Assembly (NCBI RefSeq): GCF_002973535.1
Contig: NZ_PVEP01000005.1
Coordinates: 1 to 64,000 of the forward strand
Length of the DNA: 64,000 nt
Source of the DNA: Albidovulum denitrificans
Lineage (GTDB): Bacteria; Pseudomonadota; Alphaproteobacteria; Rhodobacterales; Rhodobacteraceae
Direction: 5' to 3'
Shown here piece by piece: positions 1 to 64,000 of this stretch; the first letter of the stretch is position 1, and the number at the start of each line of letters is the position of its first letter. The notes under the pieces were generated by a model. It searched no databases and was not told where the DNA came from. It was given only the letters and a program-made list of their open reading frames with translations. Position numbers and translations under genes: made by a program.

Positions 1-66
1 CGCTTCGCCATCCGCGAAGGCGGCCGCACCGTCGGCGCGGGCGTCGTGTCGAAAATCATCAAGTGA
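1..66 (+). CDS. tuf: Elongation factor Tu, C-terminal end (partial)
   Basis: The window opens inside a reading frame that ends in TGA at 64-66. The last residues include IREGGRTVGAGVV followed by a short SKIIK-type tail, which is the highly conserved C-terminus of bacterial EF-Tu domain 3. EF-Tu is the GTPase that delivers aminoacyl-tRNA to the ribosome in the cytoplasm. Only 21 codons are visible, so the G domain and the gene's promoter lie outside the window. tRNA-Trp lies about 3.7 kb downstream; in many relatives tRNA-Trp, secE and nusG follow tuf closely, so this is either a second tuf copy or a rearranged locus. Confidence 0.9.
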   Translation, partial: RFAIREGGRTVGAGVVSKIIK

Positions 67-72
67 TCGCAT

Positions 73-100
73 GTAGGATGGGCAATATTGCCCATCCTAC
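73..100. repeat. Perfect 28-bp palindrome after tuf (REP-like)
   Basis: The arms GTAGGATGGGCAAT (73-86) and ATTGCCCATCCTAC (87-100) are exact reverse complements with no loop. It starts seven bases after the tuf stop codon and immediately precedes a separate terminator hairpin. Very similar GTAGG(A/G)TGGGCAAT palindromes are, from general knowledge, scattered through many proteobacterial genomes as short intergenic repeats. No other full copy was noticed in this window. Confidence 0.7.
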
Positions 101-101
101 G

Positions 102-127
102 GGGCCGCCCTTCGTGGCGGCCCTTTT
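102..127 (+). terminator. Rho-independent terminator of tuf
   Basis: GGGCCGCC (102-109) pairs perfectly with GGCGGCCC (116-123) around a six-base loop and is followed by TTTT (124-127). It lies 38 bases after the tuf stop codon and is a classical intrinsic terminator. Confidence 0.85.
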
Positions 128-208
128 GCGTTCCCCGCGAGATTGACGATTCGCCGGGTGCGGTCCAAGATCGCCCCTCGCACTGTCATCCGATGGGGAG
201 AGCGGACC

Positions 209-502
209 ATGTGCCAGATCTTTGCCGGGCAGAACCCCGCCCGCTACGCATCCGAAACCCGCCGTCTGCGGCTGAACGGTCAATCGACCTCGATCCGGCT
301 GGAACGCGCCTTCTGGCGCATCCTCGACGACATCGCCGCGAAAGAGGGGCTGTCCACGCCCGCCTTCATCTCCCGGCTGCATTCCGAGGTGCTTGAGCTT
401 CATGGCGAGGCGCCGAACTTCACCTCGCTTCTGCGCTGCGCCTGCACCATCCACCTTGGCGAGTATGAGATGGAAGAGGGTGCGCGGCTTGCGGCCGAAT
501 AG
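209..502 (+). CDS. Ribbon-helix-helix domain protein
   Basis: A 97-residue cytoplasmic protein resembling the small ribbon-helix-helix family common in alphaproteobacteria. After MCQIFAGQNP there is a basic beta-strand region (RRLRLNGQSTSIRLE) and two predicted helices (ERAFWRILDDIAAKEGL, STPAFISRLHSEVLELHG), the strand-helix-helix order of MetJ/Arc-type DNA-binding dimers. The ATG at 209 is preferred over an upstream ATG at 143 because GGGGAG lies eight bases upstream of 209. It stands alone between the tuf terminator and the glyoxalase-type gene. It could be an autoregulator; the target is unknown. Confidence 0.8.
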   Translation: MCQIFAGQNPARYASETRRLRLNGQSTSIRLERAFWRILDDIAAKEGLSTPAFISRLHSEVLELHGEAPNFTSLLRCACTIHLGEYEMEEGARLAAE

Positions 503-593
503 CGGGGCGAATATCGCGCTGTAGTATCCCGCTACTACCACGCCGCCGAATTGGTCATCTAACCTTACCAGATCAGACAGATTTGGAGGGCCG

Positions 594-989
594 ATGGCCA
601 AGATGATCCATTCGATGATCCGTGTTCTCGATGAGGCGCGATCGGTCGATTTCTATTCCCGTGCCTTCGGGCTCAATGTCGCCGACAGGCTCGACTTTGA
701 CGGCTTCACGCTGATCTATCTGTCGAATGCCGACAGCACGTTCGAGCTTGAGCTGACCGTCAACAAGGGCCGGAGCGAACCCTATGACCTTGGCGATGGC
801 TACGGCCATCTTGCCGTCTCGGTCGCGGATGTGGACACACTCCACGCCCGGCTTGAGGGCGAGGGCCTTGGCCCCCGCAAGCTCGTCGATTTCCGCAATG
901 GCGATACGCTCGTCGCGCGGTTTTTCTTCATCGCCGACCCCGACGGTTACCAGATCGAGGTCATCCAGCGTGGCGGCCGCTTCCTCTGA
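594..989 (+). CDS. VOC/glyoxalase I-type protein (putative lactoylglutathione lyase)
   Basis: 131 residues forming the two beta-alpha-beta3 modules of the vicinal oxygen chelate fold. His6, Glu53, His72 and Glu122 fall where the four metal ligands of E. coli glyoxalase I lie (His5, Glu56, His74, Glu122). Glyoxalase I turns the hemithioacetal of methylglyoxal and glutathione into S-lactoylglutathione in the cytosol. The length is close to GloA (135). TTGGAGGG lies just upstream of the ATG. The next gene starts about 33 bases downstream. Because VOC proteins differ in substrate, the exact reaction is inferred from the ligands only. Confidence 0.8.
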   Translation: MAKMIHSMIRVLDEARSVDFYSRAFGLNVADRLDFDGFTLIYLSNADSTFELELTVNKGRSEPYDLGDGYGHLAVSVADVDTLHARLEGEGLGPRKLVDFRNGDTLVARFFFIADPDGYQIEVIQRGGRFL

Positions 990-1022
990 AGCGCCGCCAT
1001 CCATCGTTTCAGGGAGGAGAAG

Positions 1023-1544
1023 ATGGAAAGACTGAACAAGACGGGGCTGACCCGGCGCGCGCTTCTGTCGCGCGCGGTGGCGGCCGGCGCGCTGTGCGTC
1101 ACGGGGGCGGGCTTTATCGCCGCGCCCGATGCCGCCTGGGCGCTTGAGGTGACCACGATCACCGAGCATGAGATGGCGACGCTGGTGCAGATGGCGCGCG
1201 ACATCTACCCGCATGACCGGCTGGTGGACCAGTATTACGTCACCGCCGTCAAGGGCTATGACGCGGAGGACAAGAAGCAGATGGTGGCCGAAGGCATCGC
1301 CGCGCTTGATGCCGCCGCGAAAGAGGCGGGCTTTGCCGATTATGCCTCGGTCGGCTGGGAAGAGGACCGGGTGAAGCTCTTGCAGGCGATGGAGGACACG
1401 CCCTTCTTCCAGACGGTGCGGGGCGGTCTTGTGACCGGCCTCTATAACCAGAAGGAGATCTGGCCGCTTTTTGGCTATGAGGGGGAGTCCTTTTCCAAGG
1501 GCGGTTACATCGACCGCGGCTTCAATGACATCGACTGGCTGTGA
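1023..1544 (+). CDS. Tat-exported small subunit (gluconate 2-dehydrogenase subunit 3-like)
   Basis: 173 residues beginning with a twin-arginine signal (LTRRALLSRAV, then a hydrophobic stretch to about residue 38). The mature part resembles the gamma/small subunit of membrane-associated FAD dehydrogenases (gluconate, sorbitol, glucose types), which chaperones the catalytic subunit and carries it through the Tat pathway. GGGAGGAG lies just upstream of the start. The GMC oxidoreductase gene begins 12 bases downstream, so the two form a transcription unit. The usual third subunit, a multihaem cytochrome c, is absent from the neighbourhood. Confidence 0.85.
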   Translation: MERLNKTGLTRRALLSRAVAAGALCVTGAGFIAAPDAAWALEVTTITEHEMATLVQMARDIYPHDRLVDQYYVTAVKGYDAEDKKQMVAEGIAALDAAAKEAGFADYASVGWEEDRVKLLQAMEDTPFFQTVRGGLVTGLYNQKEIWPLFGYEGESFSKGGYIDRGFNDIDWL

Positions 1545-1556
1545 GGGGGGAACGTC

Positions 1557-3131
1557 ATGGCTGAGGCAGCGAAATTCGATCTGAACGACGACTCGGTGGT
1601 CGTCATCGTGGGCACCGGCGCCGGTGGCGGGGTGCTGGCCAACGAACTGGCGCAGAAGGGGGTCAAGGTCGTGGCCCTTGAGGCGGGCGGGCGCTATCTG
1701 CCCGAGGATTACATCAACGACGAATGGGAAAGCTTCGGGCAGCTTGCCTGGACCGATCCCCGGACGACGTCGGGCGACTGGCGCGTCGCAAAGGACTTTT
1801 CCGGCCTTCCGGCCTGGATCGTCAAGGCCGTGGGCGGCACCTCGATCCACTGGGCGGGCGCGTCGCTGCGGTTTCAGGATCATGAGTGGAAGGCGCTGAC
1901 GAATTATGGCGCGGTCGAGGGGGCGAACCTGCTCGACTGGCCGATCGACGCCGCCGAGATGGCGCCCTGGTACGACAGGGCCGAGGCCAAGCTGGGCGTC
2001 GCCGGTGTCGGCGGGCGGCCGCGCCTGCCCGGCAATAACAACTACAAGGTCTTCGAGGCGGGCGCCCATGCGCTTGGTTACAAGGAAGTCCATACCGGCA
2101 ACATGGCGATCAACAGCGTCGACTATGACGGCCGGATTTCCTGCCAGCAGACCGGCTTTTGCTTCCAGGGTTGCAAATGGGGCGCCAAGTGGTCCTCGGC
2201 CTATACCGACATCCCGCGCGGCGAGGCGACCGGCAACCTTGAGGTGCGCGATCACGCCCATGCGGCGCGCATCCTGCATGACGACAGCGGCAAGGTGACG
2301 GGGGTCGAATATTTCGACAAGGACGGCAACCTTCAGATGCAGAAGGCGCGCGTGGTCTGCGTCGCGGGCAACTCGTTCGAAAGCCCGCGCCTGCTGCTGA
2401 ACTCCGCCTCCGCGATGTTCCCTGACGGGCTGGCGAACTCCTCCGGTCAGGTCGGGCGCAACTACATGCGGCATATGACCGGCTCGGTCTATGCGACCTT
2501 CGAGAAGCCGGTGAAGATGTGGCGCGGCACCACCATGGCCGGGATCGTCCGGGATGAGGCGCGCCACGACCCCGCGCGTGGCTTCGTCGGCGGGTATGAG
2601 CTTGAGACGCTGAGCCTTGGTCTCCCGTTCATGGCGGCCTTCCTCAACCCCGGCGGCTGGGGGCGCAGCTTTACCACCGCGCTTGATGCCTATGAGAACA
2701 TGGCAGGCATGTGGATCGTGGGTGAGGATATGCCGCAGGAGACGAACCGCGTGACGCTGTCCGAGGTGAAGGACCAGTGGGGCCTGCCAGTGGCGAACGT
2801 CAATTTCTCCGACCATGCCAACGACATCGCCATGCGCAGCCATGCCTATGCGCAGGGGGAGGCGATCTACAAGGCCGTGGGGGCAACCCGCGTCTTTCCG
2901 ACGCCGCCTTACCCCTCGACCCACAACCTCGGCACCAACCGGATGTCCGAACGGCCCGAGGACGGCGTGGTGAACAAGCATGGCCAAAGCCACGACATCG
3001 CCAACCTCTTCGTCTCCGACGGCAGTCAGTTCACCACAGGCGCGGCAGAGAACCCGACGCTGACCATCGTGGCGCTGGCGATCCGTCAGGCCGATTACAT
3101 CGCCGGGCAGATGACCGCGCAGGCGATCTGA
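1557..3131 (+). CDS. GMC-family FAD dehydrogenase with 3Fe-4S-type cysteine motif
   Basis: 524 residues. The N-terminus carries the FAD-binding Rossmann motif GTGAGGGVLANELAQKG (about residues 19-35) followed by LEAGGRYL. The C-terminal GMC region has HNLGTNRM and an ENPTLTIVALA segment near the active site. Cys196, Cys202 and Cys206 (CQQTGFCFQGC) give C-X5-C-X3-C spacing, the arrangement that binds a 3Fe-4S cluster in Burkholderia-type FAD glucose dehydrogenase. No signal peptide is seen; it probably crosses the membrane with the Tat-signal-bearing subunit encoded just upstream. It should oxidise a sugar or polyol in the periplasm; the substrate cannot be read from the sequence. Confidence 0.85.
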   Translation: MAEAAKFDLNDDSVVVIVGTGAGGGVLANELAQKGVKVVALEAGGRYLPEDYINDEWESFGQLAWTDPRTTSGDWRVAKDFSGLPAWIVKAVGGTSIHWAGASLRFQDHEWKALTNYGAVEGANLLDWPIDAAEMAPWYDRAEAKLGVAGVGGRPRLPGNNNYKVFEAGAHALGYKEVHTGNMAINSVDYDGRISCQQTGFCFQGCKWGAKWSSAYTDIPRGEATGNLEVRDHAHAARILHDDSGKVTGVEYFDKDGNLQMQKARVVCVAGNSFESPRLLLNSASAMFPDGLANSSGQVGRNYMRHMTGSVYATFEKPVKMWRGTTMAGIVRDEARHDPARGFVGGYELETLSLGLPFMAAFLNPGGWGRSFTTALDAYENMAGMWIVGEDMPQETNRVTLSEVKDQWGLPVANVNFSDHANDIAMRSHAYAQGEAIYKAVGATRVFPTPPYPSTHNLGTNRMSERPEDGVVNKHGQSHDIANLFVSDGSQFTTGAAENPTLTIVALAIRQADYIAGQMTAQAI

Positions 3132-3153
3132 GCCTGATATACGCAGCAGGGAA

Positions 3154-3184
3154 GGGGCGTTCCGGGCGACCGGGGCGCCCTTTT
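3154..3184 (+). terminator. Terminator-like hairpin after the GMC dehydrogenase
   Basis: GGGCG (3155-3159) can pair with CGCCC (3176-3180), followed immediately by TTTT. The loop is long and itself GC-rich. It lies about 25 bases after the stop codon of the dehydrogenase gene. Confidence 0.55.
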
Positions 3185-3235
3185 CCGCTGCGCCGCGCTT
3201 CCCCATATTAAGCAAACCACATCGGGAGACGACAG

Positions 3236-3631
3236 ATGAAGATCATCCGCAACGGCAGCCGCCCCTCCTCCACGGGACCGGCGGACTGGTTCACCGGCCG
3301 CGTCCGCATCGACCCGCTGGCCGAGGCGACAGAGCCCGCCCGCGCCGCCGCGGCGCTGGTGACGTTCGAACCCGGCGCGCGCACCGCCTGGCACACGCAC
3401 CCGCTTGGCCAGACGCTGATCGTCACCTCCGGCCTTGGCCGCGCACAGCGCGACGGCGGCCCGGTGGAGGAATTGCGGCCCGGCGACGTGGTCTGGTTCG
3501 AGCCGGGCGAACGACATTGGCACGGCGCCGGCCCCGCTACGGGGATGAGCCATATCGCCATCCACGAACGGCTGGACGGCAAGACGGTCGACTGGCTCGA
3601 CCCCGTGGCGGATGCCGATTACCTGGGTTGA
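3236..3631 (+). CDS. Single-domain cupin protein
   Basis: 131 residues with the cupin motifs: H53-T-H55 with Q59 in the first motif and a second-motif His at about 94 (HWHG), enough to bind one metal ion. Small cupins of this type include mandelonitrile-lyase-like and carboxymuconolactone-associated proteins, so function is open. GGGAGACGAC just upstream of the ATG is the ribosome site. It is monocistronic between the dehydrogenase unit and tRNA-Trp. Confidence 0.8.
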
Positions 3632-3706
3632 GGCGCCGCGCCTTCCCGCCGCAAAGCCCATGGCCGGGGCGGGATGAATTGATCCGCCCTTGCCGCAAAA
3701 CCCCGC

Positions 3707-3735
3707 TTGATTTCGCCGTCGCGGCGTCGTAGGTG
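3707..3735 (+). promoter_or_regulatory. Candidate sigma-70-type promoter of tRNA-Trp
   Basis: TTGATT (3707-3712) and TAGGTG (3730-3735) are separated by 17 bases, and the tRNA begins 13 bases after the second box. Spacing is ideal; the -10 box is a weak match. Confidence 0.4.
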
Positions 3736-3748
3736 ACAGTCCGGCCTT

Positions 3749-3824
3749 AGGGGTATAGCTCAGCTGGTAGAGCGACGGTCTCCAAAACCGTAGGTCGCGG
3801 GTTCGAACCCTGCTGCCCCTGCCA
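3749..3824 (+). tRNA. tRNA-Trp (CCA anticodon)
   Basis: A 76-base cloverleaf. The acceptor stem pairs AGGGGTA (3749-3755) with TGCCCCT (3814-3820) including one G-T pair; discriminator G3821 and an encoded CCA tail (3822-3824) follow. The D arm has AGCTCAGCTGGTAGAGC. The anticodon stem ACGGT/ACCGT encloses the loop CTCCAAA, giving anticodon CCA, which reads UGG (Trp). The T arm is GCGGGTTCGAACCCTGC. It is the only tRNA gene seen in the window. Confidence 0.97.
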
Positions 3825-3868
3825 GGCCACCTTCCACCAGATCGCCAACGACCCGGCCACGCCGACCC

Positions 3869-5317
3869 CTATTCGGGATCGGTGCGGAAGATCAGCCGTT
3901 CGTCGCAGGGCGCCACGCGCAGGATGTTGGTCGATCCGGTGACGTTGAAGGGCACGCCCGCCGTGACGACGATCTGATCCTTATCGGTCGCGAAGCCATA
4001 GACCCGCGCTGCCCGTGCCGCGTTGACGACGGCCATCTTGAAGCGGTCGATGATTTCGGTGGTCAGCACGCAATGGACCCCCCAGCTCAGGCAAAGCCGC
4101 CGCACCGTCCGTTCCATCGGCGACAGCGCGATGATCGGGACCGAGGGGCGTTCGCGCGCGACAAGGGCCGCGGTGGTGCCGGAATGGGTAAAGCAGCAGA
4201 TCGCGTGGATGTCGGTCGCCTCGGCGATCTCGCGCGCGGCGGCGACGATGCCGTCGGCCACGCTCCTGCGGTCCACCTTGCGCGAGCTTTCGATGACCTC
4301 GCGATAGGTCGGGTCGCTTTCGACCGACTGGGCGACATTGTCCATCGTCTCGACCGCGGCGACCGGGTAATTGCCCGCCGCACTTTCGGCCGACAGCATC
4401 ACGGCGTCGGCGCCCTCATAGATCGCGGTGGCAACGTCCGAGACCTCGGCCCGCGTCGGCATCGGGCTTTCGATCATGCTTTCCAGCATCTGGGTCGCGA
4501 CGATCACCGGCTTGGCCTGCGCCCGCGCAGCGCGCACAAGGCGCTTCTGGATCGGCGGCACCGAATGGACCGGCAGTTCCACCCCCAGATCGCCCCGCGC
4601 CACCATGATCCCGTCCGAGGCGTCGAGGATCGCGGCAAAGGCCTTCACCGCCGCGGGCTTCTCGATCTTCGACAGGATCGCGGCGCGTCCGCGCGCAAGC
4701 CCGCGCGCCTCGATCACGTCCTCGGGGCGCTGCACGAAGGACAGCGCAAGCCAGTCGACGCCCAGTTCGCAGGCGAATTCCAGATCGCTGCGGTCCTTTT
4801 CCGACAGTGCGGCCAGCGGCAGCACCACGTCGGGGACGTTCACGCCCTTGCGGTTGGAAATCGTGCCGCCCGTGGTCACGGTACAGTCGGCGAAATCCTC
4901 GCCGCAGCGTTCGACGCGCAGGCGGATCTTGCCGTCATTGACCAGAAGCGCGGCACCGGGTTCCAGCGCCGCGAAAATCTCCGGGTGGGGCAGGTTCACG
5001 CGATTGCCGTCGCCCTCGGCAGGGTCGAGGTCGAAGCGGAAGGCATCGCCTTCTTCAAGGTCATGGGCGCCCGCCGCGAAGGTCCCGACCCGCAGCTTCG
5101 GCCCCTGAAGGTCGGCAAGGATCGCGATCGGGCGGCCGGTATCGGCCTCGATCTTGCGGATGATCGCATGGCGCGCCGCCTGTTCGGCATGGGTGCCATG
5201 GCTCATGTTCAGGCGGAAAACATCCGCCCCGGCCTCGAACAGCGCGCGGATGGTTTCATAATCGCTTGAGGCTGGCCCCAGCGTGGCCACGATCTTCACG
5301 TTGCGGAGTCGTCTCAT
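3869..5317 (-). CDS. pyk: Pyruvate kinase
   Basis: 482 residues, the usual length. It converts phosphoenolpyruvate and ADP to pyruvate and ATP in glycolysis. Visible family motifs are VKIVATLGPAS at the N-terminus, FRLNMSHG (35-41), ADLQGPKLRVG (about 68-78), the catalytic-lysine segment SKIEKP (Lys217), ARGDLGVE (about 240-247) and ATQMLESM. The ATG at 5317 is chosen because GAGGA lies seven bases upstream; a TTG nine codons earlier has no such site. It converges with tRNA-Trp and diverges from the N-formylglutamate amidohydrolase gene. Confidence 0.97.
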   Translation of the reverse strand: MRRLRNVKIVATLGPASSDYETIRALFEAGADVFRLNMSHGTHAEQAARHAIIRKIEADTGRPIAILADLQGPKLRVGTFAAGAHDLEEGDAFRFDLDPAEGDGNRVNLPHPEIFAALEPGAALLVNDGKIRLRVERCGEDFADCTVTTGGTISNRKGVNVPDVVLPLAALSEKDRSDLEFACELGVDWLALSFVQRPEDVIEARGLARGRAAILSKIEKPAAVKAFAAILDASDGIMVARGDLGVELPVHSVPPIQKRLVRAARAQAKPVIVATQMLESMIESPMPTRAEVSDVATAIYEGADAVMLSAESAAGNYPVAAVETMDNVAQSVESDPTYREVIESSRKVDRRSVADGIVAAAREIAEATDIHAICCFTHSGTTAALVARERPSVPIIALSPMERTVRRLCLSWGVHCVLTTEIIDRFKMAVVNAARAARVYGFATDKDQIVVTAGVPFNVTGSTNILRVAPCDERLIFRTDPE

Positions 5318-5462
5318 CGGATAGTCCTCGGTTCTCGGGCGCAAGTGGTGTTTGCGCTATCGTGGGTCCCGCGCTGTATGCCGCAATCCGGCGCTTACGA
5401 CAACTGGCGCTTTCCCCGCGGGTCGTCTAATTGTGGATTTCAACGCCCAAGATCACATTAAC

Positions 5463-6206
5463 ATGACAGATCAGCCCTTTCACATTCATCATGGCGACCG
5501 CGCCTCGCGCTGGCTCGTCACTTGCGATCATGCCACCAACCGGGTGCCGGATTGCGTCGGCGGCGGGTCCCTTGGCATCGCGCCCACCGACATGGGGCGC
5601 CACATCGCCTATGACGTCGGCGCCGCCGGGTTGACGCGGCACCTGGCCGACCGTCTGGGCGCGCCCGCGATCCTGACCGATTTCTCGCGCCTCGTGATCG
5701 ACCCCAACCGGGGCGAAGATGACCCGACACTGGTGATGAAGCTTTATGACGGCACGGTCATTCCCACCAACCGCCACGTCGATGCGGCCGAGGTCGAACG
5801 GCGGCTGAACGCCTTCCACCGGCCCTATCACGACGCGCTTGCAGGGCTGGCCGCGCGGCAGGTCGATACGGTGATCTGCGCCATCCACAGCTTTACCCCC
5901 CGGCTCGTCGGGCGGGCCGACCGGCCCTGGCATGTCGGCATCCTCTATTCCCATCTCGATACCCGTCTGGCGCTGCCGCTCCTCGACCTCCTGCGCCGCG
6001 AAGCCGGTATCGTGGTGGGGGAGAACGAACCCTATGGCGGCCATCTCGAAGGCGATTCCATCGACCGACATGCGCTTCGCCCCGGCCGTCCCAACGTGCT
6101 GATCGAGCTGCGCCACGACCTGATCGCGGCCGAGGACGGGCAGATCGCCTGGGCAGATCGTCTGGCGCCGATCCTTGAAGCAGCGCTTGCCGCCGCCAAT
6201 CTCTGA
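5463..6206 (+). CDS. N-formylglutamate amidohydrolase family protein
   Basis: About 247 residues. The N-terminal SRWLVTCDHATNRVP, the central VICAIHSFTPRL and the later GENEPYGGHLEGDSIDRHA segments match the N-formylglutamate amidohydrolase (HutG/FGase) family, which hydrolyses N-formylglutamate to formate and glutamate at the end of one histidine-degradation route. No other hut gene is nearby, so it may have a different acyl-amino-acid substrate. The ATG at 5463 (MTDQPFHIHHGD) is the most natural start though its ribosome site is weak. The DUF1244 gene follows after 18 bases. Confidence 0.85.
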   Translation: MTDQPFHIHHGDRASRWLVTCDHATNRVPDCVGGGSLGIAPTDMGRHIAYDVGAAGLTRHLADRLGAPAILTDFSRLVIDPNRGEDDPTLVMKLYDGTVIPTNRHVDAAEVERRLNAFHRPYHDALAGLAARQVDTVICAIHSFTPRLVGRADRPWHVGILYSHLDTRLALPLLDLLRREAGIVVGENEPYGGHLEGDSIDRHALRPGRPNVLIELRHDLIAAEDGQIAWADRLAPILEAALAAANL

Positions 6207-6224
6207 TCCGAAGGAGGACACCCG

Positions 6225-6539
6225 ATGGACGACCAGACAAGGATAGAGCTTGAGGCCGCCGCCTTTCGCGCGCTGCGCCACCACCTGATCGACAAGCGCC
6301 CCGACGTGCAGAACATTGACCTGATGAACCTTGGCGGTTTCTGCCGCAACTGCCTGTCGCGCTGGTATCAGGAGGCCGCGAACGACCGCGGGATCGAGAT
6401 GTCGAAGGAAGCCGCGCGCGAGGTCTTCTATGGCATGCCCTATGACGACTGGAAGGCAGCCCACCAGACCGAGGCGGACGCCGAAAAGCAGGCGGCGTTC
6501 AAGGTCGCCTTCCGCGAGAATGTCGGCGGAAAACCGTAA
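6225..6539 (+). CDS. DUF1244 family protein
   Basis: 104 residues, acidic and soluble. The central NLGGFCRNCLSRWYQEAA with a CxxC pair, followed by YGMPYDDWKA, is characteristic of the conserved DUF1244 family of unknown function found across proteobacteria. AAGGAGG is placed close upstream of the ATG. It sits 18 bases after the amidohydrolase gene and is probably co-transcribed with it. Confidence 0.9.
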   Translation: MDDQTRIELEAAAFRALRHHLIDKRPDVQNIDLMNLGGFCRNCLSRWYQEAANDRGIEMSKEAAREVFYGMPYDDWKAAHQTEADAEKQAAFKVAFRENVGGKP

Positions 6540-6623
6540 GCGGGCGGCGGCCCCGGCCCGCCCCCGGTTGTCCCGGCGCGGGCCACGGCCTATCCTGTCC
6601 GCCTTCCAAAGACGGGGAATGAC

Positions 6624-6935
6624 ATGCGCAGCCTTGCCCGCTGTCTCGGCCTGACGGCCCTGACCCTTGCCCTCGCCGGATGCGTGACCGAACCCGGCCC
6701 CCTTGCCGGAACCGTCGCCAGGGACGGGCGCAGCGCCGACCGCGCGGTTCCGGTCTCGGGCGTCGATGCGGAATATGCCTGGCTTGCCGCCAACCGCCCC
6801 GGCTGGCACCTCGACCGGCAGGACCTTCAGATCGGGCTTTTCGGCCGCCCCTACACGGTTTTCACCATCAGCCGGGGCGCCGAGGTCCAGAAGGTCTATT
6901 TCGATATATCGAGCTTTTACGGCAAACCGGCCTGA
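6624..6935 (+). CDS. Small lipoprotein of unknown function
   Basis: 103 residues. A short signal peptide ends in the lipobox LALAGC, so Cys19 would be lipidated. The mature part (about 84 residues) contains AEYAWLAANRPGWHLDRQDL and ends with a beta-rich YTVFTISRG...VYFDIS segment. I do not recognise the family. It lies about 85 bases after the DUF1244 gene on the same strand and ahead of the TrhA-type gene. Confidence 0.75.
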   Translation: MRSLARCLGLTALTLALAGCVTEPGPLAGTVARDGRSADRAVPVSGVDAEYAWLAANRPGWHLDRQDLQIGLFGRPYTVFTISRGAEVQKVYFDISSFYGKPA

Positions 6936-7028
6936 CCCCGGCCCACACGCATTTGTGTCCCCCCGGAAACGCAGTGTTCACGCTCTTTGCTACTGGTCGG
7001 GGCCAAAGCGGTGCTACCATTCCCCATC

Positions 7029-7679
7029 ATGCGGCTTCTTGAGACACGCCACAGCTACACCCGCTCCGAACGGCGTTCGGACGCGGTGATCCATGTCTCG
7101 GGCCTTGTCCTTGTCCTGATCGCGGTGCCGGTCCTCATTACGCTGGCCGCGTTCCTCAGGGGCGATTTCACCGCGCTCTTCGGCATCTCGGTCTATGGCG
7201 CGGCGCTGGCGGCGATGATCCTCTTCTCGGCGCTTTACAACATGATCCTGCATCCGGGCTGGGCCTGGCTTCTGAAACGGCTCGACCATTCCGCGATCTA
7301 TGTGAAGATCGCCGGTACCTACACGCCCTTCACGCTGCTGAGCGGGCAGGGCGGCTGGCTTCTCGCCGGGATCTGGGGCGCGGCGCTGACCGGGGTGGGG
7401 CTGAAGATCCTTTCCCCCGACCGCTTCCGCTGGCTGACGCTTGCGCTTTATCTCGGCATGGGCTGGGCGGGGCTTCTGGCGGGCGGGGCCTTCTTCGCCA
7501 CGCTCTCGACGCCGGTGATCGTCCTGATCGCCACCGGCGGCGCGCTCTATACGCTGGGCGTCCTCTTCTACCTCTTCGAGCGGCTGCCCTTCCACTACAC
7601 GATCTGGCACATCCTCGTGCTGACGGCGAGTGTTGTTTTCTACGCTGCCGTGACGCTGCACCTCGTGCAAACCGCCTGA
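7029..7679 (+). CDS. TrhA/hemolysin III family membrane protein
   Basis: 216 residues with about seven predicted transmembrane helices. It begins with a cytoplasmic segment RHSYTRSERRSDAVIHVSGL and contains FSALYNM...LKRLDHSAIYVKIAGTYTPF, the signature of the hemolysin III/PAQR family with conserved Ser, His and Asp residues of a putative zinc-hydrolase site; the C-terminal FHYTIWHILVLTAS supplies further conserved His. TrhA in E. coli affects membrane energetics and fatty acid composition; a lytic role is doubtful. The ATG at 7029 gives the normal N-terminus. Confidence 0.88.
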   Translation: MRLLETRHSYTRSERRSDAVIHVSGLVLVLIAVPVLITLAAFLRGDFTALFGISVYGAALAAMILFSALYNMILHPGWAWLLKRLDHSAIYVKIAGTYTPFTLLSGQGGWLLAGIWGAALTGVGLKILSPDRFRWLTLALYLGMGWAGLLAGGAFFATLSTPVIVLIATGGALYTLGVLFYLFERLPFHYTIWHILVLTASVVFYAAVTLHLVQTA

Positions 7680-7689
7680 TCGCGCCCGG

Positions 7690-7718
7690 CTTCTTCGTTG
7701 TTGAAATACTCTCCGGGG
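7690..7718. repeat. Copy of a Rhodobacterales-type intergenic repeat
   Basis: The sequence CTTCTTCGTTGTTGAAATAC followed by TCTCCGG reads on the other strand as GGAGAGTATTTCAACAACG then AAGAAG. The segment at 53274-53306 has the same core (GGAGGTATTTCGGGCAAGAT then GAATGG). From memory, GGAG-TATTT-AAGAAG motifs of this kind recur downstream of genes in many Rhodobacterales genomes. Confidence 0.5.
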
Positions 7719-7720
7719 GT

Positions 7721-7741
7721 CCGGGGGTGGAAAACCCCCGG
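7721..7741. terminator. Bidirectional terminator-like hairpin between convergent genes
   Basis: CCGGGGGT (7721-7728) pairs with ACCCCCGG (7734-7741) over a five-base loop. It lies between the ends of the TrhA-type gene and the transaminase gene, both of which point towards it. Confidence 0.6.
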
Positions 7742-7749
7742 CGCGCGCC

Positions 7750-8610
7750 TCAGACGGCGACCTTGCGGCTTTCCTCGATATAGATCTCGCGCAGCCGCGC
7801 TGCGATCGGGCCGGGCTTGCCGGAGCCGAGCGTGGCGCCGTCGATCTCCACCACCGGCATCACGAAGGCCGAGGCGGAGGTGACGAAGGCCTCATCCGCG
7901 TCCTTCGCCTCCTCGATGGTGAAGGAGCGTTCCTCCACCTCAAGCTGGGCTTCCTTCGCCATGCGCAGCACGGCGGCGCGGGTGATGCCGTGCAGGATGT
8001 CATGGCTCAGCGCGCGGGTGATGATCCTGCGGCCCTTGACGATATAGGCATTGTTCGAGGTGCCTTCCGTCACGAACCCGTCCTCGACCAGCCAGGCATC
8101 GTCCACGCCCGCCTTCTTGGCCATCATCTTGCCCAGCGAGGGGTAAAGAAGCTGCGTCGTCTTGATGTCGCGCCGCCCCCAGCGCTCATCGGGGATGGAG
8201 ATGATCTTCCACCCCGCCTTCGCCGCGGGTGCATCCGCCAGGCCGGGCTTGGACTGGGTGAAGAGGAACAGCCCCGGCTTCACGGCCGGGTTCGGAAAGG
8301 CAAAGTCGCGGTCGCCGGGATTGCCGCGCGTGACCTGAAGATAGACCAGCCCGTCGGTGATGCCGTTGCGCTTCACCAGTTCGCGGTGGATCTCCAGCAG
8401 TTCGTCATCCGTGACCGGCGCGTCCATCTGAAGCTCGGTCAGCGACCGGCCAAGGCGCGCCCGGTGGCCCGCGAAGTCGATCAGCTTGCCGTCCAGCACG
8501 CTTGTCACCTCATAGACCGCGTCGGCCATCAGGAAGCCGCGGTCGAAGATCGACACCTTCGCTTCTTCCTCCGGCACATAGTCCCCGTTGACATAGACGA
8601 TGCGGCTCAT
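7750..8610 (-). CDS. D-amino-acid transaminase (class IV aminotransferase)
   Basis: 286 residues, the size of D-alanine aminotransferase. The N-terminus MSRIVYVNGDYVPEEEAKVS with DRGFLMADAVYEVTSV, the central RRDIKTTQLLYPSLGKMMA (its Lys in IKTT is the PLP Schiff-base position) and EGTSNNAYIV match D-amino-acid/branched-chain class IV aminotransferases, closer to the D-Ala group. It exchanges the amino group between D-amino acids and 2-oxo acids. The enolase-superfamily epimerase lies 95 bases upstream on the same strand, which suggests a joint role in recycling D-amino acids or murein peptides. Confidence 0.88.
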   Translation of the reverse strand: MSRIVYVNGDYVPEEEAKVSIFDRGFLMADAVYEVTSVLDGKLIDFAGHRARLGRSLTELQMDAPVTDDELLEIHRELVKRNGITDGLVYLQVTRGNPGDRDFAFPNPAVKPGLFLFTQSKPGLADAPAAKAGWKIISIPDERWGRRDIKTTQLLYPSLGKMMAKKAGVDDAWLVEDGFVTEGTSNNAYIVKGRRIITRALSHDILHGITRAAVLRMAKEAQLEVEERSFTIEEAKDADEAFVTSASAFVMPVVEIDGATLGSGKPGPIAARLREIYIEESRKVAV

Positions 8611-8705
8611 GGGCGGTCTCCTGATTGAACGGCCTACTCATCCGCCCTCACCGCCCCAAGGTCAAGGGCGGGATGATCGTCCGGCCGCGCGCCGCCCCTG
8701 CCGCC

Positions 8706-9671
8706 TTACCCCCAAAGCGCTGCCTCAGGCACCCCCATCGTGGACCCCTCGTAGCGGATCGCGGCCGCCCGGTCGCGCGCCAGCAGAAGCGGCCCGTCAA
8801 GGTCCACAAAGGCCGCGCCCTGCGCCACCAGCGCCGCCGGCGCCATGGAGAGCGACGAGCCGACCATGCAGCCGACCATCACCCTGAACCCCGCCGTAAC
8901 CGCCGCCTCGCGCAGCGCCAGCGCCTCGGTCAGCCCGCCAGTCTTGTCGAGCTTGATGTTGACCACGTCGTATTTGCCCCGCAGCGCCGTCAGCGTCGCG
9001 CGGTCGTGGCAGCTTTCATCGGCGCAGACCGGCACCGGCCGCGCGATCTCTGCCAGTATCCCGTCCTGACCGGCGGGCAGCGGCTGTTCCACCAGCGCGA
9101 CGCCAAGGCGGATGAGATGCGGGGCGAGGTCGGCATAGATATCGGCCGTCCAGCCTTCGTTCGCATCGACGATGATCGTCGCCCCCGGTGCGCCCGCCCG
9201 CACCGCCTCAAGCCGGGCCATGTCGTCGGCTGTGCCAAGCTTGATCTTCAGGACGGGCCGCGCCGCGTTCCGGGCCGCCGCCGCCCGCATCCGGTCGGGC
9301 GTATCCAGCGACAGGGTATAGGCCGTCACCAGAGGCCCCGGCGCGGGCAGCCCGGCCACCTGCCACACCCGCTTGCCCGCTTTCTTGGCCTCCAGGTCCC
9401 ACAGCGCGCAATCGACGGCGTTGCGCGCCGCGCCGGGGGGCAGCAGGTCTTGCAATGCCGCGCGTGTCACGCTTTCGGGCAGGGTCGCGATCTGGTCCGC
9501 CACGCTGTCCATGCTCTCGCCATAGCGGGCATAGGGAACGCATTCGCCGCGCCCCGTTGCGCCGTCGCGCGCCACCGTTACGGTCAGGACCCGCGCCTCG
9601 GTCTTCGATCCGCGCGCGATGGTAAAGACCTCGGCCAGCGGAAAGGCGTCATGTGTCAGGGTGAGGGTCAT
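8706..9671 (-). CDS. Enolase-superfamily dipeptide epimerase or N-acyl-amino-acid racemase
   Basis: 321 residues of the muconate-lactonizing/L-Ala-D/L-Glu epimerase group. The catalytic KIK motif (LKIKLGT), metal ligands in VDANEGW, EQPLP and ADESC, and the second catalytic Lys in NIKLDKTGG are all visible in the expected order. Related enzymes epimerise L-Ala-L-Glu in murein peptide recycling (YcjG) or racemise N-acetyl-D-Glu (DgcA); the sequence alone does not separate these. It has its own start near 9671 and is followed by the D-amino-acid transaminase. A DgcN-type acetyltransferase is not adjacent. Confidence 0.85.
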   Translation of the reverse strand: MTLTLTHDAFPLAEVFTIARGSKTEARVLTVTVARDGATGRGECVPYARYGESMDSVADQIATLPESVTRAALQDLLPPGAARNAVDCALWDLEAKKAGKRVWQVAGLPAPGPLVTAYTLSLDTPDRMRAAAARNAARPVLKIKLGTADDMARLEAVRAGAPGATIIVDANEGWTADIYADLAPHLIRLGVALVEQPLPAGQDGILAEIARPVPVCADESCHDRATLTALRGKYDVVNIKLDKTGGLTEALALREAAVTAGFRVMVGCMVGSSLSMAPAALVAQGAAFVDLDGPLLLARDRAAAIRYEGSTMGVPEAALWG

Positions 9672-9757
9672 GGGCGGGGTCCTGAGCGGTGTGGCGGTTG
9701 GCCCGCGTATCTTTCGCCGCGGGGGGCGAAGGTCAAGCGCCCCGCCCGACGATGTAG

Positions 9758-9801
9758 CTACAGATGCCCTACGCCGATCCTACGCGGTCCCTACGACTTC
9801 C
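9758..9801. repeat. Four 11-bp direct repeats upstream of the malyl-CoA lyase gene
   Basis: CTACAGATGCC, CTACGCCGATC, CTACGCGGTCC and CTACGACTTCC follow one another without gaps (9758, 9769, 9780, 9791). The CTAC at each unit start is invariant and the period of 11 places it on nearly one face of the helix. The array lies between the divergent epimerase and malyl-CoA lyase genes and codes for nothing obvious. Confidence 0.6.
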
Positions 9802-9834
9802 CGACGCGGTTTTTCTGCGCCTGCAAAGCCGTGC

Positions 9835-9852
9835 TTGCGCGCCGCAGCGCAA
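9835..9852. promoter_or_regulatory. Inverted repeat upstream of mcl1 (operator candidate)
   Basis: TTGCGC (9835-9840) and GCGCAA (9847-9852) form an inverted repeat with a six-base spacer, 55 bases before the start codon. Regulators of the short-chain acyl-CoA family (PccR/RamB type) recognise TTGC/GCAA-containing sites and control ethylmalonyl-CoA pathway genes in relatives; assignment here is inference. Confidence 0.3.
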
Positions 9853-9907
9853 TATTCTATCTCCGCTGCGATATGTCACGAAACTTCATTGCCGAAGGAA
9901 ACTGCCG

Positions 9908-10867
9908 ATGAGCTTCCGTCTCCAGCCCGCCGCGCCCGCCCGTCCGAACCGCTGCCAGCTTTTCGGTCCCGGCTCCCGCCCCGCGATCTTCGAGAAGATG
10001 GCGGCTTCGGCGGCGGATGTCATCAACCTTGATCTTGAGGATTCCGTGGCCCCCGACGACAAGCCCGAGGCGCGCAAGAACATCATCCAGGCGATCGGTG
10101 ATGTGGACTGGGGCAACAAGACCTTGTCGGTTCGAATCAACGGTCTAGACACGCCCTACTGGTATCGCGACGTGGTCGATCTTCTGGAACAGGCGGGCGA
10201 CCGGCTGGACCAGATCATGATCCCGAAAGTGGGCTGCGCGGCGGATGTCTATGCCGTCGATGCGCTGGTGACGGCCGCCGAGGCCGCGAAGGGGCGCAAG
10301 AAGCGTATCTCGCTTGAGGTCATCATCGAATCCGCCGCCGGTATCGCCCATGTGGAAGAGATCGCGGCCTCTAGCCCCCGGCTTCAGGCGATGAGCCTGG
10401 GTGCCGCCGACTTTGCCGCCTCCATGGGGATGCAGACCACCGGGATCGGCGGGACGCAGGAGAATTATTATATGTTTCATCAGGGGGTTAAGCATTGGTC
10501 CGATCCCTGGCACTGGGCGCAGGCGGCGATTGTCGCGGCCTGCCGGACGCATGGGGTTCTGCCCGTTGACGGCCCGTTCGGGGATTTCTCGGATGATGAG
10601 GGCTTCCGCGCCCAGGCCCGCCGCTCTGCCACGCTGGGCATGGTCGGAAAATGGGCGATCCACCCCAAGCAGGTGACGCTGGCCAATGAGGTTTTCACCC
10701 CGTCGGAAGAGGCCGTCGCAGAGGCGCGCGAAATCCTTGCCGCCATGGAGGCCGCCAAGGCGCGGGGCGAGGGGGCGACGGTCTACAAGGGCCGTCTGGT
10801 GGACATCGCCTCGATCAAGCAGGCCGAGGTGATCGTGCGTCAGGCGGAGATGATCGCGAAGGGCTGA
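9908..10867 (+). CDS. mcl1: L-malyl-CoA/beta-methylmalyl-CoA lyase
   Basis: 319 residues, matching Rhodobacter Mcl1 (about 318). This CoA-ester lyase cleaves beta-methylmalyl-CoA to glyoxylate and propionyl-CoA, and L-malyl-CoA to acetyl-CoA and glyoxylate, in the ethylmalonyl-CoA pathway for acetate assimilation. Visible motifs are LFGPGSRPAIFEKMA, INLDLEDSVAPDDK (residues 39-52), SLEVIIESAAGIAHVEEIA and SLGAADFAASMGM, with GKWAIHPKQV near the C-terminus. The ATG at 9908 has GAAGGA ten bases upstream. The CitE/HpcH family has several activities; the close match to the alphaproteobacterial Mcl1 form makes this call likely. Confidence 0.92.
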   Translation: MSFRLQPAAPARPNRCQLFGPGSRPAIFEKMAASAADVINLDLEDSVAPDDKPEARKNIIQAIGDVDWGNKTLSVRINGLDTPYWYRDVVDLLEQAGDRLDQIMIPKVGCAADVYAVDALVTAAEAAKGRKKRISLEVIIESAAGIAHVEEIAASSPRLQAMSLGAADFAASMGMQTTGIGGTQENYYMFHQGVKHWSDPWHWAQAAIVAACRTHGVLPVDGPFGDFSDDEGFRAQARRSATLGMVGKWAIHPKQVTLANEVFTPSEEAVAEAREILAAMEAAKARGEGATVYKGRLVDIASIKQAEVIVRQAEMIAKG

Positions 10868-10897
10868 CTGGGCGCCCGACCACCCCGCGCCAAAATG

Positions 10898-10922
10898 CCG
10901 CGCCGGGTGGGCGGCGCGGTTT
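10898..10922 (+). terminator. Terminator after mcl1
   Basis: CCGCGCC (10898-10904) pairs with GGCGCGG (10913-10919) over an eight-base loop and is followed by TTT. It lies about 30 bases after the mcl1 stop codon. Confidence 0.7.
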
Positions 10923-10940
10923 GACATGGGTCATGGTCCG

Positions 10941-10962
10941 AACCTTCCACCGCTGGAAGGTT
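10941..10962 (+). promoter_or_regulatory. MerR-type (CueR/HmrR-like) operator candidate
   Basis: AACCTTCCA (10941-10949) and TGGAAGGTT (10954-10962) are perfect inverted repeats around CCGC. CueR/HmrR copper sensors bind sites of ACCTTCC-n-GGAAGGT form placed between the promoter boxes. A poor -35 match is the main doubt. The following gene encodes a Spy-like periplasmic protein, which would suit metal or envelope stress control. Confidence 0.45.
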
Positions 10963-10999
10963 TCCCGCATCAATCTTTGAAGGAAGGACCCTGACCTTG

Positions 11000-11410
11000 A
11001 TGAGAACGCTTCTCATGTCCGCCGCGCTGGTCGCGGCAACCGCCTTGTCCGCCCCGGCGCAAGAGGCGAACGGGCTGTCGAAACCCGTCGTCGCGCTGAC
11101 CGGCGTGCTGGCCAAGAATGCCGACACGCTGGCCCTGACCGAGGCGCAGCGCGCCGCGCTGAAGGATTGGCTGGCCGTGATGCCCGCGCAGCGCAAGGCG
11201 CTGGAGGGTGAAGCCATCGGCCTGCGGGCAGAGCTTCGCGCCGCCATCCTTGGCAATGCGCCGGTCGCGGACCGTCAGGCGCTGGCCGACAGAATCGGCG
11301 AAACCGAAGCCGCGCTTGTGATGATGCGGTCGAACTGTACCGACCACTGGCGTTCCGTCCTGACGCCAGAGCAGTTCGCCCAGCTTCTCACGCTTGCCGG
11401 GCTTGGTTAG
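11000..11410 (+). CDS. Periplasmic Spy/CpxP-like LTxxQ protein
   Basis: 136 residues with a signal peptide (MRTLLMSAALVAATALSAPAQ, cut after about Ala20). The mature protein is all-helical and carries two LTxxQ-type motifs, LTEAQ in the first half and LTPEQ near the end, the hallmark of the Spy/CpxP/CnrX chaperone-sensor group. These proteins bind unfolded proteins or metal in the periplasm. A MerR-type inverted repeat lies about 40 bases upstream. ATG 11000 is preferred to the TTG one codon earlier; GAAGGAAGG lies about 12 bases upstream. Family assignment is moderate since the sequence is divergent. Confidence 0.65.
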   Translation: MRTLLMSAALVAATALSAPAQEANGLSKPVVALTGVLAKNADTLALTEAQRAALKDWLAVMPAQRKALEGEAIGLRAELRAAILGNAPVADRQALADRIGETEAALVMMRSNCTDHWRSVLTPEQFAQLLTLAGLG

Positions 11411-11420
11411 GCCGGTCGTG

Positions 11421-11458
11421 CCGCCCCATCCCGGCGTTGCAAATCCGGGGTGGGGCGG
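11421..11458. terminator. Strong hairpin between the Spy-like gene and accA
   Basis: CCGCCCCATCCCGG (11421-11434) pairs with CCGGGGTGGGGCGG (11445-11458), a 14-bp stem with one T-G position and a ten-base loop. There is no clear T tract, so it could be a terminator or an mRNA-end stabiliser. Confidence 0.55.
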
Positions 11459-11494
11459 TCATATAGCCTCTGACATCGCCCGTCGGAGGACCGC

Positions 11495-12454
11495 ATGAAT
11501 TACCTCGAGTTCGAGAAGCCGCTGGCCGAGATCGAAGGCAAGGCCGAGGAGTTGCGCGCGCTTGCCCGCAAGAGCGAGGGCATGAACGTCGAGAAAGAGG
11601 CCGCCGCGCTGGACAAGAAGGCGGCCGACATGCTCAAGGATCTTTACAAGAACCTCGATCCGTGGCGCAAATGCCAGGTCGCGCGCCATCCCGACCGGCC
11701 GCATTGCAAGGACTATATCGAGGCGCTGTTTTCCGAATACACGCCGCTTGCCGGGGACCGCAACTTTGCCGAGGATCACGCGATCATGGGCGGGCTGGCG
11801 CGGCTGAACGATCAGCCGGTGGTGGTGATCGGGCAGGAGAAGGGGTCCGACACCAAGACCCGGATCGAGCGCAATTTCGGCATGGCGCGGCCCGAAGGCT
11901 ATCGCAAGGCGATCCGGCTGATGGACCTTGCCAATCGTTTCAAGCTGCCGGTCGTTACTCTGGTCGATACGCCGGGCGCCTATCCGGGCAAGGGCGCGGA
12001 GGAGCGCGGGCAGTCCGAGGCGATCGCGCGCTGCACGCAGAAATGCCTTGAGATCGGCGTGCCGCTGATTTCGGTCATCATCGGTGAGGGCGGGTCGGGC
12101 GGCGCGGTCGCGCTGGCCACTGCGAACCGGGTCGCGATGCTGGAGCATTCGATCTATTCCGTCATCACGCCCGAGGGCTGCGCCTCGATCCTGTGGAAGG
12201 ATGCCGAGCGCATGAAAGAGGCCGCGATGGCGCTGCGGCTGACCGCGCAGGACCTGCTGAAGCTGGGCGTGATCGACCGCATCATCACCGAACCGGCGGG
12301 CGGGGCGCAGCGCGACAAGGACGCCGCGATCAAGGCGGTCGGCAAGGAGCTTGCCGCGATGTTGAAGGACCTGTCGGGCAGGAAACCAGCGGATCTGGTC
12401 AAGGACCGGCGGCAGAAGTTCCTGGCGATGGGCGAGAAGGGGCTGGCGGCCTGA
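11495..12454 (+). CDS. accA: Acetyl-CoA carboxylase carboxyltransferase subunit alpha
   Basis: 319 residues, the standard length. With AccD it moves the carboxyl group from carboxybiotin to acetyl-CoA, giving malonyl-CoA for fatty acid synthesis. The N-terminal [20 protein letters not shown] coiled segment, [38 protein letters not shown] and [18 protein letters not shown] segments are all typical. GTCGGAGGAC supplies the ribosome site. The gene stands alone; the only possible terminator seen is a GGCGCGCG-TTC-CGCGCGCC hairpin at 12613-12631. Confidence 0.97.
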
Positions 12455-12737
12455 GGCCGGAAGGCGCGGTCGTATTGCCGGGCGGCGGCCGACCGTGGGT
12501 GGGCGCCAAGACGGGGTCGTCTGGCACTTTATGGTGCCGTGTCATCCAACTTTAGTGGTCCATGGGGCGGTGCAGAAGCGCCGGCCCGGGGGGCGGTCGG
12601 GCGCTGCCCGGCGGCGCGCGTTCCGCGCGCCTTGTTTCCGGGCCTTGGTCTTGAACGGCGATGCGCGGCGGCGCAAGCGCCGCTGTTTCGCGCAAGGTGC
12701 TTGGGTCCAGTTTCTCGCCGAACCCCGTGGGCGCCGC
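12455..12737. other. Non-coding stretch after accA
   Basis: No convincing gene was found. It contains a short hairpin GGCAC/GTGCC at 12523-12538 and a stronger one at 12613-12631 (GGCGCGCG, TTC loop, CGCGCGCC) followed by TTGTTT, which may end accA transcription. The palindromic element copy 1 follows directly. Short frames across it lack ribosome sites and family features. Confidence 0.5.
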
Positions 12738-12832
12738 TATAGCATTTCGGGTTTACACTGAATCAGAATTTGAACTTATTTTGTTCGAATTCTGATACTT
12801 ACTTTCTCAACGTAAACCCGAAACGCTCTAAA
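12738..12832. repeat. Palindromic intergenic element, copy 1
   Basis: About 93 bp. The outer arms are AGCATTTCGGGTTTAC on the left and, on the opposite strand, AGCGTTTCGGGTTTACG on the right. The inner hairpin pairs TCAGAATTTGAAC with GTTCGAATTCTGA (one T-G pair). It lies between accA and the DUF2585 gene, which converge, and the TAG stop of the DUF2585 gene (12828-12830) is inside the right edge. Three more copies lie at 17429, 34530 and 52352. Confidence 0.9.
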
Positions 12833-13391
12833 GCGCGCCCTGCCAGTCGCGCACCGCATCAAGCGGCCAGATCAGCATCAGGACGTTCAGCGCGAGGCCG
12901 TCGCGGATCAGCCATGTCGTCAGGATCTCGAAGAACAGGATCAGCGTGACGCTGGCCCAAAGCGGCGCCTTCCGCGCGATCCAGAAGCCGACCATCATGG
13001 CGAGGATGTCGGCGACCGAGTTGATGACGCTGTCACCGTAATAGTCGAGCGATATCGTGACCGCGCGGTAACGGTCGATGATGATGGGGGAGTTTTCGAG
13101 GATCTCCCACCCCGCTTCGATCAGCGTCGCGATCAAGAGCCGCCAGCCGACCGAAAGCCGCCGCGCCACCAGCCAGAGCGCGCCGTAGAACAGCAGCCCG
13201 TGGATGATATGCGACGGCGTGTACCAGTCGCTCAGGTGCTGGGAATTCTCGCTCGACATGGTCTCGCCGTGCCAGAGCTTGACGTAGCCGCAGGCGCAGA
13301 TTGGAAGGCGCCCCATCGCGTAAAGGATCGTGGCGGCCAGAAGGACAGTCAGGCCCGTCAGCAGCCAGGGCAGTTTACGGTTCTTTACCAC
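12828..13391 (-). CDS. DUF2585 family membrane protein
   Basis: 187 residues with four to five predicted membrane helices. GRLPICACGYVKLWHGE after the first helix, NSQHLSDWYTPSHIIHG and EAGWEILENSPIIIDRYR are the conserved segments of the DUF2585 (UPF0314) family of alphaproteobacterial inner-membrane proteins; function unknown. It overlaps the upstream FMN-binding gene by seven bases and is the last gene of a five-gene minus-strand run. Its stop codon comes from the edge of the palindromic element, so its C-terminus may differ from relatives. Confidence 0.88.
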   Translation of the reverse strand: MVKNRKLPWLLTGLTVLLAATILYAMGRLPICACGYVKLWHGETMSSENSQHLSDWYTPSHIIHGLLFYGALWLVARRLSVGWRLLIATLIEAGWEILENSPIIIDRYRAVTISLDYYGDSVINSVADILAMMVGFWIARKAPLWASVTLILFFEILTTWLIRDGLALNVLMLIWPLDAVRDWQGAL

Positions 13392-13990
13392 AGCGATGCC
13401 TTCGCCCGGCCGGGCCAGTCCCGGTCATAGCCCGCGCCGTCGAAGCGGCCCTCGGTCATTTCTTTCAGGATGTCGCCGACGCTCGGCAGACCTTCGGAAG
13501 CATCCTCGCCCGACCACATCCCGGCCCGCATCAGGGCGCGGGCGCATTGGGTATAGATCTCGGCAATCTCGATCAGGATCACGGTGCGGGGCAGCTTGTC
13601 TCCCTTGGCGAAGGTCTCGCGCAGGGGGGCGTCCGCCGTGACCCTGGCGCGGCCGTTCACGCGGACCACGTTGTTCGATCCGGGGACGAGGAACATCAGG
13701 CTGACGCGTGGGTCGCGGACGATGTTGCGCAAGCTGTCGATGCGTTCGTTCCCGCGCCAGTCGGGCAGGGCAAGCGAGCCGGGGTCGATCTCGGCCACCA
13801 CCGGGCCGTCGTCGCCACGCGGGCTGGCATCGGTCCCTTCCGGCCCGACGGTGGAGAGGATGCAAAAGCGGGCGCGGGCGATCCATGCGCGGTAGGCGGG
13901 TGTCATCCGCCGCGCGACCTTGGCCAGCGACGCCTCGCCCGGTGTGCCGTAAAGCGCCTCGAGCGCGGGGAGGGTGGTGATGAACTCCAT
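13385..13990 (-). CDS. Pyridoxamine 5'-phosphate oxidase family FMN-binding protein
   Basis: 201 residues. RARFCILSTVGPEGTDASPRG, SLRNIVRDPRVSLMFLVPG and VRVNGRARVTADAPLR form the split-barrel FMN-binding fold; ALMRAGMWSGEDASEGLPSVGDIL at the C-terminus is typical of the MSMEG_1061-like subgroup rather than true PdxH. The reaction is unknown; a flavin- or F420-type reductase is possible. The gene lies three bases after the acyltransferase gene and overlaps the DUF2585 gene. Confidence 0.85.
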   Translation of the reverse strand: MEFITTLPALEALYGTPGEASLAKVARRMTPAYRAWIARARFCILSTVGPEGTDASPRGDDGPVVAEIDPGSLALPDWRGNERIDSLRNIVRDPRVSLMFLVPGSNNVVRVNGRARVTADAPLRETFAKGDKLPRTVILIEIAEIYTQCARALMRAGMWSGEDASEGLPSVGDILKEMTEGRFDGAGYDRDWPGRAKASLW

Positions 13991-13993
13991 GGA

Positions 13994-14728
13994 TCAGTCC
14001 TTTACCATCAGCCCCGCCTCGGCCATCAGGCGGTTCGAGGCGGTTTCGACGACGGGGGCGATTTCGGCCATAAAGGCCTCGACGCCTTGGCCAGCCGGGA
14101 TGCGCGGCAGGAATTCCACCACCGCAAGGCCCGGCTTGCGGTAGATGCCGTGGCGCGGCCAGAAGACGCCGACATTGGTCGCGGCAGGTACGCAGTCCTG
14201 CCCGAGTTCGTTGTAAAGAACGCCGACGCCGACCTTGTAGGGCTTCTTCGCCCCGGCGGCGACGCGGGTGCCTTGCGGGTAGATGATCAGCTGGCCGGGC
14301 TCTGCTGTCCCCGCCTTCACATCGGCCACCATCTTCTTCATCGCCTCGCTGCGCCGCCCGCGGTCGACGGGGACGCAGCCGATCTTGCGGGCGTACCAGC
14401 CCAGGATCGGCGCCCAGAGCAGTTCCTTCTTCATGATGAACTTTGGGCGCGGCACGGCCGAGACGATGATGATGATGTCGAAGAAGGACTGATGCTTGGC
14501 CGCGATGATGCATTCGTCCTGCGGCACCTCGCCCCTGACCTCGGACTTCAGCCCGATCAGCACGGCGGCCGAGGCGCGGACCCAGTTGCAATAGGCGTGG
14601 ACCGCATCAAAGGCGGCATCCTTGCGGAAGAGGACGAAGGGCGTCCAGTAAAGCGCGAGGATCGCCATGGCGAGGTACATCTGGACGATGAAGATCAGCG
14701 ACAGGAGGTATTGCAGCGCGGTTCTCAT
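13994..14728 (-). CDS. 1-acyl-sn-glycerol-3-phosphate acyltransferase family protein
   Basis: 244 residues. An N-terminal membrane anchor (LLSLIFIVQMYLAMAILALY) precedes the PlsC motifs: KHQSFFD (HX4D variant), GCVPVDRG and IIYPQGTR (the EGTR position reads QGTR). It should acylate lysophosphatidic acid to phosphatidic acid, or another lysolipid, at the inner membrane. The ATG at 14728 overlaps the ftsX stop by four bases (ATGA), indicating translational coupling; a longer upstream start would run deep into ftsX and is rejected. Confidence 0.88.
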   Translation of the reverse strand: MRTALQYLLSLIFIVQMYLAMAILALYWTPFVLFRKDAAFDAVHAYCNWVRASAAVLIGLKSEVRGEVPQDECIIAAKHQSFFDIIIIVSAVPRPKFIMKKELLWAPILGWYARKIGCVPVDRGRRSEAMKKMVADVKAGTAEPGQLIIYPQGTRVAAGAKKPYKVGVGVLYNELGQDCVPAATNVGVFWPRHGIYRKPGLAVVEFLPRIPAGQGVEAFMAEIAPVVETASNRLMAEAGLMVKD

Positions 14729-15630
14729 AGCACGGTCCTCAGCGAACGAAGCGCGGCGGTGCGGGTCGCCACGAAGGCCACGATAGCGGCAAGCGGCGGG
14801 ATCGTCAGCGGCCAGAGCCATTCGGCACCCTGAAAGGCGATGTCGGTCAGAAACCCGCCCGCATCCCCGGCCGACGGCATCAGCGCGATGGCGGTCATGG
14901 CGACCGCGGTTCCGGCCGCCGCCCCGGTCAGGGTGCGGGTGGTGAAGCGGCGCACGAAGGCGCGGGCGACATAACCGTCGCGCGCCCCGATCAGGCGCAG
15001 GGTGCGGATCACCTGCCCGTTGGCGGACAGGGCCGCCATCGCCGCCAGCGTCACCATCGCCGCCATGGCCGCGCCGATCAGCGCAAGGGAAATCAGCCCC
15101 AGCATCCGCATCCGGTCCGCCGCCGCGACCAGCGGGCGGCGCCAGCGCTGATGATCGTCGAGCGTCGCCCCCGGCACCTCGGCCGACAGGCGCAGCCGCA
15201 AGCCTTCGGCATCGAAGCCCTGGGGCGTTTCCTGAATGTCGATCAGTTGCGGGATCGGCAGGCTTGCCACCGGCAGGTCGGGGCCGAACCAGGGCGACAG
15301 CAGCGCCTGGGTTTCCGCCGGGTCCAGCGCGCGGGCGGTTTCCACGCCCGGCGTCACGGAAAGGATATCCAGAACGCGCTGGGTCTGCGTGGCCATCTGG
15401 TCGGCCGGGGCGGAGATGCGGACGGTGGCGCCATTGGCCAGCGCCTCGGACCAGCGGTCGGCCAGCCGTCCGGTCGCGACCGACAGGGCCAGCGCGAAGA
15501 CCGCGAGGAAGGCCATCGCGGCGGCGGTCAGAAGCGTCAGCCAGGCGGCCGCGCCCGATGGCGGCACGACGCGGTCGGTGCGGGTATCGCGGCCGAACAG
15601 CCGAAACTTGCGGGGCAGGGGCGCTTTCAC
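14725..15630 (-). CDS. ftsX: Cell division protein FtsX (ABC permease)
   Basis: 301 residues with four predicted membrane helices: one after the N-terminal cytoplasmic tail (WLTLLTAAAMAFLAVFALAL), two in the middle and one near the C-terminus. A periplasmic domain follows the first helix. FtsX with FtsE links the Z-ring to periplasmic murein hydrolase activation. It overlaps ftsE by four bases, and the acyltransferase gene overlaps its own end. Sequence conservation of FtsX is low, so the name rests largely on topology and on adjacency to ftsE. Confidence 0.85.
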   Translation of the reverse strand: MKAPLPRKFRLFGRDTRTDRVVPPSGAAAWLTLLTAAAMAFLAVFALALSVATGRLADRWSEALANGATVRISAPADQMATQTQRVLDILSVTPGVETARALDPAETQALLSPWFGPDLPVASLPIPQLIDIQETPQGFDAEGLRLRLSAEVPGATLDDHQRWRRPLVAAADRMRMLGLISLALIGAAMAAMVTLAAMAALSANGQVIRTLRLIGARDGYVARAFVRRFTTRTLTGAAAGTAVAMTAIALMPSAGDAGGFLTDIAFQGAEWLWPLTIPPLAAIVAFVATRTAALRSLRTVL

Positions 15631-16298
15631 AGATCGGCCCCCGCGTGCTGGACCGTGCGGTCGCGGATGCGCAGCACCCGTGCCGCGACCTGCGACTTGG
15701 CGGTGCGGATCAGGTTCATGTCATGGGTCGCGATCAGGATCGTCTTGCCCATGCGGTTCAGTTCGACCAGCAGGGTCAGAAGGCGCTGCGACATGTCCCA
15801 GTCGAGGTTGCCGGTCGGTTCATCGGCCAGAACCATCTCGGGCGCGGTGATGACGGCGCGGGCCAGGGCCGCGCGCTGGCGTTCGCCCCCCGACAGCGAC
15901 GGCGGGCGCGCCCTGGCATGGCCGGAAAGGCCGACCCAGGCCAGAAGCTCCTTCAACTCCTCCGGGTTCGCCTCGCGCCCCGCGACGGTCAGGGGCAGGG
16001 CGACGTTGTCGGCCAGCGGCAGGTGGTCAAGGAACTGGCAGTCCTGATGGACGACGCCGATCTTGCGCCGGGCCATCGCCACCGCGTCGCGCGACATGTG
16101 GCTGACATCCTGGCCAAAGATCTCGACCGTGCCGGCGATCGGCATCAGTTCACGGTAACAAAGCTTGAGAAAGGTGGACTTGCCCGCGCCCGACGGGCCG
16201 GTCAGGAAATGGAACGATCCGGGCGGAAGCGTCAGCGACACGTCCGACAGAAGCGGGCCGTCGCCATAGCCATGGGTCACGTTTCGGAATGCGATCAC
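15627..16298 (-). CDS. ftsE: Cell division ATP-binding protein FtsE
   Basis: 223 residues from a GTG start. Walker A is GPSGAGKST, the ABC signature is LSGGERQRAALARA, Walker B is MVLADEPTGNLD, and the H-loop is ATHDMNL. The GTG at 16298 gives the usual N-terminus (IAFRNVTHGYG) and has GGAGAAC at proper distance; a TTG nine codons upstream has none. FtsE is the ATPase partner of FtsX at the division site. It diverges from the zinc-ribbon gene. Confidence 0.9.
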   Translation of the reverse strand: MIAFRNVTHGYGDGPLLSDVSLTLPPGSFHFLTGPSGAGKSTFLKLCYRELMPIAGTVEIFGQDVSHMSRDAVAMARRKIGVVHQDCQFLDHLPLADNVALPLTVAGREANPEELKELLAWVGLSGHARARPPSLSGGERQRAALARAVITAPEMVLADEPTGNLDWDMSQRLLTLLVELNRMGKTILIATHDMNLIRTAKSQVAARVLRIRDRTVQHAGADL

Positions 16299-16361
16299 TG
16301 CCCGTTCTCCGCCCGCCGATGCCAATCTGCCGCGCGTTCCGACGAAATTTCAGCGGTTGCG

Positions 16362-16385
16362 ACAAACACTTGGACGATTGTTTGT
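16362..16385. promoter_or_regulatory. Inverted repeat between ftsE and the zinc-ribbon gene
   Basis: ACAAACA (16362-16368) and TGTTTGT (16379-16385) are perfect inverted repeats with a ten-base spacer in the divergent intergenic region. It could be an operator for either gene; no regulator is identified. Confidence 0.3.
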
Positions 16386-16468
16386 TGCTTGCTACAACAG
16401 GTTAACAAGAATGGCCAGAAAGGCGTGAGTATGCCTGACGTGAGGCTGAAGGTACGGGTAGAGACGAC

Positions 16469-17419
16469 ATGCGCTTGATATGTCCCAGTTGCGGCGCGCA
16501 ATACGAAGTGGATGAAAGCGTCATCCCGGATGCGGGCCGTGACGTGCAATGCTCCAATTGCGGCAATGCCTGGTTCCAGATGTCGGCGGCCCAGCTGAAG
16601 GCCGAAGAGGCCCGCGCGGCGGAAGCCGAAGCGGCGGGCGCCGAGGTCGATGAGACGGAAGACTGGGTCGAGGAGGCACCTGAAGAGGTCGCCGAGGCCG
16701 ATGAGCCGCCGCTGGAGATTGAGCCTTCGCAAGAGGTTGCGGCCGAGGAGACCGAGGAAGATTGGGGCGCGGCGGAGGACGTGGCCGAGGACACCGCCGA
16801 TGCGGTGGAGGAACCCGAGGCCGCGCCAGCGCCCGAGGAACCCGCCCCCGCGCCGAAGCGCAAGACGCTCGATGATGCGGTGATGAACGTGCTGCGCGAA
16901 GAGGCCGACCGCGAGCGTCGCGCGCGCGAGGCCGAGGGCAGCCTGATCGAGACCCAGCCCGATCTGGGCATTCCCGCCGAAGCCGCCGCCGCGTCGGTCG
17001 CCGCCGCCGTTGCGGCCGCGCAAGACGACGATGCGCCGGAGGTCGAGGACGAGGTCTACGACCCCGAGAATGAGGACTCCGTCGTCTCGCGCGCCGCCCG
17101 GAAAGAGCTTTTGCCGGATATCGAGGAGATCAACTCCTCCCTCCGCGCGACCTCGGACCGGGGGGGCGAGGCGGCTTCGGTCGATGCGCCCGCGACCTTG
17201 CGGCGTCGGCGCAGCGGCTTCCGCATGGGCTTTGTCACCGCCATCGTGATCGCCGTGATCCTGTTGCTGGTCTATGCCTTCGCGCCCGCGATTTCCTCTG
17301 CCGTGCCTGCCGCGTCGGGCGCGATGGAGGCCTATGTCGCAGGCGTCGACGGGGCGCGCAGCTGGCTGGATGCCACCTTGCAGGGGCTGACCGCGTCAAT
17401 GACGGATGGCGAGACCTGA
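16469..17419 (+). CDS. Zinc-ribbon (MJ0042-type) membrane protein with acidic linker
   Basis: 316 residues. The first 37 residues form an MJ0042-type zinc ribbon (CPSCGAQYEVDE ... CSNCGNAWF, two CxxC pairs). A long Glu/Ala/Pro-rich, highly acidic region follows (about 40-150), then a single membrane helix near residues 250-275 (FVTAIVIAVILLLVYAFA) and a short periplasmic tail. Such proteins are standard neighbours of ftsEX in Rhodobacterales; function is unknown. The gene ends nine bases before palindromic element copy 2. Confidence 0.85.
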   Translation: MRLICPSCGAQYEVDESVIPDAGRDVQCSNCGNAWFQMSAAQLKAEEARAAEAEAAGAEVDETEDWVEEAPEEVAEADEPPLEIEPSQEVAAEETEEDWGAAEDVAEDTADAVEEPEAAPAPEEPAPAPKRKTLDDAVMNVLREEADRERRAREAEGSLIETQPDLGIPAEAAAASVAAAVAAAQDDDAPEVEDEVYDPENEDSVVSRAARKELLPDIEEINSSLRATSDRGGEAASVDAPATLRRRRSGFRMGFVTAIVIAVILLLVYAFAPAISSAVPAASGAMEAYVAGVDGARSWLDATLQGLTASMTDGET

Positions 17420-17428
17420 CCGCCGCCC

Positions 17429-17521
17429 TATAGCATTTCGGGTTTGCACTGACTCAGAATTCGAACGTATTTCGTTCGAATTCTGATACTTGCTCTCTCA
17501 ACGAAAACCCGAAACGCTTTA
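17429..17521. repeat. Palindromic intergenic element, copy 2
   Basis: The inner stem is perfect: TCAGAATTCGAACG (17454-17467) and CGTTCGAATTCTGA (17473-17486) around TATTT. The outer arms AGCATTTCGGGTTT and AAACCCGAAACGCT flank it. It fills the gap between the convergent zinc-ribbon and TIGR02302 genes, and differs from copy 3 at about six positions by my count. Confidence 0.92.
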
Positions 17522-17528
17522 GCCAGGG

Positions 17529-20153
17529 TCAGAAGCGTTCGAGCAGCCGCTTGAGGTAGTCGAGTTCGACCGTCGGCCGGGTCTGGTCGGCAGAGCGGCG
17601 GCGGATTTCATCCAGAAGATTGCGCGCGCGGCGATAGACATCCTCACCCCCGAGCATCGCCTGGTCGGTGCCGACGCGGCCCGATTGCCCGGTCGAGCGG
17701 CCAAGCGGATCGCGGGACGTGTCGCGGCGGGCCTCGCGGGTCGTCTGGCCCTGATCGGATTCCGTGCCTTCGCCGTTCCGGGCCATCGCCTGACCCAGGT
17801 TGCGCATCCCTTCACGCAGGTTCTCGATCGCGTCGGCCTGCCGTTCGATGGCGCCCGCCGTGTCGCCGCGCCGCAGCGCCTCTTCGGCGCCGTCCATGGC
17901 GCGGCCCGCATCGTTCAGCGCCTGCCGCGCCGCATCGCCTTCGGCCGAAGGGCTGCCGGGCAGGTTGCCCTCTTGCTGGCGCAACATCTCGCGCAGCGCA
18001 TTCTGGCGGTCCGCAAGGCTGCCGCCGGGGCGCTGCCGGGTGCCGTTCTGGCCCTGATCGCCGCCGCCCTGATCGCCGGACATGCCGCCGTCTCGGCCCG
18101 CCTGCCCCTGCTGATCGCCGGGCTGGCCATCCTGCCCGTCGCCGCCGGGCTGCCCCTGTTGGCCCTGACCGCCTTCGGGGTTGCCGAACTGGCGCTGAAG
18201 GTCGCGGAAGGTGTCGTCGGACAGGCCCTGCTGGCCGCGCAGCGTGTCGCGCAGGCCGTTCATCGCCTGATCGCCCGGCCCCTGCTGCCCCTGACCGCCC
18301 TGACCTTCGGTCACGCGAAGGTTCTGCATCATGCGCGACAGTTGATCGAGCAGTTCCTGCGCCTCGGCCATGCGGCCCTCTTCCATCAGGCGCTGGATTT
18401 CGTCCATCATCTGCTGAAGCTGGTCGCCGGTGATCTGCTGGCCGGAATTGTCGGCCTGCTGGTTCGGCTCATCCGCGCCCTTGCGCTCCATGTTCTCGGC
18501 CAGTTTGCGGATATAGTCGTCGGTCGCTTGCCGAAGCTCATCCATCAGCTTCTGGATTTCCTCGGGCGAGGCGCCGTTGCGGATCGCCTCGGACAGGCGT
18601 TCCTGCGCCTGCTGCATGCGCTCAAGCGCGCTCGACAGACCGCCATCCTCGATCAGAAGCGCGATGTCCCAAAGCGCGTCGGCGGTTTCGTCGCGCAGAT
18701 CGGCGCTCAGCGGGCCCTGCGCCAGCGCGGCGTCCAGCCGCCGCATGGCGACGCGCAGCATCAGATAGGCGCGTTCGTTGCGCAAAAGCCCTTCGGGCCG
18801 GTGGGTCATCGCGTGCAGAAGCTGCGAGGTGCGCGGGCCGTTGTCGCGGGTCCAGAGAAGGTCGCGGCGCAGTTCCACGACGGCGTTCGCCACCGGGTCG
18901 AAGAAGCGGCGACCGGGCAGCGCAAGGTCTACCGTATAGCTGGCGCCGGTCTGGTTGCGACCGTCCGTCACCTCAAACGTCATGCGGACGGGAAGGTTCG
19001 ACCAGGCGTGTTTCGACGCATCCTCGACCAGTGTTTCGGAGAACGCCGCGCGTGAGCCGGTGATGGGAAGCGGCAGGTCATAGGTCAGCGGGTCGCGCGC
19101 CTCGGGCGCGGGGGTCAGGCCATAGCGGCGGTCCACCTTGTCCATGTCGAGCGTGATGACCGCCCGCCCGGTGGTGACGGCGTAGTCATCGGCCGCGCTG
19201 AAGGGCTGCGACATGGCGCCTTCTGCATCGCGCATGACCGCGCCGTCGATCTTCACGGTGGGCGGGGCGTCGGGCAGGACGGTCAACTGCCAGTCGCGTG
19301 GGGTTGGCCCGGTGATGGAAAGGCGGCCCGACCGGATCGCCTCGAACTCGACCGCCTGAAGGGCGGTGTCGGGGTCGGGCGCGGGGGCGGTGTCGGCTGG
19401 CAGGTCCGCGATGTCCTGGGTCACCGCGATGTCGCCGGGCTTGCCGTAAAGCCGCAGGATGATGCGGCTGCCTTCGGGCAGGGTGAGGGCATCGCCTTCG
19501 ACGGCGTTCAGGTAGACGCTGGGCTTGCCGGTATAGGCGGGCGGTTCGGCCCAGCCTTCCCACGAAGGCCCGGCGGCCAGCGCCCCGCCGGTGCCGCCCG
19601 TCATCGCGACCCGTGGCGCATCGGCGACGCGCCAGAGCGATCCGAAGCCTATCGCCATCACCAGCGCGGTCAGCGCGGCATAGCGCAGCGCGAAGGGGTC
19701 GCGCGTGGCAAGCCGCAGATCGGGCATCTTCGGCCGCGCGGCCCTGGCCCGTTCGGCCATCCGCGCGATATGGGCGCGCCAGACGGCAAGCGAGCCTGCA
19801 TCGCCCGCGCCAAGCGCCTGCGCATCGGTCAGCGCCGCGATGGGCCGCCCCGGCAGGCTGGCATCCAGCCGTTCCAGCGCCTCGGCCCGCGTCGGCCAGC
19901 GGAACTGCCGCACGCCGCGCACCAGCGACCAGACCAGAACCGCCAGAACGGCGAGCGAGCCGATCCACAGCACCTCGACCGGAAGCCAGTCATGCAGGCC
20001 GAAGGCAAGGGCGGCGATAACGGCGAAAAGAAGCGTCCAGACCGGCCAGAAGCCCCGCGTGATCCGTTCGGCCAGCATTCCGGCCCGCGTCAGGCGCACG
20101 GGCCATGAGAGGCGGCGAAGCGTCTCTTCCGGGCTGGCGTTCGGGTCGGTCAT
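17529..20153 (-). CDS. TIGR02302/DUF4175 family large membrane protein
   Basis: About 874 residues. The N-terminus has two or three membrane helices (within residues 35-95 and near 165), followed by a large beta-rich region with EGWAEPPAYTGKPSVYL and then helical segments. The C-terminal third is rich in Gln/Gly with repeated GQ-type runs (about 640-760) and helices such as IQRLMEEGRMAEAQELLDQL. This architecture is that of TIGR02302 proteins found near lysA in alphaproteobacteria, role unknown, possibly envelope. The ATG at 20153 (MTDPNASPEE) is chosen over one eight codons upstream. lysA ends upstream after a gap of about 50 bases. Confidence 0.88.
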   Translation of the reverse strand: MTDPNASPEETLRRLSWPVRLTRAGMLAERITRGFWPVWTLLFAVIAALAFGLHDWLPVEVLWIGSLAVLAVLVWSLVRGVRQFRWPTRAEALERLDASLPGRPIAALTDAQALGAGDAGSLAVWRAHIARMAERARAARPKMPDLRLATRDPFALRYAALTALVMAIGFGSLWRVADAPRVAMTGGTGGALAAGPSWEGWAEPPAYTGKPSVYLNAVEGDALTLPEGSRIILRLYGKPGDIAVTQDIADLPADTAPAPDPDTALQAVEFEAIRSGRLSITGPTPRDWQLTVLPDAPPTVKIDGAVMRDAEGAMSQPFSAADDYAVTTGRAVITLDMDKVDRRYGLTPAPEARDPLTYDLPLPITGSRAAFSETLVEDASKHAWSNLPVRMTFEVTDGRNQTGASYTVDLALPGRRFFDPVANAVVELRRDLLWTRDNGPRTSQLLHAMTHRPEGLLRNERAYLMLRVAMRRLDAALAQGPLSADLRDETADALWDIALLIEDGGLSSALERMQQAQERLSEAIRNGASPEEIQKLMDELRQATDDYIRKLAENMERKGADEPNQQADNSGQQITGDQLQQMMDEIQRLMEEGRMAEAQELLDQLSRMMQNLRVTEGQGGQGQQGPGDQAMNGLRDTLRGQQGLSDDTFRDLQRQFGNPEGGQGQQGQPGGDGQDGQPGDQQGQAGRDGGMSGDQGGGDQGQNGTRQRPGGSLADRQNALREMLRQQEGNLPGSPSAEGDAARQALNDAGRAMDGAEEALRRGDTAGAIERQADAIENLREGMRNLGQAMARNGEGTESDQGQTTREARRDTSRDPLGRSTGQSGRVGTDQAMLGGEDVYRRARNLLDEIRRRSADQTRPTVELDYLKRLLERF

Positions 20154-20202
20154 CGGCCTTGGGTATCGCCCCCGCATCAGGCCGCCGCGCGGGATTGCGC
20201 GG

Positions 20203-21468
20203 TCAGAGCCACACGGGGATGTTATCGCGCTTTATCATCTCGTCATAGGTGGGCCGGGCGCGGATGACAGCGAATTGATCCCCCTTGACCAGAACCTCGG
20301 GGATCAGCGGCCTTGTGTTGTATTCCGACGCCATGACCGCGCCATAGGCCCCGGCCGATCGGAAGGCGACCAGATCGTCGGCCTGCATCACCGGCAGGTG
20401 GCGCTGCTTGGCGAAGGTGTCGCCGGTTTCGCAGACCGGACCCACGACGTCATAGGGATGCGGCAGGTCGCCGGGGGCGGGTTCGTCGACCGGGACGATG
20501 TCGTGATGCGCGCCGTACATCGACGGGCGCACAAGATCGTTCATCGCGGCGTCGAGGATCAGGAAATCCCGCTCCTCCCCCGACTTCACATAGATGACGC
20601 GTGAGACGAGGAGACCCGCATTGCCCGCGATCAGGCGGCCCGGCTCGATCTCGACCTCGCAGCCCAGATGGCCGAGCGTGTCGCGGATGACGGCGCCGTA
20701 TTCGATCGGCAAGGGCGGGGCAGAGTTCGAGCGTTCGTAGGGAATGCCCAGGCCCCCGCCAAGGTCGAGACGGCGGATGTCATGGCCATCGGCGCGCAGC
20801 TCTGCCGTCAGATCGGCGACCTTGCGATAGGCCTCGGCAAAGGGCGTCAGGTCGGTCAACTGGCTGCCGATATGGACGTCGATGCCGACGACCTCGATCC
20901 CCGGCAGGGCGGCGGCTTCGGCATAGACCGCGCGGGCGCGGGTAATGGGGATGCCGAACTTGTTTTCCTTCTTGCCGGTGGCGATCTTCTCATGCGTCTT
21001 GGCGTCCACGTCGGGGTTCACGCGGATGGTGACCGGCGCTTTGGTCCCCATGGCGCTGGCGACTTCGGACAGGGCGCGCAGTTCCGGCTCGCTTTCCACG
21101 TTGAACTGGCGGATGCCGCCTTCCAGCGCCACGCGCATCTCCTCGCGCGTTTTGCCGACGCCGGAAAAGACGATGCGGTCGCCGGGGACGCCCGCCGCCT
21201 TCGCCTTGAGGTATTCGCCGATGGAGACGACGTCGGCCCCCGCACCGAGGAGAGCCAAGGTGCGCATCACGGCGGTGTTCGACGCCGCCTTCATCGCGAA
21301 GCAGATCAGGTGGTCCATGCCCTCCAGCGCCTCTTCGAACAGGCGATAATGCCGTTCCAGCGTGGCGGTGGAGTAGACGTAAAAGGGCGTTCCGACCGCT
21401 TGCGCGATGTCGGCGATGGCCACGTCCTCGGCAAAAAGCGCGCCGTCACGGTAGAGGAAATGGTCCAT
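20203..21468 (-). CDS. lysA: Diaminopimelate decarboxylase
   Basis: 421 residues. This PLP enzyme decarboxylates meso-diaminopimelate to L-lysine, the last step of lysine synthesis. FAMKAASN holds the PLP lysine; VNPDVDAKTHEKIATGKKENKFG is split by no gap, HIGSQL, LDLGGGLGIPY and EPGRLIAGNAG follow, and VGPVCETGDTFA near the C-terminus carries the active-site Cys-Glu. In relatives lysA normally follows argH and a small lipoprotein gene; here about 3.8 kb holding an export operon separates them. Confidence 0.97.
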   Translation of the reverse strand: MDHFLYRDGALFAEDVAIADIAQAVGTPFYVYSTATLERHYRLFEEALEGMDHLICFAMKAASNTAVMRTLALLGAGADVVSIGEYLKAKAAGVPGDRIVFSGVGKTREEMRVALEGGIRQFNVESEPELRALSEVASAMGTKAPVTIRVNPDVDAKTHEKIATGKKENKFGIPITRARAVYAEAAALPGIEVVGIDVHIGSQLTDLTPFAEAYRKVADLTAELRADGHDIRRLDLGGGLGIPYERSNSAPPLPIEYGAVIRDTLGHLGCEVEIEPGRLIAGNAGLLVSRVIYVKSGEERDFLILDAAMNDLVRPSMYGAHHDIVPVDEPAPGDLPHPYDVVGPVCETGDTFAKQRHLPVMQADDLVAFRSAGAYGAVMASEYNTRPLIPEVLVKGDQFAVIRARPTYDEMIKRDNIPVWL

Positions 21469-21557
21469 TGGCCTGCCGTCCTTCCTGCTCGCGTTCCTTT
21501 GCGCGATGTAGCCTATCGGGCCGGACAGGGGAAGCAGGCAAGGGGCCGCTTGATTTC

Positions 21558-21573
21558 AATCAATCGTTTGATT
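21558..21573. promoter_or_regulatory. Operator candidate for the TetR-type repressor
   Basis: AATCAA (21558-21563) and TTGATT (21568-21573) are perfect inverted repeats separated by TCGT, placed 25 bases before the TetR-type start codon in an AT-rich patch. The site is suited to autoregulation of the tetR-hlyD-ABC operon; it also lies in the 129-base divergent gap to lysA. Confidence 0.5.
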
Positions 21574-21597
21574 TACTATAGCACAGGAGAATCGCCC

Positions 21598-22260
21598 ATG
21601 ACTGAACCGAGCGCACCCCCGAAACCCGAAGGCACCGCTGCCGACCTGATCGCGGCGGGGCTGAAGCTGTTCGGGCAGAAGGGGTTTGCCGCCACTTCGA
21701 CGCGCGAGATCGCGGCAGAGGCGGGGGCCAACATCGCCTCGATCGCCTATCATTTCGGCAACAAGGACGGGCTGCGCCTGGCCTGCGGGCATGAGGTGCG
21801 GCGGCGGATCGGCGGCACGGTCGCGGCGGTGCTTGAGGGGCCGGCCGATGCCCCGCCGCCGTCGCCCGATGAGGCGATGATGCAGATCGAAGCGGCGATC
21901 CGCGCGATGACGGCGTTCCTTCTGACCCAGCGCGCGGCAGAGGATGTCGTGCCTTTCATGCTGCGCGAGGTCGCGGAAAACGGCGCCAACCTCGACATGC
22001 TCTATGACGGCATGATCGTCCCCGCCCATGGCCGTTTCTGCGCGCTTTGGGCGGCCGCGACCGGCAACGCCCCGGACAGTGAGCGCACCCGGCTGATCGT
22101 CTTTTCGGCCATCGGGCAGATCCTTTATTTCCGCATCGGCCGGCCCATCGTCGAACGCAGGCTTGGCTGGACCGAATGGGGGGCGGAGCGGGCGCGCCAG
22201 ACCGCCGATGTCATCGTGTCGAATGTCCGGGCCATGATCGAAAGGGAAAGACGTCCATGA
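21598..22260 (+). CDS. TetR-family regulator (CecR/CerR-like)
   Basis: 220 residues. An N-terminal helix-turn-helix (STREIAAEAGANIASIAYHF, residues about 40-60) precedes a C-terminal ligand domain resembling the DUF1956/CerR-C type seen in E. coli CecR (YbiH), which controls the ybhGFSR exporter. The GGAGA site lies nine bases before the ATG, and the stop overlaps the HlyD start by four bases (ATGA). It probably represses its own operon through the inverted repeat at 21558 and responds to a drug-like ligand. Confidence 0.88.
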   Translation: MTEPSAPPKPEGTAADLIAAGLKLFGQKGFAATSTREIAAEAGANIASIAYHFGNKDGLRLACGHEVRRRIGGTVAAVLEGPADAPPPSPDEAMMQIEAAIRAMTAFLLTQRAAEDVVPFMLREVAENGANLDMLYDGMIVPAHGRFCALWAAATGNAPDSERTRLIVFSAIGQILYFRIGRPIVERRLGWTEWGAERARQTADVIVSNVRAMIERERRP

Positions 22261-23213
22261 GCAGTTTCATTTGTGCCGTCCCGGTCATTTCGGCCCTTTT
22301 CAACGCCTGCGCGCCGGTCCCGCCCTTCGCCACCGGCTATGTCGAGGGGGAATATGTGCTGGTGGCCCCTGTCGCGGTGGCGCAGATCGCCGCGCTCTCC
22401 GTCAAGCGCGGGGATCGGGTCGAGGCGGGGCAGACGCTGGTGGAGATGGAGCGGCGGGATGCCGAGATCGCGCTGAGCCAGGCCGAGGCGGCGCGGGCGC
22501 AGGCCGAAAGCCAGCTTGCCAACCTGCTTGAGGGGCGGCGGCCGGAGGAAATCCGGGTGATCGAGGCGACACTGGCATCCGCGCGCGCCCAGCTGGCCGA
22601 GGCAGAGCGGACCGAGGCGCGGCTGCAAAGCCTGGCCGACCGCGGATCGGCCACCACCGCGCAGGCCGAGGATGCCGCCACCGCCGCCAGCATCGCCCGC
22701 GCCCGCGTGGCCGAGGCGGAGGCGAACCTTGCAGTGGCGAAGCTGCCCGCGCGGCCGCAGGAAATCGCCGCCGCCGAGGCGGCCGTCGCGGGGGCCAAGG
22801 CCACCGTGGATCAGGCGGCCTGGAACCTGTCGCAGCGCCGTCTGGCCTCTGCCGCCGACGGGGTGATCTTCGACGTGATCCGCGACGCGGGCGAACTTGC
22901 CGGGCCTTCCGCCCCGGTCCTGTCGATGCTTCCCGACGGCGCGGTGAAGCTGCGCCTTTACATCCCCGAACCGGAACTGGCCGATGTGTCGATCGGATCG
23001 AAACTGACGGTTCATTGCGACGGTTGCGGGGCGGGGCAGACGGCGCTGGTCACCTATATCTCCGACAGTCCCGAATTCACCCCGCCGGTGATCTATTCGC
23101 TTCAGAACCGCCAGACGCTCGTCTACCTGATCGAGGCCCGCCCCGATCCCGGCAGCGCCGCGCTGAAACCGGGCCAGATCGTCGATGTCGACCTGCCGGG
23201 CAGCGCGAAATGA
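22257..23213 (+). CDS. HlyD-family periplasmic adaptor (YbhG-like)
   Basis: 318 residues. An N-terminal signal-like segment (CAVPVISALFNACAP) is followed by a biotinyl-lipoyl-like half (VAQIAALSVKRGDRVEAGQT), a long alpha-hairpin rich in Ala/Glu (about 70-190), the second lipoyl half (LASAADGVIFDVIRDAGE) and a beta-barrel region. It would bridge the inner-membrane ABC exporter to an outer-membrane channel. ATGA overlaps join it to the regulator upstream and the ATPase downstream. The Cys at 18 is in a weak lipobox. Confidence 0.88.
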   Translation: MSSFICAVPVISALFNACAPVPPFATGYVEGEYVLVAPVAVAQIAALSVKRGDRVEAGQTLVEMERRDAEIALSQAEAARAQAESQLANLLEGRRPEEIRVIEATLASARAQLAEAERTEARLQSLADRGSATTAQAEDAATAASIARARVAEAEANLAVAKLPARPQEIAAAEAAVAGAKATVDQAAWNLSQRRLASAADGVIFDVIRDAGELAGPSAPVLSMLPDGAVKLRLYIPEPELADVSIGSKLTVHCDGCGAGQTALVTYISDSPEFTPPVIYSLQNRQTLVYLIEARPDPGSAALKPGQIVDVDLPGSAK

Positions 23214-24130
23214 CCGAGGCTGCGGCCATCGAGGTCCATGACCTCGTCAAGCGCTTCGGCGGCAGGGCGGTTGTCGATCATGTCTCATTGACCGTCGCGA
23301 CGGGGGAGATTGCGGGCTTTCTCGGCCCGAACGGGTCGGGCAAGACGACGACGATCCGTCTGATGTGCGGCCTCTTGACCCCGGATGAGGGGGCGGGCCG
23401 CGTGCTGGGCCATGACATTCGGACCGAGGGGAACGCCATCAAGCGCGAGGTCGGCTATATGACCCAGCGCTTTTCCTTCTATGAGGACCTGACGATCGCG
23501 GAAAACCTCGCCTTCGTCGCGGGGCTTTACCGCCTGCCGCAGAGCGCCGTCGCCGATACGCTCGCCGATCTTGGCCTGACCTCGCGCAAGGGGCAGCTTG
23601 CTGGGTCGCTGTCGGGCGGCTGGAAGCAGCGGCTGGCGCTGGCGGCCTGCATCATGCACAAGCCCCGGCTTCTGATGCTGGATGAGCCGACCGCCGGGGT
23701 CGATCCCAAGGCGCGGCGCGATTTCTGGGACGAGATCCATCTGCGCGCGGCCGAGGGGCTGACCGTCCTTGTTTCCACGCATTACATGGACGAGGCGGAG
23801 CGCTGCCACCGGATCAACTACATCTCCTACGGGCGGCTGGTCGCCCAAGGGACGGTGGCCGAGGTCGTCCGCGATGCCGGGCTGACGACGGTGGTGCTTG
23901 AGGGCAAGGGGGTCAGCCGGGCGGCGGAGTCGCTGCGCGGCCAGCCGGGGGTGGAACAGATCGCGCCCTTCGGCAACACGCTGCATGTGGTCGGCAAGGA
24001 CGGCGCCGCGCTGCGCGCCTCGGCCCGCAAGGTGGCCGACGATACCGGCGTTCGGCTTTCCGAGGCCGAGACGAGCCTTGAGGATGTGTTCATCCAGTTG
24101 ATGGGCGAAGCGAAGGACAACATGGAATGA
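23210..24130 (+). CDS. ABC transporter ATP-binding protein (YbhF/CcmA type)
   Basis: 306 residues. Walker A GPNGSGKTTT, signature LSGGWKQRLALAA, Walker B LLMLDEPTAGVDP and H-loop STHYMDEAE are intact. It has one ATPase domain where E. coli YbhF has two, followed by a C-terminal domain of about 80 residues typical of drug-exporting ABC-2 ATPases. It is coupled by four-base overlaps to both neighbours and should form a dimer powering the adjacent permease. Confidence 0.92.
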   Translation: MTEAAAIEVHDLVKRFGGRAVVDHVSLTVATGEIAGFLGPNGSGKTTTIRLMCGLLTPDEGAGRVLGHDIRTEGNAIKREVGYMTQRFSFYEDLTIAENLAFVAGLYRLPQSAVADTLADLGLTSRKGQLAGSLSGGWKQRLALAACIMHKPRLLMLDEPTAGVDPKARRDFWDEIHLRAAEGLTVLVSTHYMDEAERCHRINYISYGRLVAQGTVAEVVRDAGLTTVVLEGKGVSRAAESLRGQPGVEQIAPFGNTLHVVGKDGAALRASARKVADDTGVRLSEAETSLEDVFIQLMGEAKDNME

Positions 24131-25266
24131 TGGGGCGCTTCTTTTCCCTCGGCCGGCTGCTCGCGCTTCTGAAAAAGGAAGTGATCCAGATGCGGCGCGA
24201 CCGGATCACCTTCGCGATGATGCTGGGGATACCGCTGATCCAGCTTATGCTCTTCGGCTTTGCCATCAACTCCGACCCCAAGGGCCTGCCCGCCGCGCTG
24301 GTCGCCCCGACCGAGGATCGCTTTACCCGCGCCATCGTCTCGGCGCTGGAACTGACGGGGTATTACCGCTTTGACTATCCCCATGCCTCGGCCGCCGAGG
24401 CAGAGGCGCTGATCACGCGCGGAGAGGTGTCCTTTGTCGTGACGATCCCGTCGGATTTCGGCCGCCGCGTGATGCGCGGTGACAAGCCCCAGATCCTGAT
24501 CGAGGCGGATGCCACCGACCCTTCGGTCGCGTCCGGCGCCATATCGACCCTTGGCACCGTCGCGGCCGAGGCATTGTTGCGCGAAACCGGGGCCGAGGCG
24601 CAGGCGGTCGAGGCAGCGGCGGCACAGATGCAGGTCGTCGTCCACCGGCGCTATAACCCCGAAGGGATTACGCAATACAACATCGTTCCCGGCCTTCTGG
24701 GCGTGATCCTGCAAATGACCATGGTGATGATGACCGCCATGGCGCTGACGCGCGAGGTTGAACGGGGGACGATGGAGAACCTGCTGTCCATGCCCGCGAC
24801 GCCGGTGGAGATCATGCTGGGCAAGGTGCTGCCCTATCTGGGTGTCGGGGCGGTGCAGGTGGCGGTGGTTCTGACGGCGTCGAAGCTGATCTTCAGCGTG
24901 CCGTTCATGGGGGCGATGTGGCTGCTGCTTCTGGGCGTCTTCATCTTCGTCTCGTCGCTGGTGATCCTTGGCTACCTGATCTCCACCGCGTCGCGGACGC
25001 AGATGCAGGCGATGCAGTTGACCTTCTTCTTCTTCCTGCCCTCGCTGCTGCTGTCGGGCTTCATGTTCCCCTATCGCGGGATGCCGGGATGGGCGCAGGC
25101 GCTGGGCGAGATCTTTCCGCTGACGCATTTCCTGCGCCTGATCCGGGCGGTCATGCTGAAAGGCGCGGATTACGCGGGCGTCGCGCAGCCGATGGCGGCG
25201 CTGACGCTGTTCGTCATCCTTTACGCGGTGCTGGCGCTGCTGCGGTTCCGCCGGACGCTGGACTGA
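24127..25266 (+). CDS. ABC-2 type permease (YbhS/YbhR-like)
   Basis: 379 residues. One membrane helix lies near the N-terminus (ITFAMMLGIPLIQLMLFGF), then an extracytoplasmic domain of about 140 residues, then five C-terminal helices, the ABC2_membrane_3 layout. EVERGTMENLLSMPATPVEIMLGK marks the family. E. coli uses two such permeases (YbhS and YbhR); only one is present, so it may act as a homodimer. It ends nine bases before the oppositely oriented small lipoprotein genes. Confidence 0.9.
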   Translation: MMGRFFSLGRLLALLKKEVIQMRRDRITFAMMLGIPLIQLMLFGFAINSDPKGLPAALVAPTEDRFTRAIVSALELTGYYRFDYPHASAAEAEALITRGEVSFVVTIPSDFGRRVMRGDKPQILIEADATDPSVASGAISTLGTVAAEALLRETGAEAQAVEAAAAQMQVVVHRRYNPEGITQYNIVPGLLGVILQMTMVMMTAMALTREVERGTMENLLSMPATPVEIMLGKVLPYLGVGAVQVAVVLTASKLIFSVPFMGAMWLLLLGVFIFVSSLVILGYLISTASRTQMQAMQLTFFFFLPSLLLSGFMFPYRGMPGWAQALGEIFPLTHFLRLIRAVMLKGADYAGVAQPMAALTLFVILYAVLALLRFRRTLD

Positions 25267-25275
25267 ACGGGCGGC

Positions 25276-25416
25276 TCAGAGCTTGCCGGACACGCCGACG
25301 GCAACCTCGCCCGAAACGGCGACATTCGGCTTGGCGGGCGGGGCGGTCGGCTCCCCGTCGGCGCCACAGGCGGCGAGAAGGGCGAGAAGGCTGAAAGAGG
25401 CAATCAGGCGTGTCAT
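25276..25416 (-). CDS. 46-residue lipoprotein (LptM-like)
   Basis: Only 46 residues: a signal peptide ending in the lipobox LLAAC (Cys17), then GADGEPTAPPAKPNV and a short Val/Gly-rich tail. Small lipoproteins with a Cys-Gly...Pro motif encoded beside lysA belong to the LptM (YifL) group, which helps LptD oxidative maturation in enterobacteria; that equivalence is inferred from size and position. It is coupled by ATGA to the small lipoprotein gene upstream. The expected lysA neighbour has been moved 3.8 kb away. Confidence 0.7.
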   Translation of the reverse strand: MTRLIASFSLLALLAACGADGEPTAPPAKPNVAVSGEVAVGVSGKL

Positions 25417-25577
25417 TGGCTTACCGATACTCCGATCCCGGCGATGGTTGTCGACAGCGACGGCGCGACCCTGACGCCATCGGGCGTGACGCGCAAGGCT
25501 GCATGGGCGCGCGGCTGCGAACAGGCGGCGAGCATCAGGCAGAAACCCGCCGAAAGGATCACGCGGGCGCGGGTCAT
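25413..25577 (-). CDS. 54-residue lipoprotein coupled to argH
   Basis: Predicted 54-residue protein: [19 protein letters not shown] is a signal peptide with lipobox MLAAC (Cys19), followed by [20 protein letters not shown] and a short [10 protein letters not shown]-like tail. Its ATG at 25577 overlaps the argH stop and its own stop overlaps the next lipoprotein start, so all three are translationally coupled (argH, this gene, the 46-residue gene). I do not know a named family; the two lipoproteins may be diverged relatives. Confidence 0.65.
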
Positions 25578-26965
25578 CCAAGACGTGCCTTCCAGGCTGC
25601 GACCTGTTCGCGCACCCGGTCGGGCGAGGTGCCGCCGAAGCTTTTCCGCGAGGCGACGGAGTTCTGGACGCCAAGGACCGAATAGACGTCTTCAGTGATC
25701 GCCGGATGGACGGAGGTCATGTCGGCAATCGACAGGTCCGGTAGGTCGCAGCCCTTCTTTTCGGCCATCGCCACCAAAGCGCCGGTGACATGGTGGGCGT
25801 CGCGGAACGGTAGCCCCGCCTCGCGCACCAGCCAGTCGGCAAGATCGGTGGCGGTGGAAAAGCCCGAGGCGGCGGCCTTTTCCAGGTTGGCGCGGTTCGC
25901 GGTCATGTCGCTGACCATGCCGGTCATGGCCGCCAGCGCGAGCATCAGCGTATCGGCGGCGTCGAAGACCTGTTCCTTGTCTTCCTGCATGTCCTTGGAA
26001 TAGGCCAGCGGCAGCCCTTTCATCACGGTGAACAGCGCCACCGCCGCACCAAGGACACGGCCGATCTTGGCGCGGATCAGCTCTGCCGCGTCGGGGTTCT
26101 TCTTCTGCGGCATGATCGAGGAGCCGGTGGAGAAGCGGTCCGACAGCGTGACGAACCGGAACTGGGCCGAGGACCAGATCACCAGCTCTTCGGCCAGCCG
26201 CGACAGGTGGACGGCGCAGATCGCCGAGGCCGACAGGAATTCCAGCGCAAAGTCGCGGTCGCTGACCGCATCCAGCGAATTGGCCATCGGCCGGTCAAAG
26301 CCAAGCGCCTTTGCCGTCATGTCCCGGTTGATGGCAAAGCCGGTCCCGGCCAGCGCCGCCGCACCCAGGGGGCTTTCGTTCATCCGCTTGCGGGCGTCCG
26401 AAAACCGCCCGATGTCGCGCGCGGTCATCTCGACATAGGCCAGCATGTGGTGGCCCCAGGTTACCGGCTGCGCGGTCTGAAGGTGGGTGAAGCCGGGCAT
26501 GACCCAGTCGGCCCCGGCCTCGGCCTGCGCCAGAAGCGCCTGTTGCAGCGCGACAAGCCCGCCGACCGCCGCGTCGCATTGATCGCGCACCCAGAGGCGG
26601 AAGTCGGTCGCCACCTGGTCGTTGCGGCTGCGTGCCGTGTGGAGCCGCCCGGCCGGTTCGCCGATGATCTCTTTCAGCCGCGCCTCCACATTCATGTGGA
26701 TGTCTTCCAGCGCGGTCGAAAAGGCGAAGTTTCCGCCTTCAATCTCTGACAAGACCGTGAGGAGGCCTTCCCGGATCGCCTCGGCATCTTTATCGCTGAT
26801 GATGCCTGTGGCGGCGAGCATGGCCGCATGGGCGCGGGACCCTGCGATGTCCTGGGCGTAAAGCCGCCTGTCGAAGCCGATCGAGGCGTTGATCGCCTCC
26901 ATGATCGCGTCCGGCCCGGCGGCGAAACGCCCGCCCCACATTGCGTTCTGGGTCTTGTCGGTCAT
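25574..26965 (-). CDS. argH: Argininosuccinate lyase
   Basis: 463 residues, standard length. It splits argininosuccinate into arginine and fumarate. The N-terminal [33 protein letters not shown] and the fumarase-superfamily signature [12 protein letters not shown], with flexible loop, are present. The ATG at 26965 is the natural start. It diverges from the TlpA-type gene with only 21 bases between the start codons, so its ribosome site and part of its promoter must overlap that gene. It heads a coupled run with two tiny lipoprotein genes. Confidence 0.97.
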
Positions 26966-26986
26966 CTCGTGTCCCCGGAGGCTTTC

Positions 26987-27541
26987 ATGCGCACTTTCCT
27001 GTCCGCCGTTCTCTATACGGCCCTTGCCTTCGGTGCAAATACCGCCTTTGGCGCGGACATTGCCGATCTGCGCGACGGCTCGATGATGAAGCTTGCCGTG
27101 CATGAGGCGCCGGTTGAGGTGTCGGCCGCGACCTTCACCGACCGGGATGGCGGCGAACATGCGCTGGCCGACTGGAAGGGCAAGATCACGCTGGTGAATT
27201 TCTGGGCCGTCTGGTGCGCGCCCTGCCGCAAGGAGCTGCCCGCGCTGGATGCGCTGAACCGCGATCTGGGGGGCGATGCGTTCGAGGTTGTGACCATCGC
27301 GGCGGGGCGCAATGCGCTGCCCGGCATCACCCGGCTGTTCGATGAGGTGGGGGTGAAGACGCTGCCGGTCTATCTGGACCCGAAGCTGAAACTCTCGCGC
27401 GAGATGGGGGTGATGGGGCTGCCCGTCTCGATCCTTCTGGACCGCGATGGGCGGGAGATTGCGCGCATGTCGGGCGATGCGGAATGGGACAGCGACAGCG
27501 CCCGCGCGATCGTGGCCGCGCTGACCGGCGACGCGGGCTGA
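26987..27541 (+). CDS. TlpA-family periplasmic thiol:disulfide oxidoreductase
   Basis: 184 residues. A signal peptide (about 1-22) is followed by a thioredoxin fold with the redox motif WCAPC (Cys77, Cys80) after LVNFWAVW and a cis-Pro segment GLPVS. TlpA-type proteins reduce periplasmic disulfides, for example on cytochrome oxidase or cytochrome c maturation factors. The gene starts 21 bases from the divergent argH start. In Rhodobacterales a tlpA-like gene commonly sits opposite argH. Confidence 0.9.
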
Positions 27542-27556
27542 CCCCTTTCCGACGGC

Positions 27557-28132
27557 TCAGCCCTTCGCCAATGCCGCCACGCGGTCATGGGCCGGGCAGG
27601 TGACGATATGGTCGTTGACCATGCCCACGGCCTGCATGAAGGCATAGGTGATTGTCGGGCCGCAGAAACGGAACCCCGCCTTCTTCAGATCCTTCGAGAT
27701 GCGTTCTGACAGCGGGGTCGAGGCCGGCACCTCGGCCATGCTGGAGAAACGGTTCTGAAGCGGCGCGCCGTCCATATAGCGCCAAAGGAACTGGTCGAAC
27801 CCCTCGCGCCCTTCGATCGCAAGATAGGCGCGGGCATTGCCGATCGTCGCCTCGATCTTCGACCGGGATCGCACGATGCCGGGATCGTTCAGAAGCCGGG
27901 TCACGTCGGCCTCGCCCCAGTTCGCGATCACCTCCGGGCGGAAACCGTCGAAGGCCGCGCGGAAGTTGTCGCGCTTCTTCAGGATGGTGTACCAGCTTAA
28001 CCCGGCCTGGAACCCGTCGAGGATCAGCTTTTCCCAAAGCGCGCGGCCGTCGCGTTCGGGAACGCCCCATTCATGGTCGTGGTAATCGACATAAAGTTGA
28101 TCGGTTCCGCACCAGCCACATCTGTCACTCAT
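27557..28132 (-). CDS. tag: DNA-3-methyladenine glycosylase I
   Basis: 191 residues. Tag removes 3-methyladenine from alkylated DNA. The N-terminal CGWCGTDQLYVDYHDHEWGVP, GFQAGLSWYTILKKRDNFRAA (helix-hairpin-helix region) and the C-terminal zinc-binding CPAHDRV are conserved, with Cys, His, His, Cys available for the zinc snap. It converges with the TlpA-type gene with 15 bases between stops. Confidence 0.95.
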   Translation of the reverse strand: MSDRCGWCGTDQLYVDYHDHEWGVPERDGRALWEKLILDGFQAGLSWYTILKKRDNFRAAFDGFRPEVIANWGEADVTRLLNDPGIVRSRSKIEATIGNARAYLAIEGREGFDQFLWRYMDGAPLQNRFSSMAEVPASTPLSERISKDLKKAGFRFCGPTITYAFMQAVGMVNDHIVTCPAHDRVAALAKG

Positions 28133-28205
28133 CCTGCCCTCATCCGTCTTTACCGCTTCTTATCGCTTCCCGTGCAGGCTGCCAGCAGCGGATACGGAGA
28201 GCAAG

Positions 28206-29045
28206 ATGGCAGGCGCAGGGATCAGACGAAAACGGATTTTCGAGGCGGACCATGACAGCCCGCTGAATTCTGCGGTGACGCAGCGGGGGCAGAACATCGT
28301 CCAGCTTGTCGAGGACGCGGTGCGGCGGGGGAACGTTTTCCTTGCCTTCCAGCCGGTGGTGCAGACCCGGAAAACCGGCACGCCCGCCTTTTACGAAGGG
28401 CTGATCCGCGTCACCGATACCAATGGCACCGTCATTCCCGCGCGGGATTTCTTTCCGGCGGTGGAGACGATGGAAATCGGGCGGGAGCTTGACTGCCGCG
28501 CGCTGGGAATGGCGCTTGGCGCGCTGTCGCGCGACGCCTCGCTGCGGCTGTCGGTGAACATGTCGGCGCGCTCCATCGGGTATCCGAAGTTCACGCGGGT
28601 GCTGACCCACGGGCTGAAATCCTGCGCCACGGCGGGGGAACGGCTGATCCTTGAAATCAGCGAAAGCTCGGCCATGATGATGCCAGAACTGGTGACGACC
28701 TTCATGGCGCGGCTGCAACCGGACGGGATCACCTTCGCGCTGGACAATTTCGGCGCCGGGCAGACCTCTTTCCGGCATCTGCGGGATTTCTACTTCGACC
28801 TCATCAAGATCGACGGCAGCTTCATTCGCGGTGTCGCGGACAGTACCGACAACCAGATCCTGACACAGGCGCTTCTGGCCGTGGCGCGGCAGTTCGACAT
28901 GTTCGCGGTCGCCGAATCGGTCGAGACGGCGCGCGACGCGGAATACCTGACCTCCATCGGGATGGACTGCATGCAGGGGTATTATTTCGGCGCGCCGACG
29001 GTCACGCCGCCCTGGAAGATGCCCGCGCCGCGCAAGACCGCGTGA
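28206..29045 (+). CDS. Stand-alone EAL domain protein with altered metal site
   Basis: 279 residues, almost all EAL domain, with no GGDEF or membrane part. The EAL triplet is EGL (Glu64), and Asn118, Glu150, Asp180, Lys201 and Glu237 occupy the expected active-site positions. The usual DDFG motif reads DNFGAG: Asn181 replaces the second metal-binding Asp of c-di-GMP phosphodiesterases. AES replaces AEG near Glu237. Activity may therefore be lost, leaving c-di-GMP binding or a protein-interaction role. It is monocistronic between tag and phaA. Confidence 0.88.
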   Translation: MAGAGIRRKRIFEADHDSPLNSAVTQRGQNIVQLVEDAVRRGNVFLAFQPVVQTRKTGTPAFYEGLIRVTDTNGTVIPARDFFPAVETMEIGRELDCRALGMALGALSRDASLRLSVNMSARSIGYPKFTRVLTHGLKSCATAGERLILEISESSAMMMPELVTTFMARLQPDGITFALDNFGAGQTSFRHLRDFYFDLIKIDGSFIRGVADSTDNQILTQALLAVARQFDMFAVAESVETARDAEYLTSIGMDCMQGYYFGAPTVTPPWKMPAPRKTA

Positions 29046-29214
29046 CCGAGCGGGCGGGGCTGGGCGGCTGTTGGCGGCGATGATGGCGCAACCATAACCC
29101 CGCGCGCGGGCGGTTGCACTTGACGCGGGGCCTCCTATCGTCATGCTGCATAGCGGCAAAGGGGCTTGCCGCCCCCTTTCGCCACGCTCATCGCCGCTCG
29201 GGAGGATCATCCAG

Positions 29215-30390
29215 ATGACCAATGTCGTAATCGTATCTGCCGGCCGCACGGCCGTGGGAAGTTTCAATGGCTCGTTCGCCAACACGCCCGCCCATGCGCT
29301 GGGTGCCGCGGTTCTTGCAGGCGTCGTCGAACGCGCCGGGATCGACAAGGCCGAGGTGAGCGAGACCATCCTGGGTCAGGTCCTGACCGCCGCGCAGGGC
29401 CAGAACCCGGCGCGTCAGGCGCATATCAACGCGGGCCTGCCGATGGAAAGCGCCGCCTGGTCGCTGAACCAGGTCTGCGGTTCGGGCCTGCGCGCCGTCG
29501 CGCTGGCCGCGCAGCATGTCCAGCTTGGCGATGCCGCCATCGTGCTGGCGGGCGGGCAGGAAAGCATGTCGCTTTCCCCCCATGCCGCGCATCTGCGCGC
29601 CGGGCAGAAGATGGGCGACCTGAACTTCATCGACACGATGATCAAGGACGGGCTGTGGGACGCGTTCAACGGCTATCACATGGGGACGACGGCCGAAAAC
29701 GTCGCGAACCAGTGGCAGATCAGCCGCGAACAGCAGGACGAATTCGCGCTCGCCAGCCAGAACAAGGCCGAGGCGGCGCAGAAGGCCGGCAAGTTCAAGG
29801 ATGAGATCATTCCCTTCGTGGTCAAGACCCGCAAGGGCGAGACTGTCGTCGATCAGGACGAATACATCCGCCATGGCGCCACGATCGAGGCGATGCAGAA
29901 GCTGCGCCCCGCCTTCGCCAAGGACGGCAGCGTGACGGCGGCCAATGCGTCGGGCATCAATGACGGCGCGGCGGCGGTTCTGGTCATGTCGGAAGAAGAG
30001 GCGGCCAAGCGCGGGCTGAAGCCCATCGCGCGGATCGCGTCCTACGCGACGGCCGGTCTTGACCCGTCGATCATGGGCGTCGGCCCGATCTATGCCTCGC
30101 GCAAGGCGCTTGAGAAGGCAGGCTGGAAGGCGGGCGATCTTGACCTGATCGAGGCGAATGAGGCCTTCGCGGCGCAGGCCTGCGCGGTCAACAAGGACAT
30201 GGGCTGGGACCCGGCGAAGGTGAACGTGAACGGCGGCGCCATCGCCATCGGCCACCCGATCGGCGCCTCCGGCGCGCGCATCCTCAACACGCTTCTGTTT
30301 GAGATGCAGCGCTCGGGCGCGAACAAGGGCCTTGCCACGCTGTGCATCGGCGGTGGCATGGGCGTGGCCATGTGCCTTGAGCGTGCCTGA
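29215..30390 (+). CDS. phaA: Acetyl-CoA C-acetyltransferase (beta-ketothiolase)
   Basis: 391 residues, standard thiolase length. It condenses two acetyl-CoA to acetoacetyl-CoA. The nucleophilic Cys lies in [11 protein letters not shown] (about residue 88), GGQESMS follows, and the C-terminal [18 protein letters not shown] and [10 protein letters not shown] hold the catalytic His and Cys. The ATG at 29215 has GGGAGGATCATCCAG upstream. phaB follows after about 110 bases, so together they supply 3-hydroxybutyryl-CoA for polyhydroxybutyrate and the ethylmalonyl-CoA pathway. Confidence 0.95.
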
Positions 30391-30403
30391 GCCCGGACGG
30401 TAA

Positions 30404-30424
30404 TTTTTCTGCAAATGCAAAAAA
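30404..30424. promoter_or_regulatory. TGCA-centred inverted repeat between phaA and phaB
   Basis: TTTTTCTGCA and TGCAAAAA flank AA, giving a near-palindromic T/A-flanked TGCA pair. PhaR of Rhodobacterales relatives binds TGC/GCA-containing inverted repeats near pha genes, so a PhaR site is possible. It overlaps the start of the strong hairpin that follows. Confidence 0.35.
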
Positions 30425-30451
30425 CAGGGCGCAACAATGTTGCGCCCTGTT
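30423..30451. terminator. Perfect 14-bp hairpin between phaA and phaB
   Basis: AACAGGGCGCAACA (30423-30436) and TGTTGCGCCCTGTT (30438-30451) are exact reverse complements with one central base. It is preceded by six A and followed by a short T-rich stretch. It could terminate phaA transcripts partially or protect their 3' end, adjusting the phaA to phaB ratio. Confidence 0.65.
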
Positions 30452-30501
30452 GTTCATTTAGGTAACAGGATTTCAGCGGCCATTTCCAAAGAGGAGGAAT
30501 C

Positions 30502-31224
30502 ATGTCGAGAGTTGCTTTGGTCACCGGAGGCTCGCGCGGGATCGGCGCGGCGATTTCCGTCGCCCTGAAGAACGCGGGCTACACCGTCGCCGCGAACTAT
30601 GCCGGCAATGACGAGGCCGCCGCCGCCTTCACCAAGGACACCGGCATCCCGACCTATAAGTGGAACGTCGGCGACTACGATGCCTCCAAGGCCGGGATCG
30701 CCAAGGTCGAGGCCGATCTGGGGCCGGTCGACATCGTCGTTGCCAATGCCGGGATCACCCGCGACGCGCCGTTCCACAAGATGACGCCGGAACAGTGGCA
30801 TCAGGTCATCGACACCAACCTGACCGGCGTCTTCAATACCGTCCACCCGGTCTGGCCGGGGATGCGGGAACGCAAGTTCGGCCGCGTCGTGGTGATTTCC
30901 TCGATCAACGGGCAGAAGGGCCAGTTCGGTCAGGTCAACTATGCCGCCACGAAGGCCGGTGACCTTGGCATCATCAAGAGCCTGGCGCAGGAAGGCGCGC
31001 GGGCCGGGATCACCGCCAATGCGGTCTGCCCCGGCTATATCGCGACCGAGATGGTGATGGCGGTACCGGAAAAGGTGCGCGAGTCGATCATCGCCAATAT
31101 CCCCGCCGGCCGGTTGGGCGAACCGGAAGAGATTGCCCGCTGCGTGGCCTTCCTCGTCTCCGAAGATGCGGGCTTCGTCAACGGGTCGACGATTTCGGCC
31201 AACGGGGCGCAGTTCTTCGTCTGA
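30502..31224 (+). CDS. phaB: Acetoacetyl-CoA reductase
   Basis: 240 residues, a short-chain dehydrogenase that reduces acetoacetyl-CoA to (R)-3-hydroxybutyryl-CoA, usually with NADPH. The cofactor motif is TGGSRGIGAAIS, NAGITRD is the structural motif, and the catalytic set is Ser in VISSINGQKGQFGQ with Tyr-x3-Lys in NYAATKAG. GAGGAGGAATC provides a strong ribosome site. It follows phaA and is closed by a terminator. Confidence 0.95.
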   Translation: MSRVALVTGGSRGIGAAISVALKNAGYTVAANYAGNDEAAAAFTKDTGIPTYKWNVGDYDASKAGIAKVEADLGPVDIVVANAGITRDAPFHKMTPEQWHQVIDTNLTGVFNTVHPVWPGMRERKFGRVVVISSINGQKGQFGQVNYAATKAGDLGIIKSLAQEGARAGITANAVCPGYIATEMVMAVPEKVRESIIANIPAGRLGEPEEIARCVAFLVSEDAGFVNGSTISANGAQFFV

Positions 31225-31244
31225 CGGACTTTCCGCGAAATCAA

Positions 31245-31276
31245 AGGGGGCCGGTCCTGCGGGGTCGGCCCTTTTC
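31245..31276 (+). terminator. Terminator after phaB
   Basis: GGGCCG (31248-31253) pairs with CGGCCC (31266-31271) and is followed by TTTTCTTTC. It is about 20 bases after the phaB stop. Confidence 0.75.
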
Positions 31277-31326
31277 TTTCGCCCGCCCGCTGGCTATGCG
31301 ATGGGCAAGGCAAGCGAGGGGCAGGA

Positions 31327-32208
31327 ATGACACGGGGCAGGGCGACGGCGGTCGGGTTCGTGGCGGTGCTTCTCTGGGCGCTGCTGGCGCTTCTGACCGT
31401 GGGATCGGCGCCAGTGCCGCCGCTATTGCTCAACGCCATCACCTTCGCGGTCGGCGGTGCGTTGGGCGTTGTCTGGACGCTGGCCAACGGGACGTGGAGG
31501 CAGTTGGCCTCGGTGCCTGTCGGGGTCTATGTCTTTGGCATTGCGGGGCTTTGCGGCTATCACCTTCTGTACTTCTCGGCGTTGCGCCTTGCCCCCCCGG
31601 CGGAGGCGAGCCTGATCGCCTATCTCTGGCCACTGTTCATCGTCCTGATGTCCGGCCTTCTGCCGGGGGAGAGGTTGCGCGCGGGCCATGTGATCGGGGC
31701 GCTTTTGTCCTTCGCGGGGGCGGCGCTGATCGTGATGCGCTCCGGGTCGGGCTTCGATCCGGCGCATGTGAAGGGGCTAGCGCTGGCCTTCCTCGCCGCG
31801 CTGACATGGGCAACCTATTCGGTCGTCTCGCGCCGTTTCGGGGCGGTCCCGACGGCGTCGGTGACGATCTTCTGCCTTGGGACCGCCGTTCTGTCGGCGG
31901 CCGCGCATTTGGGGTTCGAGACGACCGCATGGCCCGCCAGCCCGCTGGGCTGGGCGTCATGTATCGCGCTTGGCCTTGGGCCGGTGGGCCTGGCCTTCTA
32001 TGTCTGGGATATCGGCGTGAAGCAGGGCGACATCCAACTGCTTGGCGTCACGGCCTATGCCGCCCCGCTTTTGTCCACGCTGATCCTGATTGCCGCTGGA
32101 TTGGCGCCTGCCACGCCGCGCATCGCTGTCGCCGCCCTTCTGATTACGGGCGGCGCGCTGGTCGCTGCACGGGCAGGCGCGTCGAGGGCCGACCTCAGTT
32201 CTGGCTGA
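31327..32208 (+). CDS. DMT-superfamily (EamA) transporter
   Basis: 293 residues with ten predicted membrane helices in two EamA repeats. The second repeat begins near LALAFLAALTWATYSVVSRR. Proteins with GYHLLYFSALRLAPPAEASLIAYLWPL-like first-repeat segments are related to the YddG aromatic amino acid exporters, but the substrate is unproven. The 3' end overlaps the convergent YdcH-like gene by 14 bases. Confidence 0.85.
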   Translation: MTRGRATAVGFVAVLLWALLALLTVGSAPVPPLLLNAITFAVGGALGVVWTLANGTWRQLASVPVGVYVFGIAGLCGYHLLYFSALRLAPPAEASLIAYLWPLFIVLMSGLLPGERLRAGHVIGALLSFAGAALIVMRSGSGFDPAHVKGLALAFLAALTWATYSVVSRRFGAVPTASVTIFCLGTAVLSAAAHLGFETTAWPASPLGWASCIALGLGPVGLAFYVWDIGVKQGDIQLLGVTAYAAPLLSTLILIAAGLAPATPRIAVAALLITGGALVAARAGASRADLSSG

Positions 32209-32362
32209 GGCGCGAGATTTCTTCCTTGATCCGAAGCTTCTGCTTCTTCATTTCAGCGATCGCGAGATCGTCATAGCCGGGATGGCGAAGCGCCTCTTCC
32301 ACGGCGTCTGACAAATGCTGATGCTTCTTGCGAAGTTCCTGCAGGTGCGAACCAAGCGACAT
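32195..32362 (-). CDS. YdcH/DUF465 family small protein
   Basis: 55 residues, all helical: MSLGSHLQELRKKHQHLSD, HPGYDDLAIAEMKKQKLRIK. DUF465 proteins are widespread in proteobacteria and lack a firm function. The ATG at 32362 has GGAGAGGAG upstream on the minus strand. Its last codons overlap the end of the convergent EamA gene. Confidence 0.88.
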   Translation of the reverse strand: MSLGSHLQELRKKHQHLSDAVEEALRHPGYDDLAIAEMKKQKLRIKEEISRLSQN

Positions 32363-32492
32363 CGGGGTCTCCTCTCCTGTGAACTCTGTCACAATTCCAT
32401 CACAGAACCCGAGTCGTGTCACGCCTTAGAAGCGCGTCATCCGACCGCAGTGCCGAATGCGCCTGAAAAACGGGCATTCATGGGGGTTTCTT

Positions 32493-33248
32493 TTATAATA
32501 CCAATGGCTTGGCGTCGCGCAGGATTGCGCGCGCGGCGGTGCTTTGATCGTCGCCATCGCGCAGGTGGGTGGTGCCGTCATGGATCACCAGCGGCGCCAG
32601 AAGGCGAAAGGCGCCGCGACCGCCCTTGCGGGTCTGAAGAATGACCCGCCCGGCGGGCCGTCCGGCACGCGGCGCGATGGGCAGGATCACGGTGCTGCCG
32701 GTGCCGGGACCGAGGCCGGAAAGAAGGTCGGGCAGCCGGTCGGCGGACTGGATCACGGTCAGCCAGCCGCCGGGGCGCAGACGTTTCAGCCCGATCCGAA
32801 GCCAGTCGGCCAGGGGCAGCGCCTCGCGCTGGGCCATCTCGCGGCCACCGTCGCGGGCGGGTGTGCCGCCGCCTTTGGGGAAATAGGGCGGGTTGGCAAG
32901 GACATGGTCGAAGGCGCTGTGGCGCAGCGCGTCGGGCAGGTGTGCAAGGTTGCCGTCGATCACGGTCAGGGGCAGGTCGTTCCGGTCGGCATTGCGGCGG
33001 GCGAGGTCGGCATAGGGCGCCTGCACCTCAAGCCCCGTGACATGCAGCCCCGGCACCCGATGCGCCAGGCAGAGGCCGGCCACCCCCGCGCCGCAGCCAA
33101 GTTCCAGAGCTGCTTCACCCGCCTTGGCCGGGACGGCGGCGGCGAGCAGCACCGGGTCCATCGCGGCGCGGTAGCCGTCCTTCGGTTGAAGGATGTTCAG
33201 CCGCCCGTCAAGAAAGCGGTCGGCGGTCAGCGCGCCTTCGGCAAACAT
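32493..33248 (-). CDS. tRNA1(Val) (adenine-N6)-methyltransferase-like protein
   Basis: 251 residues. The SAM-binding motif ELGCGAGVAGLCLAHR, the acidic motif LEVQAPYADLARRNA and the catalytic NPPYF of amino-group N6 methyltransferases place it with TrmN6 (YfiC), which modifies A37 of tRNA1(Val). RFLDGRLNILQPKDGYRAAMDPVLL at the N-terminus matches the same group. It lies one base after the DUF2007 gene on the minus strand and is probably cotranscribed. Confidence 0.88.
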   Translation of the reverse strand: MFAEGALTADRFLDGRLNILQPKDGYRAAMDPVLLAAAVPAKAGEAALELGCGAGVAGLCLAHRVPGLHVTGLEVQAPYADLARRNADRNDLPLTVIDGNLAHLPDALRHSAFDHVLANPPYFPKGGGTPARDGGREMAQREALPLADWLRIGLKRLRPGGWLTVIQSADRLPDLLSGLGPGTGSTVILPIAPRAGRPAGRVILQTRKGGRGAFRLLAPLVIHDGTTHLRDGDDQSTAARAILRDAKPLVL

Positions 33249-33249
33249 G

Positions 33250-33465
33250 TCAGTCCCCGGTGGCGATGCCGTTGTCGCGCAGAATCGCGCGGGCGATGAA
33301 CAGATCCTGATCCCGCACCATGATCCTGCGCGGCAATATGCCTAGGGACCCTTCAAGCACGCTCATGTGGACGTCCATCTGAAAGGCGGCTATACCCTCT
33401 CCGTCAAGAAGGGCGGTCGCGAATGCGATTACGGTCGGGTCGTTGGTGCGCAGAAGCTCTTTCAT
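33250..33465 (-). CDS. DUF2007 family protein
   Basis: 71 residues: MKELLRTNDPTVIAFATALL, then a middle with HMSVLEGSLGILPRRIMV and AILRDNG at the end. DUF2007 (putative signal-transducing) proteins are small ferredoxin-like fold proteins of unknown role. The ATG at 33465 is preferred over one further upstream. It precedes the TrmN6-like gene and diverges from the polyprenyl synthase gene. Confidence 0.88.
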   Translation of the reverse strand: MKELLRTNDPTVIAFATALLDGEGIAAFQMDVHMSVLEGSLGILPRRIMVRDQDLFIARAILRDNGIATGD

Positions 33466-33519
33466 AATCCAAGTCTTAAGGACAGGCCGCCGGGTTTGTC
33501 GAGTAAGCACGGGACCACG

Positions 33520-34521
33520 ATGAGCCTGGACGAGACGTCACATAAACCCCACGACCGTCTTGCGGCCTTCCTTGCCGAGGATATGGCCGCGGTCAACACG
33601 CTGATCCGGGACCGCATGGCCTCGGAACACGCGCCGCGCATCCCCGAGGTCACGGCCCATCTGGTCGAGGCGGGGGGCAAGCGGCTGCGCCCGATGCTGA
33701 CGCTGGCGGCGGCACGGCTTTGCGGCTACGCGGGCGCGCATCACGTGCGCCTTGCCGCGACGGTGGAGTTCATCCACACGGCGACGCTGCTGCATGACGA
33801 TGTGGTCGATGAAAGCCGCCAGCGGCGCGGGCGGCCGACGGCGAACCTGCTGTGGGACAACAAGTCTTCCGTCCTTGTCGGGGACTACCTTTTCGCGCGT
33901 TCGTTTCAGTTGATGGTCGAAACCGGATCGCTTCGGGTTCTCGATATCCTCGCCAATGCCTCGGCCACGATTGCCGAGGGCGAGGTGCTGCAACTGACGG
34001 CGGCGCAGGACTTGCGCACGGATGAAGGCATCTATCTTCAGGTGGTGCGCGGCAAGACGGCGGCGCTTTTTTCTGCCGCGACCGAGGCGGGTGGCGTGAT
34101 TGCCGCCGCGCCCGAGGATCAGGTCCGCGCGCTCCATGTCTATGGCGATGCGCTGGGGATCGCCTTCCAGATCGTCGACGACCTGCTGGATTACGGCGGG
34201 TCGAGCGCGGTGATCGGCAAGAACACCGGCGACGATTTCCGCGAACGCAAGCTGACGCTGCCGGTCATCAAGGCGGTCGCCGATGCGAGCGAGGCCGAGA
34301 TGGCGTTCTGGCGGCGTACCATCGAGAAGGGCCATCAGGGTGACGGCGATCTGGCCGAGGCGCTGGCGATCATGGCACGGCACGGCGCGATGGAACGGAC
34401 GCGGGACGATGCGCTGGCCTGGGCGGACAAGGCGAAGGCTGCGCTGGCCGTTCTGCCGCCGCATGACCTGCGCGACATGCTGTCCGATCTGGCCGATTAC
34501 GTCGTCAGCCGGGTGAACTGA
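33520..34521 (+). CDS. ispB: Polyprenyl diphosphate synthase (octa/decaprenyl type)
   Basis: 333 residues. It extends isopentenyl units onto an allylic diphosphate to build the ubiquinone side chain. GGKRLRPML, the first aspartate-rich motif LLHDDVVDESRQRRG (Asp93-Asp97), LVGDYLFARSF, the GKTAALF segment and the second motif QIVDDLLDYGG (Asp220-Asp224) are present. The chain length (Q10 is usual in Rhodobacterales) cannot be fixed by eye. It ends nine bases before palindromic element copy 3. Confidence 0.93.
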   Translation: MSLDETSHKPHDRLAAFLAEDMAAVNTLIRDRMASEHAPRIPEVTAHLVEAGGKRLRPMLTLAAARLCGYAGAHHVRLAATVEFIHTATLLHDDVVDESRQRRGRPTANLLWDNKSSVLVGDYLFARSFQLMVETGSLRVLDILANASATIAEGEVLQLTAAQDLRTDEGIYLQVVRGKTAALFSAATEAGGVIAAAPEDQVRALHVYGDALGIAFQIVDDLLDYGGSSAVIGKNTGDDFRERKLTLPVIKAVADASEAEMAFWRRTIEKGHQGDGDLAEALAIMARHGAMERTRDDALAWADKAKAALAVLPPHDLRDMLSDLADYVVSRVN

Positions 34522-34529
34522 CCCCGGTC

Positions 34530-34622
34530 AGAGCATTTCGGGTTTTCACTGACTCAGAATTCGAACTTATTTCGTTCGAATTCTGATACTTGCGTTCTCA
34601 ACGGAAACCCGAAACGCTTTAA
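34530..34622. repeat. Palindromic intergenic element, copy 3
   Basis: It carries AGCATTTCGGGTTTTCACTG at the left, an inner hairpin TCAGAATTCGAAC/GTTCGAATTCTGA, and AAACCCGAAACGCTTTA at the right. It fills the gap between the convergent ispB and dehydratase genes; the TAA stop of the dehydratase (34619-34621) lies inside the right edge. Confidence 0.92.
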
Positions 34623-35596
34623 AGCTGCGGGAAGCGGTCAAGCGCCTGGCGGAAGATGCCGGGATCGACATTGCCGCCCGAAGCGACGGCGATGACGGCG
34701 TCGCCTTCTACCTCATCCTTGTGAAAGAGCGCCGCGGCCAGTGCGACCGCGCCGCCGGGTTCCAGAACGATCCTCAACCGGCTGAACGCGGCGGCGATGG
34801 CCGCCAGCGCCTCATCATCGCTGACCGCGATACCGGGGCCGCAGAGGCGGGACATGATCGGGAAGGTCAGGTCGCCCGGTTGCGGCGTGATGATCGCGTC
34901 GCAGATCGACCCGTCCATGCGGGGGTTGCGTTCGATCCGTCCGGCGGCGAGCGAACGTTTCGCGTCATCGAACCCCTCGGGCTCTGCCGGTCTTGCGCGC
35001 AGGCCGGGGGCGTGCGCCTCAAACGCCAGCGCGATGCCCGACGTCAGGCCGCCCCCGCCGCAGCAGACAAGGACATCGGCGCGATCCACCCCCGCCTCGG
35101 CTGCCTGGCGCGCGATTTCAAGCCCGGTGGTGCCTTGACCGGCGATCACCTGCGGTTCGTCGAAGGGCTTGATAAGGGTCAGCCCGCGATCCTCGGCCAG
35201 GGCGCCGCCGATGGCGTCGCGGTCGCCGGTGGCGCGGTCGTAAAGCACCACCTCGGCCCCCAGCGCGCGGGTGTTGTCGATCTTAACGCGCGGCGCGTCA
35301 GAGGGCATCAGGATCACGCAAGGCGCGCCATGTTCGCGCGCGGCCAGCGCCACGCCCTGCGCGTGGTTGCCCGAGGAAAAGGCGATGACGCCCTGCGCGC
35401 GGGTTTCCGGCGGCAGGGCGGAGACCGCCGACCAGCCGCCGCGAAACTTGAAAGATCCGGTCTTTTGCAGGCATTCGGCCTTTACGAAAACCCGCCGCCC
35501 GGCCATTTCGTCAAGGAAGGGGGAGGTCAAAAGCGGTGTCAGCGTTGCATGGCCCTTCAGCCGTTCGGCCGCGGCCTCGATCATCCCGATATTCAT
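34619..35596 (-). CDS. Threonine/serine dehydratase family protein
   Basis: 325 residues, PLP fold type II. Lys50 in TGSFKFRGG is the PLP lysine, AFSSGNHAQGVA binds the substrate and CCGGGGLTSGIA binds the phosphate. No ACT regulatory domain is present, so it resembles catabolic threonine dehydratase or serine racemase rather than IlvA. The upstream hydrolase gene overlaps its start by four bases. The stop codon comes from palindromic element copy 3. Confidence 0.9.
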   Translation of the reverse strand: MNIGMIEAAAERLKGHATLTPLLTSPFLDEMAGRRVFVKAECLQKTGSFKFRGGWSAVSALPPETRAQGVIAFSSGNHAQGVALAAREHGAPCVILMPSDAPRVKIDNTRALGAEVVLYDRATGDRDAIGGALAEDRGLTLIKPFDEPQVIAGQGTTGLEIARQAAEAGVDRADVLVCCGGGGLTSGIALAFEAHAPGLRARPAEPEGFDDAKRSLAAGRIERNPRMDGSICDAIITPQPGDLTFPIMSRLCGPGIAVSDDEALAAIAAAFSRLRIVLEPGGAVALAAALFHKDEVEGDAVIAVASGGNVDPGIFRQALDRFPQL

Positions 35597-36420
35597 CGCA
35601 TCAGCTCCAGCCAGTTGCGGATCGCGGCAAGGCTTTCCGGTTCGTCAAGAAAGGGGACATGGGCGCGGTCGGGGACCTCGGCAAAGACCATGTCGGGCCG
35701 CCGCCGCCGCATCTCGGCGGCCGAGGCGGGGGAGAGGAGGTCGGAATTCGCGCCCCGGATGAGGGCCAGCGGCAGGCCCGCGCAGGCATCGAAGAGCGGC
35801 CAGAGATCGACCTCTGGCCCCTCGAAGGCGGCGAGGAAGCTGGTGCGAAGCTCAGGGTCATAACGGATCTGAAGACCGTTTTCGGTTTCCGCGTAAAGCC
35901 GCTCGGCGAAGGCGCGCCAGCGGCCGTCGGGGACATTCGCAAAGCCCGGCATGGTGCGGGGCATTCGGGCGACAAGGTCGTCCATGGTCTTCGCGGCGGG
36001 GTTGCGGCCGACATAGTCGAAGATCTTTTCAAGCCCCGCGCGTTCGATCACCGGGCCGATGTCGTTGAAGCAGATCCCCAAAAGCCGGTCATGCGCGGTC
36101 GCGGCCAGCATCATCGCGATCAACCCACCGCGCGAGGTGCCGATGATCGCCGCCTGTTCGATGCCGAGATGGTCAAGGAGGTCCAGCGCATCCTTCGCCT
36201 CTTGCGGGACGGTATAGGTCGCGGCGCCGGTCCATTCCGACCCGCCGCGCCCGCGATAATCGGCCCGGATCAGGCGGAGGCCGGGCAGATGGGGGGCGAG
36301 AAAGTCGAAATCGGTCCCCGCGCGGGTCAGCCCGGCAAGGCAGAGGACCGGCAGCCCCTCGCCCTCATCCCGGTAGGCAAGGCGGGCGCCGTCCGGGGCG
36401 GTGAAATGCTGAAGGTTCAT
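35593..36420 (-). CDS. Alpha/beta-fold hydrolase
   Basis: 275 residues. The nucleophile elbow GTSRGG, the HG-equivalent segment LCLAGLTRAGTDFDFLAPHL, RADYRGRGGSEW and a C-terminal His in PDRAHVPFLDEP form the usual Ser-Asp-His hydrolase. The substrate is unknown. It is coupled by four-base overlaps to both the dehydratase gene downstream and the haloacid dehalogenase gene upstream. Confidence 0.9.
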   Translation of the reverse strand: MNLQHFTAPDGARLAYRDEGEGLPVLCLAGLTRAGTDFDFLAPHLPGLRLIRADYRGRGGSEWTGAATYTVPQEAKDALDLLDHLGIEQAAIIGTSRGGLIAMMLAATAHDRLLGICFNDIGPVIERAGLEKIFDYVGRNPAAKTMDDLVARMPRTMPGFANVPDGRWRAFAERLYAETENGLQIRYDPELRTSFLAAFEGPEVDLWPLFDACAGLPLALIRGANSDLLSPASAAEMRRRRPDMVFAEVPDRAHVPFLDEPESLAAIRNWLELMR

Positions 36421-37097
36421 GCAAGAAGCTCCGGTAGCCGGGAAAGGTCGGGCAGGATATGGTGCGGCGCGGCGGGCAGGCGGTCTTGTGGCAGGCCGGC
36501 GCGGTTGACCCAGGTGGTGGTGAACCCGAAGGCCGAGGCCCCGGCCGCGTCCCAGCCGTTCGAGGAGATGAACATCACCTGATCGCGCGCACAGCCGAAG
36601 CGGTCGGTGACAAGGGCATAGACGCGGGCATCGGGCTTGAAAACTCCCACGCTTTCGACCGACAGAACGTCGTCGAGAAGCCCGCCGATCCCCGCCGACC
36701 GTACCGCTCCCTGAAGCATGTCGGGGGAGCCGTTGGAGAGGATCGCGGTGTTGAAACCGCCTTCCTTCAGTGTCGCCAGCATCGCCGGAACCTCGGGGTA
36801 GGCCGCAAGTTCCCAGTAAAGTGCGAGAAGGCGTTCGCGAAGGTCGGGGTCGGTCAGCCCCGCCGCCTCCATCGCCCAGTCGAGGCCGTCCTGCGTCACC
36901 TGCCAGAAGTCGCAATGCGCGCCCATGACGGCGCGGAGCCAGGAATATTCAAGCTGTTTGCGGCGCCAGTTTTCGGCAAGCGTCGGCCAGATGTCGGCCA
37001 GCGCCTCGCGCCCCGGCTCGGCCGCGGCGATGCGCGCGGCTGCGGTGACGTCGAACAGCGTGCCATAGGCGTCGAAGATGCAGGTGGTAACGGTCAT
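36417..37097 (-). CDS. Type II haloacid dehalogenase (HAD superfamily)
   Basis: 226 residues. The nucleophile motif FDAYGTLFD (Asp9), ILSNGSPDML (motif II Ser), KPDARVY (motif III Lys) and ISSNGWDAAGASAFG (motif IV, Asp) match L-2-haloacid dehalogenases, which hydrolyse 2-haloalkanoates to 2-hydroxy acids with inversion. As a HAD, other substrates are possible. It heads the coupled trio with the hydrolase and dehydratase genes. Confidence 0.9.
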   Translation of the reverse strand: MTVTTCIFDAYGTLFDVTAAARIAAAEPGREALADIWPTLAENWRRKQLEYSWLRAVMGAHCDFWQVTQDGLDWAMEAAGLTDPDLRERLLALYWELAAYPEVPAMLATLKEGGFNTAILSNGSPDMLQGAVRSAGIGGLLDDVLSVESVGVFKPDARVYALVTDRFGCARDQVMFISSNGWDAAGASAFGFTTTWVNRAGLPQDRLPAAPHHILPDLSRLPELLA

Positions 37098-37247
37098 GCG
37101 GCCCTCCGCCCGCCAGACTGGCGCGGGCCGGGGCGGGGGGCAAGGGTGGAAATGTGCGGGGGACAATGGCCCGAACCGCGCAGGGGCATTTGACACGCGC
37201 CCCGCAGATGGCGCTACGATCCCGGCAGAAGCGATAAGGAGCGTAGC

Positions 37248-37844
37248 ATGACCGCCCCGTCCCCCGTCGAACGTCTGAAAGAGGCCCTGCGCGCCCTTGA
37301 GGCCGAGATCGACGCCGAGCTTGACCAAAGCCGCGACAGGCTGCGCTACCGGATCGAGCGCGGGCGGATCAGATTTGACCGCGAGGTGCTGGCCCGCCAC
37401 CGGGCGGCGAAGGTGCGATTGCGCGAATTCCTTGGCGCCGCTCGGCCGATGGTGATCCTGACCGCGCCGGTGATCTATTCGCTGATCCTTCCCTTCGCGC
37501 TTCTGGACCTGTTCGTGAGCCTGTATCAGGCGATCTGCTTCCCGGTTTACGGCATCGCCAAGGTGCGCCGCGCCGACCATATCGCCTTCGACCGGCAGCA
37601 TCTGGCCTATCTGAACGGGCTTCAGAAGCTGAACTGCGTCTATTGCGGCTATTGCAACGGGTTGATTTCCTTCGTCCGCGAGGTGGCGGGGCGGACCGAG
37701 CAATACTGGTGTCCGATCAAGCACGCCCGCCGCATGGCCGGGAGGCATGAGCAATACGGCGATTTCGTCGCCTATGGCGATGCCGAGGGGTTCCGCGAGG
37801 GGAGCGAGGGGTTGAGGGAGCGGTTGAAGGCGGGGAGGGAGTAG
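37248..37844 (+). CDS. Conserved membrane protein with cysteine cluster, unknown function
   Basis: 198 residues. A charged coiled-coil-like N-terminus (about 8-62) leads to one or two membrane helices (about 68-100). Then a cysteine-rich region follows: Cys130, Cys133 and Cys136 in NCVYCGYCNG plus Cys155 in WCPIKHA, a set that could bind zinc or an Fe-S cluster. I recall similar proteins in other Rhodobacterales but know no function. It is monocistronic, with a REP-like palindrome immediately downstream. Confidence 0.8.
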   Translation: MTAPSPVERLKEALRALEAEIDAELDQSRDRLRYRIERGRIRFDREVLARHRAAKVRLREFLGAARPMVILTAPVIYSLILPFALLDLFVSLYQAICFPVYGIAKVRRADHIAFDRQHLAYLNGLQKLNCVYCGYCNGLISFVREVAGRTEQYWCPIKHARRMAGRHEQYGDFVAYGDAEGFREGSEGLRERLKAGRE

Positions 37845-37852
37845 AGGGACAC

Positions 37853-37914
37853 GTCCCGGACTTGATCCGGGACCTCTGGCCCCGGCCGTCGAGGTCCCGG
37901 ATCAAGTCCGGGAC
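37853..37914. repeat. Large perfect inverted repeat (REP-like) between convergent genes
   Basis: A 24-bp arm (37853-37876) starting GTCCCGGACTTGATCC is repeated as its exact reverse complement at 37891-37914, around a 14-base loop. The GTCCCGGACTTGATCCGGGAC core is, from general knowledge, a frequent intergenic repeat in many alphaproteobacteria. It may also terminate both the cysteine-cluster gene and fabI. Confidence 0.85.
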
Positions 37915-37941
37915 GGGGTAATTGACCGACCTGCCGCCCGC

Positions 37942-38730
37942 CTACAGGTTCTCTTGCTGCGGCATGCCCAGCACATGATAGCCGCCGTCGACGCGGATGA
38001 TCTCACCCGTGGTGCAGGCACCGTAGTCGGACAGAAGATAGACCGCCGTCCCGCCGATTGCCTCAAGCGTGGCATTGGCGCGCATCGGGGCGTTGGCCTC
38101 GGTATGGCGGAAGGTGGCGCGCGCGCCGCCGATGGCGGCCCCGGCCAGCGTCTTCATCGGGCCGGGAGAGATCGCGTTGACGCGGACCTTCTGCGGGCCG
38201 AGGTCATTGGCCAGATAGCGCGTGGTGCTTTCCAGCGCGGCCTTGGCGACGCCCATCACATTGTAATTCGGCGTTACCCGGTTCGACCCGCCATAGGTCA
38301 GCGTCACAAGGCTGCCACCCTCGGGCATCAGTTCGGACGCGCGCTTTGCCACGTCGATGAAGGAATAGCAGGAGATGGTCAGCGAATTGGCGAAATTCCC
38401 GCGCGTGGTGTTGATGAAGCGGCCGGTCAGCTCGTTCTTGTCGGAATAGGCGATGGCGTGGACAAGGAAATCCATGCGCCCCCAACGGTCCTTCAGCGCG
38501 GCAAAGCAGGCATCCATGCTGGCGTCGTCGGTGACGTCCACATCGACGAGGAAATCGGACCCGACGGACGCGGCCAGAGGTTCCACCCGCTTGCCGAAGG
38601 CTTCGCCCTGATAGGAAAAGGCCAGTTCCGCGCCCTCGGCGGCCAGTGCCGAGGCGATGCCCCAGGCAATCGAGCGTTCATTCGCGACGCCCATGACAAG
38701 GCCGCGCTTGCCCTTCATCAGTTCGGCCAT
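37942..38730 (-). CDS. fabI: Enoyl-ACP reductase (NADH)
   Basis: 262 residues. FabI reduces trans-2-enoyl-ACP, the last step of each fatty acid elongation cycle. KGKRGLVMGVANERSIAWGI is the atypical SDR cofactor motif, and Tyr-x6-Lys occurs in NYNVMGVAKAALE, followed by ISPGPMKTLAG. It is the third gene of fabA-fabB-fabI on the minus strand. Confidence 0.96.
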   Translation of the reverse strand: MAELMKGKRGLVMGVANERSIAWGIASALAAEGAELAFSYQGEAFGKRVEPLAASVGSDFLVDVDVTDDASMDACFAALKDRWGRMDFLVHAIAYSDKNELTGRFINTTRGNFANSLTISCYSFIDVAKRASELMPEGGSLVTLTYGGSNRVTPNYNVMGVAKAALESTTRYLANDLGPQKVRVNAISPGPMKTLAGAAIGGARATFRHTEANAPMRANATLEAIGGTAVYLLSDYGACTTGEIIRVDGGYHVLGMPQQENL

Positions 38731-38736
38731 GCCGCG

Positions 38737-39966
38737 TTACTCCTGAAACTTGCTCATCACGAGCGTCGCGTTGGTGCCGCCGAAGCCGAAGGAGTTGGAA
38801 AGCACGCTGTCGAGTTTTACGCCCTCGCGCAGCTCTGTCACGATCTCGGCCGGGTCGAGCGCGGGGTCAAGCTGGGTCACGTTGGCCGAGGCCGCGATGA
38901 AATCCTTGTTCAGCATGATGAGGGAATAGATCGCCTCATGCACGCCGGTGGCGCCAAGCGAGTGGCCGGTAAGGGATTTGGTCGAGGCGACGGGCGGGGT
39001 GGAGCCCTTGCCGAAGACGCGGCGCACTGCCTCCATCTCGGTCACGTCACCGACCGAGGTCGAGGTGCCGTGGCTGTTGATGTAGTCGATCTTGCGCCCC
39101 TCGGGCAGCGTCGCCAGCGCAAGGCGCATCGACCGTTCGCCGCCTTCGCCCGAGGGCGCGACCATGTCGTAGCCGTCCGAGGTCGCGCCATAGCCGGTGA
39201 CCTCGGCATAGATCTTCGCGCCGCGCGCCCTGGCGTGTTCCAGTTCCTCAAGCACCACGACACCGCCGCCGCCTGCGATGACAAAGCCGTCGCGCGTCGC
39301 GTCATAGGGGCGCGAGGCGGTTTCGGGCGTGTCGTTGTACTTGGACGACATCGCGCCCATCGCGTCGAAGAGGCACGAGAGCGTCCAGTCCAGTTCCTCG
39401 CCCCCGCCGGCAAAGACGATGTCCTGCTTGCCCATCTGGATCTGTTCGACACCGTTGCCGATGCAATGGGCCGAGGTGGAGCAGGCCGAGGTGATGGAAT
39501 AGTTCACGCCCTTGATCTTGAACGGCGTGGCCAGGCAGGCAGAGTTCGTGGAAGACATGCAGCGCGTCACCATGAACGGCCCCATCCGCTTCGGCGCGCC
39601 CTTTTCGATCACGATTTGATGGGCTTCGAAGAAGTTCGATGTGGACGGCCCGCCCGACCCCATGATGAGGCCGGTACGCGGGTTGGAGACCTCACCCTCC
39701 TCAAGCCCGCTGTCGGCGATGGCCTGCTGCATGGCGAGGAAGTTGTAGGCCGCCCCCGGCCCCATGAAGCGGAGGTTCCGCTTGTCGATATGGTCCTCAA
39801 GCACGATCTGGGGCTGGCCCTTCACCTGGCTGCGGAACCCGTGTTCGGCGTAATCGGGGGCAAAGACGATGCCGGACTTGCCGGCGCGCAAGGATGCCTC
39901 GACCTCGGCGACGGAGTTGCCGATGGGCGAGATGATCCCCATTCCGGTAATGACGACGCGGCGCAT
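38737..39966 (-). CDS. fabB: Beta-ketoacyl-ACP synthase I
   Basis: 409 residues. FabB elongates cis-3-decenoyl-ACP and is required for unsaturated fatty acids. The active-site Cys is in [15 protein letters not shown], and two His lie in NSHGTST and [29 protein letters not shown] is the usual N-terminus. It starts 22 bases after fabA and ends six bases before fabI. Confidence 0.96.
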
Positions 39967-39988
39967 GGGCGCTCTCCTTCTCTGCGGG

Positions 39989-40498
39989 TCAGCTCTCGGA
40001 GAGAGCGACCTTCATGTCTTTCACAAGATAAATCGTCTCGCCATCCGCTTCCACCCGGCCATCGGCCACGCCCATGGTCAGGCGGCGGGTCTGGACGGCC
40101 TTGGTGAAATCGACGTGATAGGTCAGCATCTTGCGGTCCGGGCGTACCATGCCGGTCAGCTTTACCTCGCCCACGCCAAGCGCATAGCCGCGCCCCAGCC
40201 AGCCGCGCCAGCCAAGGTTGAAGCCGGTCAGCTGCCAGAGCCCGTCAAGGCCAAGGCAGCCGGGCATGATCGGGTTGCCGGGGAAGTGGCAGTCAAAGAA
40301 CCACAGGTCGGGGGTGATGTCGAATTCGGCGGTGACGTGGCCCTTGCCATGTTCGCCGCGATCGTCGGAAATGTCGGTGATCCGGTCCATCATCAGCATC
40401 GGCGGAGCGGGCAGTTGGGCATTGCCCGGCCCGAACAACTCGCCGCGCGCGCATTTCAGCAAGTCGTCCTTGTCGAAGCTGCTTGGATATAGACCCAT
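39989..40498 (-). CDS. fabA: 3-hydroxydecanoyl-ACP dehydratase/isomerase
   Basis: 169 residues. FabA dehydrates 3-hydroxydecanoyl-ACP and isomerises the product to cis-3-decenoyl-ACP, the branch point to unsaturated fatty acids. The active-site His is in [20 protein letters not shown] with the Asp in LDGLW. The ATG at 40498 gives the family N-terminus ([20 protein letters not shown]) with GGGAG just upstream. It heads fabA-fabB-fabI and diverges from irr. Confidence 0.96.
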
Positions 40499-40661
40499 AT
40501 TCTCCCGCCCCCTGTCTGTGCCTTCAGGCATTGAATCCCTCTACCATCGGCCTCGGTCAGAGGGCAAGCCTACTGCCTTCCGGCCGGGCTGTGCGCTGGC
40601 GTTGAAAATTCCCGATCCGGTCTTTTATACTGTGGTGGTGAATGAAAAGGGTCATGGTGTG

Positions 40662-41087
40662 ATGACACGGGCAGCCGAAACGAAGCGGGGCGCGCGCTGG
40701 CTTATGCAGGCGGGCCTGAGGCCGACGCGCCAGCGCCTGTGCCTGGCCGAGCTTCTGGTGGGCGACGGGCGTGACCGCCATGTCACCGCCGAAGGGCTTC
40801 ACGCCGCCGCCGGGGCCTGTGGAGAGCCGGTGTCGCTGGCCACGGTCTACAACACGCTGAAGGCGTTCTGCGACGCCGGGCTTGTCAACGAGATCTCTGT
40901 CGATGGCAGCCGCAGCTATTTCGACACGCGGCTGGACGACCACCCGCATTTCTACTGGGAAGACGACGGTTTCCTGACCGACGCGCCCGCCGACCAGCTG
41001 AAGATCGCGCAACTGCCGCAACTGCCCGAGGGCGCGGAACTGTCGCGCGTGGATGTGGTGATCCGGTTGAAGCGGCCGGACAACTGA
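40662..41087 (+). CDS. irr: Iron response regulator Irr (Fur family)
   Basis: 141 residues. The Fur-type winged helix (RPTRQRLCLAELL, SLATVYNTLKAFCDAGLV) precedes a C-terminal domain with HPHFYWEDDG; the HxH at 94-96 matches the haem-sensitive region of Irr, which represses iron storage and haem genes under iron limitation in alphaproteobacteria. Fur Cys pairs are absent. GTG/ATG tandem starts make 40659 possible. The arrangement irr divergent from fabA is conserved in Rhodobacterales. Confidence 0.88.
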   Translation: MTRAAETKRGARWLMQAGLRPTRQRLCLAELLVGDGRDRHVTAEGLHAAAGACGEPVSLATVYNTLKAFCDAGLVNEISVDGSRSYFDTRLDDHPHFYWEDDGFLTDAPADQLKIAQLPQLPEGAELSRVDVVIRLKRPDN

Positions 41088-41109
41088 CCCGCCACAGGCG
41101 CGACGGCGC

Positions 41110-41976
41110 CTAAAACCACTGCCCCGGCTCCATCAGTCCGAGGTCCATCAACTGCTGCGGCGACCAATCGAACCTGACCGAATGGTGCCAGTGGAAGTTC
41201 ACGATGTCGAACATGCTGCCCGGATTGGACTTCAGAGCCTTCGCGGTTCGGAACGAGGCGACGGCGGCGGTCAGGTTGTGGTGCCAGGGGCAGGCGTAGG
41301 TGTTGTATTCCTCGTCATCGAAGGTGTGGTCGGGGTGCAGGTGAAGCCCCGGCTTGGCGCGAAACAGCGCGATGCGGTCGATGCGGCGGCGTTCCCATGG
41401 CACATGCTCCTCATACCGCCAGCGCAACCCGCCGAAGAAATCGAGCTGCCGCTCTTTCGCTTCGCCGGTCACCGCGTCGGTGCGGGCCAGTGCGTAGTAC
41501 CCGCCCCGGTCCAGATGTGCGCTGTCGCGGTCGACGGCATTCGGGTGGCGGGAGAGGTCGTCGCTGTAGATGTCGACGACATAGGTCAGCATCGCGTCGC
41601 GCCGTTCCTCGGTGTGGAAGGCCAGCATCTCGCCAATGGTGCGGTGGTCGCAGAAGGGGAAGAAGAGGTATTCGGCGTTATAGCCGTAATAGAACCATGT
41701 GCCGGGGGCGGCGGCGATGACTGCGTTGACGGCGGCGGGCAGGGCGCCGGGGGCGTGGGTGTCGTGGCGCACCCAATGGGCGCGGTCCCTGACCTCATCG
41801 GGCGGGGCGACGCCGTCGGGCAGGAACACGATCACCGCGCGAAAGCCCAGATCGGCGTGATGGCGCACGGTCGAGGCGATCTCGGCCATGTCCTCGACAA
41901 GGATCAGGGCAACCGGCCCCTTGGCCAAAAGCGCCTTGCCCCTGCCGCACAACTCGTCAAGCGAAGTGAAATCCAT
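41110..41976 (-). CDS. Conserved protein of unknown function (possible glycosyltransferase)
   Basis: 288 residues, no signal or membrane helix. Recognisable blocks are FFPFCDHRTIGEMLAFHTEE, TYVVDIYSDDLSRHPNAVD, LFRAKPGLHLHPDHTFDDEE and a C-terminal FDIVNFHWHHSVRFDW. The arrangement of Asp/His-rich motifs after a Rossmann-like N-terminus (ALILVEDMAEI, FRAVIVFLPDG) recalls GT-A glycosyltransferases, but I cannot assign a family. It converges with irr after 22 bases and diverges from the GFA gene. Confidence 0.65.
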   Translation of the reverse strand: MDFTSLDELCGRGKALLAKGPVALILVEDMAEIASTVRHHADLGFRAVIVFLPDGVAPPDEVRDRAHWVRHDTHAPGALPAAVNAVIAAAPGTWFYYGYNAEYLFFPFCDHRTIGEMLAFHTEERRDAMLTYVVDIYSDDLSRHPNAVDRDSAHLDRGGYYALARTDAVTGEAKERQLDFFGGLRWRYEEHVPWERRRIDRIALFRAKPGLHLHPDHTFDDEEYNTYACPWHHNLTAAVASFRTAKALKSNPGSMFDIVNFHWHHSVRFDWSPQQLMDLGLMEPGQWF

Positions 41977-42179
41977 ACCGTCCGTACCTTCGGTCCCTGC
42001 CGCAAAATCCGCCACCCGGCGCGCAAATGCAATCCCGGCGTGGCGTCTGCACGGTTGTCCGGCGGGCGTGACGCAGGTCGGAAACCCGGTTCGGCGCGCC
42101 GCATTCCTCTCCTGTAAGTCGGCCCGTCGGGGATAGAGTTCACAGCAAGCGAAACGAGTCATCCAATCAGGGGGCGGGA

Positions 42180-42590
42180 ATGGCTAGCGGTGGTTGTCTT
42201 TGCGGTCGGGTTACATATGAGACCGAGGCACCGCTTCGTGACGTGGTCTTTTGCCACTGCGAACAATGCCGCCGACAGACCGGGTTGTACTATGCCGCCA
42301 CAGCGGCGCCATGGGATAGCCTAAAGATCACCGGACAGGACGACCTGCGCTGGTATGCGGCATCCGGCTTCGCCCACCGCGGGTTTTGTGGCACTTGCGG
42401 CTCCGCCCTGTTCTGGAAGCCGAACGACCACCCGCATGTGGCCATCCTTGCCGGGTCTCTGGATGAGACGACGACCCTGAAAGCCTCCTGCCATATCTTC
42501 ACCGAGCAAAGACCGGGTTATTACGGTATCGAAGACGGTTTGCCGCAGTTCCAGCGCGATCATCCGGGCCTGCCGGTTGACGCGGGCTGA
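42180..42590 (+). CDS. GFA-family zinc protein
   Basis: 136 residues. The zinc-binding Cys pattern of the GFA (glutathione-dependent formaldehyde-activating-like) family is clear: GGCLCGRVTY, VFCHCEQCRRQTG and FCGTCGSALFW. These proteins fold like small zinc enzymes, but formaldehyde activity is disputed for many members. The gene stands alone ahead of miaB. Confidence 0.9.
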   Translation: MASGGCLCGRVTYETEAPLRDVVFCHCEQCRRQTGLYYAATAAPWDSLKITGQDDLRWYAASGFAHRGFCGTCGSALFWKPNDHPHVAILAGSLDETTTLKASCHIFTEQRPGYYGIEDGLPQFQRDHPGLPVDAG

Positions 42591-42652
42591 GCGCCGTTGC
42601 GCTGAGAGTGCCTAGCCTGTAGAGCAATGCCACCATTTTTCGGGAGCCGGGC

Positions 42653-43978
42653 GTGGCGGACACGAAGAAGCTTTTCATCAAGACCTATGGCTGTCAGATG
42701 AACGTCTATGACAGCGAGCGCATGGCCGAGGCCATGGGCACAGAGGGCTATGTCACGACCGAGGTGATGGAAGAGGCCGACATGGTCCTTCTCAACACCT
42801 GCCATATCCGTGAGAAGGCGGCAGAGAAGGTCTATTCCGATCTGGGGCGGCTGAAGCCCCTGAAGGCGGAGAAGCCGAACCTGAAGGTCGGCGTCGCGGG
42901 CTGCGTCGCGCAGGCCGAGGGGGAGGAGATCCTGCGGCGGATGCCCCTGGTCGATCTGGTGGTGGGGCCGCAAAGCTACCACCGCCTGCCCGCGATGGCC
43001 AAGGCGGCGGAGGCGGGGGAAAAGACGGTCGATACCGATTTCCCCGAAGAGGACAAGTTCGACCACCTGCCCGACCGGCCGAAGGCCACGATCCGGCCCA
43101 CGGCCTTCCTGACCGTGCAGGAGGGCTGCGACAAGTTCTGCGCCTTCTGTGTGGTCCCCTATACGCGTGGGGCCGAAGTGTCGCGCCCGGCCGAACGGAT
43201 CATGGCCGAGGCGCGCGGGCTGGTGGAAAAGGGCGTGCGCGAGATCACGCTGCTGGGGCAGAACGTGAATGCCTATCATGGGGCCGGGGCGGAGGGCGAC
43301 TGGACCCTGGCGCGGCTGGTGCGGGCGCTGGCGAAGATCGACGGGCTGGACCGCATCCGCTACACCACCTCTCACCCCAACGACATGGGCGATGACCTGA
43401 TCGCCGCGCATGGCGAGGAACCAAAGCTGATGCCCTATCTGCATCTGCCGGTGCAGTCCGGGTCCGACCGCATCCTGAAGGCGATGAACCGCAAGCATAA
43501 GGCCGAGGATTACTTGCGCCTGATCGAGCGTATCCGTGCCGCAAGGCCCGACATGATGATGTCGGGCGACTTCATCGTCGGCTTCCCCGGTGAGACGGAC
43601 GCAGAGTTCGAGGCGACGCTGGACCTGATCCGCGCGGTCAAGTACGGCATGGCCTATTCGTTCAAGTACTCCGCCCGGCCCGGCACGCCCGCCGCCGAAA
43701 AAACGCCTGTCGCGGCCGAGGTGGCCGATGTGCGGCTTCAGACCTTGCAGGCGCTCATCACCGAACAGCAGCGCGCGGCACAGGACGCGATGGTGGGGCG
43801 CGAGGTTTCGGTCCTGTTTGAAAAGCCGGGGCGGCTGGCCGGTCAGATGGTGGGCAAGTCGGATTATCTTCAGGCGGTTCATGTCGCGGCACCCGACCTG
43901 CGGGCGGGCGACCTTGCCCGCGTGCGGATCACCGGCACCGCGCCGAATTCCCTTGCCGGGGTGCTTGTCGGCGGCTGA
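42653..43978 (+). CDS. miaB: tRNA-2-methylthio-N6-dimethylallyladenosine synthase
   Basis: 441 residues from a GTG start with CGGGAGCC upstream. MiaB is a radical SAM methylthiotransferase that turns i6A37 into ms2i6A37. The N-terminal UPF0004 domain ([19 protein letters not shown]) holds the auxiliary cluster cysteines with NTCHIREKA and AGCVAQAEG; the radical SAM cluster is in [21 protein letters not shown] domain ends the protein. It is followed by a promoter-like region and the phoH operon. Confidence 0.97.
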
Positions 43979-44079
43979 GGGGCGCGGGATTGTTACAATC
44001 TGCGTGCTAAGCCTGCGACATGGGCCGCTTGCTGCACAATTTTTCACTTTCTGGCGTGAACCCGCGCTCGGCGCTTGCG

Positions 44080-44108
44080 TTGAAAGGGGTGTGGCTGCAC
44101 CATACCTA
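44080..44108 (+). promoter_or_regulatory. Candidate promoter of the phoH-ybeY-corC-lnt operon
   Basis: TTGAAA (44080-44085) and TACCTA (44103-44108) are separated by 17 bases, 28 bases before the phoH start. The same segment also reads as TTGAAA-N14-CCATAC, close to a heat-shock (RpoH) promoter; the E. coli counterpart ybeZYX is heat-inducible. Confidence 0.5.
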
Positions 44109-44136
44109 GTAGGAACCCTGCTTTGAGGAGACGTTC

Positions 44137-45156
44137 TTGGGCATCAGCGCCTTGACCCCGCCGCCGCATCCCGAAGACTTGCATGAGACTCTTCTGGAGT
44201 TTTCCGACAATCGCCTGCTGATCGACCTCTGCGGTGAGTTTGACCGCAACCTGGCGCAGGTGGAGCATCAGTTGGGGGTTCACATCCTGCGCCGCGGAAA
44301 TCAGATCGCGGTGGTAGGAAGCGCCGAGGCGCGGGGCCACGCGGCGGCCGTTCTCCAGACGCTTTACGCCAAGCTTGAAGCCGGGCGGCCGATCGACGCC
44401 GGGGAAATCGACGCCGTGCTGCGGATGGGCGAGGGCGGCGGGGGCGCGCCCTTCACGCTGGACGAACAGCTTGAGATGTTCGCGGGCGGCAAGTTCGAGC
44501 TGCGCACCCGCAAGAAGCAGGTCGAACCGCGCACCGAGGCGCAAAAGGCCTATGTGAAGAACCTGTTCCAGCACGAAATGGCCTTTGGCATCGGTCCGGC
44601 AGGCACCGGCAAGACCTATCTGGCGGTGGCTGTGGGCGTGACGATGCTGATCGGCGGCCATGTCGACAAGATCATCCTGTCCCGTCCCGCCGTCGAGGCG
44701 GGGGAGCGTCTGGGCTTTCTGCCCGGCGACATGAAGGACAAGGTCGACCCCTACATGCAGCCGCTTTACGACGCGCTGAACGATTTCCTGCCCGCCAAGC
44801 AGCTTGCCAAGCTGATGGAGGAAAAGCGGATCGAGATCGCGCCGCTGGCCTTCATGCGCGGGCGGACGCTGTCCAACGCCTTCGTGGTGCTGGATGAGGC
44901 GCAGAACGCCACGACGATGCAGATGAAGATGTTCCTGACCCGGCTTGGCGAAGGCAGCCGGATGGTCATCACGGGCGACCGCAGTCAGGTGGACCTGCCA
45001 AGGGGGCAAATGTCGGGTCTGTCGGATGCCGAGCGGATTCTTGACGGCGTGAAGGGGATCAGCTTCAACTACTTCACTGCGAAGGATGTCGTTCGCCATC
45101 AGCTTGTGGCGCGGATAATCGAGGCCTATGACCGCGACGATGGAGCCGCTGGTTGA
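44137..45156 (+). CDS. ybeZ: PhoH-family ATPase (YbeZ-like)
   Basis: 339 residues. A KH-like N-terminal region is followed by the PhoH P-loop domain: Walker A GIGPAGTGKTYLAV (about 151-164), LSRPAVEAGERLGFLPGD, and Walker B FVVLDEAQNATTMQMKMFL. YbeZ partners YbeY in 16S rRNA maturation. The TTG start at 44137 is supported by GAGGAG seven bases upstream. ybeY overlaps its end by 29 bases. Confidence 0.92.
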   Translation: MGISALTPPPHPEDLHETLLEFSDNRLLIDLCGEFDRNLAQVEHQLGVHILRRGNQIAVVGSAEARGHAAAVLQTLYAKLEAGRPIDAGEIDAVLRMGEGGGGAPFTLDEQLEMFAGGKFELRTRKKQVEPRTEAQKAYVKNLFQHEMAFGIGPAGTGKTYLAVAVGVTMLIGGHVDKIILSRPAVEAGERLGFLPGDMKDKVDPYMQPLYDALNDFLPAKQLAKLMEEKRIEIAPLAFMRGRTLSNAFVVLDEAQNATTMQMKMFLTRLGEGSRMVITGDRSQVDLPRGQMSGLSDAERILDGVKGISFNYFTAKDVVRHQLVARIIEAYDRDDGAAG

Positions 45157-45697
45157 TACATTGATCGAGGATGCCCGGTGGAATTCCGCCGGTATCGAGG
45201 ATCTGGCAGAAGCCGCGGCCCGCGCGGTCATGGAGACGCATGGCCTGCCGCCGGAAGGATATGAGATCAGCCTTCTGGCCTGCGACGACCGGCGCATCGC
45301 GGCGCTGAACGAGGATTTCCGGGGCAAGCCGGTGCCGACCAACGTCCTGTCCTGGCCATCGGAGGAACGCGGGGCGGAGGCGGACGGCGCCACGCCCCAT
45401 CCGCCCCGGCGCGGGGTCGGGGGGATGCCGGCAGAGCTTGGCGACATCGCGATTGCCTATGAGACCTGCGCGCGCGAGGCGGAGGAACACGGCAAGGCGA
45501 TGGCCGATCACGTCACGCATCTTCTGGTCCACGGCATGCTGCATCTGTTGGGATACGATCACATTCGCGACCGTGACGGCGACCTGATGGAGGCCACCGA
45601 GGTCAGGATACTTGCGAAGCTGGGTGTGAACGACCCATATGAGTGGACCGGCGCAAGGCGTGCGCCGGATGAACTGGAAAGAGATGATGGGCGATAG
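45128..45697 (+). CDS. ybeY: Endoribonuclease YbeY
   Basis: 189 residues, longer than the E. coli protein (155). YbeY is a metal-dependent RNase in rRNA maturation and quality control. The zinc motif HLLVHGMLHLLGYDH holds three His, and LNEDFRGKPVPTNVLSWP is conserved. An insertion of about 20 residues (ERGAEADGATPHPPRRGVG) separates these blocks. The gene overlaps phoH upstream and corC downstream. Confidence 0.95.
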   Translation: MTATMEPLVDTLIEDARWNSAGIEDLAEAAARAVMETHGLPPEGYEISLLACDDRRIAALNEDFRGKPVPTNVLSWPSEERGAEADGATPHPPRRGVGGMPAELGDIAIAYETCAREAEEHGKAMADHVTHLLVHGMLHLLGYDHIRDRDGDLMEATEVRILAKLGVNDPYEWTGARRAPDELERDDGR

Positions 45698-46568
45698 CTT
45701 GGACGGGTCACCATCGGCGCAGGACGCGTCGGAACCCTCGGACAGTAGCGGGCAACGCGGTTTCTTCGGGCGGATTTTCGACGCCTTCTCGACGGGTGAC
45801 AGCGATGAGGAGGGCGTGGCGCGGGACGATAACGGCCTCGCGCGGCCTTCGACCCCGCTGCCGGGGATCGGCAACCTTCGCCGGATGCGGGTTGAGGATG
45901 TGGCGATCCCGAAGGCGGAAATCGTGGCGGTGCCGGTCAACGCCAGGCTGGAAGACCTTGTTACCGCGTTCCGCGACAGCGGTTTTTCGCGCCTGCCTGT
46001 GTTCAAGGGAACGCTCGACGCGCCGCTGGGCCTGATCCACCTGAAGGACCTTGCGCTTCAGCAGGCGTTCACCGACCCCAAGCCACGCTTCAACCTGCGC
46101 AAGATGCTGCGGCCGTTGCTGTACGCGCCGCCCTCGATGCCCATCGGCGTCCTGTTGCAGAAGATGCAGTCCGAACGCATCCACATGGCGCTGGTGATCG
46201 ACGAATATGGCGGCGTCGATGGCCTTGTGACGATCGAGGACCTGATCGAGACCGTGATCGGTGAGATCGAGGACGAACACGATACGTCCGAAGACGGTCT
46301 CTGGGTTCTGGAGAAACCGGGGCAGTACCTTGCGCAGGCGCGCGCGCCGCTGGGCGAGTTCGAGGCGGAGATCGGCCTGAAGCTTGCCGATGAGGCCGAG
46401 GATGAAGAGGTCGATACGCTGGGCGGGCTTCTTTTCATGTGGCTTGGTCGGGTACCCGCGCGGGGCGAGGTCATTCCCCATGAAAGCGGGGCGGAGTTCG
46501 AGGTGGTCGATGCCGACCCGCGCCGGATCAAGCGGCTGAGGGTCCGCTTGCCGCAGGCCGGGGCGTGA
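45687..46568 (+). CDS. CorC/HlyC-type CBS domain protein
   Basis: About 293 residues from the ATG at 45687 (45684 is equally possible). A low-complexity N-terminal region precedes paired CBS domains (RVEDVAIPKAEIVAVPVNAR ... IGVLLQKMQSERIHMALVID) and a C-terminal CorC_HlyC domain (GLWVLEKPGQYLAQARAPLG). CorC (YbeX) is linked to divalent cation efflux and ribosome metabolism. It overlaps ybeY by 11 bases and is followed by lnt. Confidence 0.88.
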   Translation: MGDSLDGSPSAQDASEPSDSSGQRGFFGRIFDAFSTGDSDEEGVARDDNGLARPSTPLPGIGNLRRMRVEDVAIPKAEIVAVPVNARLEDLVTAFRDSGFSRLPVFKGTLDAPLGLIHLKDLALQQAFTDPKPRFNLRKMLRPLLYAPPSMPIGVLLQKMQSERIHMALVIDEYGGVDGLVTIEDLIETVIGEIEDEHDTSEDGLWVLEKPGQYLAQARAPLGEFEAEIGLKLADEAEDEEVDTLGGLLFMWLGRVPARGEVIPHESGAEFEVVDADPRRIKRLRVRLPQAGA

Positions 46569-46572
46569 TCCC

Positions 46573-48102
46573 TTGGCGTTCGGCCTGCGCGCCGGGCTGA
46601 GGCCGCCCGCCCGGCCCCCTCTGTCGATCCTTGGCCTATGCGTGGTGCTGGGCGCGCTGGCTGCGGCGGGGCAGGCGCCGTTGGGCTATTGGCCGGTCAC
46701 GCTGGCCGCGCTTGCGGTGCTGGCCGAGATCATGGTGCGGCATGCCGGGGCCGGGCAGATGATCTGGACCGGATGGGCCGCCGGGACGGGGTATTTCGCG
46801 GCGGCGCTTTTCTGGATCTATGAGCCGTTTCAGGTCGAGGCCGACATCTACGGCTGGATGGCGCCCTTTGCGGTGGTGCTGATGGCGGTGGGCATGGCGC
46901 TTTTCTGGGCGCTTGCCGGGGGCATCGCGGCCTTGGGGCGCGGGCGCGTGGGGCGCGCGCTGGGCTTTGCGATCGGCCTGACCGCGACGGACCTGCTGCG
47001 CGGCTATATCTTCACCGGCTTCCCCTGGGCCTTGGCGGGGCATGTCTGGATCGACACGCCCGTGGCGCAGATCGCCGCCTTCACCGGGCCGATTGGCCTG
47101 TCCGCGCTGACCCTGCTGGCGGCGGTGCTGCCGGTGATGGCGGTTCCGCTCTGGCGGCGTGTCGGGCTGGGCGTCGCGGGCCTTGCCCTGGTCGCGGCCT
47201 GCTGGGGTTTCGGCGCCGCGCGGCTGGCAGACCCGATCCCGCCGCGCAGCCCCGAAGTTCACGTCCGCCTCGTCCAGCCGAATGCACGGCAAGAGACGAA
47301 GTGGCAGCCCGAGGCGTGGCAGGCCAATCTTGACCGTATGCTGGGTGACAGCGCGCCGGGGCAGGGGACGCGGCCCGATCTGATCGTCTGGCCGGAAACC
47401 GCTATTCCCTTCCTGCTGGATCGCGCGGGGCCGCTTCTGGAGGACATGGCGATGGTCTCGGCGGGCGTCCCCATCGCCACCGGCATCCAGCGGCAGGAGG
47501 GCGCGCGCTATTACAACAGCCTTGCCGTGATCGGTGCAGGCGGGACGGTGCGGGCGACCTATGACAAATGGCACCTCGTTCCGTTCGGCGAATATGTCCC
47601 GCTTGTCGACCGGATCGCGGATCTTGGGATTTCGGCCTTCGCCGCGCAGGTCGGCCTAGGCTATTCCGCCGGGCCGGGCGCGCGGGTGCTTGATCTTGGC
47701 GCGGCCGGAAAGGTGCTGCCGCTGATTTGTTATGAGGCGGTCTTTCCCCAGGACCTGAACGCCGCGCCTGAGCGGGCGGACTGGATCTTGCAGATCACCA
47801 ACGATGCGTGGTTCGGCAATCTCTCAGGCCCCTATCAGCACCTTGCGCAGGCCCGGCTGCGGGCGATCGAGCAGGGTTTGCCGTTGCTGCGGGCCGCGAA
47901 TACGGGCGTTTCGGCGGTGATCGACGCGCGCGGGCGGGTGCTGCACGCGCTGGCGCTGAACACCGACGGGGTGATCGACGCGGCCGTGCCGGGGGCGCTG
48001 CCCCGGACGCTTTATTCCCGCACGGGTGATGTCCCGGCAACAATCCTTGTCCTCGCGGCGGGATTGGCGCTTCTCCTTTCCGGGCGTCGCAAACGCGATT
48101 GA
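46573..48102 (+). CDS. lnt: Apolipoprotein N-acyltransferase
   Basis: 509 residues. Lnt adds the third acyl chain to lipoproteins in the inner membrane. About seven membrane helices in the N-terminal half precede a nitrilase-like periplasmic domain with the catalytic Glu in WPETAIPF, Lys in YDKWHLVPFGEYVPL and Cys in ICYEAVFP. A final helix lies near 485-502. The TTG start at 46573 is the best available but has a weak ribosome site; it is four bases after corC. Confidence 0.93.
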   Translation: MAFGLRAGLRPPARPPLSILGLCVVLGALAAAGQAPLGYWPVTLAALAVLAEIMVRHAGAGQMIWTGWAAGTGYFAAALFWIYEPFQVEADIYGWMAPFAVVLMAVGMALFWALAGGIAALGRGRVGRALGFAIGLTATDLLRGYIFTGFPWALAGHVWIDTPVAQIAAFTGPIGLSALTLLAAVLPVMAVPLWRRVGLGVAGLALVAACWGFGAARLADPIPPRSPEVHVRLVQPNARQETKWQPEAWQANLDRMLGDSAPGQGTRPDLIVWPETAIPFLLDRAGPLLEDMAMVSAGVPIATGIQRQEGARYYNSLAVIGAGGTVRATYDKWHLVPFGEYVPLVDRIADLGISAFAAQVGLGYSAGPGARVLDLGAAGKVLPLICYEAVFPQDLNAAPERADWILQITNDAWFGNLSGPYQHLAQARLRAIEQGLPLLRAANTGVSAVIDARGRVLHALALNTDGVIDAAVPGALPRTLYSRTGDVPATILVLAAGLALLLSGRRKRD

Positions 48103-48140
48103 CCCCGAGGGGGCGACGGGGTAGGCAAAGCGGCACACCT

Positions 48141-48187
48141 GCCACAACGGCTTCCTGGCGTGGCGGGGCTGACCCCCTAATGGAGCA
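48141..48187 (+). promoter_or_regulatory. SAM/SAH riboswitch in the metK leader
   Basis: GCCAC (48141-48145) pairs with GTGGC (48160-48164) around AACGGCTTCCTGGC, and ATGGAGCA (48180-48187) follows, with the Shine-Dalgarno GGAG inside it. This order and the loop sequence closely match the known SAM/SAH riboswitch class (RF01727) found upstream of metK in Rhodobacterales, whose loop pseudoknots with the ribosome site. It should block metK translation when S-adenosylmethionine or homocysteine is abundant. Confidence 0.9.
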
Positions 48188-48192
48188 TTTTC

Positions 48193-49359
48193 ATGTCCCG
48201 ACAAAACTACGTCTTTACCTCGGAAAGCGTTTCCGAAGGGCATCCCGACAAGGTCTGCGACCGGATTTCGGATGCCGTGCTTGATGCGTTCCTTACCGAA
48301 GATCCCCATTCCCGTGTCGCCTGCGAAACCTTCGCGACCACCGACCGCGTCGTCATCGGCGGCGAGGTGCGCGGCCCCGGCGCCGTCATCGAGCGGGTGG
48401 AGGAGATCGCCCGCGAATGCGTCAAGGACATCGGCTATGAGCAGGATGGCTTTCACTGGGCCAACCTGAAGGTCGACAGCTACCTGCACGCCCAGTCCGC
48501 CGACATCGCCCAGGGCGTCGATGCCTCGGGCAACAAGGATGAGGGCGCGGGCGATCAGGGCATCATGTTCGGCTATGCCGTGGATGAGACGCCGGAGCTG
48601 ATGCCGGCGCCGATCCTTTATGCCCACGCGATGCTGCGCCGCCTGGCCGAGGTGCGCAAGAACGGGACCGAGCCGAAGCTTGGCCCCGATGCCAAGTCGC
48701 AGCTTTCGATCCGGTACGAGGGCGGCAAGCCGGTCGGGGTGACCTCGCTGGTGCTGTCGACCCAGCATATCGACCCGGCGCTGAGTTCGGCCGATGTGCG
48801 CGCGATCGTCGAGCCGCATATCCGCGACGTGCTGCCCGAGGGCTGGCTGACGGCCGAGACCGAATGGCATGTGAACCCGACCGGCAAGTTCGTGATCGGC
48901 GGGCCGGATGGCGATGCGGGCCTGACCGGGCGCAAGATCATCGTGGATACCTATGGCGGCGCCGCGCCGCACGGGGGCGGTGCGTTTTCGGGCAAGGACC
49001 CGACCAAGGTGGATCGCTCGGCCGCCTATGCGGCGCGCTATCTGGCGAAGAACGTCGTCGCCGCCGGCCTGGCCACGCGCTGCACGCTGCAACTGTCCTA
49101 TGCGATCGGCGTGGCGAAACCCTTGTCGATCTACGTCGACACCCATGGCACCGGCATGGTGGACGAGGCCGCGATCGAGCGTGCCGTGGCGCAGGCGATG
49201 GACCTGACCCCGCGCGGCATCCGCACCCATCTGGGTCTGAACAAGCCGATCTACCAGCGCACCGCCGCCTATGGCCATTTCGGGCGCGCGCCCGAAGCGG
49301 ATGGCGGCTTCAGCTGGGAGAAGACCGATCTGGCCGAGGTGCTGAAAAAGTCGGTCTGA
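48193..49359 (+). CDS. metK: S-adenosylmethionine synthetase
   Basis: 388 residues. MetK makes S-adenosylmethionine from methionine and [24 protein letters not shown], the [12 protein letters not shown] segment and [16 protein letters not shown] are the family signatures. Translation is expected to be controlled by the SAM/SAH riboswitch immediately upstream. A terminator lies directly after the stop codon. Confidence 0.98.
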
Positions 49360-49367
49360 GGAATGCG

Positions 49368-49397
49368 GGACCGGGCCATCGCGGCCCGGTCCTTTTC
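49368..49397 (+). terminator. Terminator after metK
   Basis: GGACCGGGCC (49368-49377) pairs perfectly with GGCCCGGTCC (49383-49392) over a five-base loop and is followed by TTTT. It begins eight bases after the metK stop. Confidence 0.9.
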
Positions 49398-49627
49398 GTT
49401 TCCGTCAGACTTGATTTGATCGTCCTGTCGCTGGTTTCATAAGCGTCGTGCTGTCCCCCCGCCCCTCGGAAAGGCCCGTTCCGCGCACGTCCGGTTGCCC
49501 AGGTACACGAAAAACGGGTGTTCGCACTTGATCCGAAAGGCGGTCGCGGCGAAACATGGGGCAGTTCGTGGGATCAAAGGTACAGACGGCCAGGCCGTCT
49601 CCGGCGTAGCAATGGGATGTCGGTAAC

Positions 49628-50734
49628 ATGTATGGTGGTTATGGCGGGGATGCGGTGCGGGACGGTGTCGGTGTCGGGCATGACGCGGGCCTGAATGCCG
49701 CCCGCCGGATTCCGCGCAAGTTGACCATTGTCCTGATCAACGGCCAGAAGCTGCGCCTGTCCTTCGGCGATTTCTGGCAGATCATCACCGACCGCTATTC
49801 GCTTATCTACTTTCTGGTCGCGGACGGGTTGGTAGCCTATCTCTACCCGGTGGAAAGACTCATCGGGCTGCCGTGGTGGCATGTCGTGACCGTATTCGTG
49901 GTCATGGCTTTCGTGGTTATCGCGGCCCTGACGGGCCTTTTCGCGATCCTGCTGCGCTTTCTGCACCGCTTCGACCGGCTGGTGATCCCCGGCCCGCTCC
50001 TGATGTTCTGCGCCGTCGCTGTCATGGAGATGGTCAAGTGGGAATATGTCTATTACGTCTGGGGGCCGCACTGGCCTTATTTCGGCGGGCTTTTCGAAGC
50101 TTTTGTGAGCGAATATGTCTATTTCCTGATGCTTGAGGTTCTTTATTCCATCTTTGTGATCCCCCATGCGCGGGCCTATTCCGGTGTCTTGGTCGGCCCG
50201 CGCGTTTCGCCGGGCGCCGATGTCGCGGGGCATCGGTCACAGGCGGTCATTCCCTTTCGTCCCCGCCCCCGCGCCGAGGCGCCGCTGCGCCCGGCGCCCC
50301 CGCCGGTGGAGGCGCCAAGACCCAGGGCCGCGGCGCCGAAGCCCGCCGCGAACAGGGCCAGCGCGCCGGTCAAGGCAACGCCCCCTTCGACCAGCATCAC
50401 GCTTGCCGGGGAGAGGATCGACCTGCGCAAGCTTGAAACGATCCGCGCCGAAGAACATTACATCCGCGTCACCACCTCTGAGGGCGAGAGGATGCTGCGC
50501 CACCGGATCAAGGACGCGGTTGCCCTGATACCTGACGCCTACGGGCTTCAGGTGCATCGCTCGCTCTGGATCGCTTTCCCGACGGTGGAGCGCTGCGCGC
50601 CGTCGCCCGATGGCAAGTTGCTGATCGTCCTGAGGGACGGCAGCGAGATCGGCGTTCCGCGTGCGCGCCGCCGTGCGGTTGAAGCCCGGCTGAAAGAGGG
50701 GCGTCGCTTCACGTCCCCGGCGGCGCCGACCTGA
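49628..50734 (+). CDS. Membrane-anchored LytTR-type DNA-binding protein
   Basis: 368 residues. Four predicted membrane helices fall in about residues 55-180 (for example VVTVFVVMAFVVIAALTGLF and LLMFCAVAVMEMV). A Pro/Ala-rich linker follows to about 255, then a LytTR domain (ITLAGERIDLRKLETIRAEE ... LQVHRSLWIAFPTVERCA). LytTR domains bind DNA, so this would be a membrane-tethered transcription regulator without a kinase or receiver. The 230-base upstream gap after the metK terminator holds no gene I recognise. Confidence 0.85.
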   Translation: MYGGYGGDAVRDGVGVGHDAGLNAARRIPRKLTIVLINGQKLRLSFGDFWQIITDRYSLIYFLVADGLVAYLYPVERLIGLPWWHVVTVFVVMAFVVIAALTGLFAILLRFLHRFDRLVIPGPLLMFCAVAVMEMVKWEYVYYVWGPHWPYFGGLFEAFVSEYVYFLMLEVLYSIFVIPHARAYSGVLVGPRVSPGADVAGHRSQAVIPFRPRPRAEAPLRPAPPPVEAPRPRAAAPKPAANRASAPVKATPPSTSITLAGERIDLRKLETIRAEEHYIRVTTSEGERMLRHRIKDAVALIPDAYGLQVHRSLWIAFPTVERCAPSPDGKLLIVLRDGSEIGVPRARRRAVEARLKEGRRFTSPAAPT

Positions 50735-50922
50735 CTGGCGGGGCTATGACCGGCAGGCTGCCGGGGTCAATTGGCGACAGATAGGCTGACGCCAACGGGC
50801 GCGGCCCGTCAGTTCAAGACAATTCCCGACGATTGATGCCCCGATTCTGGCGCGAAGGCGAAATGCGGCCTATCGCGCGGCAACCGTTCGCGAACGGCTG
50901 TAACAATCATCGGGAGGACCAC

Positions 50923-51420
50923 ATGCTGAAAACCATCTACGCTCCGCTTCTGATTGCAACCCTGGCCGTGTCCGGCTGTGTCGATGAGGGTGGCGGGAAC
51001 TCCGGCCCGCGTTCCGGCAGCGCCATGCCGGGCGATATGGTGTTGAACGTGACCCACACCGAGGTGATGCCGAACATTCTGGGCGGAAAGGATGTTTTTG
51101 GTCGGACCCGCGACACCGGCAAGACGATGGTGATCCTTGACTCGGCCGCGAATGGCAAGGCGGTGTTCCGGCGCCAGGACGTGGCCATCCTCAGTTCCAA
51201 GAACACCGGCAATATCTCCCCCACCGTCATCAATACCGGCAAGAAGGCGTCGGATGTGATCGTCCTCCCGTCGATGGCGCCGAAGGACGAGATTGGTCCG
51301 ATGCGTGAGACCTCGTTCACCCTGACGGCGGCGCCGGGGAACAATGCGATCACGATCGACGGCCATACGCTGACGGTTCTGTCCGTTCAGAATGGCATCA
51401 TCAACTATAGCGCCAACTGA
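50923..51420 (+). CDS. Lipoprotein of unknown function
   Basis: 165 residues. The signal peptide MLKTIYAPLLIATLAVSGC ends in lipobox AVSGC, so Cys19 is lipidated. The mature part is Gly-rich, with GGKDVFGRTRDTGKTMVILD and a conserved-looking KDEIGPMRETSFTL block, mostly beta by appearance. CGGGAGGACCAC provides the ribosome site. The M48 protease gene begins 8 bases after its stop, so the pair is probably cotranscribed. Confidence 0.75.
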   Translation: MLKTIYAPLLIATLAVSGCVDEGGGNSGPRSGSAMPGDMVLNVTHTEVMPNILGGKDVFGRTRDTGKTMVILDSAANGKAVFRRQDVAILSSKNTGNISPTVINTGKKASDVIVLPSMAPKDEIGPMRETSFTLTAAPGNNAITIDGHTLTVLSVQNGIINYSAN

Positions 51421-51428
51421 GGCGCGCC

Positions 51429-52271
51429 ATGTGTGAGGCCTGCAATCCGGCCCGGACACCCCAGCGGTACAGGCACCGCTGGGAGATGCCGATGGTCGTG
51501 ACGGCCTGGATGATTTCGCTGTTGGCGGTCGGGGTAAGCCTGACCGCCACCGACGATATAGTCGCCAGCGCCAGGGCAAACGACGTCGAGTGGCTGCTGA
51601 ACCTTGGCTATCTCGTCCTGTTCACGCCGATCATGGCGCTGATTACGCGGTTCTACCGGGCCGCGAAGGAGCGGTCGAACGGGATCAAGGTCGGGCCGCA
51701 GCAGTTTTCCCATATCTGGGATATCTATACCGATCTCCTGACGCGGTTCGACCTGCCGACCGCGCCCGCGCTTTATGTCGTCAACGGCAATGGCGCGGTG
51801 AACGCCTATGCCATGTCCTGTTCGCTGCGCCGCAAATATGTGGTGCTGAACGCCGAGATCGCCGGTCTTGGGCAGCACGACCCGGAGCTTGTTCGCTTTG
51901 TGCTGGCCCATGAGCTTGCGCATCACAAGCTTGGCCATGTCGCTTTGGTGCGCATTTCCATTGCGGCGGTCATGCATGCGCTGTTCCTGCCCGGAAAGGC
52001 CATGATCCGCGCGCAGGAATATTCGGCCGACCGGCTGGCCATGGCGGTCTGCCCCGAGGCCGCCGATACGCTGGTCTTCCTGTCGGTCGGGCCATGGATG
52101 GCGCAGCAGTTGAATGCCGAGGCTTATGTCGACCAGATGGTCGAGGATAGCCGCGGATTGATGGTGCGCGTCGTGAATATGGCCAGCGATCACGCGGTGA
52201 TGAGCAAGCGCTACAAGGCGCTGCGCGACATTGCCAAACATGGTTTTGACAAGCATGGCGAGATGTTCTGA
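51429..52271 (+). CDS. M48-family zinc metalloprotease
   Basis: 280 residues. Two membrane helices (about 21-40 and 57-75) precede the catalytic domain, whose zinc motif is HELAHHKLGH (His161, Glu162, His165) with the third ligand in QEYSADR (Glu198). M48 enzymes (HtpX, YcaL types) degrade misfolded membrane or outer-membrane proteins. It follows a lipoprotein gene closely and is preceded by a LytTR membrane regulator, suggesting an envelope-related group. Confidence 0.88.
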   Translation: MCEACNPARTPQRYRHRWEMPMVVTAWMISLLAVGVSLTATDDIVASARANDVEWLLNLGYLVLFTPIMALITRFYRAAKERSNGIKVGPQQFSHIWDIYTDLLTRFDLPTAPALYVVNGNGAVNAYAMSCSLRRKYVVLNAEIAGLGQHDPELVRFVLAHELAHHKLGHVALVRISIAAVMHALFLPGKAMIRAQEYSADRLAMAVCPEAADTLVFLSVGPWMAQQLNAEAYVDQMVEDSRGLMVRVVNMASDHAVMSKRYKALRDIAKHGFDKHGEMF

Positions 52272-52303
52272 GTACGCCCGTGATGGGTTCTGCGACAAGG
52301 CGA

Positions 52304-52351
52304 GTTGATGTGGTTTCAGGTTGATGCCGTTTCGAGTTGATGTGTTTTGAG
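52304..52351. repeat. Three 16-bp tandem repeats next to element copy 4
   Basis: GTTGATGTGGTTTCAG, GTTGATGCCGTTTCGA and GTTGATGTGTTTTGAG follow without gaps at 52304, 52320 and 52336. A further GTTGATG occurs at 52457 just after palindromic element copy 4, 16 bases beyond where the next unit would end if the element were removed. The element therefore appears to sit inside the array. Confidence 0.7.
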
Positions 52352-52445
52352 CTAAAGTGTTTCGGGTTTTCGTTGAGAAAGTAAGTATCAGAATTTGAAC
52401 GAAATAAGTTCGAATTCTGAGTCAGTGTAAACCCGAAATGCCATA
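52352..52445. repeat. Palindromic intergenic element, copy 4 (inverted)
   Basis: It reads in the opposite orientation to copies 1-3: GTGTTTCGGGTTTTCGTTGA at the left, an inner hairpin TCAGAATTTGAAC/GTTCGAATTCTGA, and GTAAACCCGAAATGCC at the right. It lies in the 290-base gap between the M48 and trmB genes, which point the same way, unlike the other copies. Confidence 0.9.
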
Positions 52446-52561
52446 ATTCGTTCCGAGTTGATGTCATTCGTCCTGTGGCGGCATCGCCTGTCTTTGCGGC
52501 AGGCGATGCTTGACCCACCACCGGGGCGGGCGGTAAAGGCGCCCGACCCTTGGGATGACCG

Positions 52562-53263
52562 ATGACCGACGACACCCCCCCTTCCGCCGAATGGCGCAAT
52601 TTCTATGGCCGCATCCATGGCAAGACCCTGCGCCCGGCGCAGAAGGTCTATCTGTCCGAGGATCTGGCAAGCCTGCGCCCGGCGGGTGTGACGCGCGAGG
52701 ACAACCCGGCGCGCGATCCGATCGACCCGGCGGGCATCTTCGGCGATGATCGCCCGATCTGGCTTGAGATCGGGTTCGGCGGCGGCGAACACCTTGTCCA
52801 CATGGCGGCGCGCTATCCCGAAATCGGGATCGTCGGGTGTGAGCCTTTCGTGAACGGTGTCGCCATGCTTCTGGGCAAGATCCGGCAGGCGGGGGTGACG
52901 AACCTTGCCGTCCACCCCGGCGATGCGCGCGACCTGATGGAGGTGTTGCCCGATGCCTCGGTCGCGAAGGCGTTCCTGAACTATCCCGACCCCTGGCCGA
53001 AGCGCCGCCACCACCGCCGCCGTTTTGTGACCCAGGATCACCTGCGGTCGCTGGCGCGGGTGATGCAGCCGGGGGCGGAGTTCCGTGTCGCGACCGATAT
53101 TCCCGATTATGTGCGCCAGACCCTGAAAGAGGTGCCGCAGGCCGGGTTCGACCTTGTCGGCGAGGGGGGCGTGGCCTGGGGTGACTGGCTGTCCACCCGC
53201 TATGAGCAGAAGGCGCTGCGCGAGGGGCGGGTGCCGCATTACGTGACCTTCCGCCGCCGGTAA
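52562..53263 (+). CDS. trmB: tRNA (guanine-N7)-methyltransferase
   Basis: 233 residues. TrmB methylates G46 in the tRNA variable loop using S-adenosylmethionine. The SAM motif LEIGFGGGEHLVHMA, NYPDPWPKRRHHRRRF (catalytic/tRNA-binding) and VATDIPDYVRQTL are distinctive. It is followed by a repeat-type hairpin and then aroA. Confidence 0.96.
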   Translation: MTDDTPPSAEWRNFYGRIHGKTLRPAQKVYLSEDLASLRPAGVTREDNPARDPIDPAGIFGDDRPIWLEIGFGGGEHLVHMAARYPEIGIVGCEPFVNGVAMLLGKIRQAGVTNLAVHPGDARDLMEVLPDASVAKAFLNYPDPWPKRRHHRRRFVTQDHLRSLARVMQPGAEFRVATDIPDYVRQTLKEVPQAGFDLVGEGGVAWGDWLSTRYEQKALREGRVPHYVTFRRR

Positions 53264-53264
53264 G

Positions 53265-53306
53265 GGCGGGATGCCTCCGTCGGAGGTATTTCGGGCAAGA
53301 TGAATG
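53265..53306. repeat. Rhodobacterales-type intergenic repeat with hairpin
   Basis: CCTCCG (53274-53279) and CGGAGG (53281-53286) form a tight hairpin, followed by TATTTCGGGCAAGATGAATG. The same core occurs inverted at 7690-7718. It may terminate trmB. Confidence 0.55.
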
Positions 53307-53366
53307 GGCATGGACCCACCGGGGCGCTTGCGCTATCAGCGGAACGGTTTTTCGACGGAGACGCCC

Positions 53367-54716
53367 ATGTCCGGCCACGGCACCCCCATTCCGATGTCAG
53401 CGCGCAAATCCGGCCCCCTGAAGGGCCGTGCGGAGGTGCCGGGCGACAAGTCGATCTCCCACCGCTCATTGATCCTTGGCGCGATGGCCGTGGGGGAGAC
53501 GAAGGTGACCGGGCTTCTGGAAGGGCAGGACGTGTTGGACACCGCCGCCGCGATGCGTGCCTTCGGGGCCGAGGTCACGCGGCATGGGGAGGGGGACTGG
53601 TCGGTGCATGGCGTCGGCGTGGGCGGCTTTGCGGAACCCGAGCAGGTGATCGACTGCGGCAATTCCGGGACCGGCGTCCGGCTGATCATGGGGGCGATGG
53701 CCACCACGGCGATGAGCGCGACCTTCGCCGGCGATGCCTCGCTTCGCAAGCGGCCGATGGGCCGCGTGACCGATCCGCTGGCGCTTTTCGGGGCGCGGGC
53801 CTATGGGCGGCAGGGGGGGCGTTTGCCGATGACCATCGTCGGCGCGGCGGACCCGGTGCCGGTGCGCTATGTCGTCCCCGTACCTTCGGCGCAGGTGAAA
53901 TCGGCGGTGCTGCTGGCGGGGCTGAACGCGCCGGGGCAGACGGTCGTGATCGAGAGGGAGCCGACGCGCGATCATTCGGAGCGGATGCTCAGGGGTTTTG
54001 GCGCCGAGCTGACGGTCGAGGATACGGGTGAGGGCCGCGTCATCACCCTGACCGGCCAGCCGGAGCTGCGCCCGCAGGTGGTGGCGGTGCCGCGCGATCC
54101 GTCCTCGGCCGCGTTTCCGGTCTGTGCGGCGCTGATCGTCGAAGGGTCGGACATCCTCGTCCCCGGCGTCAGCCAGAACCCGACGCGGAACGGGCTTTAT
54201 ACCACGCTGGTGGAGATGGGCGCCGACATCGAATTCCAGAACCCGCGCGAAGAGGGGGGGGAACCGGTCGCCGACCTCCGGGTCCGCGCCTCCACCCTGA
54301 ACGGTATCGAGGTGCCGGAGGAGCGCGCGGCCAGCATGATCGACGAATATCCGATCCTGTCGGTGGTGGCGGCCTTTGCCGAGGGGACGACCGTCATGCG
54401 GGGCGTGAAGGAGCTGCGCGTGAAGGAAAGCGACCGGATCGACGCGATGGCGCGCGGGCTTGAGGCCTGTGGCGTGCGGGTCGAGGAGGAAGAGGATGTG
54501 CTGATCGTTCACGGCATGGGGCAGGGCGGTGTGCCGGGCGGTGCGACCTGCGCGACCCATATCGACCACCGGATCGCGATGTCCTTCCTTGTGGCCGGGC
54601 TTGCGGCGAAGCGGCCGGTCAGCGTCGATGACGGATCGCCCATCGCGACCTCTTTCCCGGCGTTCGAGGGGCTGATGGCGGGGCTGGGCGCGCAGATCCG
54701 GCGCGACAATCGCTGA
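53367..54716 (+). CDS. aroA: 3-phosphoshikimate 1-carboxyvinyltransferase (class II EPSP synthase)
   Basis: 449 residues. It joins phosphoenolpyruvate to shikimate 3-phosphate in the shikimate pathway. The class II motifs are present: GDKS (27-30), RDHSE, SAQVK and NPTR. The PEP-site loop reads GNSGTG, with Gly101 at the position of Ala100 of the glyphosate-insensitive CP4 enzyme. [20 protein letters not shown] and [16 protein letters not shown] resemble CP4 closely. The ATG at 53367 has CGGAG upstream. cmk and rpsA follow in the usual proteobacterial order but a BchE-like gene intervenes on the opposite strand. Confidence 0.96.
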
Positions 54717-54719
54717 TCC

Positions 54720-56225
54720 CTACTCTGCTGCAATGCGCGGGGCGGTGCGGGCCATCGCCTCTTCCGGCAATTGCTCTGCCCCCCAGTAGTCCGCGACGGT
54801 CGGCCCTTTGCGCGCCGGTTTCAGGATCGCGTCCGTGATCTCGCGAAGCCAGACGCGGCGTCCCATCGCGGTGTACCAGCGCTGCGCGTGGCGCATGTCG
54901 CGGTCCGGCTGAAGATAGGCACGCCAGAGCGCCCTGGGCCGCAGTTGCAGCGTGGCCTCGATCAGCTTGACCCAGAGGAAGACGCGCCAGGCCGGGACAT
55001 GGGGCGTTTCGATCACCTGATGCTTGTAATCCCAGAGCCGGAGATCGGTGCGGATCACCCTGCGGTGGGCGGACTGGCCGTGGAAGGGCGTCCAGCGATG
55101 GGGCGTGGCGTAGATCGACATGACCTGATCGGGGTCATAGGCCAGAAGCTGCCGGAGCAGGCGCCAGTAATCGCGGTCGGTCTCCTCCTCGAACCCCACG
55201 GCGAAGGTGCAAAGGCCGATCATGCCGTTATCGCGCAGGAGGCGGATTGCCTCGCGGTCCTTGGCGCGGGTGCCGCCCTTTTTGACGGTGGCCAGCGTCG
55301 CCTCATCCGTTCCCTCGATCCCGAGAAGGAAGCGCAGGCAGCCGGCCTTCTTGTAAAGCGGCAGAAGGTCGGCGTCGCGGACGATGTCATCGGCGCGGGT
55401 GGAGCCGACGATGGTCACCTTGACCTCTTCGGCGATCAGCGCCTCAAGAAACGCCTTCCAGGCGCGCCGGGAGGAGGTGGGGTTTTCATCGGCGAGGTTG
55501 ATGAGTTCAACGCCCTTCTCGCGCACCAGCCAGGCGATTTCGCGCGCCAGCCTGACCGGATCGCGGTGGCGCCAGCGGGTCCAGAAGCCGCGCTGCCCGC
55601 AATAGGTGCAAAGATGCGGGCAGCCGCGCGAGAATTGCACGATCACGGCGCGTTTGCCGCCCCAGTAGCTGTGTCTGGTAAAGTCGATCAGCTCCCACCC
55701 GATCCGGTGGGCGTCGAGGTCGCGGATCATCGGCGCGGGCGGGGTGGCATGGGGCAGACCGTCCTTGCGGTAGGCGAGGCCGGGGATGGCTGCAAGGTCG
55801 ATCCCGGCCTCAAGCGCGCCCATCAGCGCGGTCACGGTTTCCTCCCCCTCGCCGCGCAGGATGACGTCGATGTCGGCGGTGCCGGACAGGATTTGGTGCC
55901 AGTGATAGGTCGGGTGGACACCGCCATAGACGATGGTCAGGTCCGGGTGCCAGGCTTTCAGCGCGGTGGCGATCTTCAGGACGGTCGGATGGGCGGAGGT
56001 CGACCCGGAATGGCCGATCAGGACCGCGTCGGGACGGTGGCTGAGGACCTCTCTCCGGATCGTGCGGAGGGGCATGGGGCCAAGGTCGGCATTGACCAGC
56101 CGGACGTCGTGGCCCGCGTCGATCAGCGGGCCGCCGATGCAGAGCAAGCCGAAGGGCGGCAGATTTTCCCTTGGAACGCGGCTGCCGATGGCGGTATGGG
56201 GCGGGTGGAGAAGGACGATACGCAT
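54720..56225 (-). CDS. BchE-like B12-binding radical SAM protein
   Basis: 501 residues. A cobalamin-binding N-terminal domain ([37 protein letters not shown]) precedes a radical SAM domain whose cluster cysteines are Cys202, Cys206 and Cys209 in [16 protein letters not shown], followed by [14 protein letters not shown]. It closely resembles BchE, the anaerobic cyclase that makes ring E in bacteriochlorophyll synthesis. BchE is usually about 575 residues and lies in a photosynthesis cluster; this gene is shorter and isolated, so it may be a paralogue with another substrate. It sits between aroA and cmk on the opposite strand. Confidence 0.75.
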
Positions 56226-56318
56226 GGGCTTCCTCTTTGTCATTTCGCCTTGCGTAGACGTCGCGATGTGCAGGACCCGCGCAGAAGAGGCGCGGCCCGC
56301 GTGCAGGAGGACAGGCCA

Positions 56319-56903
56319 GTGATCTTCACGGTTGCCATCGACGGCCCGGCGGCGGCGGGGAAGGGGACGATTTCCCGCGCCGTGGCGGCGCATTTCGGGT
56401 TTGCGCATCTCGACACCGGGCTGCTTTATCGTGCCGTCGGCGCCAAGGGTGGCGATCCGGTCGCGGCGGCGGAAGGCCTGACCGAAGATGACCTGACCCG
56501 CGACGATCTGCGTACGCTGGCCGCCGGGCAGGCGGCATCGAAGGTCGCGGTCATCCCCGAGGTGCGCGCCGCGCTGGTCGTGTTTCAGCGCCAGTTCGCC
56601 CGGCGTGCGGGCGGCGCGGTGCTGGACGGGCGCGACATCGGCACGGTGATCTGCCCCGAGGCCGAGGTGAAGCTTTACGTCACCGCCAGCGCCGAGGTCC
56701 GCGCCCACCGCCGCTGGCTTGAGGTGGGGGGGGATGAGGGGCAGGTGCTGGCCGAGGTGATCGAACGGGACAAGAGGGATGCCGAGCGGGCGACGGCGCC
56801 GTTACGGCCGGCGGCGGATGCGCTCTTGCTTGATACATCAGAGATGACCGTCACGGAGGCGGTGGACCGGGCGATAAAGGCGGTACTCGCCGTGCGGGGA
56901 TGA
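56319..56903 (+). CDS. cmk: Cytidylate kinase
   Basis: 194 residues from GTG 56319, with AGGAGG eight bases upstream. Cmk phosphorylates CMP and dCMP. The P-loop is [28 protein letters not shown] and [22 protein letters not shown] are conserved, and [13 protein letters not shown] forms the lid region. It is followed by a frameshifted membrane-protein remnant and then rpsA. Confidence 0.95.
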
Positions 56904-56997
56904 AGGGTCGGAGGCGGGTAGCTTTCGAATGCGAGGTGCCTGCACGTCCGGCGGGTGGAGAGTTCCGATGGCAAGGGTGAGGCGGAAAGGTCGCGGC

Positions 56998-57410
56998 ATG
57001 GGTCAGATCAACAGGGAAACCCTTATTGGAGTCGGCGCGATTGCCGCTTTTCTCTTCGCCTTCGCGCTGGGTGTTGTGGGGTCGATGCTGTCCTTGTTCT
57101 ATCCGGGATACTTTGCGCAATACCTCTCTCTGCCAGTGGTGCCAACGCTGGTCTTCCTTGTCGTAGTGCACTGGCTGCCTTTGGCGCTGCTTATTACGAC
57201 GTTTATAAAGGGCGAGCGGTTCCGCGATGGTGGAGTGTGCTTTACGTTCTCGCATCGCTTCCGCCCCTCTATGTCGGTTGGGATGGCCTGGTCGTACGAA
57301 GGGATTTCGGTGACACCCTCCTGTGGCTTCCATACCTTTTGACCGGATTGGTTATGGCGATTGTTGGACTGGCGATTGCCTTTGGGCGCTTGGATGGCAA
57401 TCCGATGTGA
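56998..57410 (+). pseudogene. Frameshifted small membrane protein
   Basis: From the ATG at 56998 one frame encodes two or three membrane helices (TLIGVGAIAAFLFAFALGVV, VVPTLVFLVVVHWLPLALLI) up to KGERFRD near 57225, after which it becomes non-membrane and stops at 57342. A second frame, shifted by one deleted base (or two inserted), continues with WWSVLYVLASLPPLYVGWDG and LLWLPYLLTGLVMAIVGLAI to 57410. Joined, they make a sensible four-helix protein of about 137 residues. Either a real inactivating indel near 57210-57230 or a sequencing error explains it. No family recognised. Confidence 0.6.
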
Positions 57411-57672
57411 GTTGAGATCGCGACGGCAGGTGTCGGCCGGTGATCGGGGCAAGCTTCACGGTGCTGCCTTCGCCCTTGCAATCATGGGCCACAGGGCCTA
57501 TACGCCACCCCGTCAAACGGGCCGCGAGAGTCCGGGGCATGCGAGGATGCGCAGGGTCGGGGAATACCGGCCCTTTCGTGTTTTCGGACGCCTCGACGCC
57601 TCGTGGGCAGACCAAAGACCGGCGGAGCCAACCGCATGGCCAGAAACATCGTGAAAAGGAAACTGAAAACGC

Positions 57673-59358
57673 ATGTGCGCTAAAGCCACGATGGAGGAAT
57701 TCGAAGCCCTCCTCAAAGAAAGCTTCGAGATCGACACGCCCGAAGAGGGTTCGGTCGTCAAGGGCAAGGTCATCGCCATCGAGGCGGGCCAGGCCATCAT
57801 CGACGTCGGCTACAAGATGGAAGGCCGCGTCGACCTCAAGGAATTCGCAAGCCCCGGTGAACAGCCCGATCTGAGCATCGGCGACGAGGTCGAGGTCTAT
57901 CTCGACCGCGTTGAGAACGTCCGGGGTGAGGCCGTCCTGTCGCGCGAGAAAGCGCGCCGGGAAGAGGCCTGGGATCGTCTCGAACAGGCCTATGCCAAGG
58001 AAGAGCGCGTCGATGGCGCCATCTTCGGCCGCGTCAAGGGTGGTTTCACCGTGGATCTGGGCGGCGCGGTCGCGTTCCTGCCCGGCAGCCAGGTCGATGT
58101 CCGTCCGGTGCGCGATGCCGGCCCGCTGATGGGCATGAAGCAGCCGTTCCAGATCCTCAAGATGGACCGTCGCCGGGGCAACATCGTCGTGTCCCGCCGC
58201 GCGATCCTGGAAGAAAGCCGCGCCGAACAGCGCGCCGAGGTCATCAGCAACCTGTCCGAAGGTCAGGTCGTGGATGGCGTGGTCAAGAACATCACCGAAT
58301 ACGGTGCGTTCGTTGACCTTGGCGGTGTCGACGGCCTGCTGCACGTCACCGACATGGCGTGGCGCCGCGTGAACCACCCGAACGAGATCCTGAACATCGG
58401 CGAGACCGTGAAGGTCCAGGTGATCAAGATCAACAAGGAAACCCACCGCATCTCGCTTGGCATGAAGCAGCTTCAGTCCGATCCGTGGGATACGGTCGAG
58501 GAGAAGTTCCCGCTGGGTTCGGTCCACAAGGGCCGCGTGACCAACATCACCGACTACGGCGCATTCGTCGAGCTGGAAGCCGGTGTCGAGGGTCTGGTCC
58601 ACGTCTCCGAAATGTCCTGGACCAAGAAGAACGTCCATCCGGGCAAGATCGTCTCCACCTCGCAGGAAGTGGACGTCATGGTGCTTGAGATCGACACCGC
58701 GAAGCGTCGCGTGTCGCTTGGCCTCAAGCAGACGATGCGCAACCCGTGGGAAGTCTTCGCGGAAACCCATCCGGTCGGCTCGCAGATCGAGGGCGAGGTC
58801 AAGAACATCACCGAATTCGGTCTGTTCGTCGGTCTCGACAACGACATCGACGGGATGGTTCACCTCTCCGACCTCAGCTGGGACCAGCGCGGCGAGGATG
58901 CGATCCAGAACTACCGCAAGGGCGACGTGGTTCAGGCCGCCGTCACCGAAGTCGATGTCGAGAAGGAGCGTATCTCCCTTTCGATCAAGGCGCTTGGCGA
59001 CGATACGTTCTCGGACGCGGTCGATGGCGTGAAGCGCGGTTCGGTCATCACGGTCACCGTCACGGCGATCGAGGATGGCGGGATCGAGGTCGAGTATAAC
59101 GGCATGAAATCCTTCATCCGTCGTTCGGACCTGTCGCGTGACCGTGCCGACCAGCGCCCCGAGCGCTTCCAGGTCGGTGACCACGTCGACGTGCGCGTGA
59201 CCAATGTCGACAGCAAGACCCGCCGTCTGGGCCTGTCGATCAAGGCGCGCGAGATCGCCGAAGAGAAGGAAGCCGTGGAACAGTACGGTTCGTCCGACTC
59301 CGGCGCCTCGCTTGGCGACATTCTCGGCGCGGCCCTGAAGGGTTCGTCCGACAAGTAA
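57673..59358 (+). CDS. rpsA: 30S ribosomal protein S1
   Basis: 561 residues with six S1 repeats, the standard proteobacterial form. S1 unfolds mRNA at the ribosome. Repeats are marked by VVKGKVIAIEAGQAIIDVGYK, VDGAIFGRVKGGFTVDLGG, KNITEYGAFVDLGGVDGLLH, TNITDYGAFVELEAGVEGLV and KNITEFGLFVGLDNDIDGMV. ATG 57673 is chosen with AAAAGGAAA about ten bases upstream. A strong terminator follows. The upstream 260 bases after the pseudogene contain no recognisable gene. Confidence 0.98.
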   Translation: MCAKATMEEFEALLKESFEIDTPEEGSVVKGKVIAIEAGQAIIDVGYKMEGRVDLKEFASPGEQPDLSIGDEVEVYLDRVENVRGEAVLSREKARREEAWDRLEQAYAKEERVDGAIFGRVKGGFTVDLGGAVAFLPGSQVDVRPVRDAGPLMGMKQPFQILKMDRRRGNIVVSRRAILEESRAEQRAEVISNLSEGQVVDGVVKNITEYGAFVDLGGVDGLLHVTDMAWRRVNHPNEILNIGETVKVQVIKINKETHRISLGMKQLQSDPWDTVEEKFPLGSVHKGRVTNITDYGAFVELEAGVEGLVHVSEMSWTKKNVHPGKIVSTSQEVDVMVLEIDTAKRRVSLGLKQTMRNPWEVFAETHPVGSQIEGEVKNITEFGLFVGLDNDIDGMVHLSDLSWDQRGEDAIQNYRKGDVVQAAVTEVDVEKERISLSIKALGDDTFSDAVDGVKRGSVITVTVTAIEDGGIEVEYNGMKSFIRRSDLSRDRADQRPERFQVGDHVDVRVTNVDSKTRRLGLSIKAREIAEEKEAVEQYGSSDSGASLGDILGAALKGSSDK

Positions 59359-59381
59359 TCGGCTTCGTTACCGAAGCAGGA

Positions 59382-59411
59382 ACGGCCCCGCCCGACCGGC
59401 GGGGCCGTTTT
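59382..59411 (+). terminator. Terminator after rpsA
   Basis: ACGGCCCCGCC (59382-59392) pairs perfectly with GGCGGGGCCGT (59398-59408) over a five-base loop and leads into TTTT. It is 24 bases after the rpsA stop. Confidence 0.92.
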
Positions 59412-59643
59412 GCTTTGCGAATCGGGGGGGTAGGTTCGAAGGCCCCCTGTATCGCGCCGCCCCCTATTGCTGCGATGCAGCAGGGGTAATCGGCCCGAAA
59501 TCGCCCGCCATTTTCTGTGACGCAGCGGGAAAATGCCGTTATTCCAATGGCTTTCCTGTTTCGTGATCGAATGTTTGCGCCTATAGTCCGGTTTGAAGAA
59601 CAGAAAACGGCCCGGAAAATCGGTCTGCAAGGGGGGTTAGTCC

Positions 59644-59925
59644 ATGATCAGGTCTGAACTGATCCAGAAGATTTCGGAAGAGAATCCGCACCTCTTCCAG
59701 CGTGACGTCGAGCGGATCGTGAATACCATCTTCGATGAGATTATCGAGGCCATGGCGCGCGGTGACCGGGTCGAACTGCGCGGCTTTGGCGCCTTCTCGG
59801 TGAAAAAGCGCGATGCGCGCACCGGGCGAAACCCGCGCACCGGGGAATCCGTGCCGGTCGAGGAAAAGCATGTTCCTTTCTTCAAGACCGGAAAGCTCTT
59901 GCGCGACCGGCTGAACGGGGGCTAA
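59644..59925 (+). CDS. ihfB: Integration host factor subunit beta
   Basis: 93 residues. IHF bends DNA as a heterodimer with Ihf[18 protein letters not shown], the [20 protein letters not shown] saddle and the arm [20 protein letters not shown] (with the intercalating Pro) identify the HU/IHF fold and the beta subunit. It sits downstream of rpsA as in most proteobacteria. A TATAGT at 59582-59587 could be its -10 box. Confidence 0.96.
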
Positions 59926-59934
59926 TCCTCCTCC

Positions 59935-60297
59935 ATGCTGCGCTTTCTTCGTATCCTGTTCCTTGCCCTTCTTGGTATCGTGCTTCTGGCCGTCGCCTCG
60001 GCGAACCTTGCGCCGGTGACGCTTCATGCGCTGCCAAAGGACATGGCCGCCGTTCTGGGCCTCGATTACCAGATCGAGCTGCCGCTGTTCGTCGTGATCT
60101 TCGCGGGTATCCTTGCCGGTCTTGGCATCGGGTTCATCTGGGAATGGTTCCGCGAGGCCAAGCATCGCGCGGCGCTTGCCGATCACAAGCGTGAGGCGGG
60201 GCAGTTGCGGCGTGAGGTCAGCAAGCTGCGCACCGAAAGCCGCAAGCCGAACGATGAGGTTCTGGCGCTGCTTGAGGGCGACGGCGCCACGCGCTAA
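59935..60297 (+). CDS. LapA-domain membrane protein
   Basis: 120 residues. Two membrane helices (about 4-24 and 47-70, ending GIGFIWEWFREAKHRA) with a helical cytoplasmic tail match the LapA/DUF1049 family, which in E. coli acts with LapB in lipopolysaccharide assembly. The tail ends in VSKLRTESRKPND. It follows ihfB by nine bases, the order seen in many relatives. Confidence 0.88.
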   Translation: MLRFLRILFLALLGIVLLAVASANLAPVTLHALPKDMAAVLGLDYQIELPLFVVIFAGILAGLGIGFIWEWFREAKHRAALADHKREAGQLRREVSKLRTESRKPNDEVLALLEGDGATR

Positions 60298-60306
60298 ACC
60301 GGCGCG

Positions 60307-60951
60307 ATGGACGTCCGGGTCAAGATCTGTGGATTGCGCGAGACGGCGCATGTCGCCGCGGCGGTCGAGGCCGGGGCGCGCTATGTCGGCTTTGTGTTCT
60401 TCGCGAAATCGCCCCGGAATGTGACGGTCGGGACAGCCGCCCGGCTTGCGGCCACGGTGCCGCCGGGGGTTGCCAAGGTGGCGCTGGTCGTCGATGCCAC
60501 GGATGCGGAGCTGGACGCCATCGTCGCGGCCGTGCCGCTCGACATGCTTCAGCTTCATGGGAACGAAAGCCCCGACAGGGTGGCGGGGATCCGGGCGCGC
60601 TTTGGGCTGCCGGTGATGAAGGCGGTCGGGATTGCCGGGCCTGAGGATGTGGAAAAGATCGCCCTTTACGGCAAGGTCGCCGATCAGATCCTCGTCGATG
60701 CCAAGGCGCCGAAGGGCGCGGCTGTTCCCGGTGGCAACGGGCTTGCCTTCGACTGGACGCTGATCGCGCGGAAATACTGGCCCTGCCCCTGGATGCTGGC
60801 CGGTGGGCTGACGCCCGACAATGTCGCCGAGGCCATCCGCCTGACCGGCGCGCGGCAGGTGGATGTGTCCTCGGGGGTTGAGCTTGCGCCGGGCGTGAAG
60901 GATGCGGGGCTGATCCGCGCCTTCGTCGCGGCGGCGCAGGCGGCCGCATGA
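60307..60951 (+). CDS. trpF: Phosphoribosylanthranilate isomerase
   Basis: 214 residues. TrpF isomerises phosphoribosylanthranilate in tryptophan synthesis. The TIM-barrel markers are KICGLRET (catalytic Cys), [22 protein letters not shown] and the phosphate-binding GGLTPDNV and VDVSSGVE segments. It is nine bases after lapA and overlaps the GNAT gene by four bases. Confidence 0.96.
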
Positions 60952-61394
60952 TCCGCTTTCGCGAGGCAACGCGCGCCGATGTCGCGGCGGTGGTCGCGCT
61001 CTTGTCCGATGACGCGCTGGGCGCGCGGCGTGAGGGGACGGAGCTTGACGCCTATCTGGCGGCCTTCGACAGGATGCAGGACGAGGGTGCGAATAGGCTG
61101 ATCGTGGGCGAGGTCGGCGGGCGGATCGTCGCCACCTATCAACTGACCTTCATCTCCGGCCTGTCATTGCGCGCCAGCCGCCGGGCGCAGGTAGAATCGG
61201 TGCGTGTCGCCTCGGACCGGCGCGGGCAGGGGCTTGGCGCCGCGATGTTCGCCGATGCCGAGGCCCGCGCCCGCGCGGCGGGGTGTCGGCTGATGCAGTT
61301 GACGATGAACGCGACCCGCACCGATGCGAGGCGGTTTTACGAACGGCTCGGCTTTACCGCGTCGCATATAGGCTTTAAACGCGATCTGTCCTGA
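60948..61394 (+). CDS. GNAT-family N-acetyltransferase
   Basis: 148 residues. The acetyl-CoA motif [20 protein letters not shown] (Q/RxxGxG/A) and the C-terminal [18 protein letters not shown] are typical of GNAT enzymes. The substrate is unknown; its place between trpF and trpB with a four-base overlap of trpF suggests cotranscription, not a tryptophan role. GAGAGGAGG follows and drives trpB. Confidence 0.88.
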
Positions 61395-61406
61395 GAGGAG
61401 GCGATC

Positions 61407-62639
61407 ATGGCCGACGACCTGTTCAACAGCTTCATGAACGGACCCGACGAACGCGGCCGCTTCGGCGATTTCGGCGGGCGCTTCGTGTCGGAAACGCTGA
61501 TGCCGCTGATCCTCGACCTTGAGGCGGAATATGAGAAGGCCAAGACGGATGACACCTTCTGGGCCGAGATGGACTGGCTCTGGAAGCATTATGTCGGCCG
61601 CCCCTCGCCGCTTTACTTCGCGGAACGGCTGACCGATCACCTTGGCGGCGCCAAGATCTACATGAAGCGGGATGAGCTGAACCATACCGGCGCGCACAAG
61701 ATCAACAACGTGCTGGGCCAGATCATCCTGGCCCGCCGCATGGGCAAGACCCGGATCATCGCCGAAACCGGCGCCGGCCAGCATGGCGTGGCGACGGCGA
61801 CGGTCTGCGCCAAGTTCGGGTTGAAGTGCATCGTCTACATGGGCGCGCATGATGTGGAACGGCAGGCGCCGAACGTCTTCCGCATGCGCCTTCTGGGGGC
61901 CGAGGTGGTGCCGGTGACGTCGGGGCGCGGCACGCTGAAGGACGCGATGAACGACGCGCTGCGCGACTGGGTCACCAATGTGCGTGACACGTTCTATTGC
62001 ATCGGGACGGTCGCGGGGCCGCATCCCTATCCGGCGATGGTCCGCGATTTCCAGTCGATCATCGGCAAGGAAGTGCGCTGGCAACTGGCCGAGCAGGAGG
62101 GCGAGGGCCGCCTGCCGGATACGGTGATTGCCGCGATCGGCGGCGGGTCGAACGCGATGGGGCTGTTCTTCCCGTTCCTTGATGATCCGTCGGTTCGGAT
62201 CATCGGCGTGGAGGCCGGCGGCAAGGGCGTGGATGAGAAGATGGAGCATTGCGCCTCTCTCACCGGCGGGCGTCCGGGTGTGCTGCATGGCAACCGGACC
62301 TATCTCTTGCAGGACGATGACGGGCAGATCCTTGAAGGGTTCTCGATCTCGGCGGGGCTCGACTATCCCGGTATCGGCCCGGAACATGCCTGGCTGCATG
62401 AGACGGGGCGTGCTGAGTATGTCGCGATCACAGACAAGGAGGCGCTTGGGGCGTTCCAGCTGTCCTGTGCGCTGGAAGGCATCATCCCGGCGCTGGAGCC
62501 GTCCCATGCGCTGGCCCATGTGATGAAGATCGCGCCGGAATTGCCGCGCGACCATATCATCGTGATGAACATGTGCGGCCGGGGCGACAAGGATATCTTC
62601 GCCGTCGCCAAGCATCTGGGCTTCGATATTCGCACCTGA
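61407..62639 (+). CDS. trpB: Tryptophan synthase subunit beta
   Basis: 410 residues. TrpB joins indole and serine. Lys98 in [10 protein letters not shown] is the PLP lysine; [12 protein letters not shown] and the CGGGSNAMG-equivalent [15 protein letters not shown] bind substrate and phosphate. It is 12 bases after the GNAT gene. trpA does not follow, so tryptophan genes are split, as in other Rhodobacterales. Confidence 0.97.
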
Positions 62640-62820
62640 CCTCCGCGCGCTGGCGGTGACCGGCCCGATTCGGTGTCTGGCACCGAAAGTTGCCTGCGCA
62701 TGGAAAAATGCGTGCGGCGCGGGTGTTGGTGCGGCCGTGAAGTGCCGATGTGTAAACAATCTTGGCGAAAGGTCGGGCTGACGGCCCCATTGGTGCCGCA
62801 GCGTCGCCAGTAAGTTGCCT

Positions 62821-62861
62821 CATAAACCCCGGTTTATGGCACTGTTCCTTCGGTTTATGGC
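62821..62861. promoter_or_regulatory. Palindrome plus third half-site (operator array)
   Basis: CATAAACC (62821-62828) and GGTTTATG (62831-62838) are a perfect inverted repeat with a two-base centre. CGGTTTATGGC occurs at 62830 and again at 62851, 21 bases (two helical turns) apart. The array is the main feature of the 312-base gap after trpB; the start of the unknown gene lies about 90 bases on. Confidence 0.55.
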
Positions 62862-62951
62862 GCCCGGAAGCGTTTGGATTTCAGCTTGTTAGGCGACGGG
62901 GACCACTCCCCCTGTCCAACCGACCGGACACAAGCAACCGAGGACACGACC

Positions 62952-63278
62952 ATGTTCCATACTGCCAAGGCTTTCGAGACGGGCGCCCCCGCCATCACCG
63001 TCACCGCGACACCGGAGCGGCTGGGTGCCATCGTGCATGAGCAGATGCAGGCCATTTCGGCCGAAGGGTTCTCTGACTTCGACGTGAGGTGGAACGGCTT
63101 CGCCCTGACGATCGAGGCGCGCAACGACGAGAAGATCCTGCGGCGCGATTTCTCTGCCGCCGGGAGCCTGTCGCTTGAGAGGATCACCGAGTCGGGAATC
63201 ACGGTGGAGCGCTTCTTCGGCGCCGACGGGATTGAGCCTTTGCGCGAAAATATCTTCGCGAATTCCGACGATCGTTGA
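62952..63278 (+). CDS. Small protein of unknown function
   Basis: 108 residues, soluble, no signal peptide. MFHTAKAFETGAPAITVTAT leads into a helix (LGAIVHEQMQAISAEG) and a two-block region (FDVRWNGFALTIEARNDEKI, LERITESGITVERFFGADG) that looks alpha/beta. No family recognised. ATG 62952 has GAGGACACGACC upstream. An operator-like array lies about 90 bases before the start. Confidence 0.6.
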   Translation: MFHTAKAFETGAPAITVTATPERLGAIVHEQMQAISAEGFSDFDVRWNGFALTIEARNDEKILRRDFSAAGSLSLERITESGITVERFFGADGIEPLRENIFANSDDR

Positions 63279-63375
63279 TGCCAAGGCAACCGGCACGGGC
63301 GGAATCGCGGATATTCTTGTTCGCCCGTGTGAATGTTGCGAAAGTGCGGATTGGGGGCGTGTGTGTTGAGTAGAC

Positions 63376-63810
63376 ATGAACAGACGCGTTTTCATGCTGT
63401 CCTCTGCGGGGTTCATCGCCCTCGGTCAGGACGCCACCGCAGCCCCGGCTGAAGAGCAGGTCGCCCGCGCGATCGCCGGTCAGGGTTTCCGCATTACCAG
63501 CCGCAAGCGCACCTTCCTTGGCCGGGTGAGGTTCACCGCCGTCCGGGGCAATGTCGAACGTGAGGTTGTCGTCGATCCGTCCTCGGGTGAGGTCCTGCGC
63601 GACTATTCCCGCGCCGAGCGTCGCGCCGTCGGCAAGGATACCAGCCGCGGAAGTTCTTCCGGCGGCGGCGAGCCGGGTGGCGAGAGCGGCGGCGAAAGTG
63701 GGGGGGAGAGCGGCGGCGAATCCGGTGGTGAACCGGGCGGCGAGAGCGGCGGTGAGCGTGGTGGGGAACCCGGCGGTGGCGAACCGTCCCGGTCGGAACC
63801 GCCCAGATGA
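63376..63810 (+). CDS. Secreted PepSY-like protein with Gly/Ser/Glu repeat tail
   Basis: 144 residues. A signal peptide (about 1-22) precedes a PepSY-like module (QGFRITSRKRTFLGRVRF, VVDPSSGEVLRDYSR). The last third is a low-complexity tail of GGES/GGEP units repeated about ten times, encoded by near-identical 12-bp units from about 63661. PepSY domains may inhibit proteases or bind redox partners. It overlaps the next gene by four bases (ATGA). Confidence 0.7.
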   Translation: MNRRVFMLSSAGFIALGQDATAAPAEEQVARAIAGQGFRITSRKRTFLGRVRFTAVRGNVEREVVVDPSSGEVLRDYSRAERRAVGKDTSRGSSSGGGEPGGESGGESGGESGGESGGEPGGESGGERGGEPGGGEPSRSEPPR

Positions 63811-64000
63811 TGCGCGATCTCGTCCTCATCTCGCTCTTGCTGCTGATCCAGCTTGTCTGCGCCTTCTTCTTCGTCGGCCAGACTTTGATGACCTATCTCG
63901 ACATCCAGCACAGCCCGATCAGTTGGGAACTGCATGAGGTTCTTGAGGTCGGCGCCGCGCTTGGCCTTGTCTTCGGCGCGGTTCTGGGCGGCATCGTGCT
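63807..64000 (+). CDS. Membrane protein, N-terminal part (runs off the window)
   Basis: From ATG 63807 (ATGATG; 63810 also possible) the frame stays open to the window end. Two hydrophobic segments appear (LVLISLLLLIQLVCAFFFVG and VGAALGLVFGAVLGG) separated by YLDIQHSPISWELHEV. In relatives such N-termini are found on membrane proteins carrying a C-terminal LuxR-type helix-turn-helix, but that part is not visible here. It is coupled to the repeat-tail gene. Confidence 0.6.
   Translation, partial: MMRDLVLISLLLLIQLVCAFFFVGQTLMTYLDIQHSPISWELHEVLEVGAALGLVFGAVLGGIV

Follow-up and report, generated by a model that had tools for sequence, protein, structure and literature searches.

The palindromic elements found between genes of Albidovulum denitrificans very probably represent a MITE of the IS630 family (Tc1/mariner type) that inserts at YTAR and of which the insertions that restore a stop codon survive, so that copies pile up at stops in one orientation. 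Among 80 full copies read in 56 stretches of the genome, including the window (the whole stretch analysed, 64,000 nucleotides of contig NZ_PVEP01000005.1), 52 lie inside a stop codon, about six in ten. The preliminary description of the window had connected the elements with the 3' ends of genes, and this preference has proved sharper than was claimed there.

Architecture, copy number and target site

The element consists of an 89-bp core with TA on each side (93 bp). Its outer arms of 14 bp, TAnAGC(A/G)TTTCGGGTTT and AAACCCGAAACGCTTTA, flank an inner hairpin of 13 bp and differ at the A/G position, which gives an A-C pair on one strand and a G-U pair on the other. The arms are followed inward by TGAATC at the left end and, reading inward from the other end, by TGAGAAA, and the terminal inverted repeats read TAnAGCRTTTCGGGTTT and AAACCCGAAACGCTTTA. 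The core is too short to hold a transposase, and the copies are dispersed and many.

The four palindromic copies first described in the window are present at the places given for them (Table 1), with these outer arms and the inner hairpin. Copies 2 and 3, which had been said to differ at about six positions, differ at 6 of the 89 core positions, and the gap contexts also agree with the preliminary description, copies 1 to 3 lying between convergent genes and copy 4, inverted, in a tandem gap. That no transposase is nearby holds for the two families searched, DDE_3 and DDE_Tnp_1: the host genome (G000) has no match to the DDE_3 profile, and its four DDE_Tnp_1 matches all lie off the contig of the window. 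On either strand, each of the four copies forms a much more stable fold than its dinucleotide shuffles (z -4.6 to -11.1). No Rfam family covers any copy when the whole window is searched at gathering scores, and the one match obtained for copy 3 with its flanks at E<=1 does not reach its gathering score and does not overlap the copy.

Table 1. Copies of the element in the window and their position relative to neighbouring genes
Copy	Position (strand)	Core	TA at lower coordinate	TA at higher coordinate	Context
1	12738..12830 (+)	12740-12828	12738-12739	12829-12830	right TA within stop codon CTA 12828-12830 (= TAG) of DUF2585 gene 12828-13391 (-)
2	17429..17521 (+)	17431-17519	17429-17430	17520-17521	reconstructed target CTAG; 9 bp from stop of DUF4175 gene (17529-20177, -), 11 bp from stop of zinc-ribbon gene (ends 17419, +)
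3	34529..34621 (+)	34531-34619	left TA altered to CA	34620-34621	last core base + TA = stop (TTA 34619-34621, = TAA) of PALP gene 34619-35596 (-)
4, inverted	52353..52445 (-)	52355-52443	52353-52354	52444-52445	between Peptidase_M48 gene (51429-52271, +) and Methyltransf_4 gene (52562-53263, +)

A search of the host genome (4.1 Mb) with the terminal repeat AGCRTTTCGGGTTT at up to one mismatch yielded 109+103 matches, compared with 0+1 for the reversed control, which corresponds to about 105 copies of the element; chance is excluded as the source of these repeats. The search thus gave many further copies and a preference for 3' ends, rather than the lack of both that had been named beforehand as speaking against the element. 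In relatives, the terminal repeats at up to one mismatch number 58+52 in G020 and 35+27 in G013, are fewer and still above control in G001, G002, G006 and G007, and are few in G010 and G014, while the other 13 of the 22 genomes of the genus are near control level. Searched for as a whole, the element appears in 9 of 41 genomes (E<=0.001; its own included), all of the same genus, and, in a sample of 248 genomes of the family, in the host genome, in G002, once in G157 and partially in G192; the plasmid and phage collections held no match. Copies within the host genome have a mean identity of 90%, whereas consensus sequences compared among five genomes agree at 84-93%, a divergence that indicates separate amplifications. 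In the left arm, the host genome has AGCA and the relatives mostly AGCG, in an alignment made without the G192 copy and 5 of 72 references.

The left TA is preceded by C in 60 and by T in 18 of the 80 copies, and the right TA is followed by G in 45 and by A in 27. Both TAs are intact in 56 copies and at least one is altered in the remaining 24; among the former, YTAR could be reconstructed in 50 (CTAA 20, CTAG 18, TTAG 11, TTAA 1). The target is YTAR, with its TA duplicated. Orthologous sites free of the element exist and are too diverged to display the TA duplication base by base on both flanks. Taken with the terminal inverted repeats, the TA duplication, the copy number, the empty orthologous sites and the likeness of the ends to those of IS630-family insertion sequences uphold the proposal in the preliminary description that this is a MITE. 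The REP-type element proposed there as the other option finds no support in the size and structure. A REP/BIME- or REPIN-type element mobilised by a RAYT (Y1) transposase would likewise be palindromic, intergenic and present in many copies with a species-specific consensus, but a length of 93 bp, inverted terminal repeats, TA duplication and ends resembling those of DDE (IS630) elements make such an origin highly improbable.

Position at stop codons and orientation

Genes were called with a home-made script based on codon usage, and gap types and stop registers rest on these calls. None of the 80 copies lies inside a called gene; 47 occupy convergent, 28 tandem and 5 divergent gaps, as against 54, 301 and 92, respectively, for element-free gene pairs in the same stretches. 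In 49 copies, the stop of the gene that faces the right end coincides exactly with the boundary, always at the same offset, and is TAA in 43 cases and TGA and TAG in 3 each, and in those 43 cases the TAA is made of the target TA and the A of the element. On its right side the element also has stops in the other two frames; random truncation would make genes end at these, and none does. In 14 copies, genes read into the left end: eight read TAT and six more codons up to a TGA (seven extra codons), five stop at once, the first left base of the element being A or G, and one stops at -3. Both genes of a convergent pair are struck by 11 copies.

The same stretches contain 389 free YTAR sites, of which 97 are coding, 242 intergenic and 50 in a stop. 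The copies are in stop register more often (52 of 80) than all free sites (50 of 389; Fisher p 6e-21) and than the non-coding ones among them (50 of 292; p 6e-16). Although YTAR reads alike on both strands, the orientation of the element is biased, with 38 copies of the host genome having only the right end at a stop and 3 only the left end (p 1e-8). Together, G020 and G013 have 13 right-only and 3 left-only copies (p 0.02), and 63 copies analysed in relatives, after 3 of 66 matches with too degenerate ends had been left out, gave 19 right, 10 left and 3 both. The stop-codon habit is strongest in the host genome and weaker in the relatives. It is not established in other genera, where the TA forms the end of a long frame in 8 of 31 cases, against 6 for the two other frames together.

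These observations suggest the following course of events. A non-autonomous derivative of an IS630-family (Tc1/mariner-type) insertion sequence would be excised at its ends (TAnAGCRTTTCGGGTTT) by a transposase acting in trans and pasted into YTAR, with duplication of the TA. YTAR is rare inside genes of the host genome but arises wherever a TAA or TAG stop is preceded by a pyrimidine, and where the stops of convergent genes overlap. An insertion with the right end toward the gene would do little harm, because the TA and the first base of the element, A, rebuild TAA, whereas the left end would usually leave TAT and seven extra codons. Tolerated insertions would survive, and copies would therefore accumulate in stop codons in one orientation, the better-folding strand of the element thereby becoming the 3'UTR. 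The simplest account is a neutral one in which insertions that rebuild the stop are tolerated, and selection, rather than a preference of the transposase, is most likely behind the orientation bias.

The transposase might instead itself prefer stop codons or gene ends beyond YTAR, with selection playing a small part, and the excess of copies in stop register over the free non-coding YTAR sites could be taken in this sense. The free intergenic sites, however, include promoter-side ones, where insertion may be harmful; the self-complementary target requires another cause for the orientation bias; and ten flanking positions per side show no strong consensus beyond YTAR. A preference of this kind is accordingly considered unlikely, and the element offers a natural test of insertion preference against selection. 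With survival of stop-restoring insertions as the explanation, the crowding of such palindromes between convergent genes would follow from YTAR being built into TAA and TAG stops, and the element would mend the very stop codon that its insertion breaks.

The 3' ends of 26 stop-inserted genes were sought in four relatives, and 30 places covering 10 of the 26 genes were compared, one of 31 rows having been left out as a match to another place. The element was counted as present if a terminal repeat with up to two mismatches lay within about 140 bases. The orthologues stop at the same codon in 27 of the 30 places, one codon later in 2 and three codons later in 1, and 29 places have no element; the single exception, in G013, has an element within the very same stop codon. 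As the orthologues mostly stop with TGA (24 of 30 rows), the original TAA or TAG can be read from the left flank only, where it is seen in 38 of the 49 right-end copies. In the window, the site of copy 1 is without element in G014, G012 and G013, where the ends of accA and the DUF2585 gene meet at CTAAAG, and the gap of copy 2 is element-free in G020, G008 and G009 and holds a diverged copy in G006.

The hairpin as a shared 3'UTR

In right-end insertions, the 3'UTR that follows the stop codon is the minus strand of the element, so the same RNA hairpin lies at the end of many unrelated genes. At the A/G position this strand has a G-U pair instead of the A-C of the other, and its fold is the better one in 79 of the 80 copies (mean -41.2 vs -33.9 kcal/mol). 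The preliminary description had considered a bidirectional terminator, for which, in the sense of an intrinsic terminator, the sequences give no support: neither strand has a U-tract behind the outer stem, the 8 nt behind it containing 0-4 U on the mRNA strand and 1-5, mostly 2-3, on the other strand in the 80 copies, and for this reason the element is not an ordinary intrinsic (rho-independent) terminator. In the surroundings of copies 1 and 2, the only ones searched, one terminator-like match falls on an element, at the inner hairpin of copy 1, and the stretch has 5 such matches as compared with 4.1 in shuffles.

Across species, changes on both sides of a pair are found at 10 of 28 pairs and in 22 cells, against 4.2 and 7.2 in shuffles, with slid controls giving at most 9 pairs and 15 cells, so that there is real, though not overwhelming, support for upkeep of the pairing. 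It might be argued that the element is kept for a role of its hairpin in the 3'UTR, in mRNA stability or 3'-end formation, and is selected at stops in one orientation. The pair changes and the better folding of the strand transcribed from right-end insertions would agree with this, as would the finding that, of the gene ends within 60 nt of an element end, 101 are 3' and 21 are 5'. Against it stand the lack of a U-tract, the separate amplification in each species and the orthologous genes that manage without the element at 29 of 30 places; moreover, the slid control also produces such pair changes, related sequences can exceed shuffles without any structure, and palindromes may equally be kept as transposon ends. 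Selection for a 3'UTR function is thus doubtful as the cause of the pattern. A further proposal, of low probability, is that stop codons are the niche of the element, its end rebuilding TAA, and that dozens of genes with the same 3'UTR in the same orientation form a species-specific set of mRNA ends open to common control; if so, this control could be of stability, of 3'-end formation, or through binding of one protein or small RNA. About fifty genes in one genome have a near-identical 3'UTR, and its effect on the mRNA is directly measurable.

Relation to IS630 and to other known repeats

Of 394 genomes of the family, 35, from 34 genera including that of the host, contain the right-end motif AAAGCGTTTCGSGTTTNNNTTGAGAMA (27 positions, up to three mismatches), and the reversed control gave no match. 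Some of the three-mismatch matches, e.g., those at loci L453 and L454, are probably due to chance. At most of 28 loci from other genera, the motif bounds, as judged by eye, palindromic elements with different cores and a size of about 100 bp; those measured are 105 bp long in G192 and 106 bp in G175, and they also end in TA. The exact 17-mer end has four single matches outside the genus among the 394 genomes, two of them in such related elements (G175, G192) and two, at L343 and L344, that looked like chance. At three mismatches, ends in G157, G175 and G192 are mostly at control level. In IMG/VR, 31 single end matches were obtained, none with a partner end at the spacing of the element.

At locus L466 (G281), both ends lie 634 bp apart and enclose transposase fragments, one of which matches DDE_3 (E 9.6e-20); the second fragment and the 46-aa end of L471 have no Pfam match, and only their resemblance suggested that L471 and L473 are IS630 remnants. 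Ten annotated plasmid IS630 elements, out of 40 listed matches, were compared. The closest ends among the ten are those of Roseovarius sp. THAF8 (L477), with TAAAGCTTTTCGATCAAAGTTTGAATC on the left and TAAAGCGTTTCGAGATTAGTTTGAGACA on the right, with TGAATC and TGAGACA, respectively, on the inside, where the MITE has TGAATC and TGAGAAA; the others have related ends with different arm letters. The ends of L466 and L477 have the same architecture, the same left/right asymmetry and partly the same letters as those of the MITE, and L232 of G009 has the general form of IS630 ends, similar to them. The shared end form is best read as tying the element family to IS630, and a MITE superfamily that spans many Rhodobacteraceae genera can on this reading be described.

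DDE_3 matches occur in only 4 of the 22 genomes of the genus, and DDE_Tnp_1 matches in 8 of 9 genomes, where 30 loci of 34 matches have no such end within two mismatches. None of the DDE_3 and DDE_Tnp_1 loci examined in the genus has these ends on both sides at up to two mismatches, no insertion sequence with exactly the arms of the MITE was found, and an autonomous partner was not found among these loci; it is presumably absent from the host genome.

ERIC, Correia and RUP elements are small palindromic intergenic mobile repeats of other hosts, and RIME and Bru-RS are intergenic palindromic repeats of Alphaproteobacteria (rhizobia, Brucella). The element described here resembles both groups by description only, RIME and Bru-RS in being intergenic palindromic repeats, and its window copies have no Rfam match. 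MITEPsy1 of Pseudomonas syringae is similar in size (100 bp) and target (CTAG or YTAA) and differs in its 4-bp duplication and in its terminal repeats, which, as printed, are unlike those found here; it is entered there as 'IS5?' and regarded as a derivative of ISPsy2 (PMC3189936). Searches of an open-access literature library yielded no description of this element family or of a MITE that targets stop codons and restores them.

The closest likeness is to IS630-family (Tc1/mariner-type) insertion sequences and their MITEs, with which the element shares inverted terminal repeats, TA as target and duplication, and the architecture of the ends; ISY100 of the IS630 family inserts almost only into TA, which it duplicates (PMC2170065). 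Unlike these, as far as the searched literature shows, the element described here inserts into stop codons with biased orientation and with the stop restored, and this, together with one strand of the hairpin becoming the 3'UTR of dozens of genes, is its unusual part.

Short forms and clustering of the element

Besides full-length copies, the MITE is found as short forms of 43 bp, and its copies may also lie close together (see table). In both short forms of A. denitrificans, the segment that is absent lies between the same pair of TCA triplets. The 43-bp forms may represent either a recurrent deletion or else a mobile mini-form.

Coordinates of short forms, clustered copies and other window features
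Feature	Location	Remarks
43-bp short form	L069:13488-13530	own genome; outer arms only
43-bp short form	L103:8233-8275	own genome; outer arms only
43-bp short form	G001:C12:819877-819919	outer arms only
Element cluster	L110:2362, 2856, 3650	3 copies in 1.4 kb, directly beyond the window's end
Element pair	L075:3958 and 4109	62 bp between them, single gap
Second repeat, ~170 bp	window 12477-12650	shares the accA/DUF2585 gap with MITE copy 1
SAM/SAH riboswitch aptamer (RF01727)	window 48136-48187	closely upstream of 388-aa ORF at 48193
Direct repeats of 12 bases	window 63663-63776

A second repeat beside the first window copy

Stretches 74-80% similar to the ~170-bp repeat occur, among the matches listed, at least four times in genome G001 and at least once in G018.

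Sites occupied in two species

The element lies in the identical stop codon of two species, at locus L087 of A. denitrificans and L441 of genome G013, and in genome G006 a diverged copy (L225) occupies the gap that matches that of window copy 2. Such two-species occupancy may reflect either shared ancestry or insertion hot spots.
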